This document shows, in pieces, positions 1 to 64,000 of a DNA stretch of 64,000 bases (its first letter is position 1; the number at the start of each line of letters is the position of its first letter). The position numbers and the translations under genes were made by a program. The notes beneath the pieces were generated by a model. It did no database searches and had not been told where the DNA came from. It saw only the letters and a list, made by a program, of their open reading frames with translations. Origin of the DNA: Bacteroidota bacterium (GTDB taxonomy: Bacteria; Bacteroidota; Bacteroidia; Chitinophagales; Chitinophagaceae); assembly GCA_026391455.1 (NCBI GenBank), contig JAPLEH010000067.1, positions 1-64,000 on the forward strand. The letters run 5' to 3'.

Positions 1-93
1 CAGCAACAAAATAAGAAACCAACGTATTTTTAAAACTGATTCAAGCTCTTATTCATACTATTCTCGGGACCGCAATAATCCACTCCACAGTGG

Positions 94-136
94 GGTGGGT
101 CAACATGCAGGAATGGTGGGTCAACATGACAGGAAT
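94..136. repeat. Two tandem copies of a 21/22-bp unit, possible IS21-type end remnant
   Basis: GGTGGGTCAACATG occurs at 94-107 and again at 115-128, each followed by (A)CAGGAAT. Short repeats of the TGGGTCAA kind are typical of the multiple transposase-binding sites at the ends of IS21-family elements. No istA or istB reading frame is visible in the window, so at most this is a relic end. Confidence 0.35.
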
Positions 137-443
137 TTACAGAAATGCAAATAGTAAAAGTAGTGTCTTCATTGGCTTGCTGCTAACGTTGAAGCATTGG
201 CGATATTACGGTATTCAGTGTTTAGCCTGCCCGGCGCGGTTGCTGATTTAAAAAACAAAAGTATAATTTTTATTCTACAGCTCATTCATGTATCGAGTCT
301 GGAGCTAAAACTTACATTTCATCCATATAATTGGTCTATTTACAAATTAGCCTACGTAGTTTTTGCAGTTGAATAATTCTTTTCCCTACTTTTAGCCCGC
401 TTTACGTTTTTTACTTCATCGACAGGTCAATCCTGCCGCCTAC

Positions 444-475
444 AGTTGCAGGCTTTTTTATGCCTGCAACTTTTT
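444..475 (+). terminator. Terminator-like hairpin with T-run
   Basis: The arms AGTTGCAGGC (444-453) and GCCTGCAACT (462-471) form a perfect 10-bp stem with an 8-nt loop, followed by TTTTT. It would end a plus-strand transcript entering from the left of the window. Confidence 0.5.
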
Positions 476-595
476 ACGATACGCGGTCTTGCACCCCCGT
501 GCATGCCTGTAATGGGCATGCTGTCTATGAAGTAGACGTAAAGCAACGGGACAGGCAGGACCGTATTTTTTTCTGCCAGGCAAATTCCTTACATT

Positions 596-823
596 ATGAC
601 CACCCCTACCCCAAAGCAGGTAATGGAGGCCATGCTCGATGGCAACAACGATTTTTTTGTAGTAGACAACCTGATTTCCACAGGCAAAGCAATCATTCAT
701 TTTGCATACACTTCCGAATTAGATGCCGAATGAAAATATTCACTCTTCGAACTCGAAAAAAGGTTCCTGCTCTACGCCCGGTTATGGGATTGTATGAACC
801 CACCAGCACCAGCCCCTGAATAA
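596..823 (+). pseudogene. Broken copy of the small protein gene found at 3534
   Basis: Reading from ATG at 596 gives 45 codons, an in-frame TGA at 731-733, then 29 more codons in the same frame to TAA at 821. The conceptual product aligns without gaps over about 60 residues with the intact 73-residue product of the gene at 3534. Shared residues include PTP near the start, the LI.TG.AI core, SE.D, and the C-terminal LE..F..YARL. Similarity continues after the TGA, which replaces the position equivalent to Ala48 of the intact copy. The simplest reading is a nonsense mutation in a paralogue; a truncated 45-residue product is possible. Selenocysteine insertion is unlikely because no SECIS-like structure or Sec machinery was seen. 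The family is unknown to me. The copy lies in the same direction as the intact one, on the other side of the Thoeris genes. Confidence 0.7.
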
Positions 824-1088
824 ACCAGGAGTCTTTGGCTGGCTTCACAAATCCTTACACTCTTATTCAACCATAATATTCGGAGGGGAAATACACACTT
901 CAGAGAAATTGGAAGTACGGGAAGCCGTAGGGATGGGGTGTAGGATGGACTGTGCCTGTAAGACGGATGCCGTAATTGTGTATTTTGCGGACTCTCACTT
1001 GTCCGGCTTTTCATATATTCCAATTTTTAGAATCTCACTCAACTAAACGCCGCAATACATTAATGAATAATATCAATATGGGAAACGC

Positions 1089-2525
1089 TCAAAGTTTCTT
1101 CAAAAGTGATATGATTATAGAAATAGTTCCCTCTATTGAATGTTGAATTGTATTAAGTTCTTTTAATGCTGGTATAATTATATCAGGGTTCTCATAATAC
1201 TTTTGGGGTGCCAGCATTATTGTTTCATAGATAGCTTTTGCTGCAGACCCAGTCATCCCTATAGGAATACAAATATTGCCACATTTTGCAGATATTTCAA
1301 ACTCACTGAATACACCATCTGATTCCTTCAGACCATTTTCACTTATTTTATTACCAAAAAGAAAAATTGAAACGCCACACTGTGCTACCATATTGTATCT
1401 ATACTCCTCCCAAATATCTGTTATAGTTTTACCGCCGCTACTAAATTGGGGAAAAGGCTTTAGTAAAAGTTGATTATCTGAAAACCTAGTTGGGTTTTTA
1501 TGCATAGCATCAAGCACGCCATTTATAATAGGTGTACCAACACCGGAACCAAAACCGTTCACAATCCGATAATCATTTTCAATTAAACTTCTAGACAAAA
1601 CATGAATAAACTCAATTGCATCATTTTTCGACATTGGCGAATAATCCACTGCACTCCCAGATATAAATATTGTTCGTTTTTTATACCTTTGTTCGATCTC
1701 CGCCAATATACTTGTAATTTCACTATACTCATTAATAATAAGTGACTTTATTCCATATCGTTTCAAATCATTTATTGATAACGAAAGTCGTCGGCTATTG
1801 TAATCAAGAGTTGCATCATTAGGATTTTGAGGATCCCCTAAATGAGGCTTCTTTACAAAACAATAATGTTGTCTTTTATCTTCACGAAAACGAAAATTAA
1901 GCCGACTAAGAACATAATCAAGATTAGGGTCTGTAAAACTAAAGCCTATAAACAAGAACGTCTTCGTGATTAGCTCACCCATTAATGTATTTATAAAAGG
2001 CTCATGAGTTTGATGATATTGCTCATATTGCTCCTTGGTTAAAATCGCCTCATTAGGGTAGTTAACATCACCGTGCATCTTAAAAACAACTATATCTCTT
2101 TTAGGCTTAGTAATTAACAACTGTCGGTTCGTGATTTTCACATCAACTACTTTTCCAGTTTTTAGAAACGATTTTTCTATTAAATTATCATAATTCGTAG
2201 TCCATATTGAAGAAATTGGAAGGCGTGCGATTATTTTATGATTCTCAGTTTCTGATGTTTCATTAGTGAACTCTTCTAATATTTTTCGGTTTAACTTTGA
2301 ACGAGTCTGGCTCTCATTTACATGGAATTGAGCAACAGATAGCATATCCTTCTCTATGCTTATATCGAGTCCTAAATCTTGAGCGATTTCATACATCAAT
2401 TCACTCCAGTTCACAAACCCAGCGGGGATAGAAAGCCCAGCTCCTGCAAAAATCGATGCGGAATTTTCATTAAGATCTTTTACAAAATCATTAATAAAAA
2501 CCTCAATTTCCCTGCTAAAATTCAT
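1089..2525 (-). CDS. thsA: ThsA, Thoeris SIR2-SLOG NADase effector
   Basis: 478 residues. The N-terminal SIR2-like domain (about 20-280) begins with FAGAGLS (26-32). It carries Asn111 in WTTNYD and His151 in FKMHGDV, which match the catalytic Asn112/His152 of Bacillus cereus ThsA almost position for position. The C-terminal SLOG domain (about 284-478) starts with IFISGSA and has an NGFGSGVG loop. Arg376, Lys393 and Glu408 sit exactly five residues after the ligand-pocket residues I recall for B. cereus ThsA (Arg371, Lys388, Glu403). In type I Thoeris the SLOG domain binds a cyclic ADP-ribose isomer made by ThsB, and the SIR2 domain then destroys NAD+ so the infected cell stops supporting phage. 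The gene starts 29 nt after the stop of the TIR gene, so the two probably form one transcript. AT-rich codon use suggests acquisition by transfer. Function is inferred from family and residues. Confidence 0.92.
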   Translation of the reverse strand: MNFSREIEVFINDFVKDLNENSASIFAGAGLSIPAGFVNWSELMYEIAQDLGLDISIEKDMLSVAQFHVNESQTRSKLNRKILEEFTNETSETENHKIIARLPISSIWTTNYDNLIEKSFLKTGKVVDVKITNRQLLITKPKRDIVVFKMHGDVNYPNEAILTKEQYEQYHQTHEPFINTLMGELITKTFLFIGFSFTDPNLDYVLSRLNFRFREDKRQHYCFVKKPHLGDPQNPNDATLDYNSRRLSLSINDLKRYGIKSLIINEYSEITSILAEIEQRYKKRTIFISGSAVDYSPMSKNDAIEFIHVLSRSLIENDYRIVNGFGSGVGTPIINGVLDAMHKNPTRFSDNQLLLKPFPQFSSGGKTITDIWEEYRYNMVAQCGVSIFLFGNKISENGLKESDGVFSEFEISAKCGNICIPIGMTGSAAKAIYETIMLAPQKYYENPDIIIPALKELNTIQHSIEGTISIIISLLKKL

Positions 2526-2554
2526 ACAAATAAAATAAGATTACCAATTTATAA

Positions 2555-3187
2555 CTACTGCAACAACCAAGAGGCCAAATCTATCTGTTTATTTTTAAAT
2601 TCTACGCAATAGTTTTTATTTTCGTCCAATTTGACAATAGGATAAATATCTAAATATTCATAGCCCTTCCAATTACCTTCATCCGATGCAATTGGCATTA
2701 CTGCGATACTATTCGGATACTTTATAGAATCTCCAAATCCTAATTCCCAATTACACCATTTTGATTCAACTGCTTCAGAGGTTGCTAAAAAAATAAATTT
2801 TGAGCATTCCTTTATCTTTACTTTAATCAATTCGGCAGTCTCTCGTGAAGTAGTTAATGGCATTTGCTCATCAAGCCAATCAATGTAAACTCTAACATCA
2901 AGACTTTGTAGTAATAATATGGACTTCTCCAGCACTTCACCTTCATCATGCTTATGAGACAAAAAAACAGAGGTCTGGTATTCTGAAAACTCTTTTATTT
3001 TATTAAACTCATCTGTACTTTCAAAGAGGTTAATAATCAAATCTTTCAGGGTCTTTTTCCTTTTCGACTTATGGGCTAGAGTCAATCCCTTATACTCCTT
3101 TAAATGATTTAAAGTAATGTACATTGGTAAAAAAAATCTTTGATTATCATGTAATAACAACCTGTCTTTGAAATAAAAAAAACTCAT
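2555..3187 (-). CDS. thsB: ThsB, Thoeris TIR-domain sensor/cyclase
   Basis: 210 residues. The TIR fold covers about 72-185: strand A with box 1-like VFLSHKHDEGE (74-84), YIDW (101-104), and the WCNWE motif (144-148), whose Glu148 is the expected catalytic glutamate of NAD-processing TIR domains. Residues 1-70 form a basic, Lys-rich N-terminal extension. Met22 is an alternative start (3124) that would remove a hydrophobic-aromatic stretch of uncertain reality. In type I Thoeris, ThsB detects phage and converts NAD+ into a cyclic ADP-ribose isomer that activates ThsA. It is the first gene of the pair and lies directly upstream of thsA. No other toxin or sensor gene is adjacent, so this looks like a one-sensor Thoeris locus. 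The phage component sensed cannot be read from sequence. Confidence 0.9.
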   Translation of the reverse strand: MSFFYFKDRLLLHDNQRFFLPMYITLNHLKEYKGLTLAHKSKRKKTLKDLIINLFESTDEFNKIKEFSEYQTSVFLSHKHDEGEVLEKSILLLQSLDVRVYIDWLDEQMPLTTSRETAELIKVKIKECSKFIFLATSEAVESKWCNWELGFGDSIKYPNSIAVMPIASDEGNWKGYEYLDIYPIVKLDENKNYCVEFKNKQIDLASWLLQ

Positions 3188-3533
3188 TCAACAAATTACA
3201 TTATCATACTATCGATAATTAATGTTCTATTTTCAATATTAACATTTCCGATTGGAAGAATTGTAATTATTGGGAACAAGAAAAGTATCTAATTATTGAA
3301 TAGTTACTAGAAATTTTGTTTAAGCTCTAACATAAAGACCTTTTAATATATTAAAAATACCATAAACATGGTATTTTGATTTAACAACCTAGCTAATTGA
3401 CAATTCCCTATTTAGAATTAGTGCTTAGAAATATAGTCTGTATTTCTTTGACCCTATGACAACCCTATTGATATGACCACCTGCAAATCAATAAGTTACA
3501 GATTTTTCCTACCCAATAAAATACCCTATCAAT
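3188..3533. promoter_or_regulatory. AT-rich intergenic region upstream of thsB and of the small gene at 3534
   Basis: The 346 bp between divergent genes must hold the Thoeris promoter (minus) and that of the small gene (plus), but no full TTG-N19/21-TAnnTTTG match is visible. The one notable feature is a repeated word: CCCTATTGATATGACC at 3463-3478 and CCCTATCAATATGGCC at 3524-3539 (13 of 16 identical, 61 bp apart). The second copy overlaps the start codon of the small gene. Confidence 0.35.
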
Positions 3534-3755
3534 ATGGCCGTACAAAAGCCCACCCCCGAAGACATTCTGAAAGCCCTGCTGCACGATGAAGACATACCCG
3601 ACCCCCTGGAAGAACTAATCGCCACCGGCGAAGCCATCTGCAATATGATCCGCATTTCCGAAATGGATCACCTGGCCAAAGATGCGTTTTATCAGTTGGA
3701 AAGACAGTTTGGGTTTTATGCGCGGTTGACGCAGCTGTGTATAGATAAAAGATGA
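3534..3755 (+). CDS. Small acidic protein of unknown function, intact paralogue of the pseudogene at 596
   Basis: 73 residues, not recognised. It is acidic in its first half (EDIL..LLHDEDIPDPLEE), has a central LIATGEAICNMI segment, and ends in a predicted helix YQLERQFGFYARLTQLC. No signal peptide or membrane segment is present, so it should be cytoplasmic. The only support beyond the open frame is homology to the degraded copy at 596-823, which shows the family existed as a protein-coding unit. The two copies bracket the Thoeris genes in the same orientation. The last codons and the stop lie inside a heptamer word array (GATRATA type), so the C-terminal DKR is encoded by repeat DNA. Confidence 0.65.
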   Translation: MAVQKPTPEDILKALLHDEDIPDPLEELIATGEAICNMIRISEMDHLAKDAFYQLERQFGFYARLTQLCIDKR

Positions 3756-3785
3756 TAGATAATAGTGGATAGATGATAGTGGCTT
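3744..3785. repeat. Heptamer word array, GATRATA type
   Basis: Six consecutive 7-bp words starting at 3744, including GATGATA at 3751 and 3772, GATAATA at 3758 and GTGGATA at 3765. The words drift in sequence but never in length. The stop codon of the upstream gene (3753-3755) lies inside the array. Confidence 0.6.
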
Positions 3786-3840
3786 TTACTTCGAAGGTCT
3801 TAGCCTGAGGCAGATAGCTTTCATTTCGAAGCGTTGGTAA

Positions 3841-3958
3841 AGCTTTATTTGCTCAGGGCCGCCCCTGCCCCAAAGGGTCTTGCCTAATTTAGGCAAGCCT
3901 CCTTTGGGGCACCATAAAGGGTTTTGCCCCACTGTGGGGAAAACCCTTAATGCCTTAA
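3841..3958. repeat. Cluster of nested palindromes between two word arrays
   Basis: GCCCCAAAGG (3867-3876) pairs with CCTTTGGGGC (3901-3910) and encloses CTTGCCTAA/TTAGGCAAG (3879-3887/3889-3897). A second hairpin pairs 3917-3932 with 3934-3948 (AAGGGTTTT, CCCCAC) with one bulged G. GCCTTAAGGC follows at 3952-3961. The cluster resembles a composite REP- or MITE-like element. It sits between heptamer arrays ending near 3785 and starting at 3960. Confidence 0.6.
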
Positions 3959-3959
3959 G

Positions 3960-3994
3960 GCTTGCAGCTTGCAGCTAAAAGCTTGTAGCTTACA
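3960..3994. repeat. Heptamer word array, GCTTGCA type
   Basis: Five consecutive heptamers: GCTTGCA twice, then GCTAAAA, GCTTGTA and GCTTACA. It lies immediately upstream of the -7 element of the dehydrogenase gene. Confidence 0.6.
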
Positions 3995-4018
3995 ACTCCC
4001 CACTCGAAGCAATCTTCC

Positions 4019-4026
4019 TAACTTTG
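4019..4026 (+). promoter_or_regulatory. Candidate -7 element TAACTTTG
   Basis: It matches the Bacteroidota TAnnTTTG consensus, 46 bp before the chosen ATG at 4072. No TTG is found at the ideal -33 distance. Its position overlaps the upstream ATG at 4024, which argues against that start. Confidence 0.45.
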
Positions 4027-4071
4027 CATCGAAAACCCATTTATAACCACACTCTCTTCAAAACCGATTGT

Positions 4072-4974
4072 ATGACCATCACAGGAACAATAGCCGTAAT
4101 CGGCGCCGGCACTATGGGCAATGGTATTGCTCACGTATTTGCACAACATGGTTTCAAAGTAAATATCGTAGATGTATCCCTGGCCCAACTGGATAAGGCC
4201 CTGGCCAATATTGCCAAAAACTTCGACCGGCAGATCGCCAAAGGAAGCGCCACCGAAGAACAGAAAAAAGCAGCCCTCGCTAATATCAGCGTATACTCCG
4301 AACTGGCCAAAGGCGTGGCCGATGCTGCCCTGGTAGTGGAAGCCGCCACCGAGAACGAAGAACTGAAATTGCAGATCTTTGAACAAATAGATACGTTCGC
4401 CCCCAAAGATTGCATTCTAGCTACAAATACATCTTCCATTTCTATTACCAAAATAGCTGCCTCCACGGGCAGGGCCGGTAAAGTGATCGGTATGCACTTT
4501 ATGAATCCCGTACCCGTAATGAAACTGGTGGAAGTAATCAACGGCTATGCCACCGATAAAGAAGTAACGGATGCCATCGTTGCCCTTAGCAAACAACTCG
4601 GCAAAATACCCTGCGAAGTAAATGACTACCCCGGCTTTGTGGCCAACCGCATCCTGATGCCCATGATCAATGAAGCCATCTATACTTTATTTGAAGGTGT
4701 GGCCGGCGTGGAAGAAATAGATACCGTAATGAAACTCGGTATGGCACACCCCATGGGGCCTTTGCAACTGGCGGACTTTATCGGGCTCGATGTTTGCCTC
4801 GCCATTCTCCGTGTACTGCATGATGGATTCGGCAATCCCAAATACGCCCCCTGCCCCCTGCTGGTAAACATGGTAATGGCCGGCAAACTGGGCACCAAAA
4901 GCGGCGAAGGGTTTTACCATTATACCCCCGGCAGCAAAGACCTGGTGGTGAGCAGCCGTTTCAGGGGCCAGTAA
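4072..4974 (+). CDS. hbd: 3-hydroxyacyl-CoA (3-hydroxybutyryl-CoA) dehydrogenase
   Basis: 300 residues from ATG 4072; an upstream in-frame ATG at 4024 lies in the probable -7 element and adds 16 residues unlike the family. Residues 7-16 (IAVIGAGTMG) are the NAD-binding Rossmann loop. NTSSISIT carries the catalytic serine region, and MHFMNPVPVMKLVE (from about 142) holds the conserved His and Glu of the His-Glu pair. The C-terminal helical domain (about 185-300) includes the NDYPGFVANRILMPMINEA signature. The length equals that of stand-alone dehydrogenases, without a crotonase fusion. It interconverts (S)-3-hydroxyacyl-CoA and 3-oxoacyl-CoA in the cytoplasm, in fatty acid oxidation or butyrate-type metabolism. 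No other beta-oxidation gene is adjacent, so the pathway role is inferred. Confidence 0.93.
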   Translation: MTITGTIAVIGAGTMGNGIAHVFAQHGFKVNIVDVSLAQLDKALANIAKNFDRQIAKGSATEEQKKAALANISVYSELAKGVADAALVVEAATENEELKLQIFEQIDTFAPKDCILATNTSSISITKIAASTGRAGKVIGMHFMNPVPVMKLVEVINGYATDKEVTDAIVALSKQLGKIPCEVNDYPGFVANRILMPMINEAIYTLFEGVAGVEEIDTVMKLGMAHPMGPLQLADFIGLDVCLAILRVLHDGFGNPKYAPCPLLVNMVMAGKLGTKSGEGFYHYTPGSKDLVVSSRFRGQ

Positions 4975-5001
4975 TACATGCAAACACTGTCCATACAAAG
5001 C

Positions 5002-5032
5002 TTGCAGGATTGCGTTTTTTTTCGTATATTTC
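5002..5032 (+). promoter_or_regulatory. Bacteroidota-type promoter before the lipoprotein gene
   Basis: TTG at 5002-5004, a 20-bp spacer, and TATATTTC at 5025-5032 (one mismatch to TAnnTTTG). Transcription would begin about 10 bp before the ATG at 5049. Confidence 0.5.
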
Positions 5033-5048
5033 TATGAAGAAATAGCAC

Positions 5049-5873
5049 ATGAAAAAAAATCTTTTTGCGATTGTCAGCATCCTGCTGGCCGGTTTTGTCC
5101 TTGTCTCCTGTAAAAAAGAAAACGATGCACCGGAAGAACCGCAAGGCGTGAACTTTAACCAGTTGCTGAAAACGGTTACTACGTCCAACTACACCAATCA
5201 AAAGATCACGACAGAATATGGATATAATGCGTCCGGAAAAGTGATCAGCATTACCACCACCGGATCGACAAACGGCGGGGTGGGCAATTTTACCAATACC
5301 GAAATCATTACCCGCAATGCCCAAGGCCTCCCGGAAACGATTGAGTTTACCTCCATTTCTGCCAGCGGCACTACCCGCATCAGCACCCGCAACAAGTTTG
5401 ATGGCACGGGTAAAACCATCGGGACCATACAGGTGATTACCGGGCCTCAGCAAACCCGCGACAGTGCCCTCTATGTGTATTCCGGCAATCAACTGGTACA
5501 GCGCCCCGAATACCGCAGTATTAACAATGGCCCTTATTCGCTGCTGGTTACTTCGCAATTTCAATACACCGGTTCTGGCAGTCTCGACAAAGCCATCTTT
5601 GCCTGGACCACCCATCCGGGTATCGATACACTCAGTTTCAACTATGATGATAAGGTGAATTCATTGCCGTTTACCCGGGCCGATGCATTTTACTTTGCAG
5701 AACTCTTCTATGATGATTATAAATCGGCGAATAATATTACCCGGTACAATAATCCCAGCATCAGCTCCTATACCAGCGAATTCCGCTATTCAGCCAACAA
5801 CAAACCCCTCTACCGCAAGAAATCATTTCCTGGTACGGCGAATTTTGACGAGACGTTGTATTACTATGATTGA
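5049..5873 (+). CDS. Surface/periplasmic lipoprotein with YD-like repeats
   Basis: 274 residues. The N-terminus MKKNLFAIVSILLAGFVLVSC is a lipoprotein signal with a cysteine at 21, followed by KKENDAPEEP. Charged residues right after the cysteine are common in Bacteroidota surface lipoproteins. The body contains short beta-rich segments such as YGYNASGKVISI and YVYSGNQLVQ, the kind of strand-turn-strand units seen in YD/RHS-like and DUF4595-like lipoproteins. The C-terminus is aromatic (ETLYYYD). No catalytic motif is seen and function is unknown. It has its own promoter at 5002-5032 and is followed by repeat DNA, so it is probably monocistronic. Confidence 0.8.
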   Translation: MKKNLFAIVSILLAGFVLVSCKKENDAPEEPQGVNFNQLLKTVTTSNYTNQKITTEYGYNASGKVISITTTGSTNGGVGNFTNTEIITRNAQGLPETIEFTSISASGTTRISTRNKFDGTGKTIGTIQVITGPQQTRDSALYVYSGNQLVQRPEYRSINNGPYSLLVTSQFQYTGSGSLDKAIFAWTTHPGIDTLSFNYDDKVNSLPFTRADAFYFAELFYDDYKSANNITRYNNPSISSYTSEFRYSANNKPLYRKKSFPGTANFDETLYYYD

Positions 5874-5918
5874 TGGGGGTATTTGGAAGAGGGGAGTTTC
5901 CTTCGTGGGGGAAGAAAA

Positions 5919-6026
5919 AGGTTCAATAGGTTACATAGGTACAATAGGTTGCATAGGTTTAAGAGGTTCCAAAGGTTCAAGAGGTTCAAGAGGTTTAAGA
6001 AGTTACATAAGTGACATAGGTTGCTG
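5919..6026. repeat. Array of twelve 9-bp words, AGGTTCAAG type
   Basis: Twelve back-to-back nonamers fill 5919-6026 with no indel. AGGTTCAAG occurs at 5973 and 5982, AGGTTTAAG at 5955 and 5991. Only the first three to four letters are well conserved. It lies in the gap between convergent genes. Confidence 0.75.
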
Positions 6027-6058
6027 ATGCCTGAGCGTAGCCGAAGGCAGGTTGAATA
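6027..6058. repeat. Small palindromic element between two word arrays
   Basis: ATGCCTGAGCGTAGCCGAAGG followed by CAGG folds into a short imperfect hairpin (GCCT/AGGC ends, CGTAG loop region). Sequences of the CCTGAGCG-TAG-CGAAGG kind are widespread dispersed palindromes in Bacteroidota. It separates the nonamer array from a heptamer array. Confidence 0.5.
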
Positions 6059-6114
6059 CAGTTTGCAGTTGGCTGTTTGCTTGTAGCTCCCACCTTGAAG
6101 CTTGTTACTGGCTG
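6059..6114. repeat. Heptamer word array, CTTGTAG/CTGTTTG type
   Basis: Eight heptamers in register from CAGTTTG at 6059 to CTGGCTG at 6108, most beginning with C(A/T)(G/T)G or CTT. Sequence varies but the 7-bp period is kept. Confidence 0.5.
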
Positions 6115-6123
6115 TTCCATTAT

Positions 6124-6155
6124 CACATTAGCACATCAGCACATTAGCTAATTAG
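6124..6155. repeat. Octamer word array, CACATTAG type, across the yigZ stop codon
   Basis: CACATTAG, CACATCAG, CACATTAG and CTAATTAG in exact succession. The stop codon of the minus-strand yigZ gene (6152-6154) is part of the last word. The same octamer array recurs at 34070-34101. Confidence 0.65.
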
Positions 6156-6754
6156 CATTTCGTTAGTTCAACACTTCTCAATTCGTTCAATCGAAATAAA
6201 ATTTCTTCCAATCGGTTTTTCGGAAGGCCTGCTTCTACTACACAGAATAGTTGGTTATCCTGTTTATGAATGACACAGCCGAAATGTTTGATGATCTGCA
6301 TTACCGGATGAATCTGTGTATGATCGAATTCCATGCGGTAATTGATGAGAACAGGCTTTTGCACAATGGGCGTTACCTGCAGGGCGAGGGAGGCGGCGGT
6401 TTTGTAGGCGTTGATAAGACCGGGTACGCCGAGCAGTGTGCCGCCGAAATACCGTACCACAACAATGAGTACATCCGTGAGTTGCTTGCTGTCGATCTGA
6501 CCCAGGATGGGTTTGCCTGCCGTGCCGGATGGTTCGCCATCATCGCTTACGCGAAACTGGATGCCATCCAGCCCGAGTCGGTACGCAAAGCAATGGTGTA
6601 CGGCTTTTGGATGCTCTTTTTTCAGTGCAGCAAGCTTTTCTTTAAAGTCAGCTATGCTCACTAACGGGTATGTATATGCGATAAATTGACTGCCGCGGTC
6701 TTTGAATTCGGCCATGCCGGGCCTGTCGATGGTAAAGTAGTAATCGGGATTCAT
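6152..6754 (-). CDS. yigZ: YigZ/IMPACT family protein
   Basis: 200 residues. The N-terminal UPF0029/IMPACT domain covers about 1-125, with FKDRGSQFIAY, HHCFAYRLG, the SDDGEPSGTAGKPIL signature (about 74-88) and VVRYFGGTLLGVPGLINAY (about 99-117). A smaller C-terminal ferredoxin-like domain (DUF1949 type) follows. YigZ proteins are cytoplasmic; the eukaryotic relative IMPACT regulates translation through GCN2, but the bacterial role is not established. The start codon overlaps the stop of ribD by one base, so translation is probably coupled. The stop codon lies inside an octamer array. Confidence 0.92.
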   Translation of the reverse strand: MNPDYYFTIDRPGMAEFKDRGSQFIAYTYPLVSIADFKEKLAALKKEHPKAVHHCFAYRLGLDGIQFRVSDDGEPSGTAGKPILGQIDSKQLTDVLIVVVRYFGGTLLGVPGLINAYKTAASLALQVTPIVQKPVLINYRMEFDHTQIHPVMQIIKHFGCVIHKQDNQLFCVVEAGLPKNRLEEILFRLNELRSVELTKC

Positions 6755-7869
6755 CAGTGTGGTATCGTAGGTTGAAATTGTTCGATGGTATCGGTGAGCA
6801 GCCGGGTGGTTTCTGCGAGCCGGGCCGATGTTAATTCCGGGGCGGCCAGTCCGCTGCCTTTTCGCATATCCATGGCCGTTAGTACCCGGGCTTCATCCCA
6901 GGCATTCGCTTCGATGAAGGAGCGAAGCAGCGTGGCCCCGCCCTCCACCAATACACTTTGCAGTTGCAATTGATACAAAGCCTGCAACAATTGTGGTATG
7001 AGGGGTTCGTTTTTATTCAGTTGGTAATAAGTCGTATTTCCTTCTTCGGCAGACTTACCCGCATTGAACACAATGGTCTTTACATCTCCATTGAATATGC
7101 GTAACGTGGCGGGAAGCCGTCTGTCCATATCCACTACCAGCCGCACAGGTGAAGGTCCCGGCCAGAGGCGGTTGGTGAGTGCGGGATCATCCCATAAAGC
7201 GGTATTGGTACCCACAAGGATGGCCGCTTCTTCGCTGCGCCAGCGGTGTACAAGGCGATTGGATATTTCGTTGCTGATAAGCCAGCGTTCTGCCGGAATG
7301 CCTTTATCCGCTGCTGGTAACGGGGCGATGAAACCATCGGCGGTTTGGGCCCATTTCAAAATGATATATGGCCGTTTTTTTTCGTGAAAGCAAAAAAAAC
7401 GTTTATTCAGTTCGCGGCATTCCGCTTCCAATACCCCAACGATCACTTCCATACCTGCGGCCTGTAATTTTTCAATGCCTTTGCCATTCACTGCGGGAAA
7501 GGGATCGCGGCATCCGATCACCACGCGGGGTATGCGATGGCGGATGATGAGGTCGGCACAGGGAGGCGTTTTTCCGAAATGCGCACAGGGCTCTAATGTC
7601 ACATATAAGGTTGATTCGGCGATCTGCGCTGCAAATCCATTGTTGATGGCATCCTCTATACAATTCACTTCTGCATGGGCCTGTCCGTATTGTTTATGCC
7701 AGCCTTCCCCGATGATCCGATCCTGATACATCAGCACCGCCCCCACCAATGGGTTGGGTGCTACATAGCCCGCTCCCTTTTTCGCGAGGGCGATACAACG
7801 TTGCATGTATGGTGAGTGGTGAATGGTCAATTGTGAATTGTGAATTGTCAATAGAACCCCGATAGCCAT
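6754..7869 (-). CDS. ribD: RibD, bifunctional riboflavin deaminase/reductase
   Basis: 371 residues as drawn. The N-terminal deaminase domain has PNPLVGAV, the zinc motif HAEVNCIEDA and LEPCAHFGKTPPCADLI; the C-terminal reductase domain begins near ILKWAQTADGF. It catalyses the deamination and NADPH reduction steps of riboflavin synthesis in the cytoplasm. The start is uncertain: residues 1-21 include LTIHNSQLTIHHSP, which is encoded by a heptamer array. Family members have about six residues before the conserved YM (Tyr21-Met22 here), so a TTG start at 7830 (MTIHHSPYM) or ATG at 7806 are realistic alternatives to ATG 7869. It overlaps yigZ by one base. No other rib gene is nearby. Confidence 0.93.
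   Translation of the reverse strand: MAIGVLLTIHNSQLTIHHSPYMQRCIALAKKGAGYVAPNPLVGAVLMYQDRIIGEGWHKQYGQAHAEVNCIEDAINNGFAAQIAESTLYVTLEPCAHFGKTPPCADLIIRHRIPRVVIGCRDPFPAVNGKGIEKLQAAGMEVIVGVLEAECRELNKRFFCFHEKKRPYIILKWAQTADGFIAPLPAADKGIPAERWLISNEISNRLVHRWRSEEAAILVGTNTALWDDPALTNRLWPGPSPVRLVVDMDRRLPATLRIFNGDVKTIVFNAGKSAEEGNTTYYQLNKNEPLIPQLLQALYQLQLQSVLVEGGATLLRSFIEANAWDEARVLTAMDMRKGSGLAAPELTSARLAETTRLLTDTIEQFQPTIPH
7810..7851. repeat. Heptamer word array, TTGTGAA type, in the ribD N-terminus or leader
   Basis: Six heptamers: TGGTGAG, TGGTGAA, TGGTCAA, TTGTGAA twice, TTGTCAA. It ends 3 bp before a possible ribD ATG (7804-7806) and would encode residues 7-20 if the longer start is used. Confidence 0.65.
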
Positions 7870-7923
7870 GAGGATAGTTTGATCTCTGCATGGTTTTATA
7901 AGCGGCGAAGGTAGCTAAATTAT

Positions 7924-7986
7924 AAACAGCCAGCTTCGAGCTGCGAGCTATCAGCTGCGAGCTTTGAACAGCCAGTGACAAGCTAC
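7924..7986. repeat. Heptamer word array, GAGCTGC type
   Basis: Nine heptamers from AAACAGC (7924) to AAGCTAC (7980), including GAGCTGC, GAGCTAT, CAGCTGC and GAGCTTT. AGCT sits at a fixed place in most words. The array ends 5 bp before the MITE-like element. Confidence 0.65.
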
Positions 7987-7991
7987 AAGCC

Positions 7992-8170
7992 ATTGTTGTC
8001 CGTTAAAACTATTTATTAGTTTGAAAATCAATTCAGACCCCTCCCCAAGCGCTACGCGCGTTTCTTTCATCCGCACGTTGTGCGAACTCAGAAACCCCAA
8101 AGGAGAGGGGCTAGAACCCGCTCTGGGGCAATGTTTCAGGGCTTTGCAAAAAGTTTCCCCGGACAATAAT
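7992..8170. mobile_element. MITE-like element, copy 1 (179 bp)
   Basis: It begins ATTGTTGTCCG and ends CGGACAATAAT, giving imperfect terminal inverted repeats. Apart from a 52-bp segment at 8049-8100, it is nearly identical over its whole length to the reverse complement of 33937-34063. The extra segment is bounded by CCCCAA on both sides, as expected for gain or loss between short direct repeats, and holds a CGCAC/GTGCG hairpin. There is no coding capacity. Any transposase would have to be supplied in trans. Confidence 0.75.
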
Positions 8171-8216
8171 GCCTCAAAGCTGATAGCTGACAGCTCGTTG
8201 CTCAAAGCTCGCAGCT
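8168..8216. repeat. Heptamer word array, xxxAGCT type
   Basis: Words such as CAAAGCT (8175, 8203), GATAGCT, GACAGCT and CGCAGCT, each ending in GCT at the same phase. It follows the MITE-like element directly; the array on the other side is also AGCT-based, so the element may have split one array. Confidence 0.6.
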
Positions 8217-8246
8217 AAAAAAAAGCCCGTTTCGGAAGAAACAGGC
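8217..8246 (-). terminator. Rho-independent terminator of the LytTR gene
   Basis: On the minus strand GCCTGTTTC-TTCC-GAAACGGGC (8246-8225) forms a 9-bp stem with one mismatch, followed by eight T. Confidence 0.8.
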
Positions 8247-8277
8247 CTTAGCGGTTTTCATAAAATCAATAGGTTAT

Positions 8278-8718
8278 TCAGGCGGCGTGGCTAAACCAGT
8301 ATTTTAAGAAGAACGGTTTTTTTCGTTTGGACACTTCGATCAGCTCGCCATTAGATAAAAACAATTTACCTCCGTGTGCGGGATGTACCGGACTGTTGAT
8401 AAAATCGCTGATGAATTTTTTGTTGACAATATGCGTACGGTGTACACGGACAAAATTCTCAGATACCAGGTTCTCTTCAAACCAGCGGAGTACTTTGGCA
8501 ACGACCAGTGTTTTATGTGTGCCATTGATCTTGCTGGCAAAATACAGTTTGCTGTAATTGCTGATAGCCTGCACCCGGATGATATCATCCATGTTGATCG
8601 TCACTATCCCGTCTGACGTGGGAATTCGTATAATGTTGTTGGAAGTCTGCAGCATTTCTTCGTGCATAGCGAAAAATTTGTTCCGGCCTTGCCGGTGTTT
8701 ATGGTCTGTTTGGTTCAT
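8278..8718 (-). CDS. LytTR-type DNA-binding protein without receiver domain
   Basis: 146 residues. A LytTR domain covers about 28-142, with DIIRVQAISNYSKLYF, VRVHRTHIVNKKFI (the conserved R.H.s.iVN segment) and a C-terminal basic stretch EVSKRKKPFFLKYW. Residues 1-27 are short, polar and basic; there is no REC domain and no membrane segment, so this is not a standard response regulator. LytTR proteins bind direct repeats upstream of target genes, often for cell-surface functions. It sits beside the giant secreted protein gene on the same strand, but that gene has its own terminator, so a regulatory link is only a guess. Confidence 0.85.
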   Translation of the reverse strand: MNQTDHKHRQGRNKFFAMHEEMLQTSNNIIRIPTSDGIVTINMDDIIRVQAISNYSKLYFASKINGTHKTLVVAKVLRWFEENLVSENFVRVHRTHIVNKKFISDFINSPVHPAHGGKLFLSNGELIEVSKRKKPFFLKYWFSHAA

Positions 8719-8790
8719 TCATACATTGCAAAAATGATACCGCGTTGTATGAATTATAGTTTATCACCCGGTTATTCTTTAACTGGAAGA

Positions 8791-8822
8791 TAAAAGAGGG
8801 GAACTGACAAGCAATTCCCCTC
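8791..8822 (-). terminator. Terminator of the 3334-residue protein gene
   Basis: GAGGGGAA (8796-8803) pairs with TTCCCCTC (8815-8822); on the minus strand a T-rich tail (TTTTATCTT) follows. It begins only 8 bp after the stop codon. Confidence 0.75.
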
Positions 8823-8830
8823 CGTATATT

Positions 8831-11800
8831 TTACAAGCTCAGCAATGTAATCACCACACCAGTAGCCGCTGTAAGGGATGATCCTGTATTCAGGGTCAGG
8901 CTGTTGATGGTTACGTTGGAGGTTACGTTTGGATAATTGGGCAATGATCCATTGATTACTACATTGGAAGTAGGTCCGGGTATTTCACAAGCCGACCAGT
9001 TGCGTACATCAAACCAGTCGGTACTTACGGCACCGGTCCAGGTCATCGTGCCGGTGGTACTGTTGGCATATTCATCTGCACCCATATCCGGGTTGGTAGC
9101 GCTCCTTGTTTCATTGTCATAGTCAACGGTAATACCGGCAATCGGAGTACCTCTGCGGTGCAGGTTACAGTTGCTGCCGGTCACCAGGTGCAGATCGGTT
9201 GCAGATACAAATACCGGTGCCACGCTGATGGAATTGGCATCCTGTGTGGTGGCGGTCTGCCAATCTGTGAGTGTTACCTGGCTGGTGGTCTGGAAGCCGA
9301 TATTCTCTGTACTTACATAATCGTTGTAATTGATGGTACCGAATGCTGCAGCCACGCCCTGGTTGATCACTGAATAGTTGACACCCACTGTCTGTGTGGT
9401 CACCAGGATATTGTTGCGCAGGTTTACGCCGCCTGCAGCAACAGCCGCTGCCAGATTAAGGGCTGCAGGTTGTCCGCCTGTTGCAACCTGTTCAGTATTC
9501 ATCAGTACCGTATTGTAATAAACCTGATAACCGCCGCCATTATTGATCATTAATCCATAACCGTTGTCAGACTGATCCTGGCCATTGAAGCCCTGTGAAG
9601 CCACATCGCTGATAAAGTTATTGGTAACGGTCACGTTCGCAGCGGTGCTGGTTGAGTTGAGGAAGATTCCATTACTGCCCCAACCAGTGGTGTTATTCTG
9701 TTTGATATCCCGCATTTCATTCTTCGTGATAATACCACCGTTAATTGTAGCACCAACCAGTATACCGCTCATGGTAGAAGATGAACCGGTAGAAGAGCTT
9801 ACTCCAATCACTTTATTCTCACTAATGGTAAAGTTGGATGCATTCTGCAATGCAATACCGCGGAAGCTGAGTTTTTCAGCCGCTACAGCAGAGCCAAAGT
9901 TATTCTTCGTGATTACCCAGTTATCATCCAGTGTGGTGGCATCACCCAAAGCAAAGATGGCATTCTGCACTCCTTTAGCTGTAAGGTTCTGTACAGTGTT
10001 GTTGGAATTGGGGCGTCCATTTTCTGCAGCGCTGCCGAATGTGGCACCGCTACCGGCAATGATACCCTGTCCGCCAAATGCACCCGGGCCTACCATGTTG
10101 AAATTCTTCAGTGTATTGTTGGTTGCTCCGGCGGTAGCGTCGGTACCCATCCAAATCACCGAACCGGTACCAGTGTTGGTAATGGTGAGGTCAATGCTGG
10201 TTGAACCGTTATTGGATCCATCAATGGTCACATAGTCAGCACCTGCCAGTTTCAGGATAGTGGTGGCATTGTTGCCGCTGATAGAAGCCGTAACACCGGT
10301 ATTGGGTTTAATGGTCAGTGTATTTACACTGCTGGCATTGGGGTTAGCATTGATCGTGATCGGGAATGTTTCACCGGCACTGTAGCTGGCATCGATCAGG
10401 TTGAACACTACAGGTCCGGTAAGACAGGCTGTATTGTAGGCTGTGATGGCCGCTGTAAGTGTGGTATAGTTACCCGCTGCACCTACTGTATAGGCACCAC
10501 TTAATGTATTGCTGATCGTATAACTTGCTGGTGTGGTAGGTGCTGTAGTCACCGTATTCACATCGGTAGCCACCAGGCCTGCTGCAGGGTTAGATCCGAT
10601 ATTGGGTGTACCTGCCAGATCCTGCGCAATGACATAGTATTGTACCACATCACCGGCGGTGAGACCACCCATCGTAGCTGCAGTAATCGTGAAATCCCAT
10701 GTACCGCTGATACCGTTTCCAGTGGTCAGTGTTCCCTGATTAGAGAACCATGCACCGGCATTTTTTCGGAAATAGATCCTTGGTTGTAATGCACCGGTGG
10801 TCGGTACGCCTGTAACATCCGCGATGGTTACGCCAGCGAGTGTTCTGTCCGCAGTAGCACAAGTAAAGGGCAGCGCGGTGTACGTAATAGTAGGTGCTGC
10901 GGCATCACCAGCCTGTTCGTAAGCACCAATGGTTGGTGTGGTTACACTCCGTGTAAATCCGGTAATATCGGTGGTAATCCCAACAATCGGTGTACCCGCA
11001 TTCACAAGAGGTGAACCAAGTTGTGGAATCAGGTTATTCACTGCATTGTATTGCGGATCGGTGGATATAGAGTTGGCATCCTGTGCAGTTGCACCCTGCC
11101 ATGCAGCCAGTGTAGCATAGTTGGTCGCATTGAATCGGCCCACATTGCTGGTCACATTGGTACCGGCAGCATACAGGTCGTTGTAATTGAGCACAGAACC
11201 TGTCAGTGTAGTAGCCTGCGTATAATAAGCCCAGAAATTACCGCCGGCAATAGCACTGGATCCGGTAATGCTGAAACTGTTGTTTTGTACTTCGATATTG
11301 GTACCCACACTGGTAATATTGGCATCACCATTTGCAAAAGCAGCAGCAAGTCCGGAAGCACTATTTGCCAATTGACCGGTAAGATGTACCGAGTTATAGG
11401 TGATCTTATCACCATAACCCGCACTGGCGAGGATACCGGTCAGGTTCCACACGGCACTCGTACCAGTTGAGTTGATCCGGTATACGATGTTGTTATAGAT
11501 CTGTGCGTTGGACGGGTTACCTACGGTAGTATAAGTAGCATTGGTCATGGCGATACCATAGATCTTCGGTGTGCTGGTACCGGTATACGCCAGGTCATGT
11601 ACTTTGTTATTGAAGCACAAACCATTTTTAAAGTCAAGCAGGCGGATACCACCAAACGGAGTGGATGAAGTATTGGTAGCATTTACTACATTCTGCACTT
11701 CATTGCCGGATACAATCAGACCTGATTGTCTGTCAGCATTAATTGCGAGTAATGAATGACCTTCTCCTGTTACAGCCGTACCGAAATTGTTATTGCTGAT

Positions 11801-14800
11801 TACGTTGCCCTGATCAGGAGTAGCAGCTCCAAAACCAAAGAGGGTAACACCATTGATGGTTTTGCGGAACAGGTTATTGTTGATCGTATTGGTATTGTTG
11901 GCTTCTAATCCGGCGGTGGTAATACCAATAGTGGTGCTGCCACCAATATGGATACCGGTAAAGCTGGTAGTGGAAGAATTACCTTCTATGATACTGTTTT
12001 TAATCGTGTTACTGTTAGCACCATTAGAAGCTGCTGCCGAAGCTAACCAGATTACCGCGTTGCCCGTGGTAGTAGTGGTTGTGTTACGGATAGTAAGGCT
12101 TCTGTCTGTACCGCCACTATTGCTTCCATCAATGGTTACATTATCAGCACCGTTCAATTTGATCACCGCACCCGTACCTACGGTACCGGTAAGTACTGAA
12201 GTGGTGTTTGGTTTAATGAGTATAGTAAATGGTCCTCCGCACACATTGTTCACGGTATTCAGTACCACAGTGCCGGGTTCTGTAACTGCAGCATCGACGA
12301 TGTTGGCAGTAAGGTTGGCTGAAATACCATTGGTGTTAATGGCCTCGAACAATCCACCTGTTCCGGTGAGTGTGGGATAGTTGCCCGCTGCACCGATGGT
12401 AACGGTACCACTGAGTCCTGCACTGGCTCCAATGGTGCGTGATCCTGCAGGTGCCTGCGGTGTGGGGTTGTTGGCTTCTCCCACGATCACCAAATTACAT
12501 TCTGCATCCACAGCATTGGTCAATGTGGCTCCACAGGGCACATCGTAGGTGAGCCAGAAATAATTGGTTCCTGTAGAAAGCACTTGTGATCCGGTGATAT
12601 TAAATGATCCGTTGGGTGCAGCCACCGTAGAACCATATTGTGTGGTAGTGGCAAAAGTTGAGCTGGTACCGGTATACCAGAGTTTGGCATTGGTAATATC
12701 TGTAAGTGGTGCTGTGGTGCCATTCGTGTTCAGAGTAAACGAAGTGGCACTCAGCGGAGATAACGTGCCGGATGTTACGATCTCCACGCCGATCACCTGC
12801 TGGTTAGTAGTTCCTCTTGGCACACTACTGGTATTGGCCTGTGTGGTGGTGCTGGATACATAGATCATTCCACTGGCGGGCGTTCCATCAAATTCATCGG
12901 CACCCACATCCACCTGTGTACCACCACCATTCGTGTTAGTGGGGCCGGGCCTTGTTTCATTATCAATATCGGTAGTAATTCCGCCTGCAGGTGTACCGCC
13001 AGATTCTATCTGAGTGGCAGTTGCATTAGGAATATGCAGGTCAGTTGCAGAAACAAATGCTGGCAGTTCGGAGAATGAATTCGCATCACCTCCGGAACCG
13101 CCGGGTTGTGCTGCTTTCCAGTTGGCCAGTGTCAGGGCCGTTCCACCCCAATCACCGAGGCTGGAAACATTGATTGAATGCAGGTCATTATAATTGGAAA
13201 ATGCAGCGTTCCATCCTGTAACAGAGCTTGTGCCTATTGCAAAATGGTTTCCGGTACCGGTACGCTGGTTGGAAAGGATATTATTTAAAATAGATTGGGT
13301 GCCGGTGGTAGATGTCCTGTACAGGCCATAGGTATTATTCGCAGCCGCGGCAGTACCGCCAATAAATATGCTGTTGAAGAATACATTGTTATTGCCTGTT
13401 GTCTCCAGCAACACACCCCTTAATAAAGGCTGGGTTGACGCAGTACTTTGCGTAAGACTGATAAAGTTGTTGCTGTAAGTGGCGGCACCAGAAGGTGCAT
13501 AAACACCAGCGACAATGGGAGCTGATGTGGTGGTACCGGTACGCGTAGTCGTTAAATTATAAATCTTATTGCGCGTAATTACTGTTGGGGTACCAGTTGA
13601 TGATACGCCGGCCACTTCAATACCAAACATAGGATAAGTAACTCCTGCATTCGCTCCGTTAAAGCCAAGTGTGAAATTGAAGATTTGGTTATCCTCCACC
13701 AGGTTTCCTGCTGTAGTGGTATTCAGAAGGATTCCCACAGGTACAAATGTGCTGGTAAGCGTGGTGTTGGTGGTACCTGTATGAATAAAGTCGCGGATCG
13801 TATTACTTTTAACTGTTACAGTTCCTGCTGTTACATAAATACCAGCCAGTCTTTCAAAGTCCGCATCATTATAACTGAGGTTCCTGATTGTATTATTCCT
13901 GATATCCACCGTACCGCTGCTGCTGCTAGCGATACCAACCAGTGAGTTGGCAGAGCTTATACTGTTTGCGGTAGCTTCACCAATGGTATTTCCGGACGTG
14001 GTACCCACATTTACATTTCCGCCGGTAACATTGATAATGTTGCTTGTGGCAGTAGTGGATGTCACCACGATATTACCGATCAGGTTACCCTGTATATTGG
14101 AGGCCGTGGTAGTTCCTGCACTTAACGTAATAGCAGAAATACCGTTGCTGCTTGTCAAAGGAGTACCGGTCCTGGTGCTGTTGGCACCACCAATACTGTT
14201 ATTATTTATGGTATTTGAATTACCTCCCGAAAGTAAGCTGATCGCCACGAGTGCTGTAGTTCTCGTTGCAGTTTGATAAAGAGCATTTGAATTAACTGAC
14301 CAGCTGTTACCATTTCCGGTAGCAGTTACCAATACGCCTGATCCAGTCCAGTTGAATATGTTATTATTAGTGATGGTATTAGATGCGTTGGGGCCACCTG
14401 CGCTTCCGCTTGAGTAAATCGCATTGACAGGCACAGTAGCACCATCCCGGATATCATTGTTATCAATGGTATTGCTACTGTTGCCAGTGGCTACTGTGGT
14501 GGTGCTGAATACAATGGAACCAGATGTGGCTGATGAGTTCACACCCAAAATAATGGAGTTCTTCACTGTATTACCAGTCGCATCATTAATAAATTGAACG
14601 GTAGAGCCTCCGGTATTGGTATTGCTGATGGTCATATCCTTCGAAGATGTTCCGTTATTAGATCCATCAAAAGTTACATTATCAGCACCATTAAGGTTGA
14701 TCAATGGGCCTGCCACAGAACCAGACAATACGGTGGTTACACCGGTATTGGGTTTAATGGTGAGGGTGAAAGGTCCGCCGGAGCAACCGTAGTTAATCGC

Positions 14801-17800
14801 GTTGAGTGCATTGGCACCAGTTTCGGCAATCGTTGCATCAAGGATCGTTACAGTCGTATTACCAGAAAGGTATTTGGCATTGATATCCGCGAAGAGGCCT
14901 GCTGCACCGGTGAGCGTGGTATAGTTACCGGCTGCACCAACGGTAATACTGGTGGGCAGCGCTGAAGCTAATGTATAACTGTTGATAACGGGTCCTATCG
15001 GGAAGGCAGTACCAGTTAAGGCCACACTCGTGGGAGCCACGGCGAATATACCGCTATTGATACCCACGTTGGGAGTAGCAGCAAGGTCCTGTGCTGTTAC
15101 AAAATACTGGATCACATCACCGGGGGCAACGGCCGACTGCAATAAGCTGAAATCAGTGGTGAAAGTAAATGGAGAAACTGCATTAGAAGCTTCCACATAT
15201 TTCCATCCGTTGTCCGCATTGGTATTGCCCGCAAACGTGTTGGCATCCGTTGATTTTTTGTAATACAGGCGGGGTAATGTACCGGGTGTAACATTAATTC
15301 CGGAAGCGTCTGTAATCGTGGCTGACAAAGTTCTATCAGTAAGACAGGCTGTGGCCGGTATCTGTGTATAGGTGATAACCGGTGCAATCAAATCCAGTAC
15401 AGTAAAGTTTCCGGCATCTGCACCAATATCAACCGGTGTGAGGCCAGCCCTGGTTTGCCCGTCAAAATCATCAGTAGAAGTAGTTGTTGCAGTACCGGAA
15501 GATTCTATTACAGTAGCGCCGGCAATATGGAGATCAACTGTTGCCGCATTTCCTGTTGCACTGATAAATCCGATCTGCGAAAGTGAAGGTGCCTGATAGC
15601 TGCCTGCATCCTGACCGGAGGCCGACTGCCAGGTAGACACGGTATAGTTGTTGGTACTATTACGAATACAATTCGCTGTCGTACTGGAATAATAAACGTT
15701 ATGTGAACTGGTCAATCCGGACGGATTGGGCAATGTACCGGCGAAAATAGCCGCCAGGTGCAAAGCAGTGCCAGCAGCATTGGTCCGGTCATTGGTAAAG
15801 ATATTATTCCGGAAAGTGCGGGTATTCACGGTTGTGCCGGTGTTGAAAGCCGATGTGTTACTGATTGATGTTGCCACACCCGTACCACCGATATAAACTG
15901 AGTTATGAATAATCTGCGATCCGGAGGTGCTGGTGATATCATTGATACCTGTGATTGTGTAACCGTTGGTAATACTCGCACCCGCATCAGTAATACCAAG
16001 TCGTACCATATTGTTTTGCATGGTATGAAGACCACCACCTACCTGAATACCGGCAATAACACCACTGGTACTGGAAGTTGATAAGTTCAGTGAGTGTACA
16101 AAATTGCGGGCAATCGTATTAGTTCCCGTAGTGGGGCCATTGTAGAAGATACCGATCAGGTTGGTAGCTGCGGTCGCATTGGTATTGATCAGTGAAAAAA
16201 CCGTATTCTGACTTACTGTTTGGCCGGCAGTAGTGGCGGCCGTTTGTGCGATACCAATAACTGATGACGCGGAACCGGTACCTACGTTGGGAGCCCCGCT
16301 GCTGATATTGCGTACGGTGTTTCCGGTTACGGTCTGCACACCACCCGTGCTTCCGGGGGTGATGATACCAATTACCTGTGCACCCGTACCTGTACTGGTA
16401 TGTGTAATGTTTACCACTGTATTGTTGCTGATCGTATTGGTAGCAGAAGTAGAGTTACTTACAATACCGGCCAGCAGGTTGTTGGTAGCATTGGTAATAC
16501 TGTTAGCAGTAATGGGGCTTCCGATCGTATTACCGGTAACGGTATAACTGGTGGCAGCACCCTGGAAGGAGATACCCCGTACATTGATTGTACCGGTAGA
16601 TGAGTTGCTCACGGCAATACCACCGATCGTATTATTAGAAATATTGATTACACCTGGTGTACCTGTACCTGCAATGATACCACAGAAGAACGGAGCAGTA
16701 GATGTGGTTGACTGCACGAATGTAACACTATTGGTAACTGACTGGCTTCCCAGTGTATTACCAGTCACATTACCAATATTAATATTACCGGTAACGGCGG
16801 AGATCAGTGATTGTGCAGTAGAAGTGCTGGCGGTTGTCACCGCAATATTCTGAATAGTGTTGCCCTGAACCGATGTTGCTGTAGTGGTGCCTACCGTAAG
16901 CTGAATACCTCTGAACACCAGGGTAGCAGTTGTATTGAGCGTCATAGCCGTGCCACCACAATTGGGAGCCGTACCACCGATAAAGTTACCGGATATAGTA
17001 GTACCGTTAACAGTATTGCTGCTGGCAAGGATGGCGTTGAATGTAGATCCTGCACCGAAAGTGGTTCGGCTGGCAGTCTGATAGAAACTGTTGCCACTGA
17101 TCACCCAGTTGGTATTATTCACACCCAGGTTCACGCCCACACCGGCGTTGGTCGTGTTGGTCGAACTATAGAAGTTGAAAATATTTGAATTAGAAATGGT
17201 ATTGGCATTATTGGGGAAAGCAGCGGTAGCAATAGACACCACGCCGTTAAGTGGTGTAGTGGCCCCATCCTTAATAGTACAATTATCGATGGTGTTGTTA
17301 CTATTGCCCAGGCTACCGGTGGTAGTGCTGAATAAAACCACACCACTGGTGGCAGCCGTATTCACACCCTGTAATATGGTATACTGAATCTGGTTATTTC
17401 TACCATCATTGATAAAACGAAATGCTGTACCGGAGGTACTCGTATTCTCAATCGTAAGATCTTTGCTGGTACCTGTCCCACCCTGACGTCCGTCGATAAT
17501 CCAGAAAGCACCACCATTTACATCAAAGGTGGCGGTGGTATTGGCACTGGTGATAGTTTTAGCGCCTGCACCAGCAGCCGGACGGATCGTAATGGTATTG
17601 GTAGCACTTGCACAGGGAACTGCACCTAAAACGATGGGGAATGTTGCATCAGTTGTATTGGTATAAGCTGCGTTCAGTTCAAAAATTACCGGACCGGTTA
17701 CTCCATTCAAAATTGCTGCATCCACTGCTGCCTTTAATGTTGTATACCCGGATACTGCACCAGGGCCCACATCATAAGTTCCCGTAAGTGAACAGGAATT

Positions 17801-18835
17801 GGTGAGCTGGCTGCCGGTGAGTTCGGTACTGAATGCTCCTTCTGAAACTGCCACCACTTTCCAGTAATAAAGTGTGGAGCCTGCAAGCCCCCCCTGTGTG
17901 CTGGAGGTACTGTTTGCCGGCAATTGTGCTACCTGCGTAAAAGTGATATTGTCGGTAGAACGGAACACCAGGTAAGTCAATTCATTCGTTGCAGCATCGG
18001 TCCAGTTCAGCGTCATACCGCCTGTACCTACTGCGGTAAAGTTCAATCCGGTTGGTGCGGCAGGTACGGTGGGAGTATATTTATAAATCCTTCTGCTGCC
18101 ATCTGCTGCTGAATTCAGGTTTGCAATTGGCCCGGCTGCATAGGTTGGATTATCGGTAAAGGGAGAAGTAGTTGCACTGGCATTCGTAGACGAAGTAACA
18201 TATGCCAGGTTATTGGCCGTTGTATTGGTGGCAAACCCGATAGCAACGGTGGCATCACTTGCACTGCCCGTAGAGGTAATAGACATAGTACCATATACAA
18301 ACTCAATCACCCCGCTAGATTCATATAGGCGTACCTGATAGGTTCCATCGTTTGTAAAAGAAGAAGTCCAGAGCAAGTTCATATTGTTAAACTCTATGAC
18401 CAGACACCTGTTTGGAGCCGTACCCACTATTTTATAATGCGTTTTACCCGCTGTACCTGTACCCAGATCCGCTGCAAATGCAGAGATGATGGGTGTGGTA
18501 ACTGTACCACCGGATACAACGTAGGTACCTGAGCCAGCGGAAGTACCGGTACTGGACAGAGACACAAGACCATTGGTGGTTACGTTGAACTGTGAGTAAC
18601 GGTTACCCATCAGCCAGAAATCGAAACCAATGGCGATCGCAGTGGCATTCACCCCCTGATCCACACTGGGACCACTTACCTGAGTGGTACCAGTTGACAT
18701 ATCAACCGTATTACCATTCTGGTCCAGTGCTAAAGAACCTGTAGTAGTAGTGGAAAAAGCATAGTTGGCAGAGCTTTGTGCAAATGCGGCACTTGAAATA
18801 GCTGCAAATAGCAGAAGGAAGGACAGTTTCCTCAT
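8831..18835 (-). CDS. Giant secreted beta-helix repeat protein (3334 residues)
   Basis: The signal peptide is about 1-19 (MRKLSFLLLFAAISSAAFAQ). It is followed by a lectin-like beta domain (to about 250) and a fibronectin type III domain (about 258-345, PAAPTGLNFT...LNW...YYWKVVA). Four long right-handed beta-helix blocks then start near residues 353, 1298, 2145 and 2778, each opened by a G.Y.VG..GNYTTL-type motif and full of N-rich rungs such as NTIDNCTI and VTIDGSNNG. Bacterial-Ig-like linkers (ITYT..P....DRTL) lie near 1152 and 2652. Each block closes with a GADE or GADA motif. The final module (about 3260-3334) starts TWTGAVSTDWFDVRNWS, but the protein stops soon after with no T9SS sorting domain. 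Very rich in Thr, Ser, Asn and Gly. A cell-surface or matrix role in adhesion or polysaccharide binding is likely; no catalytic residues could be assigned. Confidence 0.88.
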   Translation of the reverse strand: MRKLSFLLLFAAISSAAFAQSSANYAFSTTTTGSLALDQNGNTVDMSTGTTQVSGPSVDQGVNATAIAIGFDFWLMGNRYSQFNVTTNGLVSLSSTGTSAGSGTYVVSGGTVTTPIISAFAADLGTGTAGKTHYKIVGTAPNRCLVIEFNNMNLLWTSSFTNDGTYQVRLYESSGVIEFVYGTMSITSTGSASDATVAIGFATNTTANNLAYVTSSTNASATTSPFTDNPTYAAGPIANLNSAADGSRRIYKYTPTVPAAPTGLNFTAVGTGGMTLNWTDAATNELTYLVFRSTDNITFTQVAQLPANSTSSTQGGLAGSTLYYWKVVAVSEGAFSTELTGSQLTNSCSLTGTYDVGPGAVSGYTTLKAAVDAAILNGVTGPVIFELNAAYTNTTDATFPIVLGAVPCASATNTITIRPAAGAGAKTITSANTTATFDVNGGAFWIIDGRQGGTGTSKDLTIENTSTSGTAFRFINDGRNNQIQYTILQGVNTAATSGVVLFSTTTGSLGNSNNTIDNCTIKDGATTPLNGVVSIATAAFPNNANTISNSNIFNFYSSTNTTNAGVGVNLGVNNTNWVISGNSFYQTASRTTFGAGSTFNAILASSNTVNGTTISGNFIGGTAPNCGGTAMTLNTTATLVFRGIQLTVGTTTATSVQGNTIQNIAVTTASTSTAQSLISAVTGNINIGNVTGNTLGSQSVTNSVTFVQSTTSTAPFFCGIIAGTGTPGVINISNNTIGGIAVSNSSTGTINVRGISFQGAATSYTVTGNTIGSPITANSITNATNNLLAGIVSNSTSATNTISNNTVVNITHTSTGTGAQVIGIITPGSTGGVQTVTGNTVRNISSGAPNVGTGSASSVIGIAQTAATTAGQTVSQNTVFSLINTNATAATNLIGIFYNGPTTGTNTIARNFVHSLNLSTSSTSGVIAGIQVGGGLHTMQNNMVRLGITDAGASITNGYTITGINDITSTSGSQIIHNSVYIGGTGVATSISNTSAFNTGTTVNTRTFRNNIFTNDRTNAAGTALHLAAIFAGTLPNPSGLTSSHNVYYSSTTANCIRNSTNNYTVSTWQSASGQDAGSYQAPSLSQIGFISATGNAATVDLHIAGATVIESSGTATTTSTDDFDGQTRAGLTPVDIGADAGNFTVLDLIAPVITYTQIPATACLTDRTLSATITDASGINVTPGTLPRLYYKKSTDANTFAGNTNADNGWKYVEASNAVSPFTFTTDFSLLQSAVAPGDVIQYFVTAQDLAATPNVGINSGIFAVAPTSVALTGTAFPIGPVINSYTLASALPTSITVGAAGNYTTLTGAAGLFADINAKYLSGNTTVTILDATIAETGANALNAINYGCSGGPFTLTIKPNTGVTTVLSGSVAGPLINLNGADNVTFDGSNNGTSSKDMTISNTNTGGSTVQFINDATGNTVKNSIILGVNSSATSGSIVFSTTTVATGNSSNTIDNNDIRDGATVPVNAIYSSGSAGGPNASNTITNNNIFNWTGSGVLVTATGNGNSWSVNSNALYQTATRTTALVAISLLSGGNSNTINNNSIGGANSTRTGTPLTSSNGISAITLSAGTTTASNIQGNLIGNIVVTSTTATSNIINVTGGNVNVGTTSGNTIGEATANSISSANSLVGIASSSSGTVDIRNNTIRNLSYNDADFERLAGIYVTAGTVTVKSNTIRDFIHTGTTNTTLTSTFVPVGILLNTTTAGNLVEDNQIFNFTLGFNGANAGVTYPMFGIEVAGVSSTGTPTVITRNKIYNLTTTRTGTTTSAPIVAGVYAPSGAATYSNNFISLTQSTASTQPLLRGVLLETTGNNNVFFNSIFIGGTAAAANNTYGLYRTSTTGTQSILNNILSNQRTGTGNHFAIGTSSVTGWNAAFSNYNDLHSINVSSLGDWGGTALTLANWKAAQPGGSGGDANSFSELPAFVSATDLHIPNATATQIESGGTPAGGITTDIDNETRPGPTNTNGGGTQVDVGADEFDGTPASGMIYVSSTTTQANTSSVPRGTTNQQVIGVEIVTSGTLSPLSATSFTLNTNGTTAPLTDITNAKLWYTGTSSTFATTTQYGSTVAAPNGSFNITGSQVLSTGTNYFWLTYDVPCGATLTNAVDAECNLVIVGEANNPTPQAPAGSRTIGASAGLSGTVTIGAAGNYPTLTGTGGLFEAINTNGISANLTANIVDAAVTEPGTVVLNTVNNVCGGPFTILIKPNTTSVLTGTVGTGAVIKLNGADNVTIDGSNSGGTDRSLTIRNTTTTTTGNAVIWLASAAASNGANSNTIKNSIIEGNSSTTSFTGIHIGGSTTIGITTAGLEANNTNTINNNLFRKTINGVTLFGFGAATPDQGNVISNNNFGTAVTGEGHSLLAINADRQSGLIVSGNEVQNVVNATNTSSTPFGGIRLLDFKNGLCFNNKVHDLAYTGTSTPKIYGIAMTNATYTTVGNPSNAQIYNNIVYRINSTGTSAVWNLTGILASAGYGDKITYNSVHLTGQLANSASGLAAAFANGDANITSVGTNIEVQNNSFSITGSSAIAGGNFWAYYTQATTLTGSVLNYNDLYAAGTNVTSNVGRFNATNYATLAAWQGATAQDANSISTDPQYNAVNNLIPQLGSPLVNAGTPIVGITTDITGFTRSVTTPTIGAYEQAGDAAAPTITYTALPFTCATADRTLAGVTIADVTGVPTTGALQPRIYFRKNAGAWFSNQGTLTTGNGISGTWDFTITAATMGGLTAGDVVQYYVIAQDLAGTPNIGSNPAAGLVATDVNTVTTAPTTPASYTISNTLSGAYTVGAAGNYTTLTAAITAYNTACLTGPVVFNLIDASYSAGETFPITINANPNASSVNTLTIKPNTGVTASISGNNATTILKLAGADYVTIDGSNNGSTSIDLTITNTGTGSVIWMGTDATAGATNNTLKNFNMVGPGAFGGQGIIAGSGATFGSAAENGRPNSNNTVQNLTAKGVQNAIFALGDATTLDDNWVITKNNFGSAVAAEKLSFRGIALQNASNFTISENKVIGVSSSTGSSSTMSGILVGATINGGIITKNEMRDIKQNNTTGWGSNGIFLNSTSTAANVTVTNNFISDVASQGFNGQDQSDNGYGLMINNGGGYQVYYNTVLMNTEQVATGGQPAALNLAAAVAAGGVNLRNNILVTTQTVGVNYSVINQGVAAAFGTINYNDYVSTENIGFQTTSQVTLTDWQTATTQDANSISVAPVFVSATDLHLVTGSNCNLHRRGTPIAGITVDYDNETRSATNPDMGADEYANSTTGTMTWTGAVSTDWFDVRNWSACEIPGPTSNVVINGSLPNYPNVTSNVTINSLTLNTGSSLTAATGVVITLLSL

Positions 18836-19261
18836 AATCGTTGTTTGGTGTTATAATAACTGGTTCGTTAAGTGGTTGTTCACGCAGATACAAGACTTCA
18901 AATCTGTTAACTAAAACAGATATTCGATTCCCCCGTTCGGGGCAACCCAAAGCATTATAATCTTTTGATGTTCCTAGGGTGAGGAAGGAAAGAATCCAAA
19001 AGGAAGAGGTTAACTAATTATTAAAAATAGGTATTAATACATATCAACCAAATTTATTTTTTCCCCTCCCCTATTCCGGATCAATGTCATGACTTGAGAT
19101 AGTAATACTGCTATTTCAACAAACTGAAAAAACAGACGTTCCGGAATTAGCTATAAAATTGATATTTAGTAAAATAGTACAGCCCCATCTGCCGGAGCAA
19201 CGGCTTCCGGCGTGGCCGGCAGGTATACCCGTTATTTTCCTCTGCGCCACAGGTTCTGTAA
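18836..19261. promoter_or_regulatory. Intergenic region upstream of the giant protein gene
   Basis: 426 bp, AT-rich. A TAAATTTG -7-like element lies on the minus strand at 19056-19049, about 214 bp before the ATG, without a good TTG at -33. A GCCGGA/TCCGGC hairpin near 19190-19211, downstream of the next gene, lacks a T-run. Nothing else is seen. Confidence 0.3.
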
Positions 19262-21670
19262 TTAGTCCTTTACCAGTATGGACTGGGCTTTTTTACCGCT
19301 GCGTTGCAAGACTATGTAAATCAAATAATTTCCTTTAGCCAGTCGGCTTAAATCCAGGGGTAACGAATGGCTTCCTTTATTCAGGTTCTGTGTTTTTGTA
19401 AGGTATACACGACCACTGATATCTGTAACGAAAATCGTTACTGTTTCCTCTTCGGGAATAGATAGTTGCAGCATGGCCACACCCTCCACAGGATTGGGAT
19501 AAATCCGGCTGAGCAGTTCTTGTTCGGAGCCAGACAACCTTACATTATTGGAATATACAATCCGGCCCCCTGGCAATGATCCTTTTATCCGATATACCCA
19601 GGTACCGGTTGCTGCACCCGGATCAGTATACTGGTAATCATTTTGGGATGGTGAAGGATTAATCAACCCTACCGTCCTGAACTGGTTACCGGCATCTGCC
19701 CGTTGCACTTCCAGCGAACGGAGTGCCGCACAATTATTATAGTTGAACTGAATGAGGTTATCTTGTCCGGCCGTTTTTGCACTACATACAATCCGGCAAG
19801 GCGCTGCCAGAATCGCCGTACCCGACACCCCTATTGCAAAAGGAATGGGCGTCGTTGTCAGATTCAGGTTAGACATAGTGCTCACAGTCCAGGCAGGGTC
19901 TGCGCCAGTCGGAGTGATGGCGGTATTTCCCGCTGAAAGACTCCAGGCCAGATAATCGCTTTGTAGTAACTCCATGGTGAGCGGCTGTGCGGATGCTCCG
20001 GGCGAACAATGCGCGTTGGCATACACAAATGAAGCCCCCACGCTGGTATTTGCACTTGATTGCAGATACCAGGTACGTAATACCGCATCCGCCGGTATGG
20101 CCACTGAAGGATCATTGATACTGCCTGCCACCCTGGCTGTAAAAGAATTACCAGAACCACTGGTTATCGTCACCGGATTATAAGAAGATGCATCAGGGCC
20201 GATATAAAAATTTCCCGTTGTTGTAACATTATCCAGTGTTAAGGCGCCTGTTCCATTGGTTACCACTTTTCCATTGGTACGGTTAATCAGGGACGCGTTT
20301 ACATAAACATCATTATTATTAAGTTGCAGGTAACCCGAATTAAGAAAAAGACTGTACGGCAAGGGCAATACGGTCTGAAGATCCACACCGGCCGGATTGT
20401 CTATCACCAGAGAAATGGTATTATTAAAACTGTTCAATGCCAGCGATTGCATCACCGGCCCAATCATATTCAGTTGGTTTTGCGAAGCAAATCCGCTCGT
20501 GGCTACAATGAGAGAAGGAGATATTGTATTTACATTTCCCAATACATTTAATATAAAAGCACCAGAAGGAGCATTGGCCAGTGGCCGGTTGGTAAAATCA
20601 AGGGTGCCGCCAGTCATAATAAAATCGCCGTTGACACTAAGTGTCATAGGATAAGCAGACAGGTTATCTCCGGTATAGGTAGCATTACCCCTTACCACCC
20701 CATTGCTGATCACAAAATCGTTAAGTATAGTTCCGTTACTGAAAGCAGCACCGGGGGCACTGAGTTCCAATTGTCCGCCCCTTATATCCAGATGCCCGAT
20801 ACTAAAGCCGGCAGGATTCGTAGCCAAACGCAGGGAACCGGTAGTCCCCGTACTCAGAATCCGGATACTATCCATCGAAGCACTGGTGGAAGGAAGAAGC
20901 AATGCAGACGAACCGGATGATGTCTGACTGGTGCAATTCCATATCAGCAATCCATTGTATTGTGCAGCACTATTAAATGACACCATTGAATTGGTGATAC
21001 CGGTAACATTGATTATGCTCCCATCCTGAAATTGGGCATTGGGTCCGGCACCGCCATTTCGCTGCCAGTCGAGCACCGACCCGCTGGTAAACCGGAGCGT
21101 GGTGGTGGTGCCGCTCAGCACTCCACTTCCTGAATTATTAGAAGCCATTCGCACCGTTCCGTTGATGGTGGTATTGGTAAGACTCAGTGGTAGTGCATTG
21201 ACTACCCATGTAGACGGTCCCTGCCCGAGTACCAATAAGCCATTGATCAGTGCGGTGTTGGTGACCAACGACCCGTAGGTTACAATGGATACTCCTGAAA
21301 TGCTGCCGATGGTAAGACTTGATCCTGTTTCGATGTAAAACACCCTTGCTGGCGTACCCCCGTTACCAATAGATAAAGACCTGTTCGCCGCAGAGGTGAG
21401 CGAAACGGTGGCCAAACCTGTAATATTCAATGCGGCGATTACCGGATTTACATCCACCGTAATCACCGTATTGATATTGATTACCACGGTATCATTCACA
21501 GAAGGAGTACCCACGGGACTCCAATTGCCCGCAACAAACCAGGTACCGGAAGAACCTCCAGCCCAGGTACGGGTGGTTGCATTCACAGATGTAAGAAAAA
21601 GAAACGTGATACAAAAGATCAATACCCTCTTTTTGGTTAACGACAGTATATCCGGCACTTTTAACTTCAT
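19262..21670 (-). CDS. Secreted beta-rich protein with T9SS sorting domain
   Basis: 802 residues from ATG 21670; the longer frame (from 21736) adds 22 residues before the signal peptide MKLKVPDILSLTKKRVLIFCITFLFLTSVNA. The mature part opens with TRTWAGGSSGTWFVAGNWSPVGTPSVNDTVVI, a module common in Bacteroidota surface proteins and also found at the C-terminus of the giant neighbour. Beta-helix-like repeats follow (ITGLATVSLTSAA, SIGHLDIRGGQLEL). The C-terminus (about 725-802) is a type A T9SS sorting domain: RIYPNPVEG, VTDISGRVYLTK and a last strand YLIYIVLQRSGKKAQSILVKD. It is exported by Sec and then across the outer membrane by T9SS, whose components are not in this window. Ligand unknown. 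Confidence 0.88.
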   Translation of the reverse strand: MKLKVPDILSLTKKRVLIFCITFLFLTSVNATTRTWAGGSSGTWFVAGNWSPVGTPSVNDTVVININTVITVDVNPVIAALNITGLATVSLTSAANRSLSIGNGGTPARVFYIETGSSLTIGSISGVSIVTYGSLVTNTALINGLLVLGQGPSTWVVNALPLSLTNTTINGTVRMASNNSGSGVLSGTTTTLRFTSGSVLDWQRNGGAGPNAQFQDGSIINVTGITNSMVSFNSAAQYNGLLIWNCTSQTSSGSSALLLPSTSASMDSIRILSTGTTGSLRLATNPAGFSIGHLDIRGGQLELSAPGAAFSNGTILNDFVISNGVVRGNATYTGDNLSAYPMTLSVNGDFIMTGGTLDFTNRPLANAPSGAFILNVLGNVNTISPSLIVATSGFASQNQLNMIGPVMQSLALNSFNNTISLVIDNPAGVDLQTVLPLPYSLFLNSGYLQLNNNDVYVNASLINRTNGKVVTNGTGALTLDNVTTTGNFYIGPDASSYNPVTITSGSGNSFTARVAGSINDPSVAIPADAVLRTWYLQSSANTSVGASFVYANAHCSPGASAQPLTMELLQSDYLAWSLSAGNTAITPTGADPAWTVSTMSNLNLTTTPIPFAIGVSGTAILAAPCRIVCSAKTAGQDNLIQFNYNNCAALRSLEVQRADAGNQFRTVGLINPSPSQNDYQYTDPGAATGTWVYRIKGSLPGGRIVYSNNVRLSGSEQELLSRIYPNPVEGVAMLQLSIPEEETVTIFVTDISGRVYLTKTQNLNKGSHSLPLDLSRLAKGNYLIYIVLQRSGKKAQSILVKD

Positions 21671-22007
21671 GACACGAAATTGAATGTAACAAGAATAAAG
21701 TAACTTTAATCGAAAGGGTAATGACTTATTAAGCATGGGGTAAAAGGCAATAAGACAGTCAGGCCATACTTTTGTGAAACAAAAATAGGGGGTTTATTGC
21801 AAGGGCGGCAGGCTGCTAATCCAAAGATTTCAACATAATTATTGATTTAACCAGTTGCCCTATCATCGATTGCATTTTCCTGGGCGTGAAACTAATGACT
21901 GAAAAAGGATTAGATAAAGACGTAATTAAAATGTTTACTGATGGAGTTATACCCAATAAAAAACTCCCGGCATTACCGGGAGTCGTATTAATGTATGCAA
22001 TTTAAAA
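21671..22007. other. Intergenic region between secreted protein genes
   Basis: 337 bp that must hold the promoter of the 802-residue protein and the terminator of the next gene (21957-21983). No consensus promoter or repeat was recognised. Confidence 0.4.
21957..21983 (-). terminator. Terminator of the 997-residue secreted protein gene
   Basis: ACTCCCGG-CATTA-CCGGGAGT (21963-21983), with an A-run on the left that reads as a T-run on the minus strand. Confidence 0.8.
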
Positions 22008-25001
22008 TTATTGTTTTATCAGGGCTGTAACCATGGTTTGCCCTCCTCCCCTGATATATAAATAATACACCCCGGATGTGAGTGTACTCATATCAGTCTG
22101 AACTGTATTGGTTCCTGCGGAAAGCGACAGTGAGGAACGGCTAACTATCTTACCAGACACACTAACCAGTTCTAATGTTGCAGAAGTGGCGCGGGCAGCA
22201 GCAAGGGTAATATTCACCTTGTCCCGTACCGGATTCGGATATACTGTTGTCAATAAAATACCTTCCGAATCATTGATCACAGCCACAATGCGGCTAAAGG
22301 TGATTTTACCATCGGCATCAATCATTTTCAACCGGTAGTAAATGGCACGGTTGCCACCCATTGCATCGGTCGTATAATAAAAACGGCTGGTGGTACTTCC
22401 ATTGATGGTTGCAGTATAGCTAAAGGAAGCACCATTATAGGATTTCTCCAATTCGAAACGGGCACCCGGTAAACAACATCCCGCGAGTTCCCAGGTAAGC
22501 CTTGCCGTAGATGCATTCATTTTTTGTACATCAAACTGAATGAGTTTCAATGGCAACGGTCCGCTGATATTGGAAACCGCAAAAGGTGAAAACCTTGTCC
22601 AGTTGGTAATACTGGCGGTACGTGCAGTAGCGGGTCCACCAGCCACCTGCGATACACCCGCTGCTATCCAATCATTACCCCAGGGATTGCCATTGGCCAC
22701 TTCATGCCATACCTGTACGTTTTCTGTATTATTATATAACGCACCTGTTTGTCCGGGTGAGGTTTCATTCCATTGAAAAATGATATCTGCTCCGGATGCG
22801 GGAGGATTCACCGACGGGGTAATATGCCATTCACGCAATACGGCTTTACTGGTATTGCTGGCAAATGCCGGATCGTCCACGTTCAATACATCTTCCACAC
22901 GTAGTGTCCAGTTAAGCCCGTCTGCATGCGTAATCGTAAGCGGATTATAGGTACTGTTGCCAATGGGTATTAAGTTAGTGCCTGTCAAATTCGTCTTGAT
23001 CAGAGCCCCGGTACTATTGGTTATGATATAACCGTTACTGCCGCCTGCGATCAATCCATCGGCAGAAAGATTAAAAGCTCCCAGCGTAATATAGCTGTTT
23101 GTTAATAAGGAAATGGCACCATTCACTGTCTTACTGGATGTCATGGTTACATTGGTGGAAGGACCAATATCCAGAATAACGGACGACATATTGATGTTTC
23201 CGCTGCCTCCAAGGCTGGCGGTGGCACCGCTGATTTTCCAATCGCCGGACCCGGCCACATCGGCTACCACACCGGAACCTATGATACCATTTCTGAATCG
23301 TTTAATTCCCAGACCACCCCACGATATACCCAGCCCATTACTTTCAAACGTTCCATTTATGATGGTAGGGCTTCCTCCGCCTACGGAAAGTGTGCTCGTG
23401 GTATTGGAAACCCGGAAGATCGGATTCACACCATCGGCATTATTGGGAAAGAAAGTAACTCCACTTGCTGCAAAGGATAAATTGAGTGTATACTCAAGTA
23501 TGGATTGGTGTTCATACACATAGTTATTAGCATTCACACCAGTTCCGTTACCCGTTAAACCAGTACCGGAGACTTGTAACAATCCGCCCGTGCGAACAAT
23601 CAGTGTAGCCGACCCGGCAAACGTGGGACTTAAACTGCCGGTAGCTAAAATAAACTTACCGCCGCTTTGAATATCTATATCATTACCGGATACATTATCC
23701 TGAATGGTAAACACACCGGAGGAATGGGTAAGCGTACCACCATTATTAATAATTACCTGATCAGCAGAGGCGGCTCCCGCTACCGTTACGACATGTCCGT
23801 TACGGATGGTAATTGTATTGGCTGCGGAAGTAGGTGCCAGCGTAGCACTGATCCAGGTGGCATTGTCAGGTGAAGATTCCCAGGTAGAAGCAGTTCCCCA
23901 GTTGCCGGTAGCGACTGAACGGAAATAGTCGTTTGGTGATGTACTGCAGGCCCCTAATTGCACAATGGTAAACGCGGCGGATTCGGAGCCCGTTACTACG
24001 GGCGCACTGGATACCACACGGATTTTATAACCTGCACCACCGGCCGTAGCAGCCGGTATCGTAATATTGATGGTGCCGGAGGGGCCATTGCCTGATAAAG
24101 CCAGCGTGCCAATGGCAACCGGTGCAGCAAAAGAGCCGGCCGCATCAGATAATTGAGCGGTAAACACATTGGCTCCGGTAAATACATCGGTGGAAGTAAA
24201 ATCCACAGTGCCGGAGGCCGTTGCTAAACAGTTGGCTAAACTAAAGGGGGGACCGGTTACTACTCCGGTTGTTATTGTATTGGCTGGTGGTGCTGAGGCA
24301 TTTACTGAAACATCATCGATTGCCATTAAATGATCGTTTCCTGAATCATTCAAATCTTCCCAGCGAAGCATAATCTCATCACCGGCAGCAATCGTCACGG
24401 TAATTGTAACTGAGATGTTTGCCACGCGATTGGCTGCCGCATTTCCATCAAGTGCCGTAGGCGCAGTTGCTCCCACAATGGGTGTGGTAAAAATAGAGGG
24501 GGCGGCTGTCCAGGTACCTGTCACAAGACTGGTTACGGTTGTACCTGTCTGATAATATAATTCCAAAGTATGTGCAGCAGCGTTATTTTCTTTACGCCAT
24601 TCTTCCCCGGTCCAGGTTACAGTGATAGAATTGATGGATGCTCCGGTATTGTTTTTCAATCGCCAACCAATATACCCTTTTTGAGAACCGGCAGTTCCGG
24701 TAAACCCATTCGAAGAAGCATAACCTAAAGCACGTTCTGTAGGCGGATTCGTACCTGTAACTCCAAAGGCATAAAGTCCGCCAGCAGTGGTCGTACCTGT
24801 ATTTGCACCATAGGTACCAATGGTAGCCGTAGCATCAGTTCTCGCATACCATCCATTCAGCGTAGTATTATCGGCCCAGGCACCATTGGTCAGCGTATTA
24901 AAATCCTGGGAATAGTTGGTAGCAACTGCGTTAATATTAAACTGTGCATTAGAAAATGAATACACTAACAAGGCAAAGAAAAAAACAATGAATTTCCTCA
25001 T
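22008..25001 (-). CDS. Large secreted protein with T9SS sorting domain
   Basis: 997 residues. The signal peptide is about 1-19 (MRKFIVFFFALLVYSFSNA). Residues 20-235 form a lectin-like or jelly-roll domain (YSQDFNTL, GYIGWRLKNNTG, MLRWEDLNDSGNDHLMAIDDVSV) often seen at the N-terminus of Bacteroidota extracellular proteins. A middle section has Ig-like and beta-helix-like segments (ITIRNGHVVTVAGAASADQVIINNGGTLTH). The C-terminal 80 residues form a type A T9SS domain (TTVYPNPVRDKVNI, LVSVSGKIVSRS, YYLYIRGGGQTMVTALIKQ). No enzyme active site was identified. It is on the same strand as the two preceding giant genes, but each has its own terminator. Confidence 0.88.
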   Translation of the reverse strand: MRKFIVFFFALLVYSFSNAQFNINAVATNYSQDFNTLTNGAWADNTTLNGWYARTDATATIGTYGANTGTTTAGGLYAFGVTGTNPPTERALGYASSNGFTGTAGSQKGYIGWRLKNNTGASINSITVTWTGEEWRKENNAAAHTLELYYQTGTTVTSLVTGTWTAAPSIFTTPIVGATAPTALDGNAAANRVANISVTITVTIAAGDEIMLRWEDLNDSGNDHLMAIDDVSVNASAPPANTITTGVVTGPPFSLANCLATASGTVDFTSTDVFTGANVFTAQLSDAAGSFAAPVAIGTLALSGNGPSGTINITIPAATAGGAGYKIRVVSSAPVVTGSESAAFTIVQLGACSTSPNDYFRSVATGNWGTASTWESSPDNATWISATLAPTSAANTITIRNGHVVTVAGAASADQVIINNGGTLTHSSGVFTIQDNVSGNDIDIQSGGKFILATGSLSPTFAGSATLIVRTGGLLQVSGTGLTGNGTGVNANNYVYEHQSILEYTLNLSFAASGVTFFPNNADGVNPIFRVSNTTSTLSVGGGSPTIINGTFESNGLGISWGGLGIKRFRNGIIGSGVVADVAGSGDWKISGATASLGGSGNINMSSVILDIGPSTNVTMTSSKTVNGAISLLTNSYITLGAFNLSADGLIAGGSNGYIITNSTGALIKTNLTGTNLIPIGNSTYNPLTITHADGLNWTLRVEDVLNVDDPAFASNTSKAVLREWHITPSVNPPASGADIIFQWNETSPGQTGALYNNTENVQVWHEVANGNPWGNDWIAAGVSQVAGGPATARTASITNWTRFSPFAVSNISGPLPLKLIQFDVQKMNASTARLTWELAGCCLPGARFELEKSYNGASFSYTATINGSTTSRFYYTTDAMGGNRAIYYRLKMIDADGKITFSRIVAVINDSEGILLTTVYPNPVRDKVNITLAAARATSATLELVSVSGKIVSRSSLSLSAGTNTVQTDMSTLTSGVYYLYIRGGGQTMVTALIKQ

Positions 25002-25255
25002 AGCTCCTACTTATATTGAAATAAAGCAAATTGAATACGGACGCTGGATTTAGTGGAAATTCGAAAGGATTGGAACTGTAAAACTAACTAAAAAAACTAA
25101 GTAGTTATTTTAGGCAGGGACAATTTCAGTCATTTGTTAATAAAATAATACGGCACTAATCGATTTTAGGAGTATACACCTAATCAAATCAGGCCAAAAA
25201 TCCATTACGAGAAGGTGGAAAAAAAGGGATGAAAAATGTATCGGTATAGGAAATA

Positions 25256-25651
25256 TTAAGACTTTCCTTTATTCAATTTCATATCCGGAAATAAAGCGGC
25301 TACCAGCATGAATAGGGAACCAGCCAGCATCAGGTACAATCCTTCTTTTCGTACCGGACACTCTCCTCCCCTGCATACGGCTATCAGAAAAAAGTTTTTG
25401 ATGGCCCAGGCCGAGTTCAACGCTACAACGAGCAGATTGGCCCGCTTTGCCCACAGACGGGGTGTAAAATGAAAAAGCAGGAAGGGGATTACCAATATCA
25501 GGTGCAGGTAACCGGGTTTACCATAGGCCGTACCGGTTGCATCCACCCCGCTGATGGTAATATGGCGGCTCTCAATGACCACCCAGGGCAAAAAACAACC
25601 TGCTACCAGCATGGCTGCGGCCGCTAACCCTATCCATTTTACATTTCGCAT
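25256..25651 (-). CDS. Small integral membrane protein, unknown function
   Basis: 131 residues, not recognised. Four hydrophobic segments are visible: about 6-24 (IGLAAAAMLVAGCFLPWVV), 48-64 (HLILVIPFLLFHFTP), 72-92 (LLVVALNSAWAIKNFFLIAV) and 104-120 (LYLMLAGSLFMLVAALFP). A CRGGECPVRKEG loop between segments 3 and 4 carries two cysteines. Predicted inner-membrane protein. It lies 50 bp downstream of the VOC protein gene on the same strand and could share its transcript. Confidence 0.7.
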   Translation of the reverse strand: MRNVKWIGLAAAAMLVAGCFLPWVVIESRHITISGVDATGTAYGKPGYLHLILVIPFLLFHFTPRLWAKRANLLVVALNSAWAIKNFFLIAVCRGGECPVRKEGLYLMLAGSLFMLVAALFPDMKLNKGKS

Positions 25652-25700
25652 AATTCCTCATTAAGAGGCCGCAAGTTAATTCATTTGATTGAAGCCCCGC

Positions 25701-26516
25701 TTAAAGACCGATACTGAAAATAAAAAAATGCTGCTGCTCCCAGGTAGTCAGCACCTGGTTGTATCGACCACCCGATTCCGAAAATGCGGTCAACCCCTTT
25801 TGTTTAAGTAAAGCTGTTTTTTCAGGAATATTTTTCCCAAAATAGGTAATGGCCGGATAGTTGAAATGATCCGTCTGGTGCAATCCGATGATCATTAAAC
25901 CATCTGTCAGTATCGCATGCGGATATACCGAACTGGTATGATACTTTACCGTAAAACCTAATTTCGTCCAATAAAGAATAGTTGAATCGAGATTGCTGAC
26001 CGGATGACAAAATTCGCCAAACACTCCACAGAGCCGGTTTGGATACTTTTCATCAACCGAAAAATCGGTGGGATTCATGGTGGCCATCGTTAGACCCCGG
26101 GGTTGTTTGAATCCCCCGAGATTGGTGGCCAGCATAATGTTGAACCTATCCGGTGTTTTGAAATAATAGCGCCAGATCGCATCACCCTCCCGGGGCTTTT
26201 GGGTAAATCGAATACCGGCTGCTTCCAGCTTTGCAGCAATGCTATCAGCAGCGTCGGAATAATAGGTGAGACCGATATAAGGCTGCGGATCTTTGCGCAA
26301 CATGATCAGTAAACTGCCATCACTCAACTGCATCCAGGGAGAAGGGAAGGTATTGGTGCCCGTGATTTCAAAACCCAGTTTTTGATATACCGCTGCTGAA
26401 GAATCCAGATCGGTCGTGGTGATATACACACAGGCCACGTCACCTAATAATGATTGGCCCTTTGAAGAAAGAACCATACAGCTATATAACGCAACAGCTA
26501 CGAATACCTTTTTCAT
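25701..26516 (-). CDS. Exported two-domain VOC (glyoxalase-like) protein
   Basis: 271 residues. The signal peptide is about 1-20 (MKKVFVAVALYSCMVLSSKG). Two vicinal-oxygen-chelate modules follow. The first (about 26-135) has VACVYITTTDLDSSAAVYQKLGFEI and the strand FNIMLATNLGG; the second (about 155-265) has HPVSNLDSTILYWTKLGFTVKYH. VOC proteins include glyoxalases, dioxygenases and resistance proteins; the metal ligands cannot be assigned with confidence and the substrate is unknown. Export to the periplasm is unusual for VOC proteins, but the signal peptide is clear. It stands between the ilvE operon and the small membrane protein gene. Confidence 0.8.
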   Translation of the reverse strand: MKKVFVAVALYSCMVLSSKGQSLLGDVACVYITTTDLDSSAAVYQKLGFEITGTNTFPSPWMQLSDGSLLIMLRKDPQPYIGLTYYSDAADSIAAKLEAAGIRFTQKPREGDAIWRYYFKTPDRFNIMLATNLGGFKQPRGLTMATMNPTDFSVDEKYPNRLCGVFGEFCHPVSNLDSTILYWTKLGFTVKYHTSSVYPHAILTDGLMIIGLHQTDHFNYPAITYFGKNIPEKTALLKQKGLTAFSESGGRYNQVLTTWEQQHFFIFSIGL

Positions 26517-26622
26517 TGTTCGCTTTATGATATACTAAAGCTAACTACTTTTCGCTGAATGTTATGAAACTTACACGCAACGGTCCCGCAGTCATTGAAA
26601 TCAACTGATGTGAACTACGCAT

Positions 26623-26649
26623 AAAATAAAGCCAGGCTACAAGCCTGGC
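26623..26649 (-). terminator. Terminator of ilvE
   Basis: GCCAGGCT-ACA-AGCCTGGC (26631-26649) forms an 8-bp stem with an A/T-rich tail on both sides, so it may work in both directions. Confidence 0.75.
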
Positions 26650-26655
26650 CTTTTA

Positions 26656-27741
26656 CTAACCCACAATATAATTCCATCCGTATTTATCTTCTTCCCGGCC
26701 TGTACGGATCGCATGTAATTTTCGTTTAAGTGTTTCGTGCAGACTTTGCTTTCCATAGGCAGGCAATGTATAATCGTTTCCATTGATGCCGATCATTTGT
26801 ATCGGTGCCACCACCGCCGCCGTACCTGCACCAAATGCTTCTGTAATCGTTTTCTTTTCGAAAGCTTCTTCCAGTTCCTCCACAGATACAGGTCTTTCCG
26901 CAACTGCATATCCCATCTCTTCTGCCAATACCAATAAGGTATCACGGGTTACGCCATCCAGTATTGAATCAGACAATGGTGGCGTAATGATCGTATCATT
27001 GATTACAAACATTACATTCATTGAACCAGACTCTTCAATAAAACGGTTTTCTTTTGCATCGGTCCACAACACCTGGTCATAGCCCATCTCTCTTGCCAGC
27101 CGGGTAGGGAATAAAGCACCACCATAATTACCACCGCATTTAGCTGCACCGGTACCTCCTTTGGCAGCCCGTACATATTCTGTTTCTACTTTTACACGGA
27201 GTGGCCGGCTGAACAATTCATTTACCGGTCCGGTAAAAATGACAAAGCGATATTCGTCTGCGATTTTGATTCCGAATTTTGCTTCACTTGCATACATAAA
27301 TGGACGCAGATATAATGCAGCATCGGATCCATCAGGAACCCAGGCCTGGTCCACTTCAATCAATTTTACCAATCCATCCACAAATATTTCCCGGGGTGGA
27401 ATCGCCATACACATACGTTGCAGGGAACGGGCAAAGCGCTCGTAATGTCTTTCCATGCGAAAAATATTGATCCGGCCATCCTGCATACGGAAGGCCTTCA
27501 TTCCTTCAAATACCGTTTGCCCGTAATGCAGTGCGAGTGCAGCGGGGCTCAGCGATAAATTAGAAAACGGTACCACCATCGGCTGATCCCATCCATTGTC
27601 CGCCATTGGTGCAGTAACCGAATAATCGCATACCAGCATATGATCGGAAACATATTTTCCAAATTCCAGTTCGTCAAAATTCACTTCCTTGATTTTTGAG
27701 TGTGCTGCTTTACGTACAGCGATCTCCGTGAGTAGTTCCAT
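26656..27741 (-). CDS. ilvE: Branched-chain amino acid aminotransferase
   Basis: 361 residues, the length of the eukaryotic-like BCAT group (BCAT_beta). YVRAAKGGTGAAKCGGNYGGAL contains the PLP lysine region before the conserved GGNY. QVLWTDAKENRFIEESGSMNVMFV and ILDGVTRDTLLVLAEEMGY complete the class IV aminotransferase signature. It transfers amino groups between glutamate and Leu, Ile or Val in the cytoplasm. It lies 25 nt downstream of a GNAT gene and is very likely co-transcribed with it. The pair is divergent from a MocR-type regulator gene with a candidate direct-repeat operator between them, so control by that regulator is a reasonable inference. Confidence 0.95.
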   Translation of the reverse strand: MELLTEIAVRKAAHSKIKEVNFDELEFGKYVSDHMLVCDYSVTAPMADNGWDQPMVVPFSNLSLSPAALALHYGQTVFEGMKAFRMQDGRINIFRMERHYERFARSLQRMCMAIPPREIFVDGLVKLIEVDQAWVPDGSDAALYLRPFMYASEAKFGIKIADEYRFVIFTGPVNELFSRPLRVKVETEYVRAAKGGTGAAKCGGNYGGALFPTRLAREMGYDQVLWTDAKENRFIEESGSMNVMFVINDTIITPPLSDSILDGVTRDTLLVLAEEMGYAVAERPVSVEELEEAFEKKTITEAFGAGTAAVVAPIQMIGINGNDYTLPAYGKQSLHETLKRKLHAIRTGREEDKYGWNYIVG

Positions 27742-27766
27742 ATACGTTGTTTTATGGGTTTACTGT

Positions 27767-28165
27767 TTAGTTTGCACGGTAAAGTATAAATCCGTTTTTA
27801 ACGGTTTCCATACCTGCTTTCGGATAATAGTCCATGGCTGTATCCACCGATAATAATAATACCATCGATTGCTCTCCTGCGAGTTCTTTTGTTCGGGCAA
27901 TCAGTGCCTTCCCAATACCAAACCGCTGAAATGACTTTGCCACTGCGAGGTCAGACAGGTAACAACACCAGCAATAATCCGTAAGGCTGCGCGCAATGCC
28001 GATCAGTTGGCCATTGCTCCATGCACTCACGATCAGGTTTGACTGATCATACATCTGCTGTATCCGGAGAAAATCCGTAGTGGGCCTGCTCAATCCCGCA
28101 TCATCATATAAGGCTGCCACTTCCACTGCCGGAGGACGATAATCGGATCTGTATGTTATCTCCAT
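27767..28165 (-). CDS. GNAT-family N-acetyltransferase
   Basis: 132 residues. The GNAT core shows strand 4-motif A LSDLAVAKSFQRFGIGKALIARTKEL (about 74-99), with the acetyl-CoA loop QRFGIGK, and a C-terminal YPKAGMETVKNGFILYR strand pair. The substrate cannot be predicted; the family includes amino acid, antibiotic and protein acetyltransferases. It is the first gene of a probable two-gene operon with ilvE, and a link to amino acid metabolism would be inference from context only. Confidence 0.85.
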   Translation of the reverse strand: MEITYRSDYRPPAVEVAALYDDAGLSRPTTDFLRIQQMYDQSNLIVSAWSNGQLIGIARSLTDYCWCCYLSDLAVAKSFQRFGIGKALIARTKELAGEQSMVLLLSVDTAMDYYPKAGMETVKNGFILYRAN

Positions 28166-28293
28166 TTGTTATTTATTTTATCAATGTAATTACATCACCT
28201 GTACATGATGTCTATACACGAGTTTCCCTCATGCCATGCTACCCATGCATTGAAAAAGAATATGCAAATATTTCACCGTTTTTATAAATAAAA

Positions 28294-28343
28294 CAGATTC
28301 AGTTTTAGTATTTTTGACTAGATCAGATTCCGAATTAGTAATT
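28294..28343. promoter_or_regulatory. Two direct repeats 30 bp apart, candidate MocR operator
   Basis: CAGATTCAGTTTTAGTATTT at 28294-28313 and CAGATTCCGAATTAGTAATT at 28324-28343 share 16 of 20 bases, with starts 30 bp apart (about three helical turns). MocR/GabR/PdxR proteins are known to bind spaced direct repeats. The first repeat overlaps the -7 element of the regulator gene itself, which would fit autoregulation. Confidence 0.5.
28309..28316 (+). promoter_or_regulatory. Candidate -7 element TATTTTTG of the MocR-type gene
   Basis: Matches TAnnTTTG; no TTG at the ideal -33 spacing. It implies a leader of about 155 nt that contains the heptamer array. Confidence 0.35.
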
Positions 28344-28405
28344 ATTGAAGACCCGAACTATAATCAACTCAAATAAACACCATCCAAAACACTATCTCAT
28401 CATTT

Positions 28406-28468
28406 ATCAAACATCGTACACCGTACACTGTACATCGCACATCGTACATCGTACATCAAACACCGTAC
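28406..28468. repeat. Nine-unit heptamer word array, ATCGTAC type
   Basis: Units ATCGTAC (28413, 28441, 28448), ACCGTAC (28420, 28462), ATCAAAC (28406, 28455), ACTGTAC and ATCGCAC fill 63 bp with no indel. The array ends 10 bp before the ATG of the MocR-type gene, so it occupies the translation initiation region. Confidence 0.75.
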
Positions 28469-28478
28469 ATAATTAAAT

Positions 28479-29927
28479 ATGGCTAAACAAACAACAACCC
28501 ACGAAGACCATCTTTATATGCAGGTGGCCGATGGCCTTGAAAAAATGATCAGCGAAGATGTACTGAAGATCGGCGACAAACTTCCTTCGGTACGTGTGCT
28601 GAGCGATGAGTATGGTATAAGTATGGGCACAGCTTTTCAGGCCTATTATCATCTCGAAGGAAAAGGACTGATCGAATCAAGACCCAAATCAGGATACTAT
28701 GTCCGTTTCAATCAGCGGCGTTACCGGGATTTACCCGCTGTGGTTACACCCGAGCCTATATCTCATGAAGTAAGTGTAAAAGAAATGATCGCATCGATCT
28801 ATTCTGATATTGCGAACAGCAACCCGAAAGTCATCAATTTCGCATTGGCGGTACCCGATATCTCCTTGCTGCCTGCTGCCAAGATCAACAAATCAGTGAC
28901 CCAGGTATTGCGTCATTATAAAGATCATTGCCTGAGTTATGAACATACACAGGGCAATCCGGAGCTGCGCAAACAGATTGCCAAACTGGCTTTCAATTGG
29001 GGTGGTAAAATTCAGCCGGATGAAATCGTGGTAACATCCGGCTGTCTCGAAGCCATGACCCTTTGTCTGCGGGCAGTAACGCAACCCGGAGATACCGTAG
29101 CGGTGGAGTCGCCAAATTATTTTGGTGTATTCCAGGCCATCGAAAGCATGGGGTTGAAAGTAGTGGAGTTAACGTCTTCACCCGTTACCGGACTGGATCT
29201 CGACAACCTTCAGCAGGCTTTGAAAAAATTCAATATCAAAGCTTGTGTGGTAATACCCAATTTCAATAACCCACTGGGTGGATGTATGCCGGATGAGAAC
29301 AAAGAAAAACTGGTACGCATATTATCGCGCCAAAATATTCCTCTCATTGAAGATGATATCTATGGTGAATTGTATTTCGGAAAAAAAAGGCCGCGCACTT
29401 GTAAATATTATGATACCAGGGGACTGGTAATGCATTGTTCCTCACTGAGTAAATCGCTGGCCCCGGGCTATCGTATCGGTTGGGTCATTCCCGGGAAATT
29501 CATCGAACAGGTAAAACAATTCAAGCGCATCCACAACATCAGCTCCCCTACCCTCACCCAGGCAGCCATCGCCCATTACCTGCAGCATGGCCGGTATGAA
29601 TATCATCTCAAAACCATGCGGAGGAATCTTCACACCCAATTTCTGCGGTACCAGCAGGCTATCATTGCCTATTTTCCCGAAGACACCAAAGTATCCAGGC
29701 CGGCGGGGGGCTTTGTATTCTGGGTAGAGTTGAATAAAAAGATCAATACATTCAAACTAAGAGTGGAGGCCATGAAACATCATATATCCATTGTACCGGG
29801 AAAGATTTTTTCCGGGAATAATAATTATAACAATTGTATGCGCATCAGCTTCGGAAAACCCTGGGATGATAATGCAGATTATGGGTTGCAGCTGCTGGGG
29901 AAGATGATTAAGAAAATGATAGGATAA
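28479..29927 (+). CDS. MocR-type regulator (GntR winged helix plus aminotransferase domain)
   Basis: 482 residues. The N-terminal GntR-type winged helix is about 12-78 (LEKMISEDVLKIGDKLPSVRVLSDEYGISMGTAFQAYYHLEGKGLIESRPKSGYYV). A linker follows, then a fold-type I aminotransferase domain from about 100 to the end, with the PLP-lysine motif SSLSKSLAPGYRIGW and the VIPNFNNPLGG segment. In MocR proteins the second domain senses PLP or an amino-compound adduct rather than acting as an enzyme. The gene is divergent from GNAT-ilvE with direct repeats between them. An AT-rich 13-bp inverted repeat just after the stop may end the transcript. Effector and targets are not known. Confidence 0.9.
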   Translation: MAKQTTTHEDHLYMQVADGLEKMISEDVLKIGDKLPSVRVLSDEYGISMGTAFQAYYHLEGKGLIESRPKSGYYVRFNQRRYRDLPAVVTPEPISHEVSVKEMIASIYSDIANSNPKVINFALAVPDISLLPAAKINKSVTQVLRHYKDHCLSYEHTQGNPELRKQIAKLAFNWGGKIQPDEIVVTSGCLEAMTLCLRAVTQPGDTVAVESPNYFGVFQAIESMGLKVVELTSSPVTGLDLDNLQQALKKFNIKACVVIPNFNNPLGGCMPDENKEKLVRILSRQNIPLIEDDIYGELYFGKKRPRTCKYYDTRGLVMHCSSLSKSLAPGYRIGWVIPGKFIEQVKQFKRIHNISSPTLTQAAIAHYLQHGRYEYHLKTMRRNLHTQFLRYQQAIIAYFPEDTKVSRPAGGFVFWVELNKKINTFKLRVEAMKHHISIVPGKIFSGNNNYNNCMRISFGKPWDDNADYGLQLLGKMIKKMIG

Positions 29928-29929
29928 AA

Positions 29930-29967
29930 ATTAAAATCTCATTCTAATATTATGATGAGATTTTAAT
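29930..29967. terminator. AT-rich inverted repeat after the MocR-type gene
   Basis: ATTAAAATCTCAT (29930-29942) and ATGAGATTTTAAT (29955-29967) form a perfect 13-bp stem with a 12-nt loop. No T-run follows, so the terminator role is uncertain. Confidence 0.4.
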
Positions 29968-30256
29968 ATAAGCCAGAAGCTAAATTCAATTTGTTGAGCG
30001 GTGATGTATGGCCCGGCGAGTGCAAATACGATGTTCTGTGTAGCAGAAGTAGTATTTGGCATTTCTATGCAAAGCTGATGGCTGCTTTTATCAGGTGAAT
30101 ATCATAGTATCCTTCCGCTTTTGAATCACCCGGTTATTAAAAGTAAATCAACCATAACTATTCTATACTTATCCGAAAACACTTTACATCAGTCTTACTT
30201 TACTTTTAACAGTCTTTTGCAACAGGTTTTTTTACCTTGCCGCCAAATCATTACCC

Positions 30257-32167
30257 ATGCTGCGAAAAACAATTATTCCTGCCTTATTCCAGTTCTTTAC
30301 CATATATGCTTACGCCCAAACAAGTAACTTCACGTATATACCGGAAAAACCTAAACCAGGAGAAGTGATCACCATCTTTTATGAACCTTCCGGTAAATTA
30401 AAGGGGACCACTGGTCCGATTGAAACTGTCGTTTACCAGCAAGGTGGTGGAAATGAACAAGCTGATAATCTGGAATTGCATCGTGAAGGAGGAAAATACA
30501 CCGGCTCTTTCCGCACTGATACCGTAATGGATTTTGTTTACCTGTCATTCTCGGTCAACAATCAATACGACAATAATAATAATGAAGGTTACTGTATCCA
30601 TTTGTATCAGAATAATGAAATACGCAAGGGGAGTTATATCAGTGAATTTACATTATATCAGTATTTTGGCTCTCGTGCCGGAGTGGAAACCGATAATGAA
30701 ATGGCACTGGCAGCACTTGAAAAAGAGTTCAGCTCGTTTCCAGAGTCAAAAAAGCCAAATCTTTTAAACCAGATTCGGCTGCAAATGAGTCTTAACAGAG
30801 AAGCAAGTATGACTATTGCTCAAAAAACAATTGAGTCGCTTATCAAATCCGGGTTAATTGACGAAACGGATTATACGAACCTTGCCGGTCTTTACGAGCT
30901 GGCCAAATTACCTGAGCAGGCAAAGCTTATTAACGCAATGAAGAAAGATAAAATCCCCGGAGGTAATTGGGCCAGGAACGAAAAGATTGAATATTTTTAC
31001 GCAGAAAAAGACCCTGCAAAGAAAGAAACCCTTCTCAATGAAATCAATGAGCTGATAAAAAATAATATTGAATGGAAAGAGTATAAAAACAGCCTCGACG
31101 AATATAAGTCGCATGTAGCAGCAGCCTACCTGGAAAAAGTCAACATGACGAAAGTCAGAGAAATTTCCGCTACAATAAACGAAAAATCATTGCTTGCATT
31201 ATTCTTCAACCATATTACCATGGATATGCTGACAAAAAATGAACACCTTGATATTGTGGAAGAGATATCGGCCTTTACCACCGAATATGCAAAATCGCAA
31301 TGGCAGCAATCAAGCACAAACCGGCCTTCCTACATTACAGAAAAGGAATGGAGATTACAAAAGAAGAATGCCTATGCTCAATATGAAGATACCTATGCCC
31401 GGGTATTGTACCGGAAAGGGGACTATAAAAAGGGATATCTGTATGCGAAGGATGCAGCTATTTCACTTTCCGGAAGCAATGAGCCGGACTACAATACAAC
31501 ATACTCCCTTCTTGCAGAAAAGATATTCCCTTCGAAAAAAATTAAACCCGAACTTGAAACCTTCGTCAAAAACGGAGCCGCTGCAAATGAGATCATAAAT
31601 ATCCTTAAAGACATTTATGCGAAAAACAAAAAAGATACTTTCGGTTTTAGTAACTACATCAGTATTCTTCAGAAAAAGAACAGTCTCAATATAGCAGAGC
31701 AAATCCGGAAATCTGTGATCAGTGAAAAAACGCCTTCATTTGCTCTGTATAACATAAATGGCCAGAAGGTGGATTTCAGCGAACTTAAGGGCAAAGTAAT
31801 AGTGATCGATTTCTGGGCTACCTGGTGTGGCCCCTGCAAAGCGAGTTTTCCCGGCATGCAAAAGATGGTCACAAAATATAAAGACAACCCAGATGTAAAA
31901 TTCTTTTTCATTGACACCTGGGAGAATGCAGAGGATAAAAGAAAAAACGCTGCAGACTTTATAAAAGAAAACAATTACACTTTTGAAGTATTACTGGACA
32001 ACGATAACACCGTAGTGGAGGACTTTAAAGTGGAAGGTGTTCCCAAAAAGTTTGTGATAGACAAATCCGGAAAAATCATTTTCAAAACGATTGGATACAG
32101 TGGCAGCGAAGACAGGCTGATTGCTGAACTTTCCGCCATGATTGAAATTGCGTCGGAAAGCAAATAA
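30257..32167 (+). CDS. Exported TlpA-like thioredoxin-domain protein
   Basis: 636 residues. The signal peptide is about 1-20 (MLRKTIIPALFQFFTIYAYA). A large N-terminal part (about 21-490) begins with a beta domain (FTYIPEKPKPGEVITIFYEPSG) and continues as helical TPR-like sequence. The C-terminal AhpC/TSA-TlpA domain (about 492-636) has TPSFALYNINGQKVDFSELKGKVIVIDFWATWCGPCKASFP, with the WCGPC redox pair near 523, and the cis-proline segment VEGVPKKFVID. Such proteins act as periplasmic disulfide reductases or oxidases in Bacteroidota; partners are unknown. The 329 bp upstream hold a weak -7-like TACCTTGC just before the start region. The gene ends in a terminator that overlaps the 3' end of the convergent permease gene. 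Confidence 0.88.
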   Translation: MLRKTIIPALFQFFTIYAYAQTSNFTYIPEKPKPGEVITIFYEPSGKLKGTTGPIETVVYQQGGGNEQADNLELHREGGKYTGSFRTDTVMDFVYLSFSVNNQYDNNNNEGYCIHLYQNNEIRKGSYISEFTLYQYFGSRAGVETDNEMALAALEKEFSSFPESKKPNLLNQIRLQMSLNREASMTIAQKTIESLIKSGLIDETDYTNLAGLYELAKLPEQAKLINAMKKDKIPGGNWARNEKIEYFYAEKDPAKKETLLNEINELIKNNIEWKEYKNSLDEYKSHVAAAYLEKVNMTKVREISATINEKSLLALFFNHITMDMLTKNEHLDIVEEISAFTTEYAKSQWQQSSTNRPSYITEKEWRLQKKNAYAQYEDTYARVLYRKGDYKKGYLYAKDAAISLSGSNEPDYNTTYSLLAEKIFPSKKIKPELETFVKNGAAANEIINILKDIYAKNKKDTFGFSNYISILQKKNSLNIAEQIRKSVISEKTPSFALYNINGQKVDFSELKGKVIVIDFWATWCGPCKASFPGMQKMVTKYKDNPDVKFFFIDTWENAEDKRKNAADFIKENNYTFEVLLDNDNTVVEDFKVEGVPKKFVIDKSGKIIFKTIGYSGSEDRLIAELSAMIEIASESK

Positions 32168-32197
32168 TCTTTCTGCAATAATTTTATATAACGCCGG

Positions 32198-32225
32198 GAA
32201 TCACCTGCTACAGGTGATTCTTTTT
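32198..32225 (+). terminator. Terminator overlapping the 3' end of the convergent permease gene
   Basis: GAATCACCTG-CTA-CAGGTGATTC (32198-32220) is a perfect 10-bp stem followed by TTTTT. The right arm and the T-run are at the same time the last codons of the minus-strand permease gene, whose stop is at 32208-32210. Confidence 0.8.
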
Positions 32226-33638
32226 CCTTTTCCTGAAATAAAAATAAAACGGTACACCCAGTCCGGTAATAATGATTCCCAGCAGCGAATTGATCACGGG
32301 TTGCTGATGTGCCAGGTAATTGGAAATATCGTTGTATACCGTAGTGATCAGATAGAAAGCCGAGAATACAATGAAAAGGATGGTTACATAGGGATGGCCC
32401 CATATTTTATACGGCCTTTCCTTATCCTTCATTTTTTTGCGCAGCATAAAGATACCCACAGCACCCAACCCATAGGCGATCCAGGTAATGAAAACAAACA
32501 TATTGGCCAGCATATCAAAAGAGCCGGAGATGATGAACACACAGGTCCATATTCCATGGAGCCAGAGCGCGTTGCCGGGGGTATTGAATTTTTTATGATC
32601 CTTGCCCACCCAGGGTAAAAATACTTTGTCTTTCCCCATGGCATAGGTGATACGGGCCGTAGCCATCGTATTACCATTGATGGCACCCAATGTACAGATC
32701 ACGATCAGCGCGGCCACTACGGCTTCACCGGTGTTACCCAGGGCTGTTCCTATAGCATCGGCGGCCACCAGGTTCGAATTCGCAATGCTTTCCACGGGCA
32801 AGGCATACAGGTAAGCGAGATTTATGAGAACATAAACCAATACACAAATAAATACACCGGTAAACAGACTTTTAGGAATATTCCGTTGCGGATCTTTTAC
32901 TTCCCCTGCCATGGACGTAATATTAATCCAACCATCATACGCAAAGAAGGCCCATGTCATAGCAGCAATGATACCACTGAGGAGAGCCCCACCCTGTTTA
33001 GGTGCTGTTGCATCCACAAAATGATGTACCGAACCATTTCCAGCGAGGAAAATACCGGCTACCAGCAACACCATTACCCCTACTTTGATAAACGTGGAGA
33101 TCACCTGAAAAGCACTGCCGGCTTTGGTGCTGAGATAATTGAGTGCTGTAAAAACAAGCACCAGCAACACAGCGAGTGATTTAATTCCAATATTTTCCAG
33201 GGGATACAGATCGCCGATAAAGGGAATATGCCATACAACGGAATGTTCCATTACAGCATCCAGCCGGGGCAAATGCAAAAAATAATCGGCGTATTGGGCG
33301 CATACAAAAGCAATGGCGGCCACTGCTGCCGTATTGATCACGGAAAAAGCAGCCCATCCGTAGAGGTAGGCCACAAACTCACCAAACATTTTGCGGAAAT
33401 ATACATAGATGCCACCCGTTTCCGGAAGCATAGCACCGAGCTCGGCATAGATCAGCGCTCCAAATAAGGAAAACACACCGGCGATCACCCAAACCAGCGA
33501 AAGCCAGACAGGCGAACCCAGCAGCTTTGCCATTTCGGAAGGATTCTTAAATATACCCGACCCGATAATACTGCCCGCAATAACGGATGTGGCGGCCCAG
33601 AATCCGATTTTAGTAATGGAGGAAGAGTTGGAAGCCAT
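32208..33638 (-). CDS. APC-superfamily amino acid permease
   Basis: 476 residues from ATG 33638 (MASNSSSITKIGFWAATSVIAGSIIGSGIF). The longer frame from 33704 reads through a terminator-like hairpin and adds 22 residues not seen in the family. About 12 hydrophobic segments are visible. The first carries the GSIIGSGIF motif in which APC transporters bind the amino acid backbone; AMTWAFFAYDGWINITSMAGEVKDPQRNIPKS is the conserved TM6-loop signature. It resembles the basic/neutral amino acid or LAT-like branch. Inner membrane; substrate not determined. A short ORF with its own promoter and a hairpin lies directly upstream. Confidence 0.9.
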   Translation of the reverse strand: MASNSSSITKIGFWAATSVIAGSIIGSGIFKNPSEMAKLLGSPVWLSLVWVIAGVFSLFGALIYAELGAMLPETGGIYVYFRKMFGEFVAYLYGWAAFSVINTAAVAAIAFVCAQYADYFLHLPRLDAVMEHSVVWHIPFIGDLYPLENIGIKSLAVLLVLVFTALNYLSTKAGSAFQVISTFIKVGVMVLLVAGIFLAGNGSVHHFVDATAPKQGGALLSGIIAAMTWAFFAYDGWINITSMAGEVKDPQRNIPKSLFTGVFICVLVYVLINLAYLYALPVESIANSNLVAADAIGTALGNTGEAVVAALIVICTLGAINGNTMATARITYAMGKDKVFLPWVGKDHKKFNTPGNALWLHGIWTCVFIISGSFDMLANMFVFITWIAYGLGAVGIFMLRKKMKDKERPYKIWGHPYVTILFIVFSAFYLITTVYNDISNYLAHQQPVINSLLGIIITGLGVPFYFYFRKRKKNHL

Positions 33639-33654
33639 ATAAGAAAGGAAGATA

Positions 33655-33694
33655 ACAAAAAACCTTATCCCCCGCTTGAAAAGAGAGATAAGGT
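33655..33694 (-). terminator. Terminator or attenuator hairpin before the permease gene
   Basis: ACCTTATC (33662-33669) and GATAAGGT (33687-33694) pair across a 17-nt loop; on the minus strand a run of six T follows. It lies just after the stop of the 34-codon ORF and 17 bp before the permease ATG. Confidence 0.55.
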
Positions 33695-33700
33695 CTGAAA

Positions 33701-33805
33701 TCATTTACGCAGTGGCTTCAACCCGAATACCGGCTTTCTATACCGGCTATACTCCCCGGCCGGATACCTGGCTTTCCCGGAAAGACTAACAGGTTTGGAA
33801 GGCAT
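33701..33805 (-). CDS. Possible 34-residue basic peptide (leader ORF)
   Basis: The ORF from ATG 33805 encodes a 34-residue peptide beginning MPSKPVSLSGKARYP and ending FGLKPLRK, rich in Lys (5), Arg (4) and Pro (5). A good promoter match lies about 33 bp upstream (33838-33868) and a hairpin with T-run follows the stop, so promoter, ORF and terminator form a complete small unit. Its TGA overlaps an upstream ATG of the permease frame (ATGA). It could be a small protein gene or a leader peptide controlling the permease by attenuation. No homologue is known to me; existence as a protein is not proven. Confidence 0.4.
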   Translation of the reverse strand: MPSKPVSLSGKARYPAGEYSRYRKPVFGLKPLRK

Positions 33806-33837
33806 TGGATTACGTAAAAAAGTTGTGCGTTGCGATA

Positions 33838-33868
33838 TAAAGGTAAAAAGAAGATTTGTTTTTGTCAA
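33838..33868 (-). promoter_or_regulatory. Bacteroidota-type promoter for the 34-codon ORF
   Basis: On the minus strand TTG (33868-33866), a 20-bp spacer and TACCTTTA (33845-33838), one mismatch to TAnnTTTG. The predicted transcript begins about 25 nt before the ATG at 33805. Confidence 0.55.
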
Positions 33869-33891
33869 TACCCCCAAAAAACCACGGAATC

Positions 33892-33931
33892 CAATCATCC
33901 CATTATCAAATCATCCAATTATCGGATTATC
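33892..33931. repeat. Octamer word array, xxATYATC type
   Basis: CAATCATC, CCATTATC, AAATCATC, CAATTATC and GGATTATC in exact succession. It ends 5 bp before the second MITE-like element. Confidence 0.65.
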
Positions 33932-33936
33932 ACATC

Positions 33937-34063
33937 ATTATTGTCCGGGGAAAGTTTTTGCAAAACCCTGAAACATTGCCCCAGAGCGGGTTCTAGCCCC
34001 TCTCCTTTGGGGAGGGGTCTGAATTGATTTTCAAACTAATAAATAGTTTTACCGGACAACAAT
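33937..34063. mobile_element. MITE-like element, copy 2 (127 bp)
   Basis: Terminal inverted repeats ATTATTGTCCGG (33937-33948) and CCGGACAACAAT (34052-34063) match over 11 of 12 bases. Internally GCCCCTCTCC-TTTGGGGAGGGG makes a GC-rich hairpin. Its reverse complement equals copy 1 (7992-8170) apart from the 52-bp segment there and a few substitutions. No coding capacity. Octamer arrays flank both sides. Confidence 0.8.
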
Positions 34064-34069
34064 AATTAT

Positions 34070-34101
34070 CACATTAGCAAATTAGCACATTAGCTAATTA
34101 T
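34070..34101. repeat. Octamer word array, CACATTAG type, touching the ABC-F stop codon
   Basis: CACATTAG, CAAATTAG, CACATTAG and CTAATTAT fill the 32 bp directly before the stop codon (34102-34104) of the minus-strand gene. It is nearly the same as the array at the 3' end of yigZ. Confidence 0.7.
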
Positions 34102-35763
<1,662 letters not shown>

Positions 35764-35861
35764 TCACGCAGTGGCGCAGCATTACATAAGAAAAACAGTG
35801 GTGCAAGCGTTATCCAGCAGATACTTTGCTAACTTACTGATAAGCAAACCCTATTAACGCC

Positions 35862-36851
35862 ATGAAGATAAAATACTTGCCCCTGCTATTGATTATTGGA
35901 GTCTGGCAACCTGTCAGCGCCCAATCGGTTTCCGTTTATTTTGGATTCAACAAGTATGAGATCACACCCCAGACCCGAGCCGTCCTCGACAGCCTGACAG
36001 ACTCGCTGGATCTGACGGAACGTATCGAGTTGCACGGACATTGCGATGCGGTGGGCTCATCCGGATATAATGATAAATTGTCCTTACAACGGGTCAATGC
36101 TGTAATCGGGTATTTAATGAAAAATGGCTGGGATAAAAATGATATTGCCATTGCCAAAGGGCATGGCGAAAATCAACCAGCACAAAGCAACCTTACTCCG
36201 GAAAGCAGGAATATGAACAGGCGTGTGGAAATTAAGATCTTGCATGAAAACAAGACACCCCGCATCATGCACCCAAAAACCATCGCGGAAGCGCCGAAGG
36301 TCAACCCTCAAAAAAATACCGGTGTACCCGGCACTGGATCCGGGAATGGAGCAGGTACTGGACCAGGTGGTGGCGTTGGTACCGGACCAGGTGGCGGGTT
36401 GGGTAATGGAAACGGTTCTGGAAACGGGCCTTCGAATGCCAATCTGCGCAAACAGATTAATGACACTGCCAGTAAAGCGGGAACAAATATTGTACTGAAG
36501 AACCTGAATTTTGAAGGAGGCCGTCATTATTTTTTACCGGAATCATTGCCAATACTCGAAGAATTACTGCAAGTGATGAAGGAGAATCCTAAGTTGGTGA
36601 TTCGGGTGGAAGGACATGTTTGTTGTTTGGATAATAGTGAAGACGGAATGGATATTGACCTTAATCAAAATAATTTGTCTGTAACCCGCGCCAAAGCAGT
36701 ACGGGATTATCTTATCCAAAATGGCATTTCAACCTCAAGGGTCAGTTATACAGGTCTTGCGCATACACAACCGATCTATCCCTATCCTGAAAAAACAGAG
36801 GAGGAACAAACAGCTAACAGAAGGGTCGAGATCAGGATCATCAAAAAATAA
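35862..36851 (+). CDS. Protein with two OmpA domains joined by a Gly-rich linker
   Basis: 329 residues. The signal peptide is about 1-20 (MKIKYLPLLLIIGVWQPVSA). OmpA-like domain 1 is about 22-135 (VYFGFNKYEI, IELHGHCDAVGSSGYNDKLSLQRVNAVIGYL, NRRVEIKIL). A linker at about 155-195 is almost all Gly, Thr, Pro and Asn (repeats of GTGPGGG). OmpA-like domain 2 is about 205-329 (LKNLNFEGGRHYFLPESLPILEELL, IRVEGHVCCLDN, NLSVTRAKAVRDYL, NRRVEIRIIKK). OmpA domains bind peptidoglycan. There is no beta-barrel and no lipobox, so this is a soluble periplasmic protein that could bridge two peptidoglycan sites. A bidirectional terminator follows. Confidence 0.88.
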   Translation: MKIKYLPLLLIIGVWQPVSAQSVSVYFGFNKYEITPQTRAVLDSLTDSLDLTERIELHGHCDAVGSSGYNDKLSLQRVNAVIGYLMKNGWDKNDIAIAKGHGENQPAQSNLTPESRNMNRRVEIKILHENKTPRIMHPKTIAEAPKVNPQKNTGVPGTGSGNGAGTGPGGGVGTGPGGGLGNGNGSGNGPSNANLRKQINDTASKAGTNIVLKNLNFEGGRHYFLPESLPILEELLQVMKENPKLVIRVEGHVCCLDNSEDGMDIDLNQNNLSVTRAKAVRDYLIQNGISTSRVSYTGLAHTQPIYPYPEKTEEEQTANRRVEIRIIKK

Positions 36852-36880
36852 AATTCAACATTACTAAACAGAATAAAAAC

Positions 36881-36909
36881 AAAGCGCCCCGGCAAAACCG
36901 GGGCGCTTT
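36881..36909. terminator. Bidirectional terminator between convergent genes
   Basis: AAAGCGCCCCGG-CAAAA-CCGGGGCGCTTT (36881-36909), a perfect 12-bp stem with A/T ends, shared by the OmpA-domain gene (plus) and the protease gene (minus). Confidence 0.85.
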
Positions 36910-36942
36910 CATATTGATAAGAACTTAATTTCTATTGCATGT

Positions 36943-39900
36943 TTACCTGGAGATCAACACACTGATTCCTTTGGTGCTCTTATCACTGTCACTGCTCAGG
37001 TACAACTGATAAATACCGCTCGCTGTGCTTGATGGCATGATAATGTTGATCACGCTTCCATAGGCCAAACCAGAAGCCACTTGCGATTTTACCAATTGAC
37101 CCATGCTGTTGAACACTTTTACATTCAGTGAACTGTACAAGTCTGTATTCAGACGGATACCGAATGTACCATTGTTCGGAACAGGATATACAATTACTGC
37201 AGATTGCTGATTCAGGGTGAGGTGACGTTCGTTACACTCATTAACCTGAATCGTACTCGTGATAGCAGATACACAGCCAGCATTCGTAGCAGTATAGGTT
37301 ACGGCTTTCTGACCACTACCAGCCACCGAAGGGGTAAAGCTGGAACCAGATACACCCGCTCCGCTGAACACACCTCCTGCAGGTGTTGCACTCAGGCTGA
37401 ACGCAGCATCTGACTTACATACCTCGTTTACGGTCAGGAAGTTGATCACCGGATAAGCATTCACATTGAGTACCGCAGCAGTGGATGTTACAGATCCGCA
37501 ACCGGCAGTAACGATCACACGGAAACGAAAACCATTCCGCTCTACAGGTATAGAAGCCAGTGTATATGATGAAGTAGTCGCACCGGCGATATTGTTGAAT
37601 GTAGCACCTCCATCCGTGCTGAGTTGCCACTGATAGCTCAATGAACCAACACCGGTAGTGACAGCCACACTGAAAGTAGCACCTGCGCCTTCGCAGATCG
37701 TTACGTTAGGAGGCTGGGTATTGATAGCCGGAAAGGTATTTACAGTCAGTAGTGCACCGGTAGAGATAGCGGGTGTACATGCGCCATTGGAGATCACACA
37801 ACGGTAACGGTTATTATTCAGTGATGGCGGTACGCCGGTGATCAGCAATGTGGGTGAAGTAGCACCGGAGTATACGCCTCCGTTTGTTACGTTATTGTAA
37901 GCACCACCTGCCACACTCACTTCCCATTGATAATTGAGGCCTGAACCGGCAGCAGTTGCACTAAAGCTTACGTTGGTAGCTTCACACACCGTCTGGTCAA
38001 CAGGATTGGTAGCTACAGTGATTGAAGCATTCACACTCAGTGTAGCTACAGTGGTATTTACCATTCCGCAGGCGTTGGTGATAACACAACGGTATTGGTT
38101 ACCATTATCAGCCAGCGCTGCGGCTGCGATAGTATATGTAGCATTGGTGGCACCTGCAATATTGGTAAATGCAGGCACAGCAGCCGTACTCACCTGCCAT
38201 TGGAATGTGGGTGCTGGTGAACCTGTAGCAGCCGTAAAGCTAACCGCACTGCCGGAACATACCGCCTGTGATAAAGGATTGATCGTTACATCTGGTGCCA
38301 CATTCACGATAAGTGTTGCGGCATTCGAGTTCGTGCTTCCGCACTGACCGGTTACCATGCAACGGTATTGATTACCACTCAGTGCAGGGGTAACACCAGT
38401 AAATGTTAAGGTAGCAGCAGTAGCACCCGCAATATTGGTAAATGCAGGAACAGCCACAGTGCTAACCTGCCACTGATAGGTACCGGTGGAAGTTACATTG
38501 AAAGACGCATTGGCACCTGTACAAAGAGTTACGTTTGCAGGTTGCCCGGTTATGGCAGGGCCTGTTCCCGGGTTCACGGTAAAGCTAACCACTGCAGTTT
38601 GCGTGATTCCAGGTGCAGGTCCTGTACCTTGTATAGTTACGTTATAGGTACCGGGAGCCAGCCCACCTGTACCATTCAATGATACAGTAGCTGTTCCATT
38701 AGTAGTAAAGGTAGAAGGAGATACTGAAACAGTAGTACCGGCTGGAGCACCTGACAGATAAGCAACCGCAACAGGACCCGTGTAAGTTCCAAGGAAGTTA
38801 ACAGGTACAGTTGCATTGATCGGACCGGCAGCAGGACAAGTAGCTGTACCGGCAAGAGGTGTTCCGAATGAATATCCGCTAACCGGGAGTTCCACTGTGA
38901 TGGGTGCATTATTAATATCAAAGAAAATATTACCGATGGCTTCCACCTTGATACGGGCCTGTGCTGTAATGGTACCAGGTACGGTAAATGTTTCGGAACC
39001 ATCATTGGTTGTATTGGCAATCAGTGTGGTAAATGTATTTCCGTTATCGGTTGACCAGGAAATCTTTACGTTGGCGGTACTGATTGGGGCGGCTGTAGTA
39101 TTGCCTACCGCCCATGTTACTGTTTGTGTGGAACCTGCAGGATAGGTTACAGTGGTGTTCTGGGATGTAATAAGAAAAGGCGTATAGTTAGCGGCATCCA
39201 CAGTAACAGTCATATCCTTATAATTTGTTTGACCAACAGCAGTACCATTATAAGGTCTGTTATCTCTTACCGTCAGGCGAAAGTTCAAGGTACGACTGAT
39301 ACTACTCAGGGCTTCAATATTTACACCAGCATCGCCGCCAGGTAATGGACCAGTTACGGAATTACCAGCGAGGATAGTAGCCAGTATAGGCATGAGCCTT
39401 GTTGGTGATGTCGTAGCTGAAAAAGAAAGCCAGTTAGGTCCTGTAGGTTTTTCCGGTCTTGCCACACTGTTCAATTCTTCCTGTCCAACACCAAGTTCAT
39501 CTTGCTCCCAGGAATAGGTAAGAACGTCGCCCGGGTCTGCATCAGTGGCTGAACCAGTTAGCGCAAACGGTGTAGACGGAGGAATCGTATAGTTTGTAAG
39601 ATCAGCTATCACAGGAGTGGCATTGAGGCCAGCCTGATTAGTGCTAACCGGACAGGATTTACCGGCCAGGTTTTGCTGAATCTGCTGAATAGTTACCTGG
39701 TGATAAAATGCAATGGGACTATTAGCTACATCAAACTGGGTAATTCCTGCATAGCCCATGATCGTAATGCCAGAAGCCACTTCTTTATTCGCCCCCAAAC
39801 CTTCATCTCCCAAAGAGAAAGTATGGTTACCTCCTAACTGATGTCCAATCTCATGCGACACCAATCGGACATCAAATAAATAACCCTCGGGAATGCCATT

Positions 39901-40893
39901 TGAAGGGCCGGATACGCCTTGACCTTTCTGTCCATCCTCACAAACACAACCAATGCAACCTGCGTTACCACCAAAACCGTTAAGTCCAAACATATGCCCG
40001 ATATCATAGTTAGCCTCACCAATAACATTTGTAAGTGTAGATTGCAACTGATAGTTCCAGAAATCAAATGAAGAATATGGGTCAGTAGTAGGATTGTAAT
40101 AAATTACTTGCGTAGTATTCGCAATAAGATTCAAGTGTACGGCAAGATCTCTTTCATAAATTCCATTTCCGCGGGTAAGGGTGGCGTTATAGGCTGCCAA
40201 AACCAGACCGACCTGTGCAGCACTCGTGGCACCGAAATAGTTTGCATATTCCCCATTACAGGATAATACGAGACGAAATGTTTTTAATTCACCGGTACTG
40301 CTTCGGGAAATTTCATTAGCCTGTGCATCAAGATTCAACGCTAACTGCTCGTCCGGGGTTGAGCAAACCCATTTGCTTTCGTTTACATAACGCCCTGGTT
40401 TATAAACAGCATACACCTTGTGGTCAAGCGAGTAGGGTTCAATATATTCACTGGGTTTTCCATTGACCCGGCTTACCATGGTTTGTAAGCCTTGCGGGGA
40501 AAGACTGATCTTCAGCAAAGCACCCGGATCATCAAGGCTTTTACCTGAATATGCCCGTATATCCGGAAACCGTTCTTGTAATGCCGGCTCAAAATTTGAT
40601 GCTTCCCATACTTGAAAACGTTCAAGTTTACCTGTTACATCAGGTAAAGTGATCACACCGGAACTTTGCCTGGCATTTGAACCAACGATTGAAAGAAGTT
40701 GTTCGCGAAGGGGAGCAATATTCAGTTGGTACAAGCTGAATTCTTTTGGAAAGGAAGACCTGGTTACTCCTTTATCTTTTGGCAAATTAGAAGTATCTGT
40801 GGTGGAGGACCAGTAACTATCCTGAGAAAATGTTGTTAACGAAACACTACCAGCTATAAAAAGAGCCAGTAAATTCTTGTGAATTTTTTTCAT
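36943..40893 (-). CDS. Secreted metzincin protease with Ig-like domains and T9SS tail (paralogue A)
   Basis: 1316 residues. The signal peptide is about 1-23 (MKKIHKNLLALFIAGSVSLTTFS). A prodomain-like region (to about 190) precedes a reprolysin-like catalytic domain with the zinc motif HEIGHQLGGNH (347-357) and a Met-turn ITIMGYAG. After a fibronectin/cadherin-like segment (VIADLTNYTIPPSTPFALTGSATDADPGD) come about four Ig-like modules, each with Cys-Trp-Cys spacing (VTLCTGANASFNV...YQWQ...YRCMV). The C-terminus is a T9SS sorting domain (VIVYPVPNNGTFGI ... KGISVLISR). It is probably exported, activated by loss of the prodomain and surface-bound or released. Substrate unknown. It is one of three tandem copies and the most divergent of them. 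Confidence 0.92.
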   Translation of the reverse strand: MKKIHKNLLALFIAGSVSLTTFSQDSYWSSTTDTSNLPKDKGVTRSSFPKEFSLYQLNIAPLREQLLSIVGSNARQSSGVITLPDVTGKLERFQVWEASNFEPALQERFPDIRAYSGKSLDDPGALLKISLSPQGLQTMVSRVNGKPSEYIEPYSLDHKVYAVYKPGRYVNESKWVCSTPDEQLALNLDAQANEISRSSTGELKTFRLVLSCNGEYANYFGATSAAQVGLVLAAYNATLTRGNGIYERDLAVHLNLIANTTQVIYYNPTTDPYSSFDFWNYQLQSTLTNVIGEANYDIGHMFGLNGFGGNAGCIGCVCEDGQKGQGVSGPSNGIPEGYLFDVRLVSHEIGHQLGGNHTFSLGDEGLGANKEVASGITIMGYAGITQFDVANSPIAFYHQVTIQQIQQNLAGKSCPVSTNQAGLNATPVIADLTNYTIPPSTPFALTGSATDADPGDVLTYSWEQDELGVGQEELNSVARPEKPTGPNWLSFSATTSPTRLMPILATILAGNSVTGPLPGGDAGVNIEALSSISRTLNFRLTVRDNRPYNGTAVGQTNYKDMTVTVDAANYTPFLITSQNTTVTYPAGSTQTVTWAVGNTTAAPISTANVKISWSTDNGNTFTTLIANTTNDGSETFTVPGTITAQARIKVEAIGNIFFDINNAPITVELPVSGYSFGTPLAGTATCPAAGPINATVPVNFLGTYTGPVAVAYLSGAPAGTTVSVSPSTFTTNGTATVSLNGTGGLAPGTYNVTIQGTGPAPGITQTAVVSFTVNPGTGPAITGQPANVTLCTGANASFNVTSTGTYQWQVSTVAVPAFTNIAGATAATLTFTGVTPALSGNQYRCMVTGQCGSTNSNAATLIVNVAPDVTINPLSQAVCSGSAVSFTAATGSPAPTFQWQVSTAAVPAFTNIAGATNATYTIAAAALADNGNQYRCVITNACGMVNTTVATLSVNASITVATNPVDQTVCEATNVSFSATAAGSGLNYQWEVSVAGGAYNNVTNGGVYSGATSPTLLITGVPPSLNNNRYRCVISNGACTPAISTGALLTVNTFPAINTQPPNVTICEGAGATFSVAVTTGVGSLSYQWQLSTDGGATFNNIAGATTSSYTLASIPVERNGFRFRVIVTAGCGSVTSTAAVLNVNAYPVINFLTVNEVCKSDAAFSLSATPAGGVFSGAGVSGSSFTPSVAGSGQKAVTYTATNAGCVSAITSTIQVNECNERHLTLNQQSAVIVYPVPNNGTFGIRLNTDLYSSLNVKVFNSMGQLVKSQVASGLAYGSVINIIMPSSTASGIYQLYLSSDSDKSTKGISVLISR

Positions 40894-41274
40894 AGGTTAT
40901 TTTTTTTTGCCCATTAACTGAAAGGCCTTGTTTCGCCAACAACACCTGACCACTTAATGGGACGGTAATTTGAAAAAACGAGATTCAAAACATTGCAAAA
41001 TTAAATTAAATTCTATGCGGATAATTTGCAGATGCGTGTTGCTGCTTGCCAGTAAATAGTCAGAGATGAGTAGGTTCTATCTTATTTTTTAAACCTAATT
41101 TTACGTACATATACTTAGTTTAAAACACCTAAAATTTCCCTCTGGATCACTTTGTAAAAGCCTGTTTTTTTTATTGAATATTGATAATTACTAAAAAAAG
41201 AGTCCCGGTTACTTGCTGTAACCGGGACTCTTTGAAAACTATTTACTTTTTTAGAGGCAATTCCATTCGTAGTA
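40894..41274. promoter_or_regulatory. Intergenic region between protease paralogues A and B
   Basis: 381 bp. The terminator of paralogue B lies at 41193-41233. The rest is AT-rich and must hold the promoter of paralogue A, but no clear TTG-N20-TAnnTTTG was found on the minus strand. Confidence 0.35.
41193..41233 (-). terminator. Terminator of protease paralogue B
   Basis: A perfect 16-bp stem (41197-41212 with 41218-41233, AGTCCCGGTTAC core, loop TTGCT) and a T-run on the minus strand. Confidence 0.9.
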
Positions 41275-44200
41275 TTATCTGTATATCACCACGCTGATAC
41301 CTTTGGTGCTCTTATCGCTGTCGCTGCTCAGGTACAACTGATAGGTACCGCTCGGTGTGCTGGCCGGCATGGTAACGTTGATCACGTTGCCATAAGCAAG
41401 ACCTGTAGCCACCTGGGATTTCACCAATTGACCCATGCTGTTGAACACTTTTACATTCAGTGAACTATACAAGTCTGTATTCAGACGGATACCGAATGTA
41501 CCATTGTTCGGAACAGGATATACGATCACCGCAGGATACTGGTTCAGGGTGAGGTGACGTTCGTTGCATTCATTCACCTGAATTGTACGGGTGATAGCAG
41601 AAACGCAACCTGCATTCGTAGCAGTATACGTAACGGCTTTCGGACCATTACCGGCTACAGACGGTGTAAAGGTAGAACCAGATACACCTGCTCCGCTGAA
41701 CACACCACCTGCAGGTGTGGCGCTCAGGCTGAAGGCTGCATCAGACTTACATACCACGTATACGGGCAGGAAGTTGATAACAGGGAATGCATTCACCGTG
41801 AGTACCGCTGCATTGGATGTTACTGATCCGCAACCGGCTGTAACGATCACACGGAAACGATAACCATTTTGTCCAACCGGTACAGAAGCCTGTGCAAACG
41901 ATGAAGTGGTAGCACCAGCAATATTGCTGAAAGAAGTACCACCATCCGTACTCAACTGCCACTGGTATGAAAGTGTACCAACACCGGTAGTAGCAGCCGC
42001 ACTGAAAGTAGCACCTGCGCTTTCACAGATCGTTACGTTAGCAGGCTGGGTATTGATAGCCGGGAATGTATTTACAGTGAGCAATGCACCGGTAGAGATA
42101 CCAGGTGTACACACACCGTTTGAGATCACACAACGGTAACGGTTACCATTCAGTGAAGGCGGAACGCCAGTGATCAGCAGTGTGGGTGAAGTAGCACCAG
42201 CGTATACACCACCGTTGGTTAAAACTGTATAAGCACCGCCTGCCACACTTACTTCCCATTGGTAGTTGAGGCCAGAACCTGCAGCCGTAGTGGTAAAGCT
42301 TACGTTGGTAGCTTCGCATACAGTAGCATCCACCGGATTGGTAGCTACGGTGATCGTTGAATTCACTGTCAGCGTAGCAGCGTTAGTATTTACCGTTCCG
42401 CAGGCGTTGGTGATTACACAACGGTATTGGTTACCGTTATCCGTCAGCGTTGTTGCTGCCAGGTTTAAAGTGGCATTGGTAGCACCTGCAATATTAGTAA
42501 ATGAAGGTACAGCAGCCGTACTCACCTGCCATTGGAAAGTGGGTGCTGGTGTGCCTGTAGCAGCAGCCGTGAAGCTAACAGCGCTCCCGGAACATACCGC
42601 CTGTGATACAGGGTTGGTCGTTGCAACAGGTGCCACATTTACGGTAAGCGTGGCAACATCAGAAGTAGTACTTCCGCACTGCCCTCTTACTATACAACGA
42701 TATTGTGAACCATTAGAAACTGCCGTAACACCTGGCAATGTAATCGAAGCATTGGTAGCGCCAAACAGATCCAAAAAGGGTGCGCCTGCCCCGGGTGCAA
42801 ACTGCCATTGATAGGTACCTGTTGCGGCAACGGTGAATGTTGCATTCGCGCCTGCGCAAACAGTCGTATTTACAGGTTGCGTAGTGATAACAGGGCCGGC
42901 ACCAGGATTAATTGTAAAACTCACTACCAGATTTTGCGTGACACCCGGCGCAGGGCCTGTACCTTGTATGGTTACGTTGTATGTGCCGGGGACTAACGCA
43001 CCGGTACCATTCAATGAAATGGAAGCGGTACCATTGGCCGTAAAGGTTGAAGGTGATACGGTAACATTCGTTCCTGCCGGAGCACCGGAGATGTATGCAA
43101 CTGTAACTGGTCCGGCATAAGTACCCTGAAAATTCACTGGTACTGTTGCAGTAATCGGGCCTGCTGCAGGGCATGCTGCGACACCATTGACAGCCGCACC
43201 AAAAGTAAATCCATTGGCAGGTAATGTAACAGTGATTGGTGAGTTATTGATATCAAAGAAGATATTGCCAACGGCCTCCACTTTCACTCTTCCCTGTGTG
43301 GTTAATGTAGTGGGGATTGTGATCGCCTCTGAACCATCATTGGGTGTGCTGGCGATCAGTGTGGTAAATGTATTCCCGTTGTCTGTTGACCAGGATATCT
43401 TTACATTGACTGTACTGATAGGTGCTGCAGTTGTATTACCAACCGACCAGGTAAGCGTTTGCGTGGAACCGCCAGCATAGCTTACGGTCGTATTCTGTGA
43501 GGTAATCAGGAACGGAGTATACGTGGCGGCGTTGACAGTCACGGTCATATCCTGAAAGTTAGTCTGACCAACTGCCGTACCATTAAATGGTCTGTTATCA
43601 CGAACAGTAAGTCTGAAATTAAGCGTACGGCTTACAGAACTTAAAGCTTCGATATTAACTCCCGCATCTCCACCGGGAAGTGGCCCTGTCAGGTTTGCTC
43701 CTGTAAGGATGGTAGACAAACGGGGCAACAACCGTGTTCCTGAAATGGTCGCAGGCCAGGTGATCCAGTTTGGTCCGGTAAGTTTGGTTTCGCTTGCCAC
43801 ACTGTTTGCACCGTTCTGCCCGGTACCATCATCATTTTGTTCCCAGCAATAGGTCAGTATATCTCCGGCATCTGCATCTGTGGCAGTACCGGTCAAAGCA
43901 AAGGGTGTGGAAGGAGGAATCGTGTAATTGGTCAATGCAGCTACAACCGGAGTTGCATTAATACCAGCCAGTGAAGTTGTAACAGGACAGGCTTTAGTGG
44001 CCAGATTGTTTTGTATCTGCTGTATGGACGCCTGATGGAATACATCAATGGAATGAGGTGCCACATCCCGCGAAGTGATACCGGCATAACCCATAATGGT
44101 GATTCCGGAACCTACTTCTTTGTTCACACCGAATGGTTCAATGTTATGTGAGAACGTATGGTTTGCTCCAAGTTGGTGCCCCACTTCATGCACCACATAA

Positions 44201-45285
44201 TCAATATCAAAACCGTCACCTGCCGGGGGGAAAGCGGCTGAAGGGTTTACACTACCGGTAGCAGGTGAGGTGATCCCACTGCCCTTTTGTCCATCCTCGC
44301 ATACACAACCGATACATCCTGCATTGCCGCCTCCGCCGGATGCGCCAAAAAGATGGCCAATATCATAATAAGCTTCACCAATGATATTCGTCAAAGTGGT
44401 TTGCAGGCTGCCATTCCAGCTTGCTGGAGGTGATACTGCACTTACTACCGTAGCATAGGGATCGGTAGCAGGATTATAAAAGATCACCGCTGTGGTATTG
44501 GCGATCAGATTCAGGTGTAAGGCCAGATCCTTTTCATACACTCCGTTACACCGTGTCATCGTATTATTGAAAGCCGTCAATACAATAGTTTGGTCAGCAC
44601 CCGTTCCGGCGGTAGTGGCTCCAAAAAAATTGGCATATTCACCGGTACAGGATTGAGCAAGGCGCATCGTCCTCAACTTCCCATCACTATTCTCGGGCCT
44701 TAATACACCAGCAACCTGTGCCTGAATCCCTTCAGCCATATGTTGTTCGGGCGTTGAACAATTCCAATGAATAGTTCCAGTCTTATGTTCTGAAACAAAT
44801 ACCGCATAAATAGTATGATCTGCAGAATATGCTTCAATGAATTCATTGGGTCTTCCGTTTGTTCTGAAAACCATCGTTTGAATCCCTGATGGAGCAATAC
44901 TGATCTTTAATAATGATCCCGGATCGCTAAGGCTCCGGCCCGAAAAAGCTCTGATCGCCGGAAACCTGAACTGTAGAGCCGGTTCAAAATTGGAAGCCTC
45001 GAAAACCTGAAACTTCTCAAACTCCCCCAACGTATTGGGTAAATAAATAACGGTTGATTCCACTCCTCCCCTGTCAGTTATTGCATACAACTGATTTTTA
45101 AACACATCATTGTTTAATTGAAACAGTTTAAACTGCCTTGGAAAAGAAGCCCTCGTCACCAGTTTATCTTTGGTGATCCCGTTAGAATCACTGCGCAGCT
45201 CCCAATAATTTTGCTGAGCGGCAACAGTCAATGAAACACAACATGCCATGAAAATAGCCAATAAACTTTTGTACAATTTTCTCAT
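41275..45285 (-). CDS. Secreted metzincin protease with Ig-like domains and T9SS tail (paralogue B)
   Basis: 1336 residues with the same architecture as its neighbours. The signal peptide MRKLYKSLLAIFMACCVSLTVAAQ is followed by a divergent prodomain. The zinc motif HEVGHQLGANH is at 366-376, followed by the Met-turn ITIMGYAG. A cadherin/fibronectin-like segment and four Ig-like modules of about 85-90 residues come next, then a T9SS sorting domain. It has an extra insert before the zinc motif (SPATGSVNPSAAFPPAGDGFD). The last 300 or so residues are almost identical to paralogue C, while prodomains differ strongly, which suggests gene conversion in the 3' half. It has its own terminator. Confidence 0.92.
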   Translation of the reverse strand: MRKLYKSLLAIFMACCVSLTVAAQQNYWELRSDSNGITKDKLVTRASFPRQFKLFQLNNDVFKNQLYAITDRGGVESTVIYLPNTLGEFEKFQVFEASNFEPALQFRFPAIRAFSGRSLSDPGSLLKISIAPSGIQTMVFRTNGRPNEFIEAYSADHTIYAVFVSEHKTGTIHWNCSTPEQHMAEGIQAQVAGVLRPENSDGKLRTMRLAQSCTGEYANFFGATTAGTGADQTIVLTAFNNTMTRCNGVYEKDLALHLNLIANTTAVIFYNPATDPYATVVSAVSPPASWNGSLQTTLTNIIGEAYYDIGHLFGASGGGGNAGCIGCVCEDGQKGSGITSPATGSVNPSAAFPPAGDGFDIDYVVHEVGHQLGANHTFSHNIEPFGVNKEVGSGITIMGYAGITSRDVAPHSIDVFHQASIQQIQNNLATKACPVTTSLAGINATPVVAALTNYTIPPSTPFALTGTATDADAGDILTYCWEQNDDGTGQNGANSVASETKLTGPNWITWPATISGTRLLPRLSTILTGANLTGPLPGGDAGVNIEALSSVSRTLNFRLTVRDNRPFNGTAVGQTNFQDMTVTVNAATYTPFLITSQNTTVSYAGGSTQTLTWSVGNTTAAPISTVNVKISWSTDNGNTFTTLIASTPNDGSEAITIPTTLTTQGRVKVEAVGNIFFDINNSPITVTLPANGFTFGAAVNGVAACPAAGPITATVPVNFQGTYAGPVTVAYISGAPAGTNVTVSPSTFTANGTASISLNGTGALVPGTYNVTIQGTGPAPGVTQNLVVSFTINPGAGPVITTQPVNTTVCAGANATFTVAATGTYQWQFAPGAGAPFLDLFGATNASITLPGVTAVSNGSQYRCIVRGQCGSTTSDVATLTVNVAPVATTNPVSQAVCSGSAVSFTAAATGTPAPTFQWQVSTAAVPSFTNIAGATNATLNLAATTLTDNGNQYRCVITNACGTVNTNAATLTVNSTITVATNPVDATVCEATNVSFTTTAAGSGLNYQWEVSVAGGAYTVLTNGGVYAGATSPTLLITGVPPSLNGNRYRCVISNGVCTPGISTGALLTVNTFPAINTQPANVTICESAGATFSAAATTGVGTLSYQWQLSTDGGTSFSNIAGATTSSFAQASVPVGQNGYRFRVIVTAGCGSVTSNAAVLTVNAFPVINFLPVYVVCKSDAAFSLSATPAGGVFSGAGVSGSTFTPSVAGNGPKAVTYTATNAGCVSAITRTIQVNECNERHLTLNQYPAVIVYPVPNNGTFGIRLNTDLYSSLNVKVFNSMGQLVKSQVATGLAYGNVINVTMPASTPSGTYQLYLSSDSDKSTKGISVVIYR

Positions 45286-45622
45286 ATCAAAACTGTTTAG
45301 TCAAAGTGAAAAACTGGCAGGTTAAACCCCGCACAGCTATCACCACAAAGGGTTAAAAAAATGATAGAACATCTGTTATAACCTGACTAAAGTAATAGAA
45401 ATTAATATGCAGAAAAGGGTGAGAAGGGCGAAGCTACCCGTATAAATTTTGTAAAAAACACAACTGATCTTTAAAAACAAAACTCATTTTTAAGTATTTA
45501 TTCATAGAAGAAATGCTACACAAACAAATTGTTGAACGTTGATTTTTTTTTGTGAAAATACCCCACAAAAAAAATCCCGCTCCGGAAAACCGGAGCGGGA
45601 TGTATAAATTAGAATCTATTGA
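45286..45622. promoter_or_regulatory. Intergenic region between protease paralogues B and C
   Basis: 337 bp. The terminator of paralogue C lies at 45567-45600. No consensus promoter or repeat was recognised in the remainder. Confidence 0.35.
45567..45600 (-). terminator. Terminator of protease paralogue C
   Basis: TCCCGCTCCGG-AAAA-CCGGAGCGGGA (45575-45600), an 11-bp perfect stem with eight A on the left (T-run on the minus strand). Confidence 0.9.
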
Positions 45623-48600
45623 TTATTTGTAGATCACAATACTGATTCCTTTAGTAGACTTATCGCTGTCGCTGCTCAGGTACAACTGATAAGTACCGCT
45701 CGGTGTGCTGGCCGGCATGGTAACGTTGATCACGCTGCCATAAGCAAGACCAGTAGACACCTGGGATTTCACCAATTGACCCATGCTGTTGAACACTTTT
45801 ACATTCAGTGAACTGTACAAGTCTGTATTCAGACGGATACCGAATGTACCATTGTTCGGAACAGGATATACGATCACAGCAGGATACTGATTCAGCGTGA
45901 GGTGACGCTCACCACACTCATTCACCTGAATAGTACGGGTGATGGCAGATACGCAACCTGCATTCGTAGCAGTATACGTAACGGCTTTCGGACCATTACC
46001 TGCTACAGAAGGTGTAAAGGTAGAACCAGATACACCCGCTCCGCTGAACACACCACCTGCAGGTGTTGCACTCAGACTGAAGGCAGCATCAGACTTACAT
46101 ACCACGTAAACGGGCAGGAAGTTGATCACAGGGAATGCATTCACAGTAAGAACCGCTGCAGTGGATGTTACCGATCCGCAACCGGCTGTAACGATCACAC
46201 GGAAACGATAGCCATTCTGACCTACTGGTACAGAAGCCTGGGCAAACGATGAAGTAGTGGCACCGGCGATATTACCATAAGTGGTACCGCCATCTGTGCT
46301 CACCTGCCACTGATAGCTCAGTGTACCCACACCGGTAGTAGCAGCCACGCTGAAGGTAGCACCTGCGCCTTCGCAGATTGTTACGTTAGCAGGCTGTGTA
46401 TTGATAGCCGGGAAGGTATTTACAGTCAATAATGCACCGGTAGAGATACCAGGTGTACATACACCATTGGAGATCACACAACGGTAACGGTTACCATTCA
46501 GTGAAGGCGGAACGCCTGTGATCAGCAGTGTGGGTGAAGTAGCACCAGAGTACACACCACCATTAGTTACGTTATTGTAAGGACCAGCCGCAACGCTCAC
46601 CTGCCATTGGTAGGTAAGGCCGGAACCGGCAGCAGCAGTACTGAAGCTGATATTAGTGGCTTCGCACACAGTAGCATCAACCGGGTTGGTAGATACAGTG
46701 ATGGAAGAATTCACTGTCAGCGTAGCCGGAGTGGTATTTACAGATCCGCACACGTTGGTCAGTACACAACGGTATTGATTACCATTATCTGCCAGCGCTG
46801 CAGAAGCAATAGTATATGTAGCATTGGTAGCACCTGCAATATTGGTAAAGGCAGGAACAGCCAGTGTACTCACCTGCCATTGGAAGGTAGGTGCAGGTGT
46901 ACCTGTACCAGCAGCAGTAAAGCTTACCGCACTTCCGGAACATACCGCCTGTGATACAGGGTTAGTTGTAGCAGCAGGAGCCACATTCACGGTAAGCGTA
47001 GCAGCATTTGAATTCGTGCTTCCGCACTGACCGGATACTACGCAACGGTATTGATTACCACTCTGTGCAGGAGTAACAGCAGTCAATGTTAAGGTAGCAG
47101 CAGTAGCACCTGGAATATTGGTAAATGCAGGAACAGCCGCAGTGCTCACCTGCCACTGATACGTACCAGTAGCAATAACAGCAAAAGAGGCATTGTTACC
47201 AGAACATACAGCAATACTTACCGGCTGACCGGTAATAGCAGGACCAGAACCGGGGTTCACGGTAAAGCTAACCACAGCAGTCTGAGTAGTACCGGGAGCA
47301 GGTCCTGTACCTTGTACAGTTACGTTATATGTACCAGGAGCCAGTGCACCTGTGCCGCTCAATGAAACAGTAGCAGTACCATTGGCAGTAAAGGATGCGG
47401 GTGACACTGTTACAGTAGTACCGGCAGGAGCACCAGACAGGTAAGCAACAGCAACAGGACCTGTATAGGTACCCTGGAAGTTAACAGGTACAGTTGCATT
47501 AATCGGACCGGCAGCAGGACAAGCGGCAGAGCCGTTGGTCGGTGTACCGAATGTATAACCGTTCACCGGCAATGTAACAGTGATAGCGGCATTGTTAATA
47601 TCGAAGAAGATATTGCCAATGGCTTCCACCCTAATACGGCCTTGTGTAGTAATGGTTGAAGGTACAGTGAAAGTTTCCGTACCATCGTTCGCTGTACTGG
47701 CTATGAGCGTGGTGAACGTAGCACCATTATCTGTTGACCAGGAAATACGCACGTTAGCCACACTCAGCGGAGCTGCAGTGGTGTTGCCTACAGACCAGGT
47801 TACGGTTTGAGTGGTACCACCCGCATAGCTTACCGCAGCGTTTTGTGAGGTAATCAGGAAGGGAGTAAAGTTAGTGGCATCCACTGTAACAACCATATCC
47901 TGGAAATTCGTCTGACCAACAGCCGTACCATTATAAGGACGGTTATCACGTGCAGTTAGACGGAAATTCAATGTACGGTTTACATTGCTCAATGCTTCGA
48001 TGTTTGCAATCGCATCTCCACCGGGAAGCGGACCTGTAATGTTGGCTCCGGTAAGGATGGTTGACAGACGGGGCATCAGCCTGGTGGGTGATGTAGTAGC
48101 GGGGAAACTGAGCCAGTTTGGACCAGTGGGTTTGTTTTCACGGGCCACACTGTTATTTCCAGTTTGTCCCACACCATCATCATTTTGCTCCCAGCAATAT
48201 GTCAGCACATCACCAGCATCGGCATCAGTAGCAGAACCGGTCAGTGCAAATGGCGTGGAGGGAGGAATGGTATAGTTGGTCAATGCAGCTACAACCGGAG
48301 TGGCATTAATACCAGCCTGGTTGGTAGTGATCGGACAGGTCTTACCCACCATATTCGCCTGAATTTGCTGTATAGTAGCCTGATGGAAGATATCAATAGA
48401 GTGAGGAGCAACGTCCTGCGCAGTGATACCAGCATAACCCATGATAGTGATACCGGAACCTACTTCCTTGTTAACACCTGTACCCTCGGTACTCATGGAG
48501 AAAGTGTGGTTACCACCCAATTGGTGTCCTACTTCATGCGCCACATAGTCAATATCGAAGTTATCACCCTGGGGAATACCATCCGCAGGAGAAGTGATAC

Positions 48601-49630
48601 CTCTTCCTTTGGTAGCTCCGTTACCGCTGGCAACGCCATCCACACAAACACAACCAATACAACCAGCGTTTCCGCCACCACCTGAAGCACCAAACATATG
48701 ACCAATATCATATGCAGCGTTATTCACAGCAATGGGTGTTGCAGCACCTGTGAGTGTAGTATTCAATGCAATTTGTAATTCTGTATTCCAGTTTCCAAGA
48801 GCAGAATAAGGATCAGTAGCCGGATTATAATAAATCACATTCACTGATTCTGGAACAAGATTCAGATGTATCGCAAGGTCTTTCTCATAGCAACCATTAC
48901 AACGGGTAAGCGTTGCATTGTAAGCTGCCAATACAAGGGCTACCTGAGCAGAACTGGTAGCACCAAAGAAGTTAGCATACTCACCGTTACAGGATTGTGC
49001 AAGACGCATCGTCTTTAACTGACCGTTATTTGCTTCCGGACGACCGGCTGCATTTACGCGGTTGTTCAATCCGGTAGCCATCGTTTCATCAGCAGTGGAG
49101 CATACCCAGGGTAATGCGCCTTTTGCACGCTGTGATTTAAATACAGCATACACCGTGTGATCCTGTGAATAAGGCTCGATGTACTCATTGGGTTTGGAAC
49201 CGTTACGGAATACCATGGTTTGGATTCCCTGCGGTGAAATGCTTATTTTAAGCATAGCTCCGGGATCATCTAATGCTTTTCCTGAATATGCACGAATCTC
49301 AGGAAATCTTGCCTGCAGGGCAGGTTCGAAGTTAGATGCTTCCCATACTTCAAAACGTTCGGTTACACCATCCGCATTGGGAAGAGTAATAACGGTAGAA
49401 CGCTGACGGGCCTCATTGCCTACAATGGAAAATAATTGTTGCCGGAGTGGTTCAATATTCAATTGGAATAATTTGAACTCTTTCGGGAAAGAGACTCTCG
49501 CTACTGCCTTATCAGTCGGCAAGCCACCGATATCCGTGCGGGATGACCAGTATTGGCCCTGAGCAGATGCAGTAAATGAAATACAACCGACCATTAAAAT
49601 AGCCAGTAAATTTTTGTACAATTTACTCAT
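45623..49630 (-). CDS. Secreted metzincin protease with Ig-like domains and T9SS tail (paralogue C)
   Basis: 1335 residues. The signal peptide is about 1-23 (MSKLYKNLLAILMVGCISFTASA). The zinc motif HEVGHQLGGNH is at 365-375, with the Met-turn ITIMGYAG after it. A Cys-rich stretch GNAGCIGCVCVDG just before the zinc motif is shared by all three copies and may be a zinc-independent structural knot. Four Ig-like modules and a T9SS sorting domain (VIVYPVPNNGTFGIRLN ... KGISIVIYK) end the protein. It is the first of the three genes in the transcription direction, but each copy has a separate terminator, so they are likely separate units. Role in extracellular proteolysis is inferred. Confidence 0.92.
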   Translation of the reverse strand: MSKLYKNLLAILMVGCISFTASAQGQYWSSRTDIGGLPTDKAVARVSFPKEFKLFQLNIEPLRQQLFSIVGNEARQRSTVITLPNADGVTERFEVWEASNFEPALQARFPEIRAYSGKALDDPGAMLKISISPQGIQTMVFRNGSKPNEYIEPYSQDHTVYAVFKSQRAKGALPWVCSTADETMATGLNNRVNAAGRPEANNGQLKTMRLAQSCNGEYANFFGATSSAQVALVLAAYNATLTRCNGCYEKDLAIHLNLVPESVNVIYYNPATDPYSALGNWNTELQIALNTTLTGAATPIAVNNAAYDIGHMFGASGGGGNAGCIGCVCVDGVASGNGATKGRGITSPADGIPQGDNFDIDYVAHEVGHQLGGNHTFSMSTEGTGVNKEVGSGITIMGYAGITAQDVAPHSIDIFHQATIQQIQANMVGKTCPITTNQAGINATPVVAALTNYTIPPSTPFALTGSATDADAGDVLTYCWEQNDDGVGQTGNNSVARENKPTGPNWLSFPATTSPTRLMPRLSTILTGANITGPLPGGDAIANIEALSNVNRTLNFRLTARDNRPYNGTAVGQTNFQDMVVTVDATNFTPFLITSQNAAVSYAGGTTQTVTWSVGNTTAAPLSVANVRISWSTDNGATFTTLIASTANDGTETFTVPSTITTQGRIRVEAIGNIFFDINNAAITVTLPVNGYTFGTPTNGSAACPAAGPINATVPVNFQGTYTGPVAVAYLSGAPAGTTVTVSPASFTANGTATVSLSGTGALAPGTYNVTVQGTGPAPGTTQTAVVSFTVNPGSGPAITGQPVSIAVCSGNNASFAVIATGTYQWQVSTAAVPAFTNIPGATAATLTLTAVTPAQSGNQYRCVVSGQCGSTNSNAATLTVNVAPAATTNPVSQAVCSGSAVSFTAAGTGTPAPTFQWQVSTLAVPAFTNIAGATNATYTIASAALADNGNQYRCVLTNVCGSVNTTPATLTVNSSITVSTNPVDATVCEATNISFSTAAAGSGLTYQWQVSVAAGPYNNVTNGGVYSGATSPTLLITGVPPSLNGNRYRCVISNGVCTPGISTGALLTVNTFPAINTQPANVTICEGAGATFSVAATTGVGTLSYQWQVSTDGGTTYGNIAGATTSSFAQASVPVGQNGYRFRVIVTAGCGSVTSTAAVLTVNAFPVINFLPVYVVCKSDAAFSLSATPAGGVFSGAGVSGSTFTPSVAGNGPKAVTYTATNAGCVSAITRTIQVNECGERHLTLNQYPAVIVYPVPNNGTFGIRLNTDLYSSLNVKVFNSMGQLVKSQVSTGLAYGSVINVTMPASTPSGTYQLYLSSDSDKSTKGISIVIYK

Positions 49631-49750
49631 AATTAAAAGTGTTTAAGTTATAAAATGTAACCTGGCAGTTACATGCACTTACCTGTTTTAGGCAAATACG
49701 CCTTAAAAGTAAGAAGTTTTACTATTATGGCAATCGGGAATTTTAACAAT

Positions 49751-49778
49751 AAAAAAATCCCGCCGTATGGCGGGATTT
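49751..49778 (-). terminator. Terminator of groEL
   Basis: AAATCCCGCC-GTAT-GGCGGGATTT (49755-49778) with an A-run on the left that becomes a T-run on the minus strand. Confidence 0.85.
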
Positions 49779-49805
49779 GTATTGTAAATACTCTTAATAT
49801 AAGGA

Positions 49806-51518
<1,713 letters not shown>

Positions 51519-51522
51519 TCAC

Positions 51523-51546
51523 ATCTCCAAATTTCCAAATTATACA
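51523..51546. repeat. Short octamer array at the groES stop codon
   Basis: ATCTCCAA, ATTTCCAA and ATTATACA in register. The groES stop (51540-51542) falls inside the third word. It is weak alone and listed because it repeats the pattern seen at yigZ and the ABC-F gene. Confidence 0.35.
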
Positions 51547-51821
51547 ATCGCGAGAATATCAGATTCTCTCATAATGAGGAAGTCTTCCCCGTCGATCTGA
51601 ATTTCCGTACCGGCATACTTACCATATAATACGGTATCGCCTGTTTTAACGGTAACCGGCTCATCTTTTTTGCCGGGCCCTGCTGCGATTACCACGCCAC
51701 GCTGGGGCTTTTCTTTAGCTGTATCAGGAATGATGATTCCGCCTGCTGTTTTCTCTTCAGCAGCCGCGGCCTTTACGATTACCCGGTCATGCAGTGGGGT
51801 AACATTCACTTTCTTAGCCAT
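51540..51821 (-). CDS. groES: Co-chaperonin GroES
   Basis: 93 residues from ATG 51821 ([35 protein letters not shown]). The longer frame from 51935 adds 38 residues unlike any GroES. The mobile loop [10 protein letters not shown] and the roof/base strands [35 protein letters not shown] are present. It caps the GroEL ring. No CIRCE element (TTAGCACTC inverted repeat) was found upstream, so HrcA control is not supported; a 7+2+7 inverted repeat at 51962-51977 is the only palindrome there. Confidence 0.97.
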
Positions 51822-51961
51822 AGTCGTATTGATTTTGTGTTTTTTGGAGATTTTATTTACCATTTCCCACCAGGCTCCTGCCGGCGGGCGCCGAAGGTAC
51901 AGGAAATACCATGCCGCCGTTACCAAAAAAGACAAAATTTCAGATTCTCCCCTTTATTATG

Positions 51962-51977
51962 CATTTGTACACAAATG
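51962..51977. promoter_or_regulatory. Inverted repeat CATTTGT-AC-ACAAATG upstream of groES
   Basis: Perfect 7-bp arms with a 2-bp centre, about 140 bp before the groES ATG. It could be an operator; the regulator is unknown and the match could be chance. Confidence 0.25.
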
Positions 51978-52024
51978 GGACTGACAGGAAAGACAATTTT
52001 TCATAAAAAAAACCGGGGGCTGAC

Positions 52025-52050
52025 AAAAAAGGCCCCGGAAAACCGGGGCC
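52025..52050 (-). terminator. Terminator of the BNR-repeat protein gene
   Basis: GGCCCCGG-AAAA-CCGGGGCC (52031-52050) with six A on the left, a T-run on the minus strand. Confidence 0.85.
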
Positions 52051-52073
52051 CTGATAAAGTCTTAGTGACCATT

Positions 52074-55000
52074 TTACTCCTGAATGGCCGTTGCCTTCAT
52101 GATATCTTTTCCAATGATGGCCTGCACTACATATACGCCCGCACTTATTTTAGCCGGGGATAACTGCACTTGAAGCAATTGCTCTCCTTTGGCGATGGTA
52201 CGACGGTAGATCAGTCTGCCTGCCATATCGGTCAGCGTTAATACGCCCTGCTGAGCGGCTGGTTTTACCAAACGCAAATTCAGGTTGTTTTTGAAAGGGT
52301 TACCCAACACCTGCAGATCCTGTGTCGCATTCTGGGTTTTCAACAAAATAATATTACTCAGTTTGGAAGCATTATCAATATCCACGCTTCTCAACCGGTA
52401 ATAATTAAATTCTGTAAGAGGTGAGTTATCTCTATAACTGTAATTGATCGGCGAATTGCTGTTACCCGCTGCCGGTATCGTAGCGATTTTTTTGAAATTC
52501 ACCCCATCAAACGATCTTTCCAACTCAAACTGCTTGCTGTTCGCTTCAGAGGAAGTAGTCCATTGGAGGAGAGAAGATTTATTATTGATGAGCTGTCCTT
52601 TAAATTCAGTGAGTTGAACCGGCAGAGCGAAAAGGCTTAGCGATGTCTTCCACATACCATATCCATGGGTACCTACCAGCAGGTTTGCATCGGATGGCCG
52701 GAAGGCAAGGCTGGTTACCACCGCATTGCCAATATCGCTTGCCCCCTCCTGTGTCCATCCGGGGGTAGCGGGGAAACCGGTACCGGAACGGAAAAGACCG
52801 ACAGAGGTACCCACATAATATTGCACTTCCGGAGATCCCGGTACTGCATGAATGGCAGCAGAACGGAAGGAAGGCAATGTCAGCAACCCTTCTACATTGG
52901 TCCAGGTAGGCGTAGCTGAATTTGCATTGCCCGTCCACCATACATTACCAACAATTCCATAATTGGACAGTGTAACGATAATGGTATCATCATTGCGCGG
53001 ATTCACAGCTATACTGCTGATATTACCCGCAGGGAAAGCACCGGTAATGTCCACAGGTGCTGTGGCGGCAGCCACACCTGTAGGATCGTCAAGCCTGAAC
53101 ACTCTTCCATTGGAAGTTCCGAAAAACAAACTCGAAGTGGCTGCGCTATAGGTTCCCCTGCTCGGCGCAAGACAAGTAATATCATTCGCACCACCTACGG
53201 AACTAGCAACACCGGTCATGGAGGTCCAGGTGGCGGAAGTTACAGTGGATGCAGAAGTAGTTCTGTACAACGAATTGTCATTGGCATAATATAATCGTTC
53301 TGTATTATCCGGATCCAGTTTGAATAACGTAACAAACAGTCCAGTTCCGGCTTCACCGGCAGGTGTAATACCTGCTGAAATAAATCCAAGCGCTGTACCG
53401 GCTGTTCTTCTGTTGATCGTACCGTTCTGAGAGCCTACATATTCATATTGAGTACCGGCAATCAGATCAGTAAGTCCTACAGATACGCCATCTCCCCCTG
53501 TAACCAGTTCGAAACTGGTACCTGATCCACCGGTATTGCGGGTTGAACCATTATCCTGCGCTCCACCGATCACTTTATTGTTTCCAACACGTGGATCAAT
53601 ATCCACATAATAATATTGATAAGTACGGTAGCCGGTATTAAGGGGTGTCCATACTACCGAAGCCGCTGTATTATCTGTTGTGCGCTGAATACCGCCGTCA
53701 TTTCCACAAAGCATGATCAACGGGCTTCCAGGTTGAAAAACGATTTCATGTATATCCGGATGTGAGTTGGGATATAATGCATAAGAGGCAGGACTATTAT
53801 ATCCCCCCATCCTTGTCCAGGTAAGCCCCGCATCAGAAGAGCGGTATATATTAGTACCACCAATAAAAATGGTATTAGGATCATCCGGTTTTACCGCCAC
53901 TACCAGATCATACCCCCCCTGCACCGCGAAAGGATCATTTCCGGCAAGGCAACCTGCTTCATCGGGCAGTGTGGCGGAGAGATTTGTCCATGTACCACCT
54001 GCATTATCCCATCTGAATAATTCAGCCTCAGTTGTAGCTCCGGCGCAAGCCGGACTATTGGCGCTAAAATAAAGTGCATATACCAGATTTTCATTACTGG
54101 GTGCAATTCCCAATACCAAACGGCCATAAGCAGCTTCGGCATTCCAACCTGCGGGAGAACCACCGGCACCCGCGCCGGCTATTTGTGTCCAGGTGCCTGC
54201 ATCTCCGGATGTGGGACCAGCAGGTGAAGTCCAAACACCGTCAATGGTAGAACTATTCGTGCCTCCGAAAGCAGCATAAAGGCGTCCGGTGCTCGTTACA
54301 ACAATATCTGTCATCTGACTGGTATTTGCCAATGCGCCGTTTAAAACAGTAGTCCAGGTAGTACCTCCGTCGGTTGACCTTCTTATTGTAGCCAGACAAG
54401 CGATGTATACGTTTCCGTCAGTAGGGTCTACAATTACTTTACTGATAAAATCCTGTGCCACCGAAAATGACTCCAATGCTGATGTATTGGATGAAGCCAG
54501 TCTTGTCCAGGTTTCTCCGTTGTCGGTGGATTTATACACTCCATTTCCGGAATAAAAGGCACCGGAAGCACTTGCGGAGTTTCCGGATGCTTCTCCTACT
54601 CCATAATACCAGGTGTCCTGAAATCCCGGTCTGGTATCCTGCGCCAGGCTTGTGCAACTGAAATGATCTCCGGTTGGACTTTTACGTACCCAGGTGGCAC
54701 CATTGTCAGTGGATTTAAAAACACCGCCGCTTACCCCCCCGGCCAAAATAATCTGATTGGAAGTGCCATTGTACCGCACATCGTAAACGATGGTACGGGT
54801 GCGTCCTCCGAGATTATTAGGCCCCTGAAAAGTATAGGGATTGATCGCTTCAGGGCGTCCGGTCAGGTATTGATTTTCAAGAATCTGACGGGCCTGATTT
54901 TGCTCCATATCCCGGATACCTTCGGGTATGGTGCCGGTAACAGGATTTTTTAGCATATTGAATTCATACTCCAATGCACCCTGAAAATCAGTCATCCTGC

Positions 55001-55139
55001 CATTGGGATCATGAGGACGGTTTTCCGGAAACTCATTCTCTACTTTCTGTTTTCGGGATTCACAGGCAGTTAACAATAAAATGGATAGCAAAAAGAAGAA
55101 GAAATGGGTAAAAAATGAAGGTGTAAATCTTTTTTCCAT
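52074..55139 (-). CDS. BNR/sortilin-like beta-propeller protein with T9SS sorting domain
   Basis: 1021 residues. The N-terminus ends in FLLSILLLTAC (Cys about 26), a lipobox, followed by ESRKQKVENEF. Repeated BNR/Asp-box units (VFKSTDNGATWVRKS, VYKSTDNGETWTRLA, IRRSTDGGTTWTTVL, IYRSSDAGLTWTRMG) build one or two beta-propellers (about 100-850), as in sialidases and VPS10/sortilin-like proteins. A linker with SWTT-type strands leads to a T9SS sorting domain (VLGNPFKNNLNLRL, LTDMAGRLIYRR, YVVQAIIGKDIMKATAIQE). No sialidase catalytic residues could be assigned. The combination of a lipoprotein-type signal with a T9SS tail is unusual. Ligand unknown. Confidence 0.88.
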   Translation of the reverse strand: MEKRFTPSFFTHFFFFLLSILLLTACESRKQKVENEFPENRPHDPNGRMTDFQGALEYEFNMLKNPVTGTIPEGIRDMEQNQARQILENQYLTGRPEAINPYTFQGPNNLGGRTRTIVYDVRYNGTSNQIILAGGVSGGVFKSTDNGATWVRKSPTGDHFSCTSLAQDTRPGFQDTWYYGVGEASGNSASASGAFYSGNGVYKSTDNGETWTRLASSNTSALESFSVAQDFISKVIVDPTDGNVYIACLATIRRSTDGGTTWTTVLNGALANTSQMTDIVVTSTGRLYAAFGGTNSSTIDGVWTSPAGPTSGDAGTWTQIAGAGAGGSPAGWNAEAAYGRLVLGIAPSNENLVYALYFSANSPACAGATTEAELFRWDNAGGTWTNLSATLPDEAGCLAGNDPFAVQGGYDLVVAVKPDDPNTIFIGGTNIYRSSDAGLTWTRMGGYNSPASYALYPNSHPDIHEIVFQPGSPLIMLCGNDGGIQRTTDNTAASVVWTPLNTGYRTYQYYYVDIDPRVGNNKVIGGAQDNGSTRNTGGSGTSFELVTGGDGVSVGLTDLIAGTQYEYVGSQNGTINRRTAGTALGFISAGITPAGEAGTGLFVTLFKLDPDNTERLYYANDNSLYRTTSASTVTSATWTSMTGVASSVGGANDITCLAPSRGTYSAATSSLFFGTSNGRVFRLDDPTGVAAATAPVDITGAFPAGNISSIAVNPRNDDTIIVTLSNYGIVGNVWWTGNANSATPTWTNVEGLLTLPSFRSAAIHAVPGSPEVQYYVGTSVGLFRSGTGFPATPGWTQEGASDIGNAVVTSLAFRPSDANLLVGTHGYGMWKTSLSLFALPVQLTEFKGQLINNKSSLLQWTTSSEANSKQFELERSFDGVNFKKIATIPAAGNSNSPINYSYRDNSPLTEFNYYRLRSVDIDNASKLSNIILLKTQNATQDLQVLGNPFKNNLNLRLVKPAAQQGVLTLTDMAGRLIYRRTIAKGEQLLQVQLSPAKISAGVYVVQAIIGKDIMKATAIQE

Positions 55140-55322
55140 AATACAACTTGGGTTTATGATAAGGAATCAGACCTGACAGACAAGTGCTGGTTTTTGTAAA
55201 TATGAAATTATTATTTTTCACACGCAATGAAATTTACATTTTTCCACAATGGTCATTGAAACGTTAATAAGTAATATATACACATAAAAGAGCATTGTTT
55301 CCTGGTTTGTCCGATTTTGAAT

Positions 55323-55330
55323 TACATTTG
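55323..55330 (+). promoter_or_regulatory. Candidate -7 element TACATTTG of nusB
   Basis: Exact TAnnTTTG match 21 bp before the chosen nusB ATG; no TTG at the ideal -33 spacing. Confidence 0.5.
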
Positions 55331-55351
55331 CACCCTAAAGTTCTTTCGAAC

Positions 55352-56278
55352 ATGATCAGCAGACGAAATATCAGGGTAAAAGTGATGCAGACACTCTACA
55401 CAGTCAGCACACAGGAACAGGAAACAAAAGGCGCAGATCCGCAAAAAATACTCAAACAGCATTTTGACGAGACCCGTTCACTGCTAGTCTATCTTACCTG
55501 GTTTCTTACAGAAGTGGCACGCTATGCTGAAAAAGATGCCCTCCAAAAAGCGTCCAAACACCTGCCAACAGCAGGCGATCTCAGTGTGAATACCAAAATT
55601 GCCGGCAATGAATTACTCTGGAAAATACTGGATGACAATTCCCTTTCCGCGCGCATAGCAGAAGACAAGCCTCAGCTTTATACCGATTCGGAACTGATCC
55701 GCAGAGTATATTTAGCGCTTGCTGAATCGCCAGTCTATAAAACATACATCGCATCCCCCTCCCGGGATAAATCGGAGGAAAAAAAGATTATCGAATACAT
55801 ACTCAACGACCTCATGCTGGCCAATGATGTTTTCGTAAGCCATGCGGAAGATCAGTTTCCCAACTGGGATGATGATGGTGAAATGGTGGTACAATTGCTT
55901 GCAGGTTATCTCCAAAAACCCGGCAGCATCGATTTCAAACAGATGATGAGCGATGATAAAGCACAGTTTGCTAAAAATCTGCTGCAAACCGTGATTGATA
56001 AAAGTGAATACCTGCAATCACTCATCATTCCGCGGTTAAAAAACTGGGACTCCGAGCGGATCGCCCAACTCGATATGATTATGATGAAGATGGGCGTTGC
56101 TGAATTTCTCTATTTTGAGACCATTCCCCCCAAGGTGACCATCAATGAATATATAGACCTGGCCAAAGAATACAGTACCCAACAAAGCGGACAATTCGTA
56201 AACGGCATTCTGGACAATATTCACAAGGACCTGGTGAAAGAAGGGAAAATGCAAAAAACAGATTACAAGAAAAATTAA
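55352..56278 (+). CDS. nusB: Transcription antitermination factor NusB (long Bacteroidota form)
   Basis: 308 residues from ATG 55352 (MISRRNIRVKVMQTLYTVSTQE). The upstream ATG at 55295 lies before the -7 element and is unlikely. The C-terminal half carries the NusB core: RLKNWDSERIAQLDMIMMKMGVAEFLYF, IPPKVTINEYIDLAKEYSTQQSGQFVNGILDNI. The length is about twice that of enteric NusB, as is usual in this phylum, with an added N-terminal helical region. NusB with NusE binds boxA in rRNA transcripts. It is followed by DUF1573, yajC and coaE, a familiar neighbourhood in the phylum, although promoters and a terminator split it into units. Confidence 0.93.
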   Translation: MISRRNIRVKVMQTLYTVSTQEQETKGADPQKILKQHFDETRSLLVYLTWFLTEVARYAEKDALQKASKHLPTAGDLSVNTKIAGNELLWKILDDNSLSARIAEDKPQLYTDSELIRRVYLALAESPVYKTYIASPSRDKSEEKKIIEYILNDLMLANDVFVSHAEDQFPNWDDDGEMVVQLLAGYLQKPGSIDFKQMMSDDKAQFAKNLLQTVIDKSEYLQSLIIPRLKNWDSERIAQLDMIMMKMGVAEFLYFETIPPKVTINEYIDLAKEYSTQQSGQFVNGILDNIHKDLVKEGKMQKTDYKKN

Positions 56279-56315
56279 CGGGTAAAAATCCCGGCATTTG
56301 TATACTACTTACCAT

Positions 56316-56323
56316 TACTTTTG
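56316..56323 (+). promoter_or_regulatory. Candidate -7 element TACTTTTG before the DUF1573 gene
   Basis: Matches TAnnTTTG, 21 bp before the ATG at 56345. A TTG at 56298-56300 is only 15 bp away. Confidence 0.45.
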
Positions 56324-56344
56324 TACCTCTAATTTTCTAAACGT

Positions 56345-56812
56345 ATGAAACTTACATTCATCATCCTGACGGCGGCAATCAGTTTTGCAGCCTGCAATTC
56401 CACCGACAAAAAAACCGGTGAAAACACAGTCAATACCAGTGATACAGCAAAACTTACTCCGGACCAAATCGCAAAAGCCGGTGCAGATACTGCCAATTTC
56501 ACGACCATCCAATGGCTCGATTCCACCACGCGTGACCTTGGCAAACTGAAAGCCAACCAGGAAGTGGAAGTAACATTCCGTTTCAAAAACTCTGGTGATA
56601 AAGTGCTGGTAGTAGAAAGCGTTTCCGCCTCCTGCGGTTGTACCGTACCGGAAAAACCTGAAAAACCCATTCCACCCGGCGAAGAAGGCGTGATCAAAGC
56701 CAAATTTAATGGAAGCGGCCATGGTGTTATTTCGAAAAACGTAAACGTTATTGCCAATACCAATCCCCAAAAAAATCATACACTCACTTTTACGGGTGAT
56801 GTACAAGATTAA
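56345..56812 (+). CDS. DUF1573 lipoprotein
   Basis: 155 residues. The lipoprotein signal MKLTFIILTAAISFAAC puts the cysteine at 17, followed by a low-complexity linker (NSTDKKTGENTVNTSD). The DUF1573 domain (about 60-152) has VTFRFKNSGDKVLVVESVSASCGCTVPEKPEKPIPPGEEGVIKAKF, with the conserved CGC motif, then SKNVNVIANTNPQKNHTLTFTGDV. The fold is Ig-like. The role is unknown; it is common next to nusB or yajC in Bacteroidota. An 80-bp gap separates it from yajC, so co-transcription is possible. Confidence 0.9.
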   Translation: MKLTFIILTAAISFAACNSTDKKTGENTVNTSDTAKLTPDQIAKAGADTANFTTIQWLDSTTRDLGKLKANQEVEVTFRFKNSGDKVLVVESVSASCGCTVPEKPEKPIPPGEEGVIKAKFNGSGHGVISKNVNVIANTNPQKNHTLTFTGDVQD

Positions 56813-56891
56813 TAAAAGCAACCTTTTACTAATAAACGCTTAGCATCGATAAACGTTATCCTTACTAAAATTTAATACTAAACACTAATAA

Positions 56892-57293
56892 ATGAAATCT
56901 TTCAAGACATATCTGACGACGGCATTGGTGCTTTTCTTCTTTTCTTCCTGTGTACCTCCCGGTGGCGGCGGTGACAGCAAATCTGGTGCTGGTGCGGGTT
57001 CCGGTACTATACAGTTTATCTTTCTGGGTTTGATGATCCTGGTATTCTGGATGTTCTTCATCCGCCCACAGGCAAAAAAAGCAAAAGAGCAGAAGAAATT
57101 CATTGAGGAACTGGCAAAAGGCGATAAGATCGTTACCATCGCCGGCATTCACGCTACCGTAAACAAAATCAATGAAGATGGCACTATTCATATTGAAGTA
57201 AGCCCCGGCAGTTACCTCAAAATTGAAAAGAGTGCGATCAGCAAAGAATGGACGGCTGCCATCAATAATCCTGTTACCGCAGAGAAAAAATAA
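56892..57293 (+). CDS. yajC: YajC, Sec translocase accessory subunit, with extra N-terminal signal
   Basis: 133 residues. The family core is the TM helix at about 41-58 (IQFIFLGLMILVFWMFFIRPQAKKAKEQKKFIEELAKGDKIVTIAGIHATV), which includes the diagnostic FFIRPQ and GDKIVT.GI motifs. Unlike enteric YajC, it has a preceding 20-residue segment ALVLFFFSSC ending in a lipobox-like Cys21, then a Gly/Ser-rich stretch (VPPGGGGDSKSGAGAGSG). If processed, the protein would be a lipoprotein with an internal TM helix. YajC associates with SecDF in the inner membrane; the secD(F) gene is 6 kb away. A terminator follows. Confidence 0.92.
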   Translation: MKSFKTYLTTALVLFFFSSCVPPGGGGDSKSGAGAGSGTIQFIFLGLMILVFWMFFIRPQAKKAKEQKKFIEELAKGDKIVTIAGIHATVNKINEDGTIHIEVSPGSYLKIEKSAISKEWTAAINNPVTAEKK

Positions 57294-57325
57294 CATACAA
57301 ACAGTATAATAATTTTCGATCATGC

Positions 57326-57357
57326 AAAGGGAAATGCGAAAAGCATTTCCCTTTTTT
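57326..57357 (+). terminator. Terminator after yajC
   Basis: AAAGGGAAATGC-GAAAA-GCATTTCCCTTT (57326-57354) is a perfect 12-bp stem running into six T. It separates yajC from coaE and rules out the coaE frame start at 57322. Confidence 0.9.
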
Positions 57358-57441
57358 GTGGGATATACTCTTGTATGTATGCCAGACTTTATTATCTTTC
57401 ACTACTATCCTGTAATAAACATATTAATTGCATCCTTTTTT

Positions 57442-58047
57442 ATGTTGAAGATCGGGCTTACCGGCGGTATCGGCAGCGGCAAAACCACAGTGGCAAAAGT
57501 GTTTGAATCACTGGGCATTCCTGTTTATTATGCAGACGATGCGGCCAAACGATTACTGAATACCAATGAATCCCTGAAAGCCTCGGTGATTACCCATTTT
57601 GGCGAAGCCGCCTATCACCAGGGCCAGCTTGACCGCAAATACCTCGCAGGTATTGTTTTCAGTAATAAAGAAAAACTGGATCTGCTCAATTCACTTACAC
57701 ACCCCGTTACCATCAAAGATGCTGAAGACTGGATGGATCAGCAAACAACACCCTATGCAATCAAAGAAGCCGCCCTCCTTTTCGAAAGCGGTGCCGCAGA
57801 CAAACTGGATTATATCATCGGCGTATATGCACCCCAGCATATTCGTATCAAACGGGTAATGACCAGAGATAAAATGAGTACGGAAGAGGTGCTGAAACGC
57901 ATCAGCCGGCAGATCGATGAAGAAATGAAAATGAAACTCTGCAATTTCGTAATCAGGAATAATGATGAACAACTGGTGCTGCCACAGGTCATGTCACTTC
58001 ATCAACAACTGTTGTCACTTGCCACCGAACCGCTATCTGCGGTATAA
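57442..58047 (+). CDS. coaE: Dephospho-CoA kinase
   Basis: 201 residues from ATG 57442 (MLKIGLTGGIGSGKTTVAKVFESLGIPVYYADDAAKRLL). The P-loop is GGIGSGKT (8-15) and the substrate-binding segment is YYADDAAK. It shows HPVTIKDAEDW, KEAALLFESGAADKLDYIIGVYAP and the lid region RVMTRDKMSTEEVLKRISRQ. It phosphorylates dephospho-CoA to coenzyme A in the last step of CoA synthesis. The longer frame from 57322 starts inside the upstream terminator and is rejected. In many Bacteroidota a YbbR-domain gene lies between yajC and coaE; it is absent here. Confidence 0.95.
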   Translation: MLKIGLTGGIGSGKTTVAKVFESLGIPVYYADDAAKRLLNTNESLKASVITHFGEAAYHQGQLDRKYLAGIVFSNKEKLDLLNSLTHPVTIKDAEDWMDQQTTPYAIKEAALLFESGAADKLDYIIGVYAPQHIRIKRVMTRDKMSTEEVLKRISRQIDEEMKMKLCNFVIRNNDEQLVLPQVMSLHQQLLSLATEPLSAV

Positions 58048-58050
58048 TCG

Positions 58051-58058
58051 TATTTTTG
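58051..58058 (+). promoter_or_regulatory. Candidate -7 element TATTTTTG
   Basis: Matches TAnnTTTG, 13 bp before the ATG at 58072 and just after the coaE stop. Confidence 0.4.
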
Positions 58059-58071
58059 AAAAAAGTAGCAC

Positions 58072-58437
58072 ATGAAAAAAATTATCATCGCACTGCTTGT
58101 AGTGATCACGATCAGTTGCAAACAAAACAAAAAAACGTCAGCACCAGCACTTACCGGTAAATGGATCGTAACTGAATTACCGGCAGAGAATCTGAAAGAA
58201 GAAGAACTGGAAAAGGAAATTGGCAAAGCGTCCATTGAGTTTACCGCTGACGGGCGGTATACCACTATTGACAGTGAAGAAACCGAAAAGGGCACATATG
58301 TCTATGACGAAAAAACGAGCCGGCTCATCATTATTGCTCCGGGAAATGATACAACCCGCGTGGAAGTGGTCTTTAAAGGCAAAACTCTGATATTAACAGG
58401 TGAGGAAGGAAAAGTTGTATTGAAAAAAGCAGACTGA
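58072..58437 (+). CDS. Small lipocalin-like lipoprotein
   Basis: 121 residues. The lipoprotein signal MKKIIIALLVVITISC puts the cysteine at 16. The domain starts with LTGKWIVTELP, the GKW motif typical of lipocalin-like (DUF4923/lipocalin_4-type) Bacteroidota lipoproteins. Strands such as ASIEFTADGRYTTIDSEETEKGTYVYDEKTSRLIII and VVFKGKTLILTGEEGKVVL follow. Probably periplasmic or outer-membrane anchored; the ligand is unknown. It ends before a bidirectional terminator shared with the convergent aminotransferase gene. Confidence 0.82.
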   Translation: MKKIIIALLVVITISCKQNKKTSAPALTGKWIVTELPAENLKEEELEKEIGKASIEFTADGRYTTIDSEETEKGTYVYDEKTSRLIIIAPGNDTTRVEVVFKGKTLILTGEEGKVVLKKAD

Positions 58438-58451
58438 TTACCATTAATTAA

Positions 58452-58499
58452 AAGAGCGAAACACAATACAGGTATTAAGCCAGTATGTATTTCGCTCTT
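58452..58499. terminator. Bidirectional terminator between convergent genes
   Basis: AAGAGCGAAA (58452-58461) pairs with TTTCGCTCTT (58490-58499); an inner ATAC/GTAT pairing lengthens the hairpin. No long T-run follows. Confidence 0.55.
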
Positions 58500-58525
58500 A
58501 TATAAATTATTGCGAATGGTTAATT

Positions 58526-59719
58526 TCAATGCAGCCTAGCCAATGCTTCGCCGATTCGCTTCCATCCCTCCTCGATCTTCTCCATGCTGTTGGCAAATGA
58601 AAAACGAACACAGGAGGGTTCGCCAAAGGCATCACCCATTACAGAGGAAACATGTGCCGTATTGAGCAGGTACATGGAAAAGTCAGCCGCATTTTTGATC
58701 AGGTTTTCCCCATCTGTTTTTCCATAATACGAACTTACATCCGGAAAAATATAAAAAGCTCCATCCGGTTCCGGACAGGTGATACCCGGAATTTCCTTTA
58801 CCAGTTCCAGCACTCTTTTTCTTCTTCTGGCAAATTCTTCGGTCATTGCCATCGAGGGGCGCAGATCGGTGGTTAATGCCGTTACGGCCGCTTTTTGTGT
58901 TATGGAATTGGCACCGCTGGTAAATTGCCCCTGCACTTTCTCACAGGCTTTTGCAATATCTGCATGGGCAGCAATATAGCCGAGCCTCCAGCCTGTCATC
59001 GCGAAACCTTTACTGAGCCCGTTTACAATGATTACACGGTCTTTCAATTCGGGATCCGTCGCAATGCTGGCATGCTTTCCCACAAAATTGATATACTCAT
59101 ATATCTCATCGGAAAGGATATAAATACCGGGATGCTTTTTAAATACTTCGCCCAGTGCCTTCAATTCTTCTTCACTATATACAGCTCCGCTGGGATTGCA
59201 GGGAGAGGAAAACAAAAACAATCTTGTGGCGGGTGTAATGGCCGCTTCGAGTTCCTGCGGTGTAATTTTAAATCCACGGGCTGCACTGCTTTTGATCTCC
59301 ACTACTTTACCCCTGGCTATTTTCACGAGTTCACTGTAGGTTACCCAATACGGAGTAGGAATGATCACCTCCTCCCCTTCGTCCACCAATGCAAGGATCG
59401 CATTGGCCAGACTTTGCTTCGCACCGGTTGACACCACAATGTTCTCTGGTTTATAATCCAGTTGATTATCTCTTTTCAATTTGGTACAAACAGCTTCGCG
59501 CAGATCCAGAAAGCCCGGTACCGGAGTATAATGGCTCCAGTTATCATGTATAGCTTTTACAGCGGCTTCTTTAATATGATCAGGTGTGTCAAAATCCGGT
59601 TCGCCCAGGCTGAGGTCAATCACATCAACTCCTTTGGCACGAAGTTCACGGCCCAACTTGGCCATTTTAAGGGTTTCAGGCTCATTAAAACGATCTAAGA
59701 AAGATGAAAACTGCATCAC
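58526..59719 (-). CDS. Pyridoxal-phosphate aminotransferase, aspartate type (class I/II)
   Basis: 397 residues. DVIDLSLGEPDFDTPDHI opens the family core. STGAKQSLANAILAL binds the cofactor phosphate, SSPCNPSGAVYSEEEL is the conserved NP.G region, ILSDEIYEYINF follows, and VNGLSKGFAMTGWRLGY contains the PLP lysine. C-terminal FEPSCVRFSFANSMEKIEE has the substrate-carboxylate arginine. It is closest to class I aspartate or aromatic aminotransferases; exact substrate is not certain. Cytoplasmic, stands alone. The first two codons are both ATG, so the start may be one codon later. Confidence 0.92.
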   Translation of the reverse strand: MMQFSSFLDRFNEPETLKMAKLGRELRAKGVDVIDLSLGEPDFDTPDHIKEAAVKAIHDNWSHYTPVPGFLDLREAVCTKLKRDNQLDYKPENIVVSTGAKQSLANAILALVDEGEEVIIPTPYWVTYSELVKIARGKVVEIKSSAARGFKITPQELEAAITPATRLFLFSSPCNPSGAVYSEEELKALGEVFKKHPGIYILSDEIYEYINFVGKHASIATDPELKDRVIIVNGLSKGFAMTGWRLGYIAAHADIAKACEKVQGQFTSGANSITQKAAVTALTTDLRPSMAMTEEFARRRKRVLELVKEIPGITCPEPDGAFYIFPDVSSYYGKTDGENLIKNAADFSMYLLNTAHVSSVMGDAFGEPSCVRFSFANSMEKIEEGWKRIGEALARLH

Positions 59720-59800
59720 GATAAATTTAGTAATCTGAGTTAAAAAAAATGACAGGCAGCCGTTGCAAAAATGTGCCCGAAGATAATCTATTCATCCAAA

Positions 59801-61066
59801 TCAGTTGGTGTAGTGGAATTTTTGGGGAGAAAATGAACCCCTTCTCTTCCTAACTTTTGTTCGTTCATAGTCCATCAACAATTTGCCCAATTCCTTTAAG
59901 AAGGGAAAACCTATCGTGTTGTATTCGTATTTATCATCATTGAAAATACCATCGGCATTGCAATGGATCACTGCACTAAGGAAGAATTCCCTTCCATCCT
60001 TATAATTCACAAAATAAGCCCCATCGATCAGGAACCCATATGCATCGCCGACCTTATTGAAAATACGTATGGATGTATCGGCAGGTGTTTGCTCCGAACC
60101 ATAATATAAAAACTTCACATAGGCATCTGGATACTCTGCGGGATCATACACCGGCGCTGCAGATTCACGTGGCAGCATGCTCATATACTTCCGTAAAAAC
60201 GCATAGTCATCCTCCGTAAGCCGGAACCGCTGTCCTTCCGGCAGTGTTTCGGGATACATCACTGCCCTTATCATCCGGTGCAGATCCGTCAATGTAAATC
60301 TGTTCTTCTTTGAAAAATCGAATGGTTCATGCACCAACTCATCGCCCCGGTAATAGCCAATGCCCATCTTTGTATTCCTGTCTGCATACACCATCCTGCT
60401 TTTTGCAGCCGGTTTGTAAAAGATCACTTTACCGGTACTGTCCATAAACTCCACCGGGTTCGTATGCCGGTTCTCTTCTTCGGTCAGGCTCACCGAAAGA
60501 CGATGAATGATCTGTATATCGCTGTACCCCATTTGCTGAAGGGTCTGGTTAATGTATTCCTGGCCCAAAAATTCATAGAGCCGGTTGAAAGCATCATTGT
60601 CGCTTACCAGTAATATCTTCTTTATATAATGCGCAATGGTAGGTCTGCCATCCGGGGCAGAGGGATCATTGCATACTTCTGTTTGACGCCCCCCTTCACT
60701 GCCGGTGATCATGGTAGTATACTTATCCAGCCCCTGCATATTCAGTTCGTTCAGTTTCTGAAGAGCCAGTATCGCCACGGGAAGTTTTACCGTAGAGGCC
60801 GGGTAATAATACCGCTGATCATCCACATTAAAAAAATGATCTGTGAGCCGGAGTTTCCCTTTCTTACTCCGTTCGATCTCCGTATAGATCACCTGTACAT
60901 TCCAATCGTTGCGGCGTGCCAGTACGGAATCAAATACGGGCGATTTTTTTTTCATTAATGATTCCAGCAAGTCATCCTTCATAGCGGGTTGAGCATAAGT
61001 GGTGGCAATACCGTAACAAAATCCGATCAGTACAGTCAAACAAATAATCCCTGCATTTCTTTTCAT
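59801..61066 (-). CDS. Exported serine hydrolase of the class A beta-lactamase fold
   Basis: 421 residues. The signal peptide is about 1-25 (MKRNAGIICLTVLIGFCYGIATTYA). YPASTVKLPVAI gives the SxxK pair Ser91/Lys94, and VSDNDAFN gives the SDN motif (155-157). KVGDAYG near residue 343 stands in for the KTG triad, with Val in place of Thr. This is the three-motif layout of class A beta-lactamases and related D,D-peptidase-like hydrolases, but the protein is about 130 residues longer than a typical class A enzyme. A cell-wall or esterase role is as likely as beta-lactam resistance. Periplasmic, no linked regulator. Confidence 0.85.
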   Translation of the reverse strand: MKRNAGIICLTVLIGFCYGIATTYAQPAMKDDLLESLMKKKSPVFDSVLARRNDWNVQVIYTEIERSKKGKLRLTDHFFNVDDQRYYYPASTVKLPVAILALQKLNELNMQGLDKYTTMITGSEGGRQTEVCNDPSAPDGRPTIAHYIKKILLVSDNDAFNRLYEFLGQEYINQTLQQMGYSDIQIIHRLSVSLTEEENRHTNPVEFMDSTGKVIFYKPAAKSRMVYADRNTKMGIGYYRGDELVHEPFDFSKKNRFTLTDLHRMIRAVMYPETLPEGQRFRLTEDDYAFLRKYMSMLPRESAAPVYDPAEYPDAYVKFLYYGSEQTPADTSIRIFNKVGDAYGFLIDGAYFVNYKDGREFFLSAVIHCNADGIFNDDKYEYNTIGFPFLKELGKLLMDYERTKVRKRRGSFSPQKFHYTN

Positions 61067-61132
61067 CGCATTAAGTTACGAAGAAATAAGCGGAGTGAAA
61101 ATGAGGAAGCGAATTACAACGATCGTATACTA

Positions 61133-61609
61133 TTATCGAAGAAGAAAAGTACGGATACCTGCCAATAGTTCCTCGTTGCGGGTGCTCTCTTTGGCTGCCG
61201 GGTTTTCAGAATAATCACGGATTGCGTGGCTCACAAACCGGGCAAGTTCGTCTTCCTGAATGGCGGTGTAGGAGCCGAGTTCAGGCTCAAAAAAACTGAT
61301 CCAGTCACTCAGTATTTCCAATGCGCAATTGCGGACCGGCTCGCGTTCACTATGTGTGAGCAGATCGATGAGGAAGGGCAGCGCACTGAGCACTGCCGGA
61401 TAATACCGGGCTCCATGATCATTGCCCACTGCATACTTGAGATCACTGCTTACCTTCAATTTGTTTTTCTCTTCGCGCAACAAAACGAGGTCTTCAAAAG
61501 CGGGATAAACTTTCTTATAGGCATAATCCTTCGGGCCTTTGTACTGACGCCAGTCTGTTTTTTTTACCTTGTCGAGTAACTCGTTTTCGTAAGTCTCATT
61601 AATATACAT
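61133..61609 (-). CDS. Hypothetical protein, possibly HEAT-like helical
   Basis: 158 residues, not recognised. No signal peptide or TM segment. The middle (SALPFLIDLLTHSEREPVRNCALEILSDWISFF) looks like a HEAT-type helical hairpin, and the rest is rich in helix-forming charged residues (VLLREEKNKLKVSSDLKYAVGNDHGARYY). Such small alpha-helical proteins are often immunity or scaffold proteins, but no partner is adjacent. It lies 66 bp upstream of the serine hydrolase gene on the same strand, so it could be transcribed with it. Confidence 0.7.
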   Translation of the reverse strand: MYINETYENELLDKVKKTDWRQYKGPKDYAYKKVYPAFEDLVLLREEKNKLKVSSDLKYAVGNDHGARYYPAVLSALPFLIDLLTHSEREPVRNCALEILSDWISFFEPELGSYTAIQEDELARFVSHAIRDYSENPAAKESTRNEELLAGIRTFLLR

Positions 61610-61714
61610 TCCCGGTTTGTTGGTTGGTAAAAAAGTGAATTAAAAAACAAAGATATTCCAATTGAAGCGCTGCAGTACATAATTAAATAAAGCAGAATAA
61701 TTAATATTGCGGGT

Positions 61715-62869
61715 ATGAACAGATATGTAAAAGCGCTGATTCCTGCACTGATTGTTGCTGCCGGCACATATGTATATATTATTTCAGTACTTAATAAAAA
61801 AAGACCCGATAATTATATCGGCACCTACCTGATAAAACCAGCCGGTGATGTTGCACAAGGGAAAACGGATCGCATTGTCCCTGTTATTCAAAAAAGATTG
61901 GAGCATGCTGGCTATCCGGTAATGGCCCGTGTATTGCAAGATGGAACCGCCGAGTTTACTGTGCAAAAAATGATAGATACGGTACAGATCATTGAACTAT
62001 TGACAAAACGGGGAGTACTTCAGTTCAGGCCCGGATATACAAAAGCGGAGTTATTTACAAATCTGGAAAAAGCAAGGGCGATCCTGCTGGCCGAAAACAG
62101 CAATGCCAAGCGGCAGCCCGTTGCAGATACCCCCCTTTCAGGTATTGATTCATTGGTAGCTGCAATGGAAAAAACGGAAAAGAAACAGGAAAAAAATGAA
62201 CCAGAGATTGATCCGCTCCTGGATTTCTTTGAGCAGCAGAACGGCATCACTAATTCTATCGGTTTGCTAAATATCCGGGATACCGCCCGGTTACGCTCCT
62301 TGTTGAACAGACCGGAGGTGCGAACCGGTTCTCTTTTCGATCCCGAATATTACTACGGAGAAGCTATTGATAAACCTAATAATCAGGGGATAGCTACCAA
62401 TGTTTACCTGTATGCAGTAAACAGGGATACCAACAGGCCGGGCACATTGATCGAAAACAGTGACCTGGACGGAGCACAAATGGATATTGATTATACGAAC
62501 CAGGTCGTGGTGAACATTACATTCAATGGCCATGGAGCCAGGCTCTGGGCCAAAATGACAGAAGAAAATATCAATAAGCCAATTGCCATGATCATTGATG
62601 GTGAAGTGATGACGGCTCCCATTGTAATCGGAAGGATAGAAGGTCGAAACACCAGCATTTCTGGCAATTTTACACCGGCTGAGGCAAGAGCTTTAGCCGA
62701 AGTCCTTTCTTTACCCCCCTTACCCGTACAGGTACAACTTCTTTCTGCAAAACTGCAGAAATTACCAAAGACGCTTTCCACGAAAGAAATACTCACCATC
62801 CTGGGGGCATTCGTGCTGGCCTTCGGAATTGGCTTGTTTGTGATAAAGACTTTTGAACAAAACAAATAA
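61715..62869 (+). CDS. Orphan SecD periplasmic (P1-type) domain protein
   Basis: 384 residues. TM helix 1 is about 7-25. Residues 50-115 match the base of the SecD P1 domain (VIQKRLEHAGYPVMARVLQDGTAEFTVQKM...LTKRGVLQFRPG). A charged low-complexity insert is about 130-180. Residues 245-335 match the P1 head (LDGAQMDIDYTNQVVVNITFNGHGARLWAKMTEENINKPIAMIIDGEVMTAPIVIGRIEG...SISGNFTPAEARALAEVL). The protein then ends in a single TM helix (about 359-377) instead of the remaining helices of SecD. It lies directly upstream of secD(F) in the same direction, 317 bp apart. It may assist or modulate SecDF; this is inference. Confidence 0.8.
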   Translation: MNRYVKALIPALIVAAGTYVYIISVLNKKRPDNYIGTYLIKPAGDVAQGKTDRIVPVIQKRLEHAGYPVMARVLQDGTAEFTVQKMIDTVQIIELLTKRGVLQFRPGYTKAELFTNLEKARAILLAENSNAKRQPVADTPLSGIDSLVAAMEKTEKKQEKNEPEIDPLLDFFEQQNGITNSIGLLNIRDTARLRSLLNRPEVRTGSLFDPEYYYGEAIDKPNNQGIATNVYLYAVNRDTNRPGTLIENSDLDGAQMDIDYTNQVVVNITFNGHGARLWAKMTEENINKPIAMIIDGEVMTAPIVIGRIEGRNTSISGNFTPAEARALAEVLSLPPLPVQVQLLSAKLQKLPKTLSTKEILTILGAFVLAFGIGLFVIKTFEQNK

Positions 62870-63186
62870 GTTTACCTGCCAGAGGTCCGGACTTTTACCT
62901 GAATAAATGTGGAGAAACTCAAGGGTTGAAATGAGATTAATTATACAATAATATAATTTTCATAGTTTTATATATTAGTTAATTAATGTAACCAATAAAG
63001 AAATCAGAAAAAACCCGCCCTTTCGGCAAGCCATAATCGCCGGGTTATCAAATCCCTGTATTTCCCTGACTCCGATTTCCATTTACCGCTGAAAACCCTA
63101 TCTTTGCCGTCCTTTAAAAAACGTCTAAAACCTTTACTGCCATAGAAAAACGCAGCAAAGGATAAACATTGTAAATCCTTCATAGT
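62870..63186. promoter_or_regulatory. Leader region of secD(F)
   Basis: 317 bp. A -7 element TATCTTTG lies at 63099-63106, 80 bp before the ATG. An AACCCG/CGGGTT inverted repeat spans about 63008-63042; read on the minus strand it is followed by a T-run, but no minus-strand gene ends there, so its role is unclear. Confidence 0.4.
63099..63106 (+). promoter_or_regulatory. Candidate -7 element TATCTTTG of secD(F)
   Basis: Exact TAnnTTTG match. It implies an 80-nt leader. Confidence 0.45.
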
Positions 63187-64000
63187 ATGCAACTGAAAGG
63201 TTTGGTTCGCTTCTTCACGGTCTTGCTGATCATTTATTCATTGTATTTATTGTCTTTTACTTTCCTTGTTAAAAGGCATGAAAGGAAGATGGAAGCTAAA
63301 GCAAAAAACTTCGTATATGCCAATTATCCTGAGTCCAAAAAATTCAAGAAGATTGAAGATTTTCCGGATTCGATAAAAAAAATCTATAACAGCAGGCTAA
63401 AAGTTTTGCTTGACAGTACCAGTGATAAGATTATCACTTATGGTATTAACGGAGGCATGAGTTATAAGGAGGCCAAATCTGAAGAATTGAATCTTGGTCT
63501 TGACCTTCAGGGTGGTATGAACGTAACACTGGAGGTTGAAATGGTTGACTTATTGAAATCACTTTCAAATGAGTCGGCCGATCCCAACTTTCTTAAAGCA
63601 ATACGTAATGCAGACAGCAGCAAGGCAAACAGTGACGCGAACTTCATTTCGTTGTTTATCCGGGAATACAGAAAACTGGAGCCTGCAAAACCACTTTTCT
63701 GGTTGTTTTCAAAAGCAAGCGGTGGAAAGATAGATAACAAATCTTCTGACTCACAGGTTGAAACCTATATTCGTAACGAAGCCAAGGAAGCTTTTGAACT
63801 TACTAAAAACAGACTGGTATCTCGTATTGATCAGTTTGGTGTTGCACAACCTACCATCAATTCGGTTCCTGATAAGGGGATTATTATAGTTGAATTGCCC
63901 GGTATTCAGGATAAAGAAAGGGTTAGGAAGAATTTGCAATCATCAGCAAACCTTCAATTCTGGGAACTTTATAATTTGAGTGAGCTGGCTCAAGGCATTA
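63187..64000 (+). CDS. secD: SecD (probably SecDF fusion), 5' part only
   Basis: The frame is open from ATG 63187 to the window end (271 codons seen). MQLKGLVRFFTVLLIIYSLYLLSFTFLV is TM1. LNLGLDLQGGMNVTLEVEM (about 101-119) is the SecD signature just after it. RLVSRIDQFGVAQPTINSVPDKGIIIVELPGIQDKERV is the P1 base (about 219-256). It runs past residue 260 with QSSANLQFWELY. In Bacteroidota SecD and SecF are usually one polypeptide of about 1000 residues, so a SecDF fusion is expected but not visible. It uses the proton gradient to aid late steps of protein export. Confidence 0.93.
   Translation, partial: MQLKGLVRFFTVLLIIYSLYLLSFTFLVKRHERKMEAKAKNFVYANYPESKKFKKIEDFPDSIKKIYNSRLKVLLDSTSDKIITYGINGGMSYKEAKSEELNLGLDLQGGMNVTLEVEMVDLLKSLSNESADPNFLKAIRNADSSKANSDANFISLFIREYRKLEPAKPLFWLFSKASGGKIDNKSSDSQVETYIRNEAKEAFELTKNRLVSRIDQFGVAQPTINSVPDKGIIIVELPGIQDKERVRKNLQSSANLQFWELYNLSELAQGI

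Follow-up and report, generated by a model that had tools for sequence, protein, structure and literature searches.

The window, which is the whole stretch of 64,000 nucleotides analysed here, contains palindromic elements standing among tandem arrays of short degenerate words, and this raises the question of whether such elements insert into arrays by preference or whether array and element form one composite system. Both possibilities were put forward in a sequence-only reading, which had seen the order array-palindrome-array at four places. Arrays are present at all four, but the first case is weaker than the others: its left array, made of 7-mer GATGATAG words (3743-3779), stops about 85 bp short of two adjacent hairpins (3866-3952), which are followed by a 7-mer array of AGCTNNN words (3960-3994). 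The words of the left array are common to L186, and those of the right array to L181, both resident elements carrying a gene of the 23S rRNA intervening-sequence protein (IVP, PF05635). A second copy of the core (3783-3965) with its hairpins was not found in 80 stretches of the same genome and the window.

In the second case, a short palindrome (about 6028-6053) that recurs in other stretches of the genome stands between a 9-mer array, AGGTTNNAT (5919-6024; words common to IVP element L184), and CAGTT/AGCTT words; an 8-mer array, ATTAGCAC, with a weak top IVP match to L188, lies at 6111-6161. The third and fourth cases are copies of one MITE, a short, multi-copy element without a transposase gene, with arrays abutting both of its sides. 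The long form of 180 bp, which has an extra internal segment (7992-8171, plus strand), lies between AGCTNNN arrays at 7930-7990 (words common to L181) and 8172-8216, the latter being 74% complementary to the former, and its target duplication is not clear (2 mismatches in 8). The short form of 128 bp (33936-34063, minus strand) has an exact 10-bp duplication, ATGTGATAAT in the minus-strand reading, and is enclosed by 8-mer arrays at 33888-33935 and 34064-34113, which run in the same direction; the top IVP match of the right one is L188. The middle parts thus differ, as had been noticed, and comprise one MITE found twice, one dispersed palindrome and one hairpin pair, which do not amount to a single phenomenon. 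When compared to shuffled sequences, 3860-3995 folds well (z -5.0), and no better-than-shuffle fold was obtained for 3744-3875 (z 1.5), 5919-6060 (z 0.7) or 7924-8000 (z 0.6). No known RNA family reached its gathering score in window positions 3500-34500. Arrays free of palindromes exist as well: a GTGAATN 7-mer array at 7804-7858, with words common to IVP element L182, and a CATCGTA 7-mer array at 28397-28473, with L189 as its top IVP match.

The word arrays are genuine features of intergenic DNA. When contigs C59, C19 and C58 were scanned along with the window and its continuation, the array threshold was reached by 1,703 of 126,782 intergenic scan-window starts (1.34%), against 260 of 644,042 coding ones (0.04%) and 0.016% in Markov-shuffled gaps. 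The genes were called with our own script, and the sequence joining the window and C74:60001-79900 counts 4,000 of about 771,000 bases twice, with no listed array in the repeated part. Among 89 mostly noncoding array segments, the period is 7 in 44, 8 in 26 and 9 in 16, the others having periods of 6, 10 or 11.

The array-palindrome-array order does not extend to hairpins in general. In a set of 94 intergenic hairpins (stem of 8 or more, loop of 3-10), none is flanked on either hand by arrays at a distance of up to 40 bp, where about one would be expected, and 11 have an array on one side or more, compared to an expected 7.3% (p 0.08). A general placement of hairpins between arrays was therefore rejected.

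The behaviour of the MITE is different in kind. It was found at 34 places in the genome stretches searched, one of these being a 23-bp end only, and its complete forms measure 128-180 bp. Some copies are located at array-less sites, for example L020:7735 and L014:5720. The target duplication of 9-10 bp is exact in 14 of the 22 complete copies and has at most one mismatch in 17. When the MITE is removed in silico, the array is continuous across the join in 15 of 22 copies, compared to 5.9% of random intergenic points (p 4e-14). A majority of copies outside arrays, the outcome that would have spoken against the sequence-only reading, was not observed. The motif RYTNNNARY can be read in 11 of the 16 MITE targets from which this consensus was itself derived, and its density is 2.2% in arrays, 0.52% in other intergenic DNA and 0.37% in coding DNA. 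An IS in contig C2 has the same terminal motif as the MITE and encodes DUF4372 and DDE_Tnp_1 (IS4-type). Because of the target duplications, the continuous joined arrays, the denser motif in arrays and the ends shared with the IS, it is concluded that the MITE inserts into pre-existing arrays, and the preference proposed from the sequence holds for this element. The motif as the sole cause of the bias was rejected, since 18.9% of 698 intergenic target-motif sites lie in arrays compared to the 15 of 22 insertions (p 6e-7). Derivation of the MITE, as a non-autonomous element, from the IS4-type (DUF4372/DDE) IS is largely shown, as far as the shared ends and the encoded domains indicate. IS4-type elements and their MITEs have a DDE transposase, short terminal inverted repeats, a 9-bp duplication and a symmetric target, as in the preference of IS10; what differs here is that the preferred target coincides with an intergenic array word. 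The MITE part by itself is a clear but ordinary target preference.

These results bear directly on the composite unit, in which array and palindrome would move or grow together. Four short palindrome families fit such a unit, as 16 of their 22 copies lie within 60 bp of an array and 8 have arrays on both sides, far above random intergenic points (15.2% and 6.1%, respectively), in families that were hand-picked after being noticed in arrays. The MITE, however, has its own duplicated target within an array that is continuous once joined, it also occurs away from arrays, and ordinary hairpins do not show the order at all. We therefore regard a composite of array and palindrome as very improbable. 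For the MITE the idea is not supported, and what it describes fits another kind of element that the sequence-only reading had not noticed, namely IVP genes with inverted word arms.

PF05635 is found at 12 places in the source genome, 11 of them over the cut-off; solved relatives of the protein are 2gsc and 2rld. The median inverted flank score is 25 for 43 IVP genes and 17 for 420 other genes (p 6e-18), whereas the median direct score is 17 for both (p 0.13), and arrays occupy both flanks of 25 of the 43 IVP genes versus 12 of the 420 others. IVP elements of Bacteroidota tend to be flanked by a word array and, across the gene, by the reverse complement of that array: in a non-random set (one top-scoring copy per genome, then 40 hand-picked stretches from multi-copy genomes), 65 of 91 exceed the 95th percentile of mismatched flanks and 38 the 99th, and none of 189 shifted controls exceeds the 95th. 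Under the inverted-flank threshold are 26 of the 91, including L180, L182 and L188 of the source genome, and 17 of the 91 pass in the direct orientation too. The arms of orthologues show no clear concerted evolution (28 of 93 pairs). Among the loci compared, no IVP element was found opposite a clean empty site. The IVP copies of the source genome and the Bacteroidota copies that were read are located between protein genes and not in 23S rRNA, and are therefore termed IVS-like rather than IVS. The only copy inside 23S rRNA is that of Azospirillum, a genuine IVS with inverted heptamer arms. By eye the words seemed to be inherited along with the subfamily of the IVP protein, but this was rejected (rho 0.09 between loci, with 7 of 500 permutations as high).

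The gene-less arrays of the source genome are linked to these elements through their words. The fraction of 6-mers common to them and to the 11 resident IVP arm sets is 0.305, a value reached by none of 300 foreign arm sets, for which the mean is 0.165 and the highest value 0.265. Of 11 hand-chosen array stretches in the window, 9 exceed 95% of the foreign sets in IVP vocabulary; the two that do not are the array right of the long MITE form, matched as well by 65 of 300 foreign sets, and the one left of the short form, matched by 72 of 300. The geometry is another matter. Among 96 pairs of neighbouring gene-less arrays in the source genome, 6 are inverted and 29 direct, and against a null that shares vocabulary an inverted partner was found for none of the 96 at the 99th percentile and for 10 at the 95th. 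Such arrays seldom have an inverted partner and were therefore not filed as intact elements; that they are leftover arms is what we infer. The link between arrays and IVP elements in this genome rests on vocabulary and not on inverted geometry. In relatives, 51 of 210 array pairs are inverted at the 99th percentile and 91 of 210 at the 95th under the same null, and three of four gene-less inverted pairs fold far beyond their shuffles (z -7.0 to -10.6), the remaining one, L113, not doing so (z -1.6). Many word arrays may be arms of IVS-like fold-back elements, or what remains of such arms. This likeness of the arrays to IVP flanks is the unexpected part, and the IVP family is poorly understood.

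By combining these observations, it is possible to outline an account in two layers, which we consider moderately probable: the MITE prefers targets in arrays, which is largely shown, and arrays and IVP arms are sequences of one kind, which is partly shown and for the most part inferred. An IVP element would consist of a word array, a core with the IVP gene (PF05635, S23p, a four-helix bundle) and the reverse-complementary array. As such elements often lie between the genes of operons and their arrays are reverse-complementary, the transcript could fold into a long stem with the arrays paired. Cleavage of this stem by RNase III, as with the 23S rRNA IVS, may make the insert tolerable. Words would be gained and lost through slippage, and arms that have lost the gene or their partner might persist as solo arrays. 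The IS4-type element and its MITE could then land in these, as could some short palindromes. For the first layer it is largely shown that the IS4-type element cuts at sites similar to the symmetric RYTNNNARY and duplicates 9-10 bp; since 7-mer arrays of the form ARYTNNN present such a site once per word, MITE copies gather in arrays already there. In its widest form, the proposal is that a single class of fold-back parasites, acting at the RNA level and built around IVP/S23p genes, accounts for the larger part of the 7- to 9-mer arrays in Bacteroidota and Cyanobacteria, as its intact or solo arms. The 23S rRNA IVS would then be a special case in which rRNA was the site of insertion, and IS4-type MITEs would land in these arms. 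This we put forward tentatively, as somewhat less than probable. If true, it would join the role of four-helix-bundle/S23 genes outside rRNA, the origin of heptamer arrays and the clustering of small transposons in arrays.

The arrays could instead be ordinary degenerate minisatellites, which arise by slippage in unselected intergenic DNA, are entered by the MITE through its motif and merely share that DNA with IVP genes. No close relative of the source genome was found (best RibD identity 69%), and because of this, syntenic loci from other Chitinophagaceae stood in for orthologous empty sites. Opposite 143 comparable arrays, in directional and overlapping counts (each pair counted both ways, some loci in several pairs, coding DNA kept), the syntenic gap has the same words in 30 cases, other words in 48 and no array in 65. 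Such fast turnover is what minisatellites would show, and the mostly solo or direct gene-less arrays of the source genome also agree with them. Entry of a gene into a direct array would, however, give direct flanks, and IVP flanks are inverted; nor would minisatellites account for the vocabulary that the arrays have in common with resident IVP arms. We consider this explanation rather unlikely, though it has the greatest weight among the alternatives. It is more doubtful still that the words are selected binding sites of a protein or RNA, for instance in translational control, which we regard as improbable. Some word positions are, by eye, constant and others variable, and a role in translational regulation was suggested for TAACTGA repeats in one organism (MacGregor 2015, PMC4679880). 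The turnover just described speaks against selected sites, and arrays occur alike in tandem (34 of 259), convergent (8 of 43) and divergent gaps (8 of 72), and therefore have no special placement upstream of genes.

According to one account (PMC4990558), the IVS of Coxiella burnetii has tandem heptamers before S23p, in numbers varying among strains, and is cut by RNase III. The IVP elements resemble the 23S rRNA IVS described there in the protein family and in the complementary ends, which pair into a stem and leave the gene in its loop, and resemble that of Coxiella also in the tandem heptamers next to the gene (PMC4990558). Heptamer direct repeats, including TAACTGA, were described in Beggiatoaceae, Cyanobacteria and some Bacteroidetes (MacGregor 2015, PMC4679880); like the arrays here, they are intergenic degenerate 7-mers with fast turnover in the same phyla, but they are treated as regulatory, unlike in the present reading, and no mention of IVP/S23 genes, four-helix proteins or intervening sequences was found in the part of that paper available. 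The known IVS sits in 23S rRNA, whereas the IVP genes here have protein genes as neighbours and in many cases belong to operons; cutting by RNase III is a feature of the known IVS and is proposed for the IVP elements.

In layout, the IVP elements also recall the Foldback elements of Drosophila, in which long inverted ends composed of short tandem repeats enclose a variable core; these are eukaryotic and have other proteins, and the likeness is in layout only. The cyanobacterial STRR, tandem heptamers with small dispersed or mobile repeats nearby, resemble the arrays and the MITE, and the comparison made here covers ten plasmid IVP loci. In one cyanobacterial IVP copy, the arrays to the left and right of the gene are direct.

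The genes for the 23S rRNA intervening-sequence protein (IVP; PF05635) that we examined mostly lie between two word arrays, degenerate tandem arrays of short words, which are inverted relative to each other. Such a pair was found around a four-helix-bundle gene (L101) in the syntenic comparison, and three of the four inverted array pairs tried in relatives fold strongly. The 5.5-Mb own genome (74 contigs, the window being G000:C74:1-64000) has PF05635 at 12 places, 11 of them above the cut-off. By eye, nine of these 11 genes have inverted arrays on both sides (L180 and L188 are not clear), with flank words varying from copy to copy; by score, inverted exceeds direct in nine of 11, the exceptions being L185 and L188. 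Among 148 Bacteroidota genomes, the own included, 116 have matches and 113 have them above the cut-off. A first set of 43 genes (11 own, three from relatives and the 29 best-scoring of other genomes) was compared with 420 own-genome genes of 250-1500 bp. The inverted flank score was 25 against 17 in the controls (p 6e-18), the direct score was 17 in both (p 0.13), and both flanks carried arrays in 25/43 against 12/420. A second set of 96 genes, 91 of them distinct, was measured against mismatched left-right flank pairs: in inverted orientation 65 of the 91 exceeded the 95th percentile and 38 the 99th, 26 not being above, and 17 passed in direct orientation. Of 189 control positions 700 bp off the genes, none exceeded the 95th percentile. 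As 93 pairs within this set are orthologous, the 91 genes are not 91 independent events.

Other phyla were examined as well. A search with one IVP protein brought up 20 plasmid records, of which 19 come from cyanobacteria and one from Azospirillum; at the ten loci examined, inverted exceeds direct in nine and surpasses the 95th percentile of mismatched pairs in four. Against the rule elsewhere, a Pseudanabaena plasmid gene (L271) has AGCTAAA arrays on both sides in direct orientation. On the cyanobacterial plasmid loci L271, L274 and L276 the IVP genes lie within CRISPR operons, twice as cas6-IVP-cas4 and once as cas10-IVP-cmr3. The IVP gene of Azospirillum lipoferum is located within 23S rRNA (RF02541) and has inverted heptamer arms (47 against 17). 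In the Coxiella IVS, as described in PMC4990558, tandem heptamers varying among strains precede S23p, and the IVS is excised by RNase III. The stem of the IVP elements may be cut by RNase III, and the elements may be mobile. Titles and abstract beginnings in the open literature yielded no description of inverted heptamer arms at IVP genes that lie outside rRNA; most subscription journals lay beyond this search, so the link may be published.

The word arrays are intergenic. In 80 stretches of the own genome (contig C59 complete, C19 minus 99 bases, C58 minus 1,483 bases), genes were called by script and degenerate periodicity was then measured: the array threshold was reached by 1.34% of scan-window starts in intergenic sequence, 0.04% in coding sequence and 0.016% in shuffled gaps. 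A second threshold gave 99 arrays in 53 of 380 gaps. The word families have period 7 (AGCTNNN, AACTTNA, GTGAATN, CAGTTNN, CATCGTA), 8 (ATTAGCAC, AATGTGNN, AAGTCCGG) or 9 (AACCTATNN). The window's RibD has its best matches in Chitinophagaceae, with 69% identity in a genome classed in the same genus and at most 66% among named records; the same scan of 80 RibD loci of named relatives, coding sequence included, found 206 segments, 136 of period 7. At G000:C59:55964-56682, 233316-233809 and 206738-207090, 8-mer arrays alternate with longer repeat units built from CTTTGTGTGC or CATCTGTGT words. Arrays of differing families have a recurrent linker, the word AACAGCCAG/CTGGCTGTT, between them at window 6108-6116 and 7925-7933 and at several places in C19; 12 of the 15 intergenic copies of this linker have an array within 60 bp.

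The gene-less arrays and the resident IVP arms have a vocabulary in common. On average, a fraction of 0.305 of the 6-mers of a gene-less array (96 arrays) recurs in the 11 resident arm sets, compared with 0.165 (maximum 0.265) for 300 random foreign sets of 11 IVP elements and 0.151 for 2,179 non-array intergenic 45-mers; the resident score is somewhat favoured because those sets are larger (476 against 389 6-mers on average). A share of at least 0.25 is reached by 55% of arrays with the resident sets and, nearly equally, by 54% with the best foreign set. Nine of 11 window stretches beat 95% of the foreign sets, the exceptions being 8172-8216 and 33888-33935. Solo arrays may be remnants. An inverted partner within 300 bp (99th percentile) accompanies 51/210 gene-less arrays in relatives against 0/96 in the own genome.

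The gap between a PaaI-like gene and thiolase was located in eight genomes of one genus and read in seven (G175 was left out): one has no IVP, two have a type A IVP with AAGATTT words, and four a type B IVP with TTAGTAT words. Each type has its own words, and therefore gene and matching words switch together there. Thirteen syntenic Chitinophagaceae pairs gave 164 arrays counted in both directions, of which 143 were comparable: the words were the same in 30 and different in 48, and the array was absent in 65. Slippage may change the number of words.

The MITE, a small non-autonomous element, has a target preference and duplicates its target. The own-genome stretches contain 34 places, one a mere 23-bp end of an IS; both ends were recognised in 22 copies, with an exact duplication in 14 and at most one mismatch in 17, the window copy at 7992 lacking a clear one. 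After removal of the element and one duplication, an array spans the junction in 15/22 copies, or in 8/22 when the cut is stricter. The corresponding values are 5.9% and 3.5% for 6,000 points drawn at random between genes (p 4e-14), and 18.9% for the 698 RYTNNNARY sites in intergenic sequence (p 6e-7). This consensus fits 11 of the 16 targets from which it was derived. Arrays contain it at a density of 2.2%, other intergenic sequence at 0.52% and coding sequence at 0.37%. Five copies score 11 or less, with little or no array (among them L035, L011:11766, L020 and L014), and L022, L010 and L024 score 12-13, just below the cut. General background offers comparable cases in the cyanobacterial STRR heptamers, the Drosophila Foldback elements and the target preference of IS10.

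The terminal sequence ATTGNTGTCCGG, shared by the MITE and its putative partner IS, occurs 35 times in the own genome. Of 13 places displayed, eight are ends of an IS that interrupts contigs, with a single flank visible each; by eye this flank is word sequence in seven, and only two words at C7. C2:1005 and C68:82542 are MITE copies, and C27, C66 and C69 are apparent chance matches. The one unbroken IS, in C2, encodes a protein with DUF4372 and DDE_Tnp_1. This IS4-type element (L024:3442-4739) is centred between two mutually inverted 8-mer arrays, one made of CATTAGCACATCAGCACATCA and the other nearly its mirror, and no direct duplication was seen at it.

The sequence-only reading had proposed the order array-palindrome-array at four window sites, an arrangement found at none of 94 intergenic hairpins, 11 of which have an array on at least one side (7.3% expected). 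Four palindrome families were singled out post hoc; of their 22 copies, 16 lie near an array (15.2% at random) and eight have arrays on both sides (6.1% at random). On the minus strand at window 8831-18835 there is a reading frame of about 10 kb, with internal direct repeats spaced about 1.9-2.5 kb.
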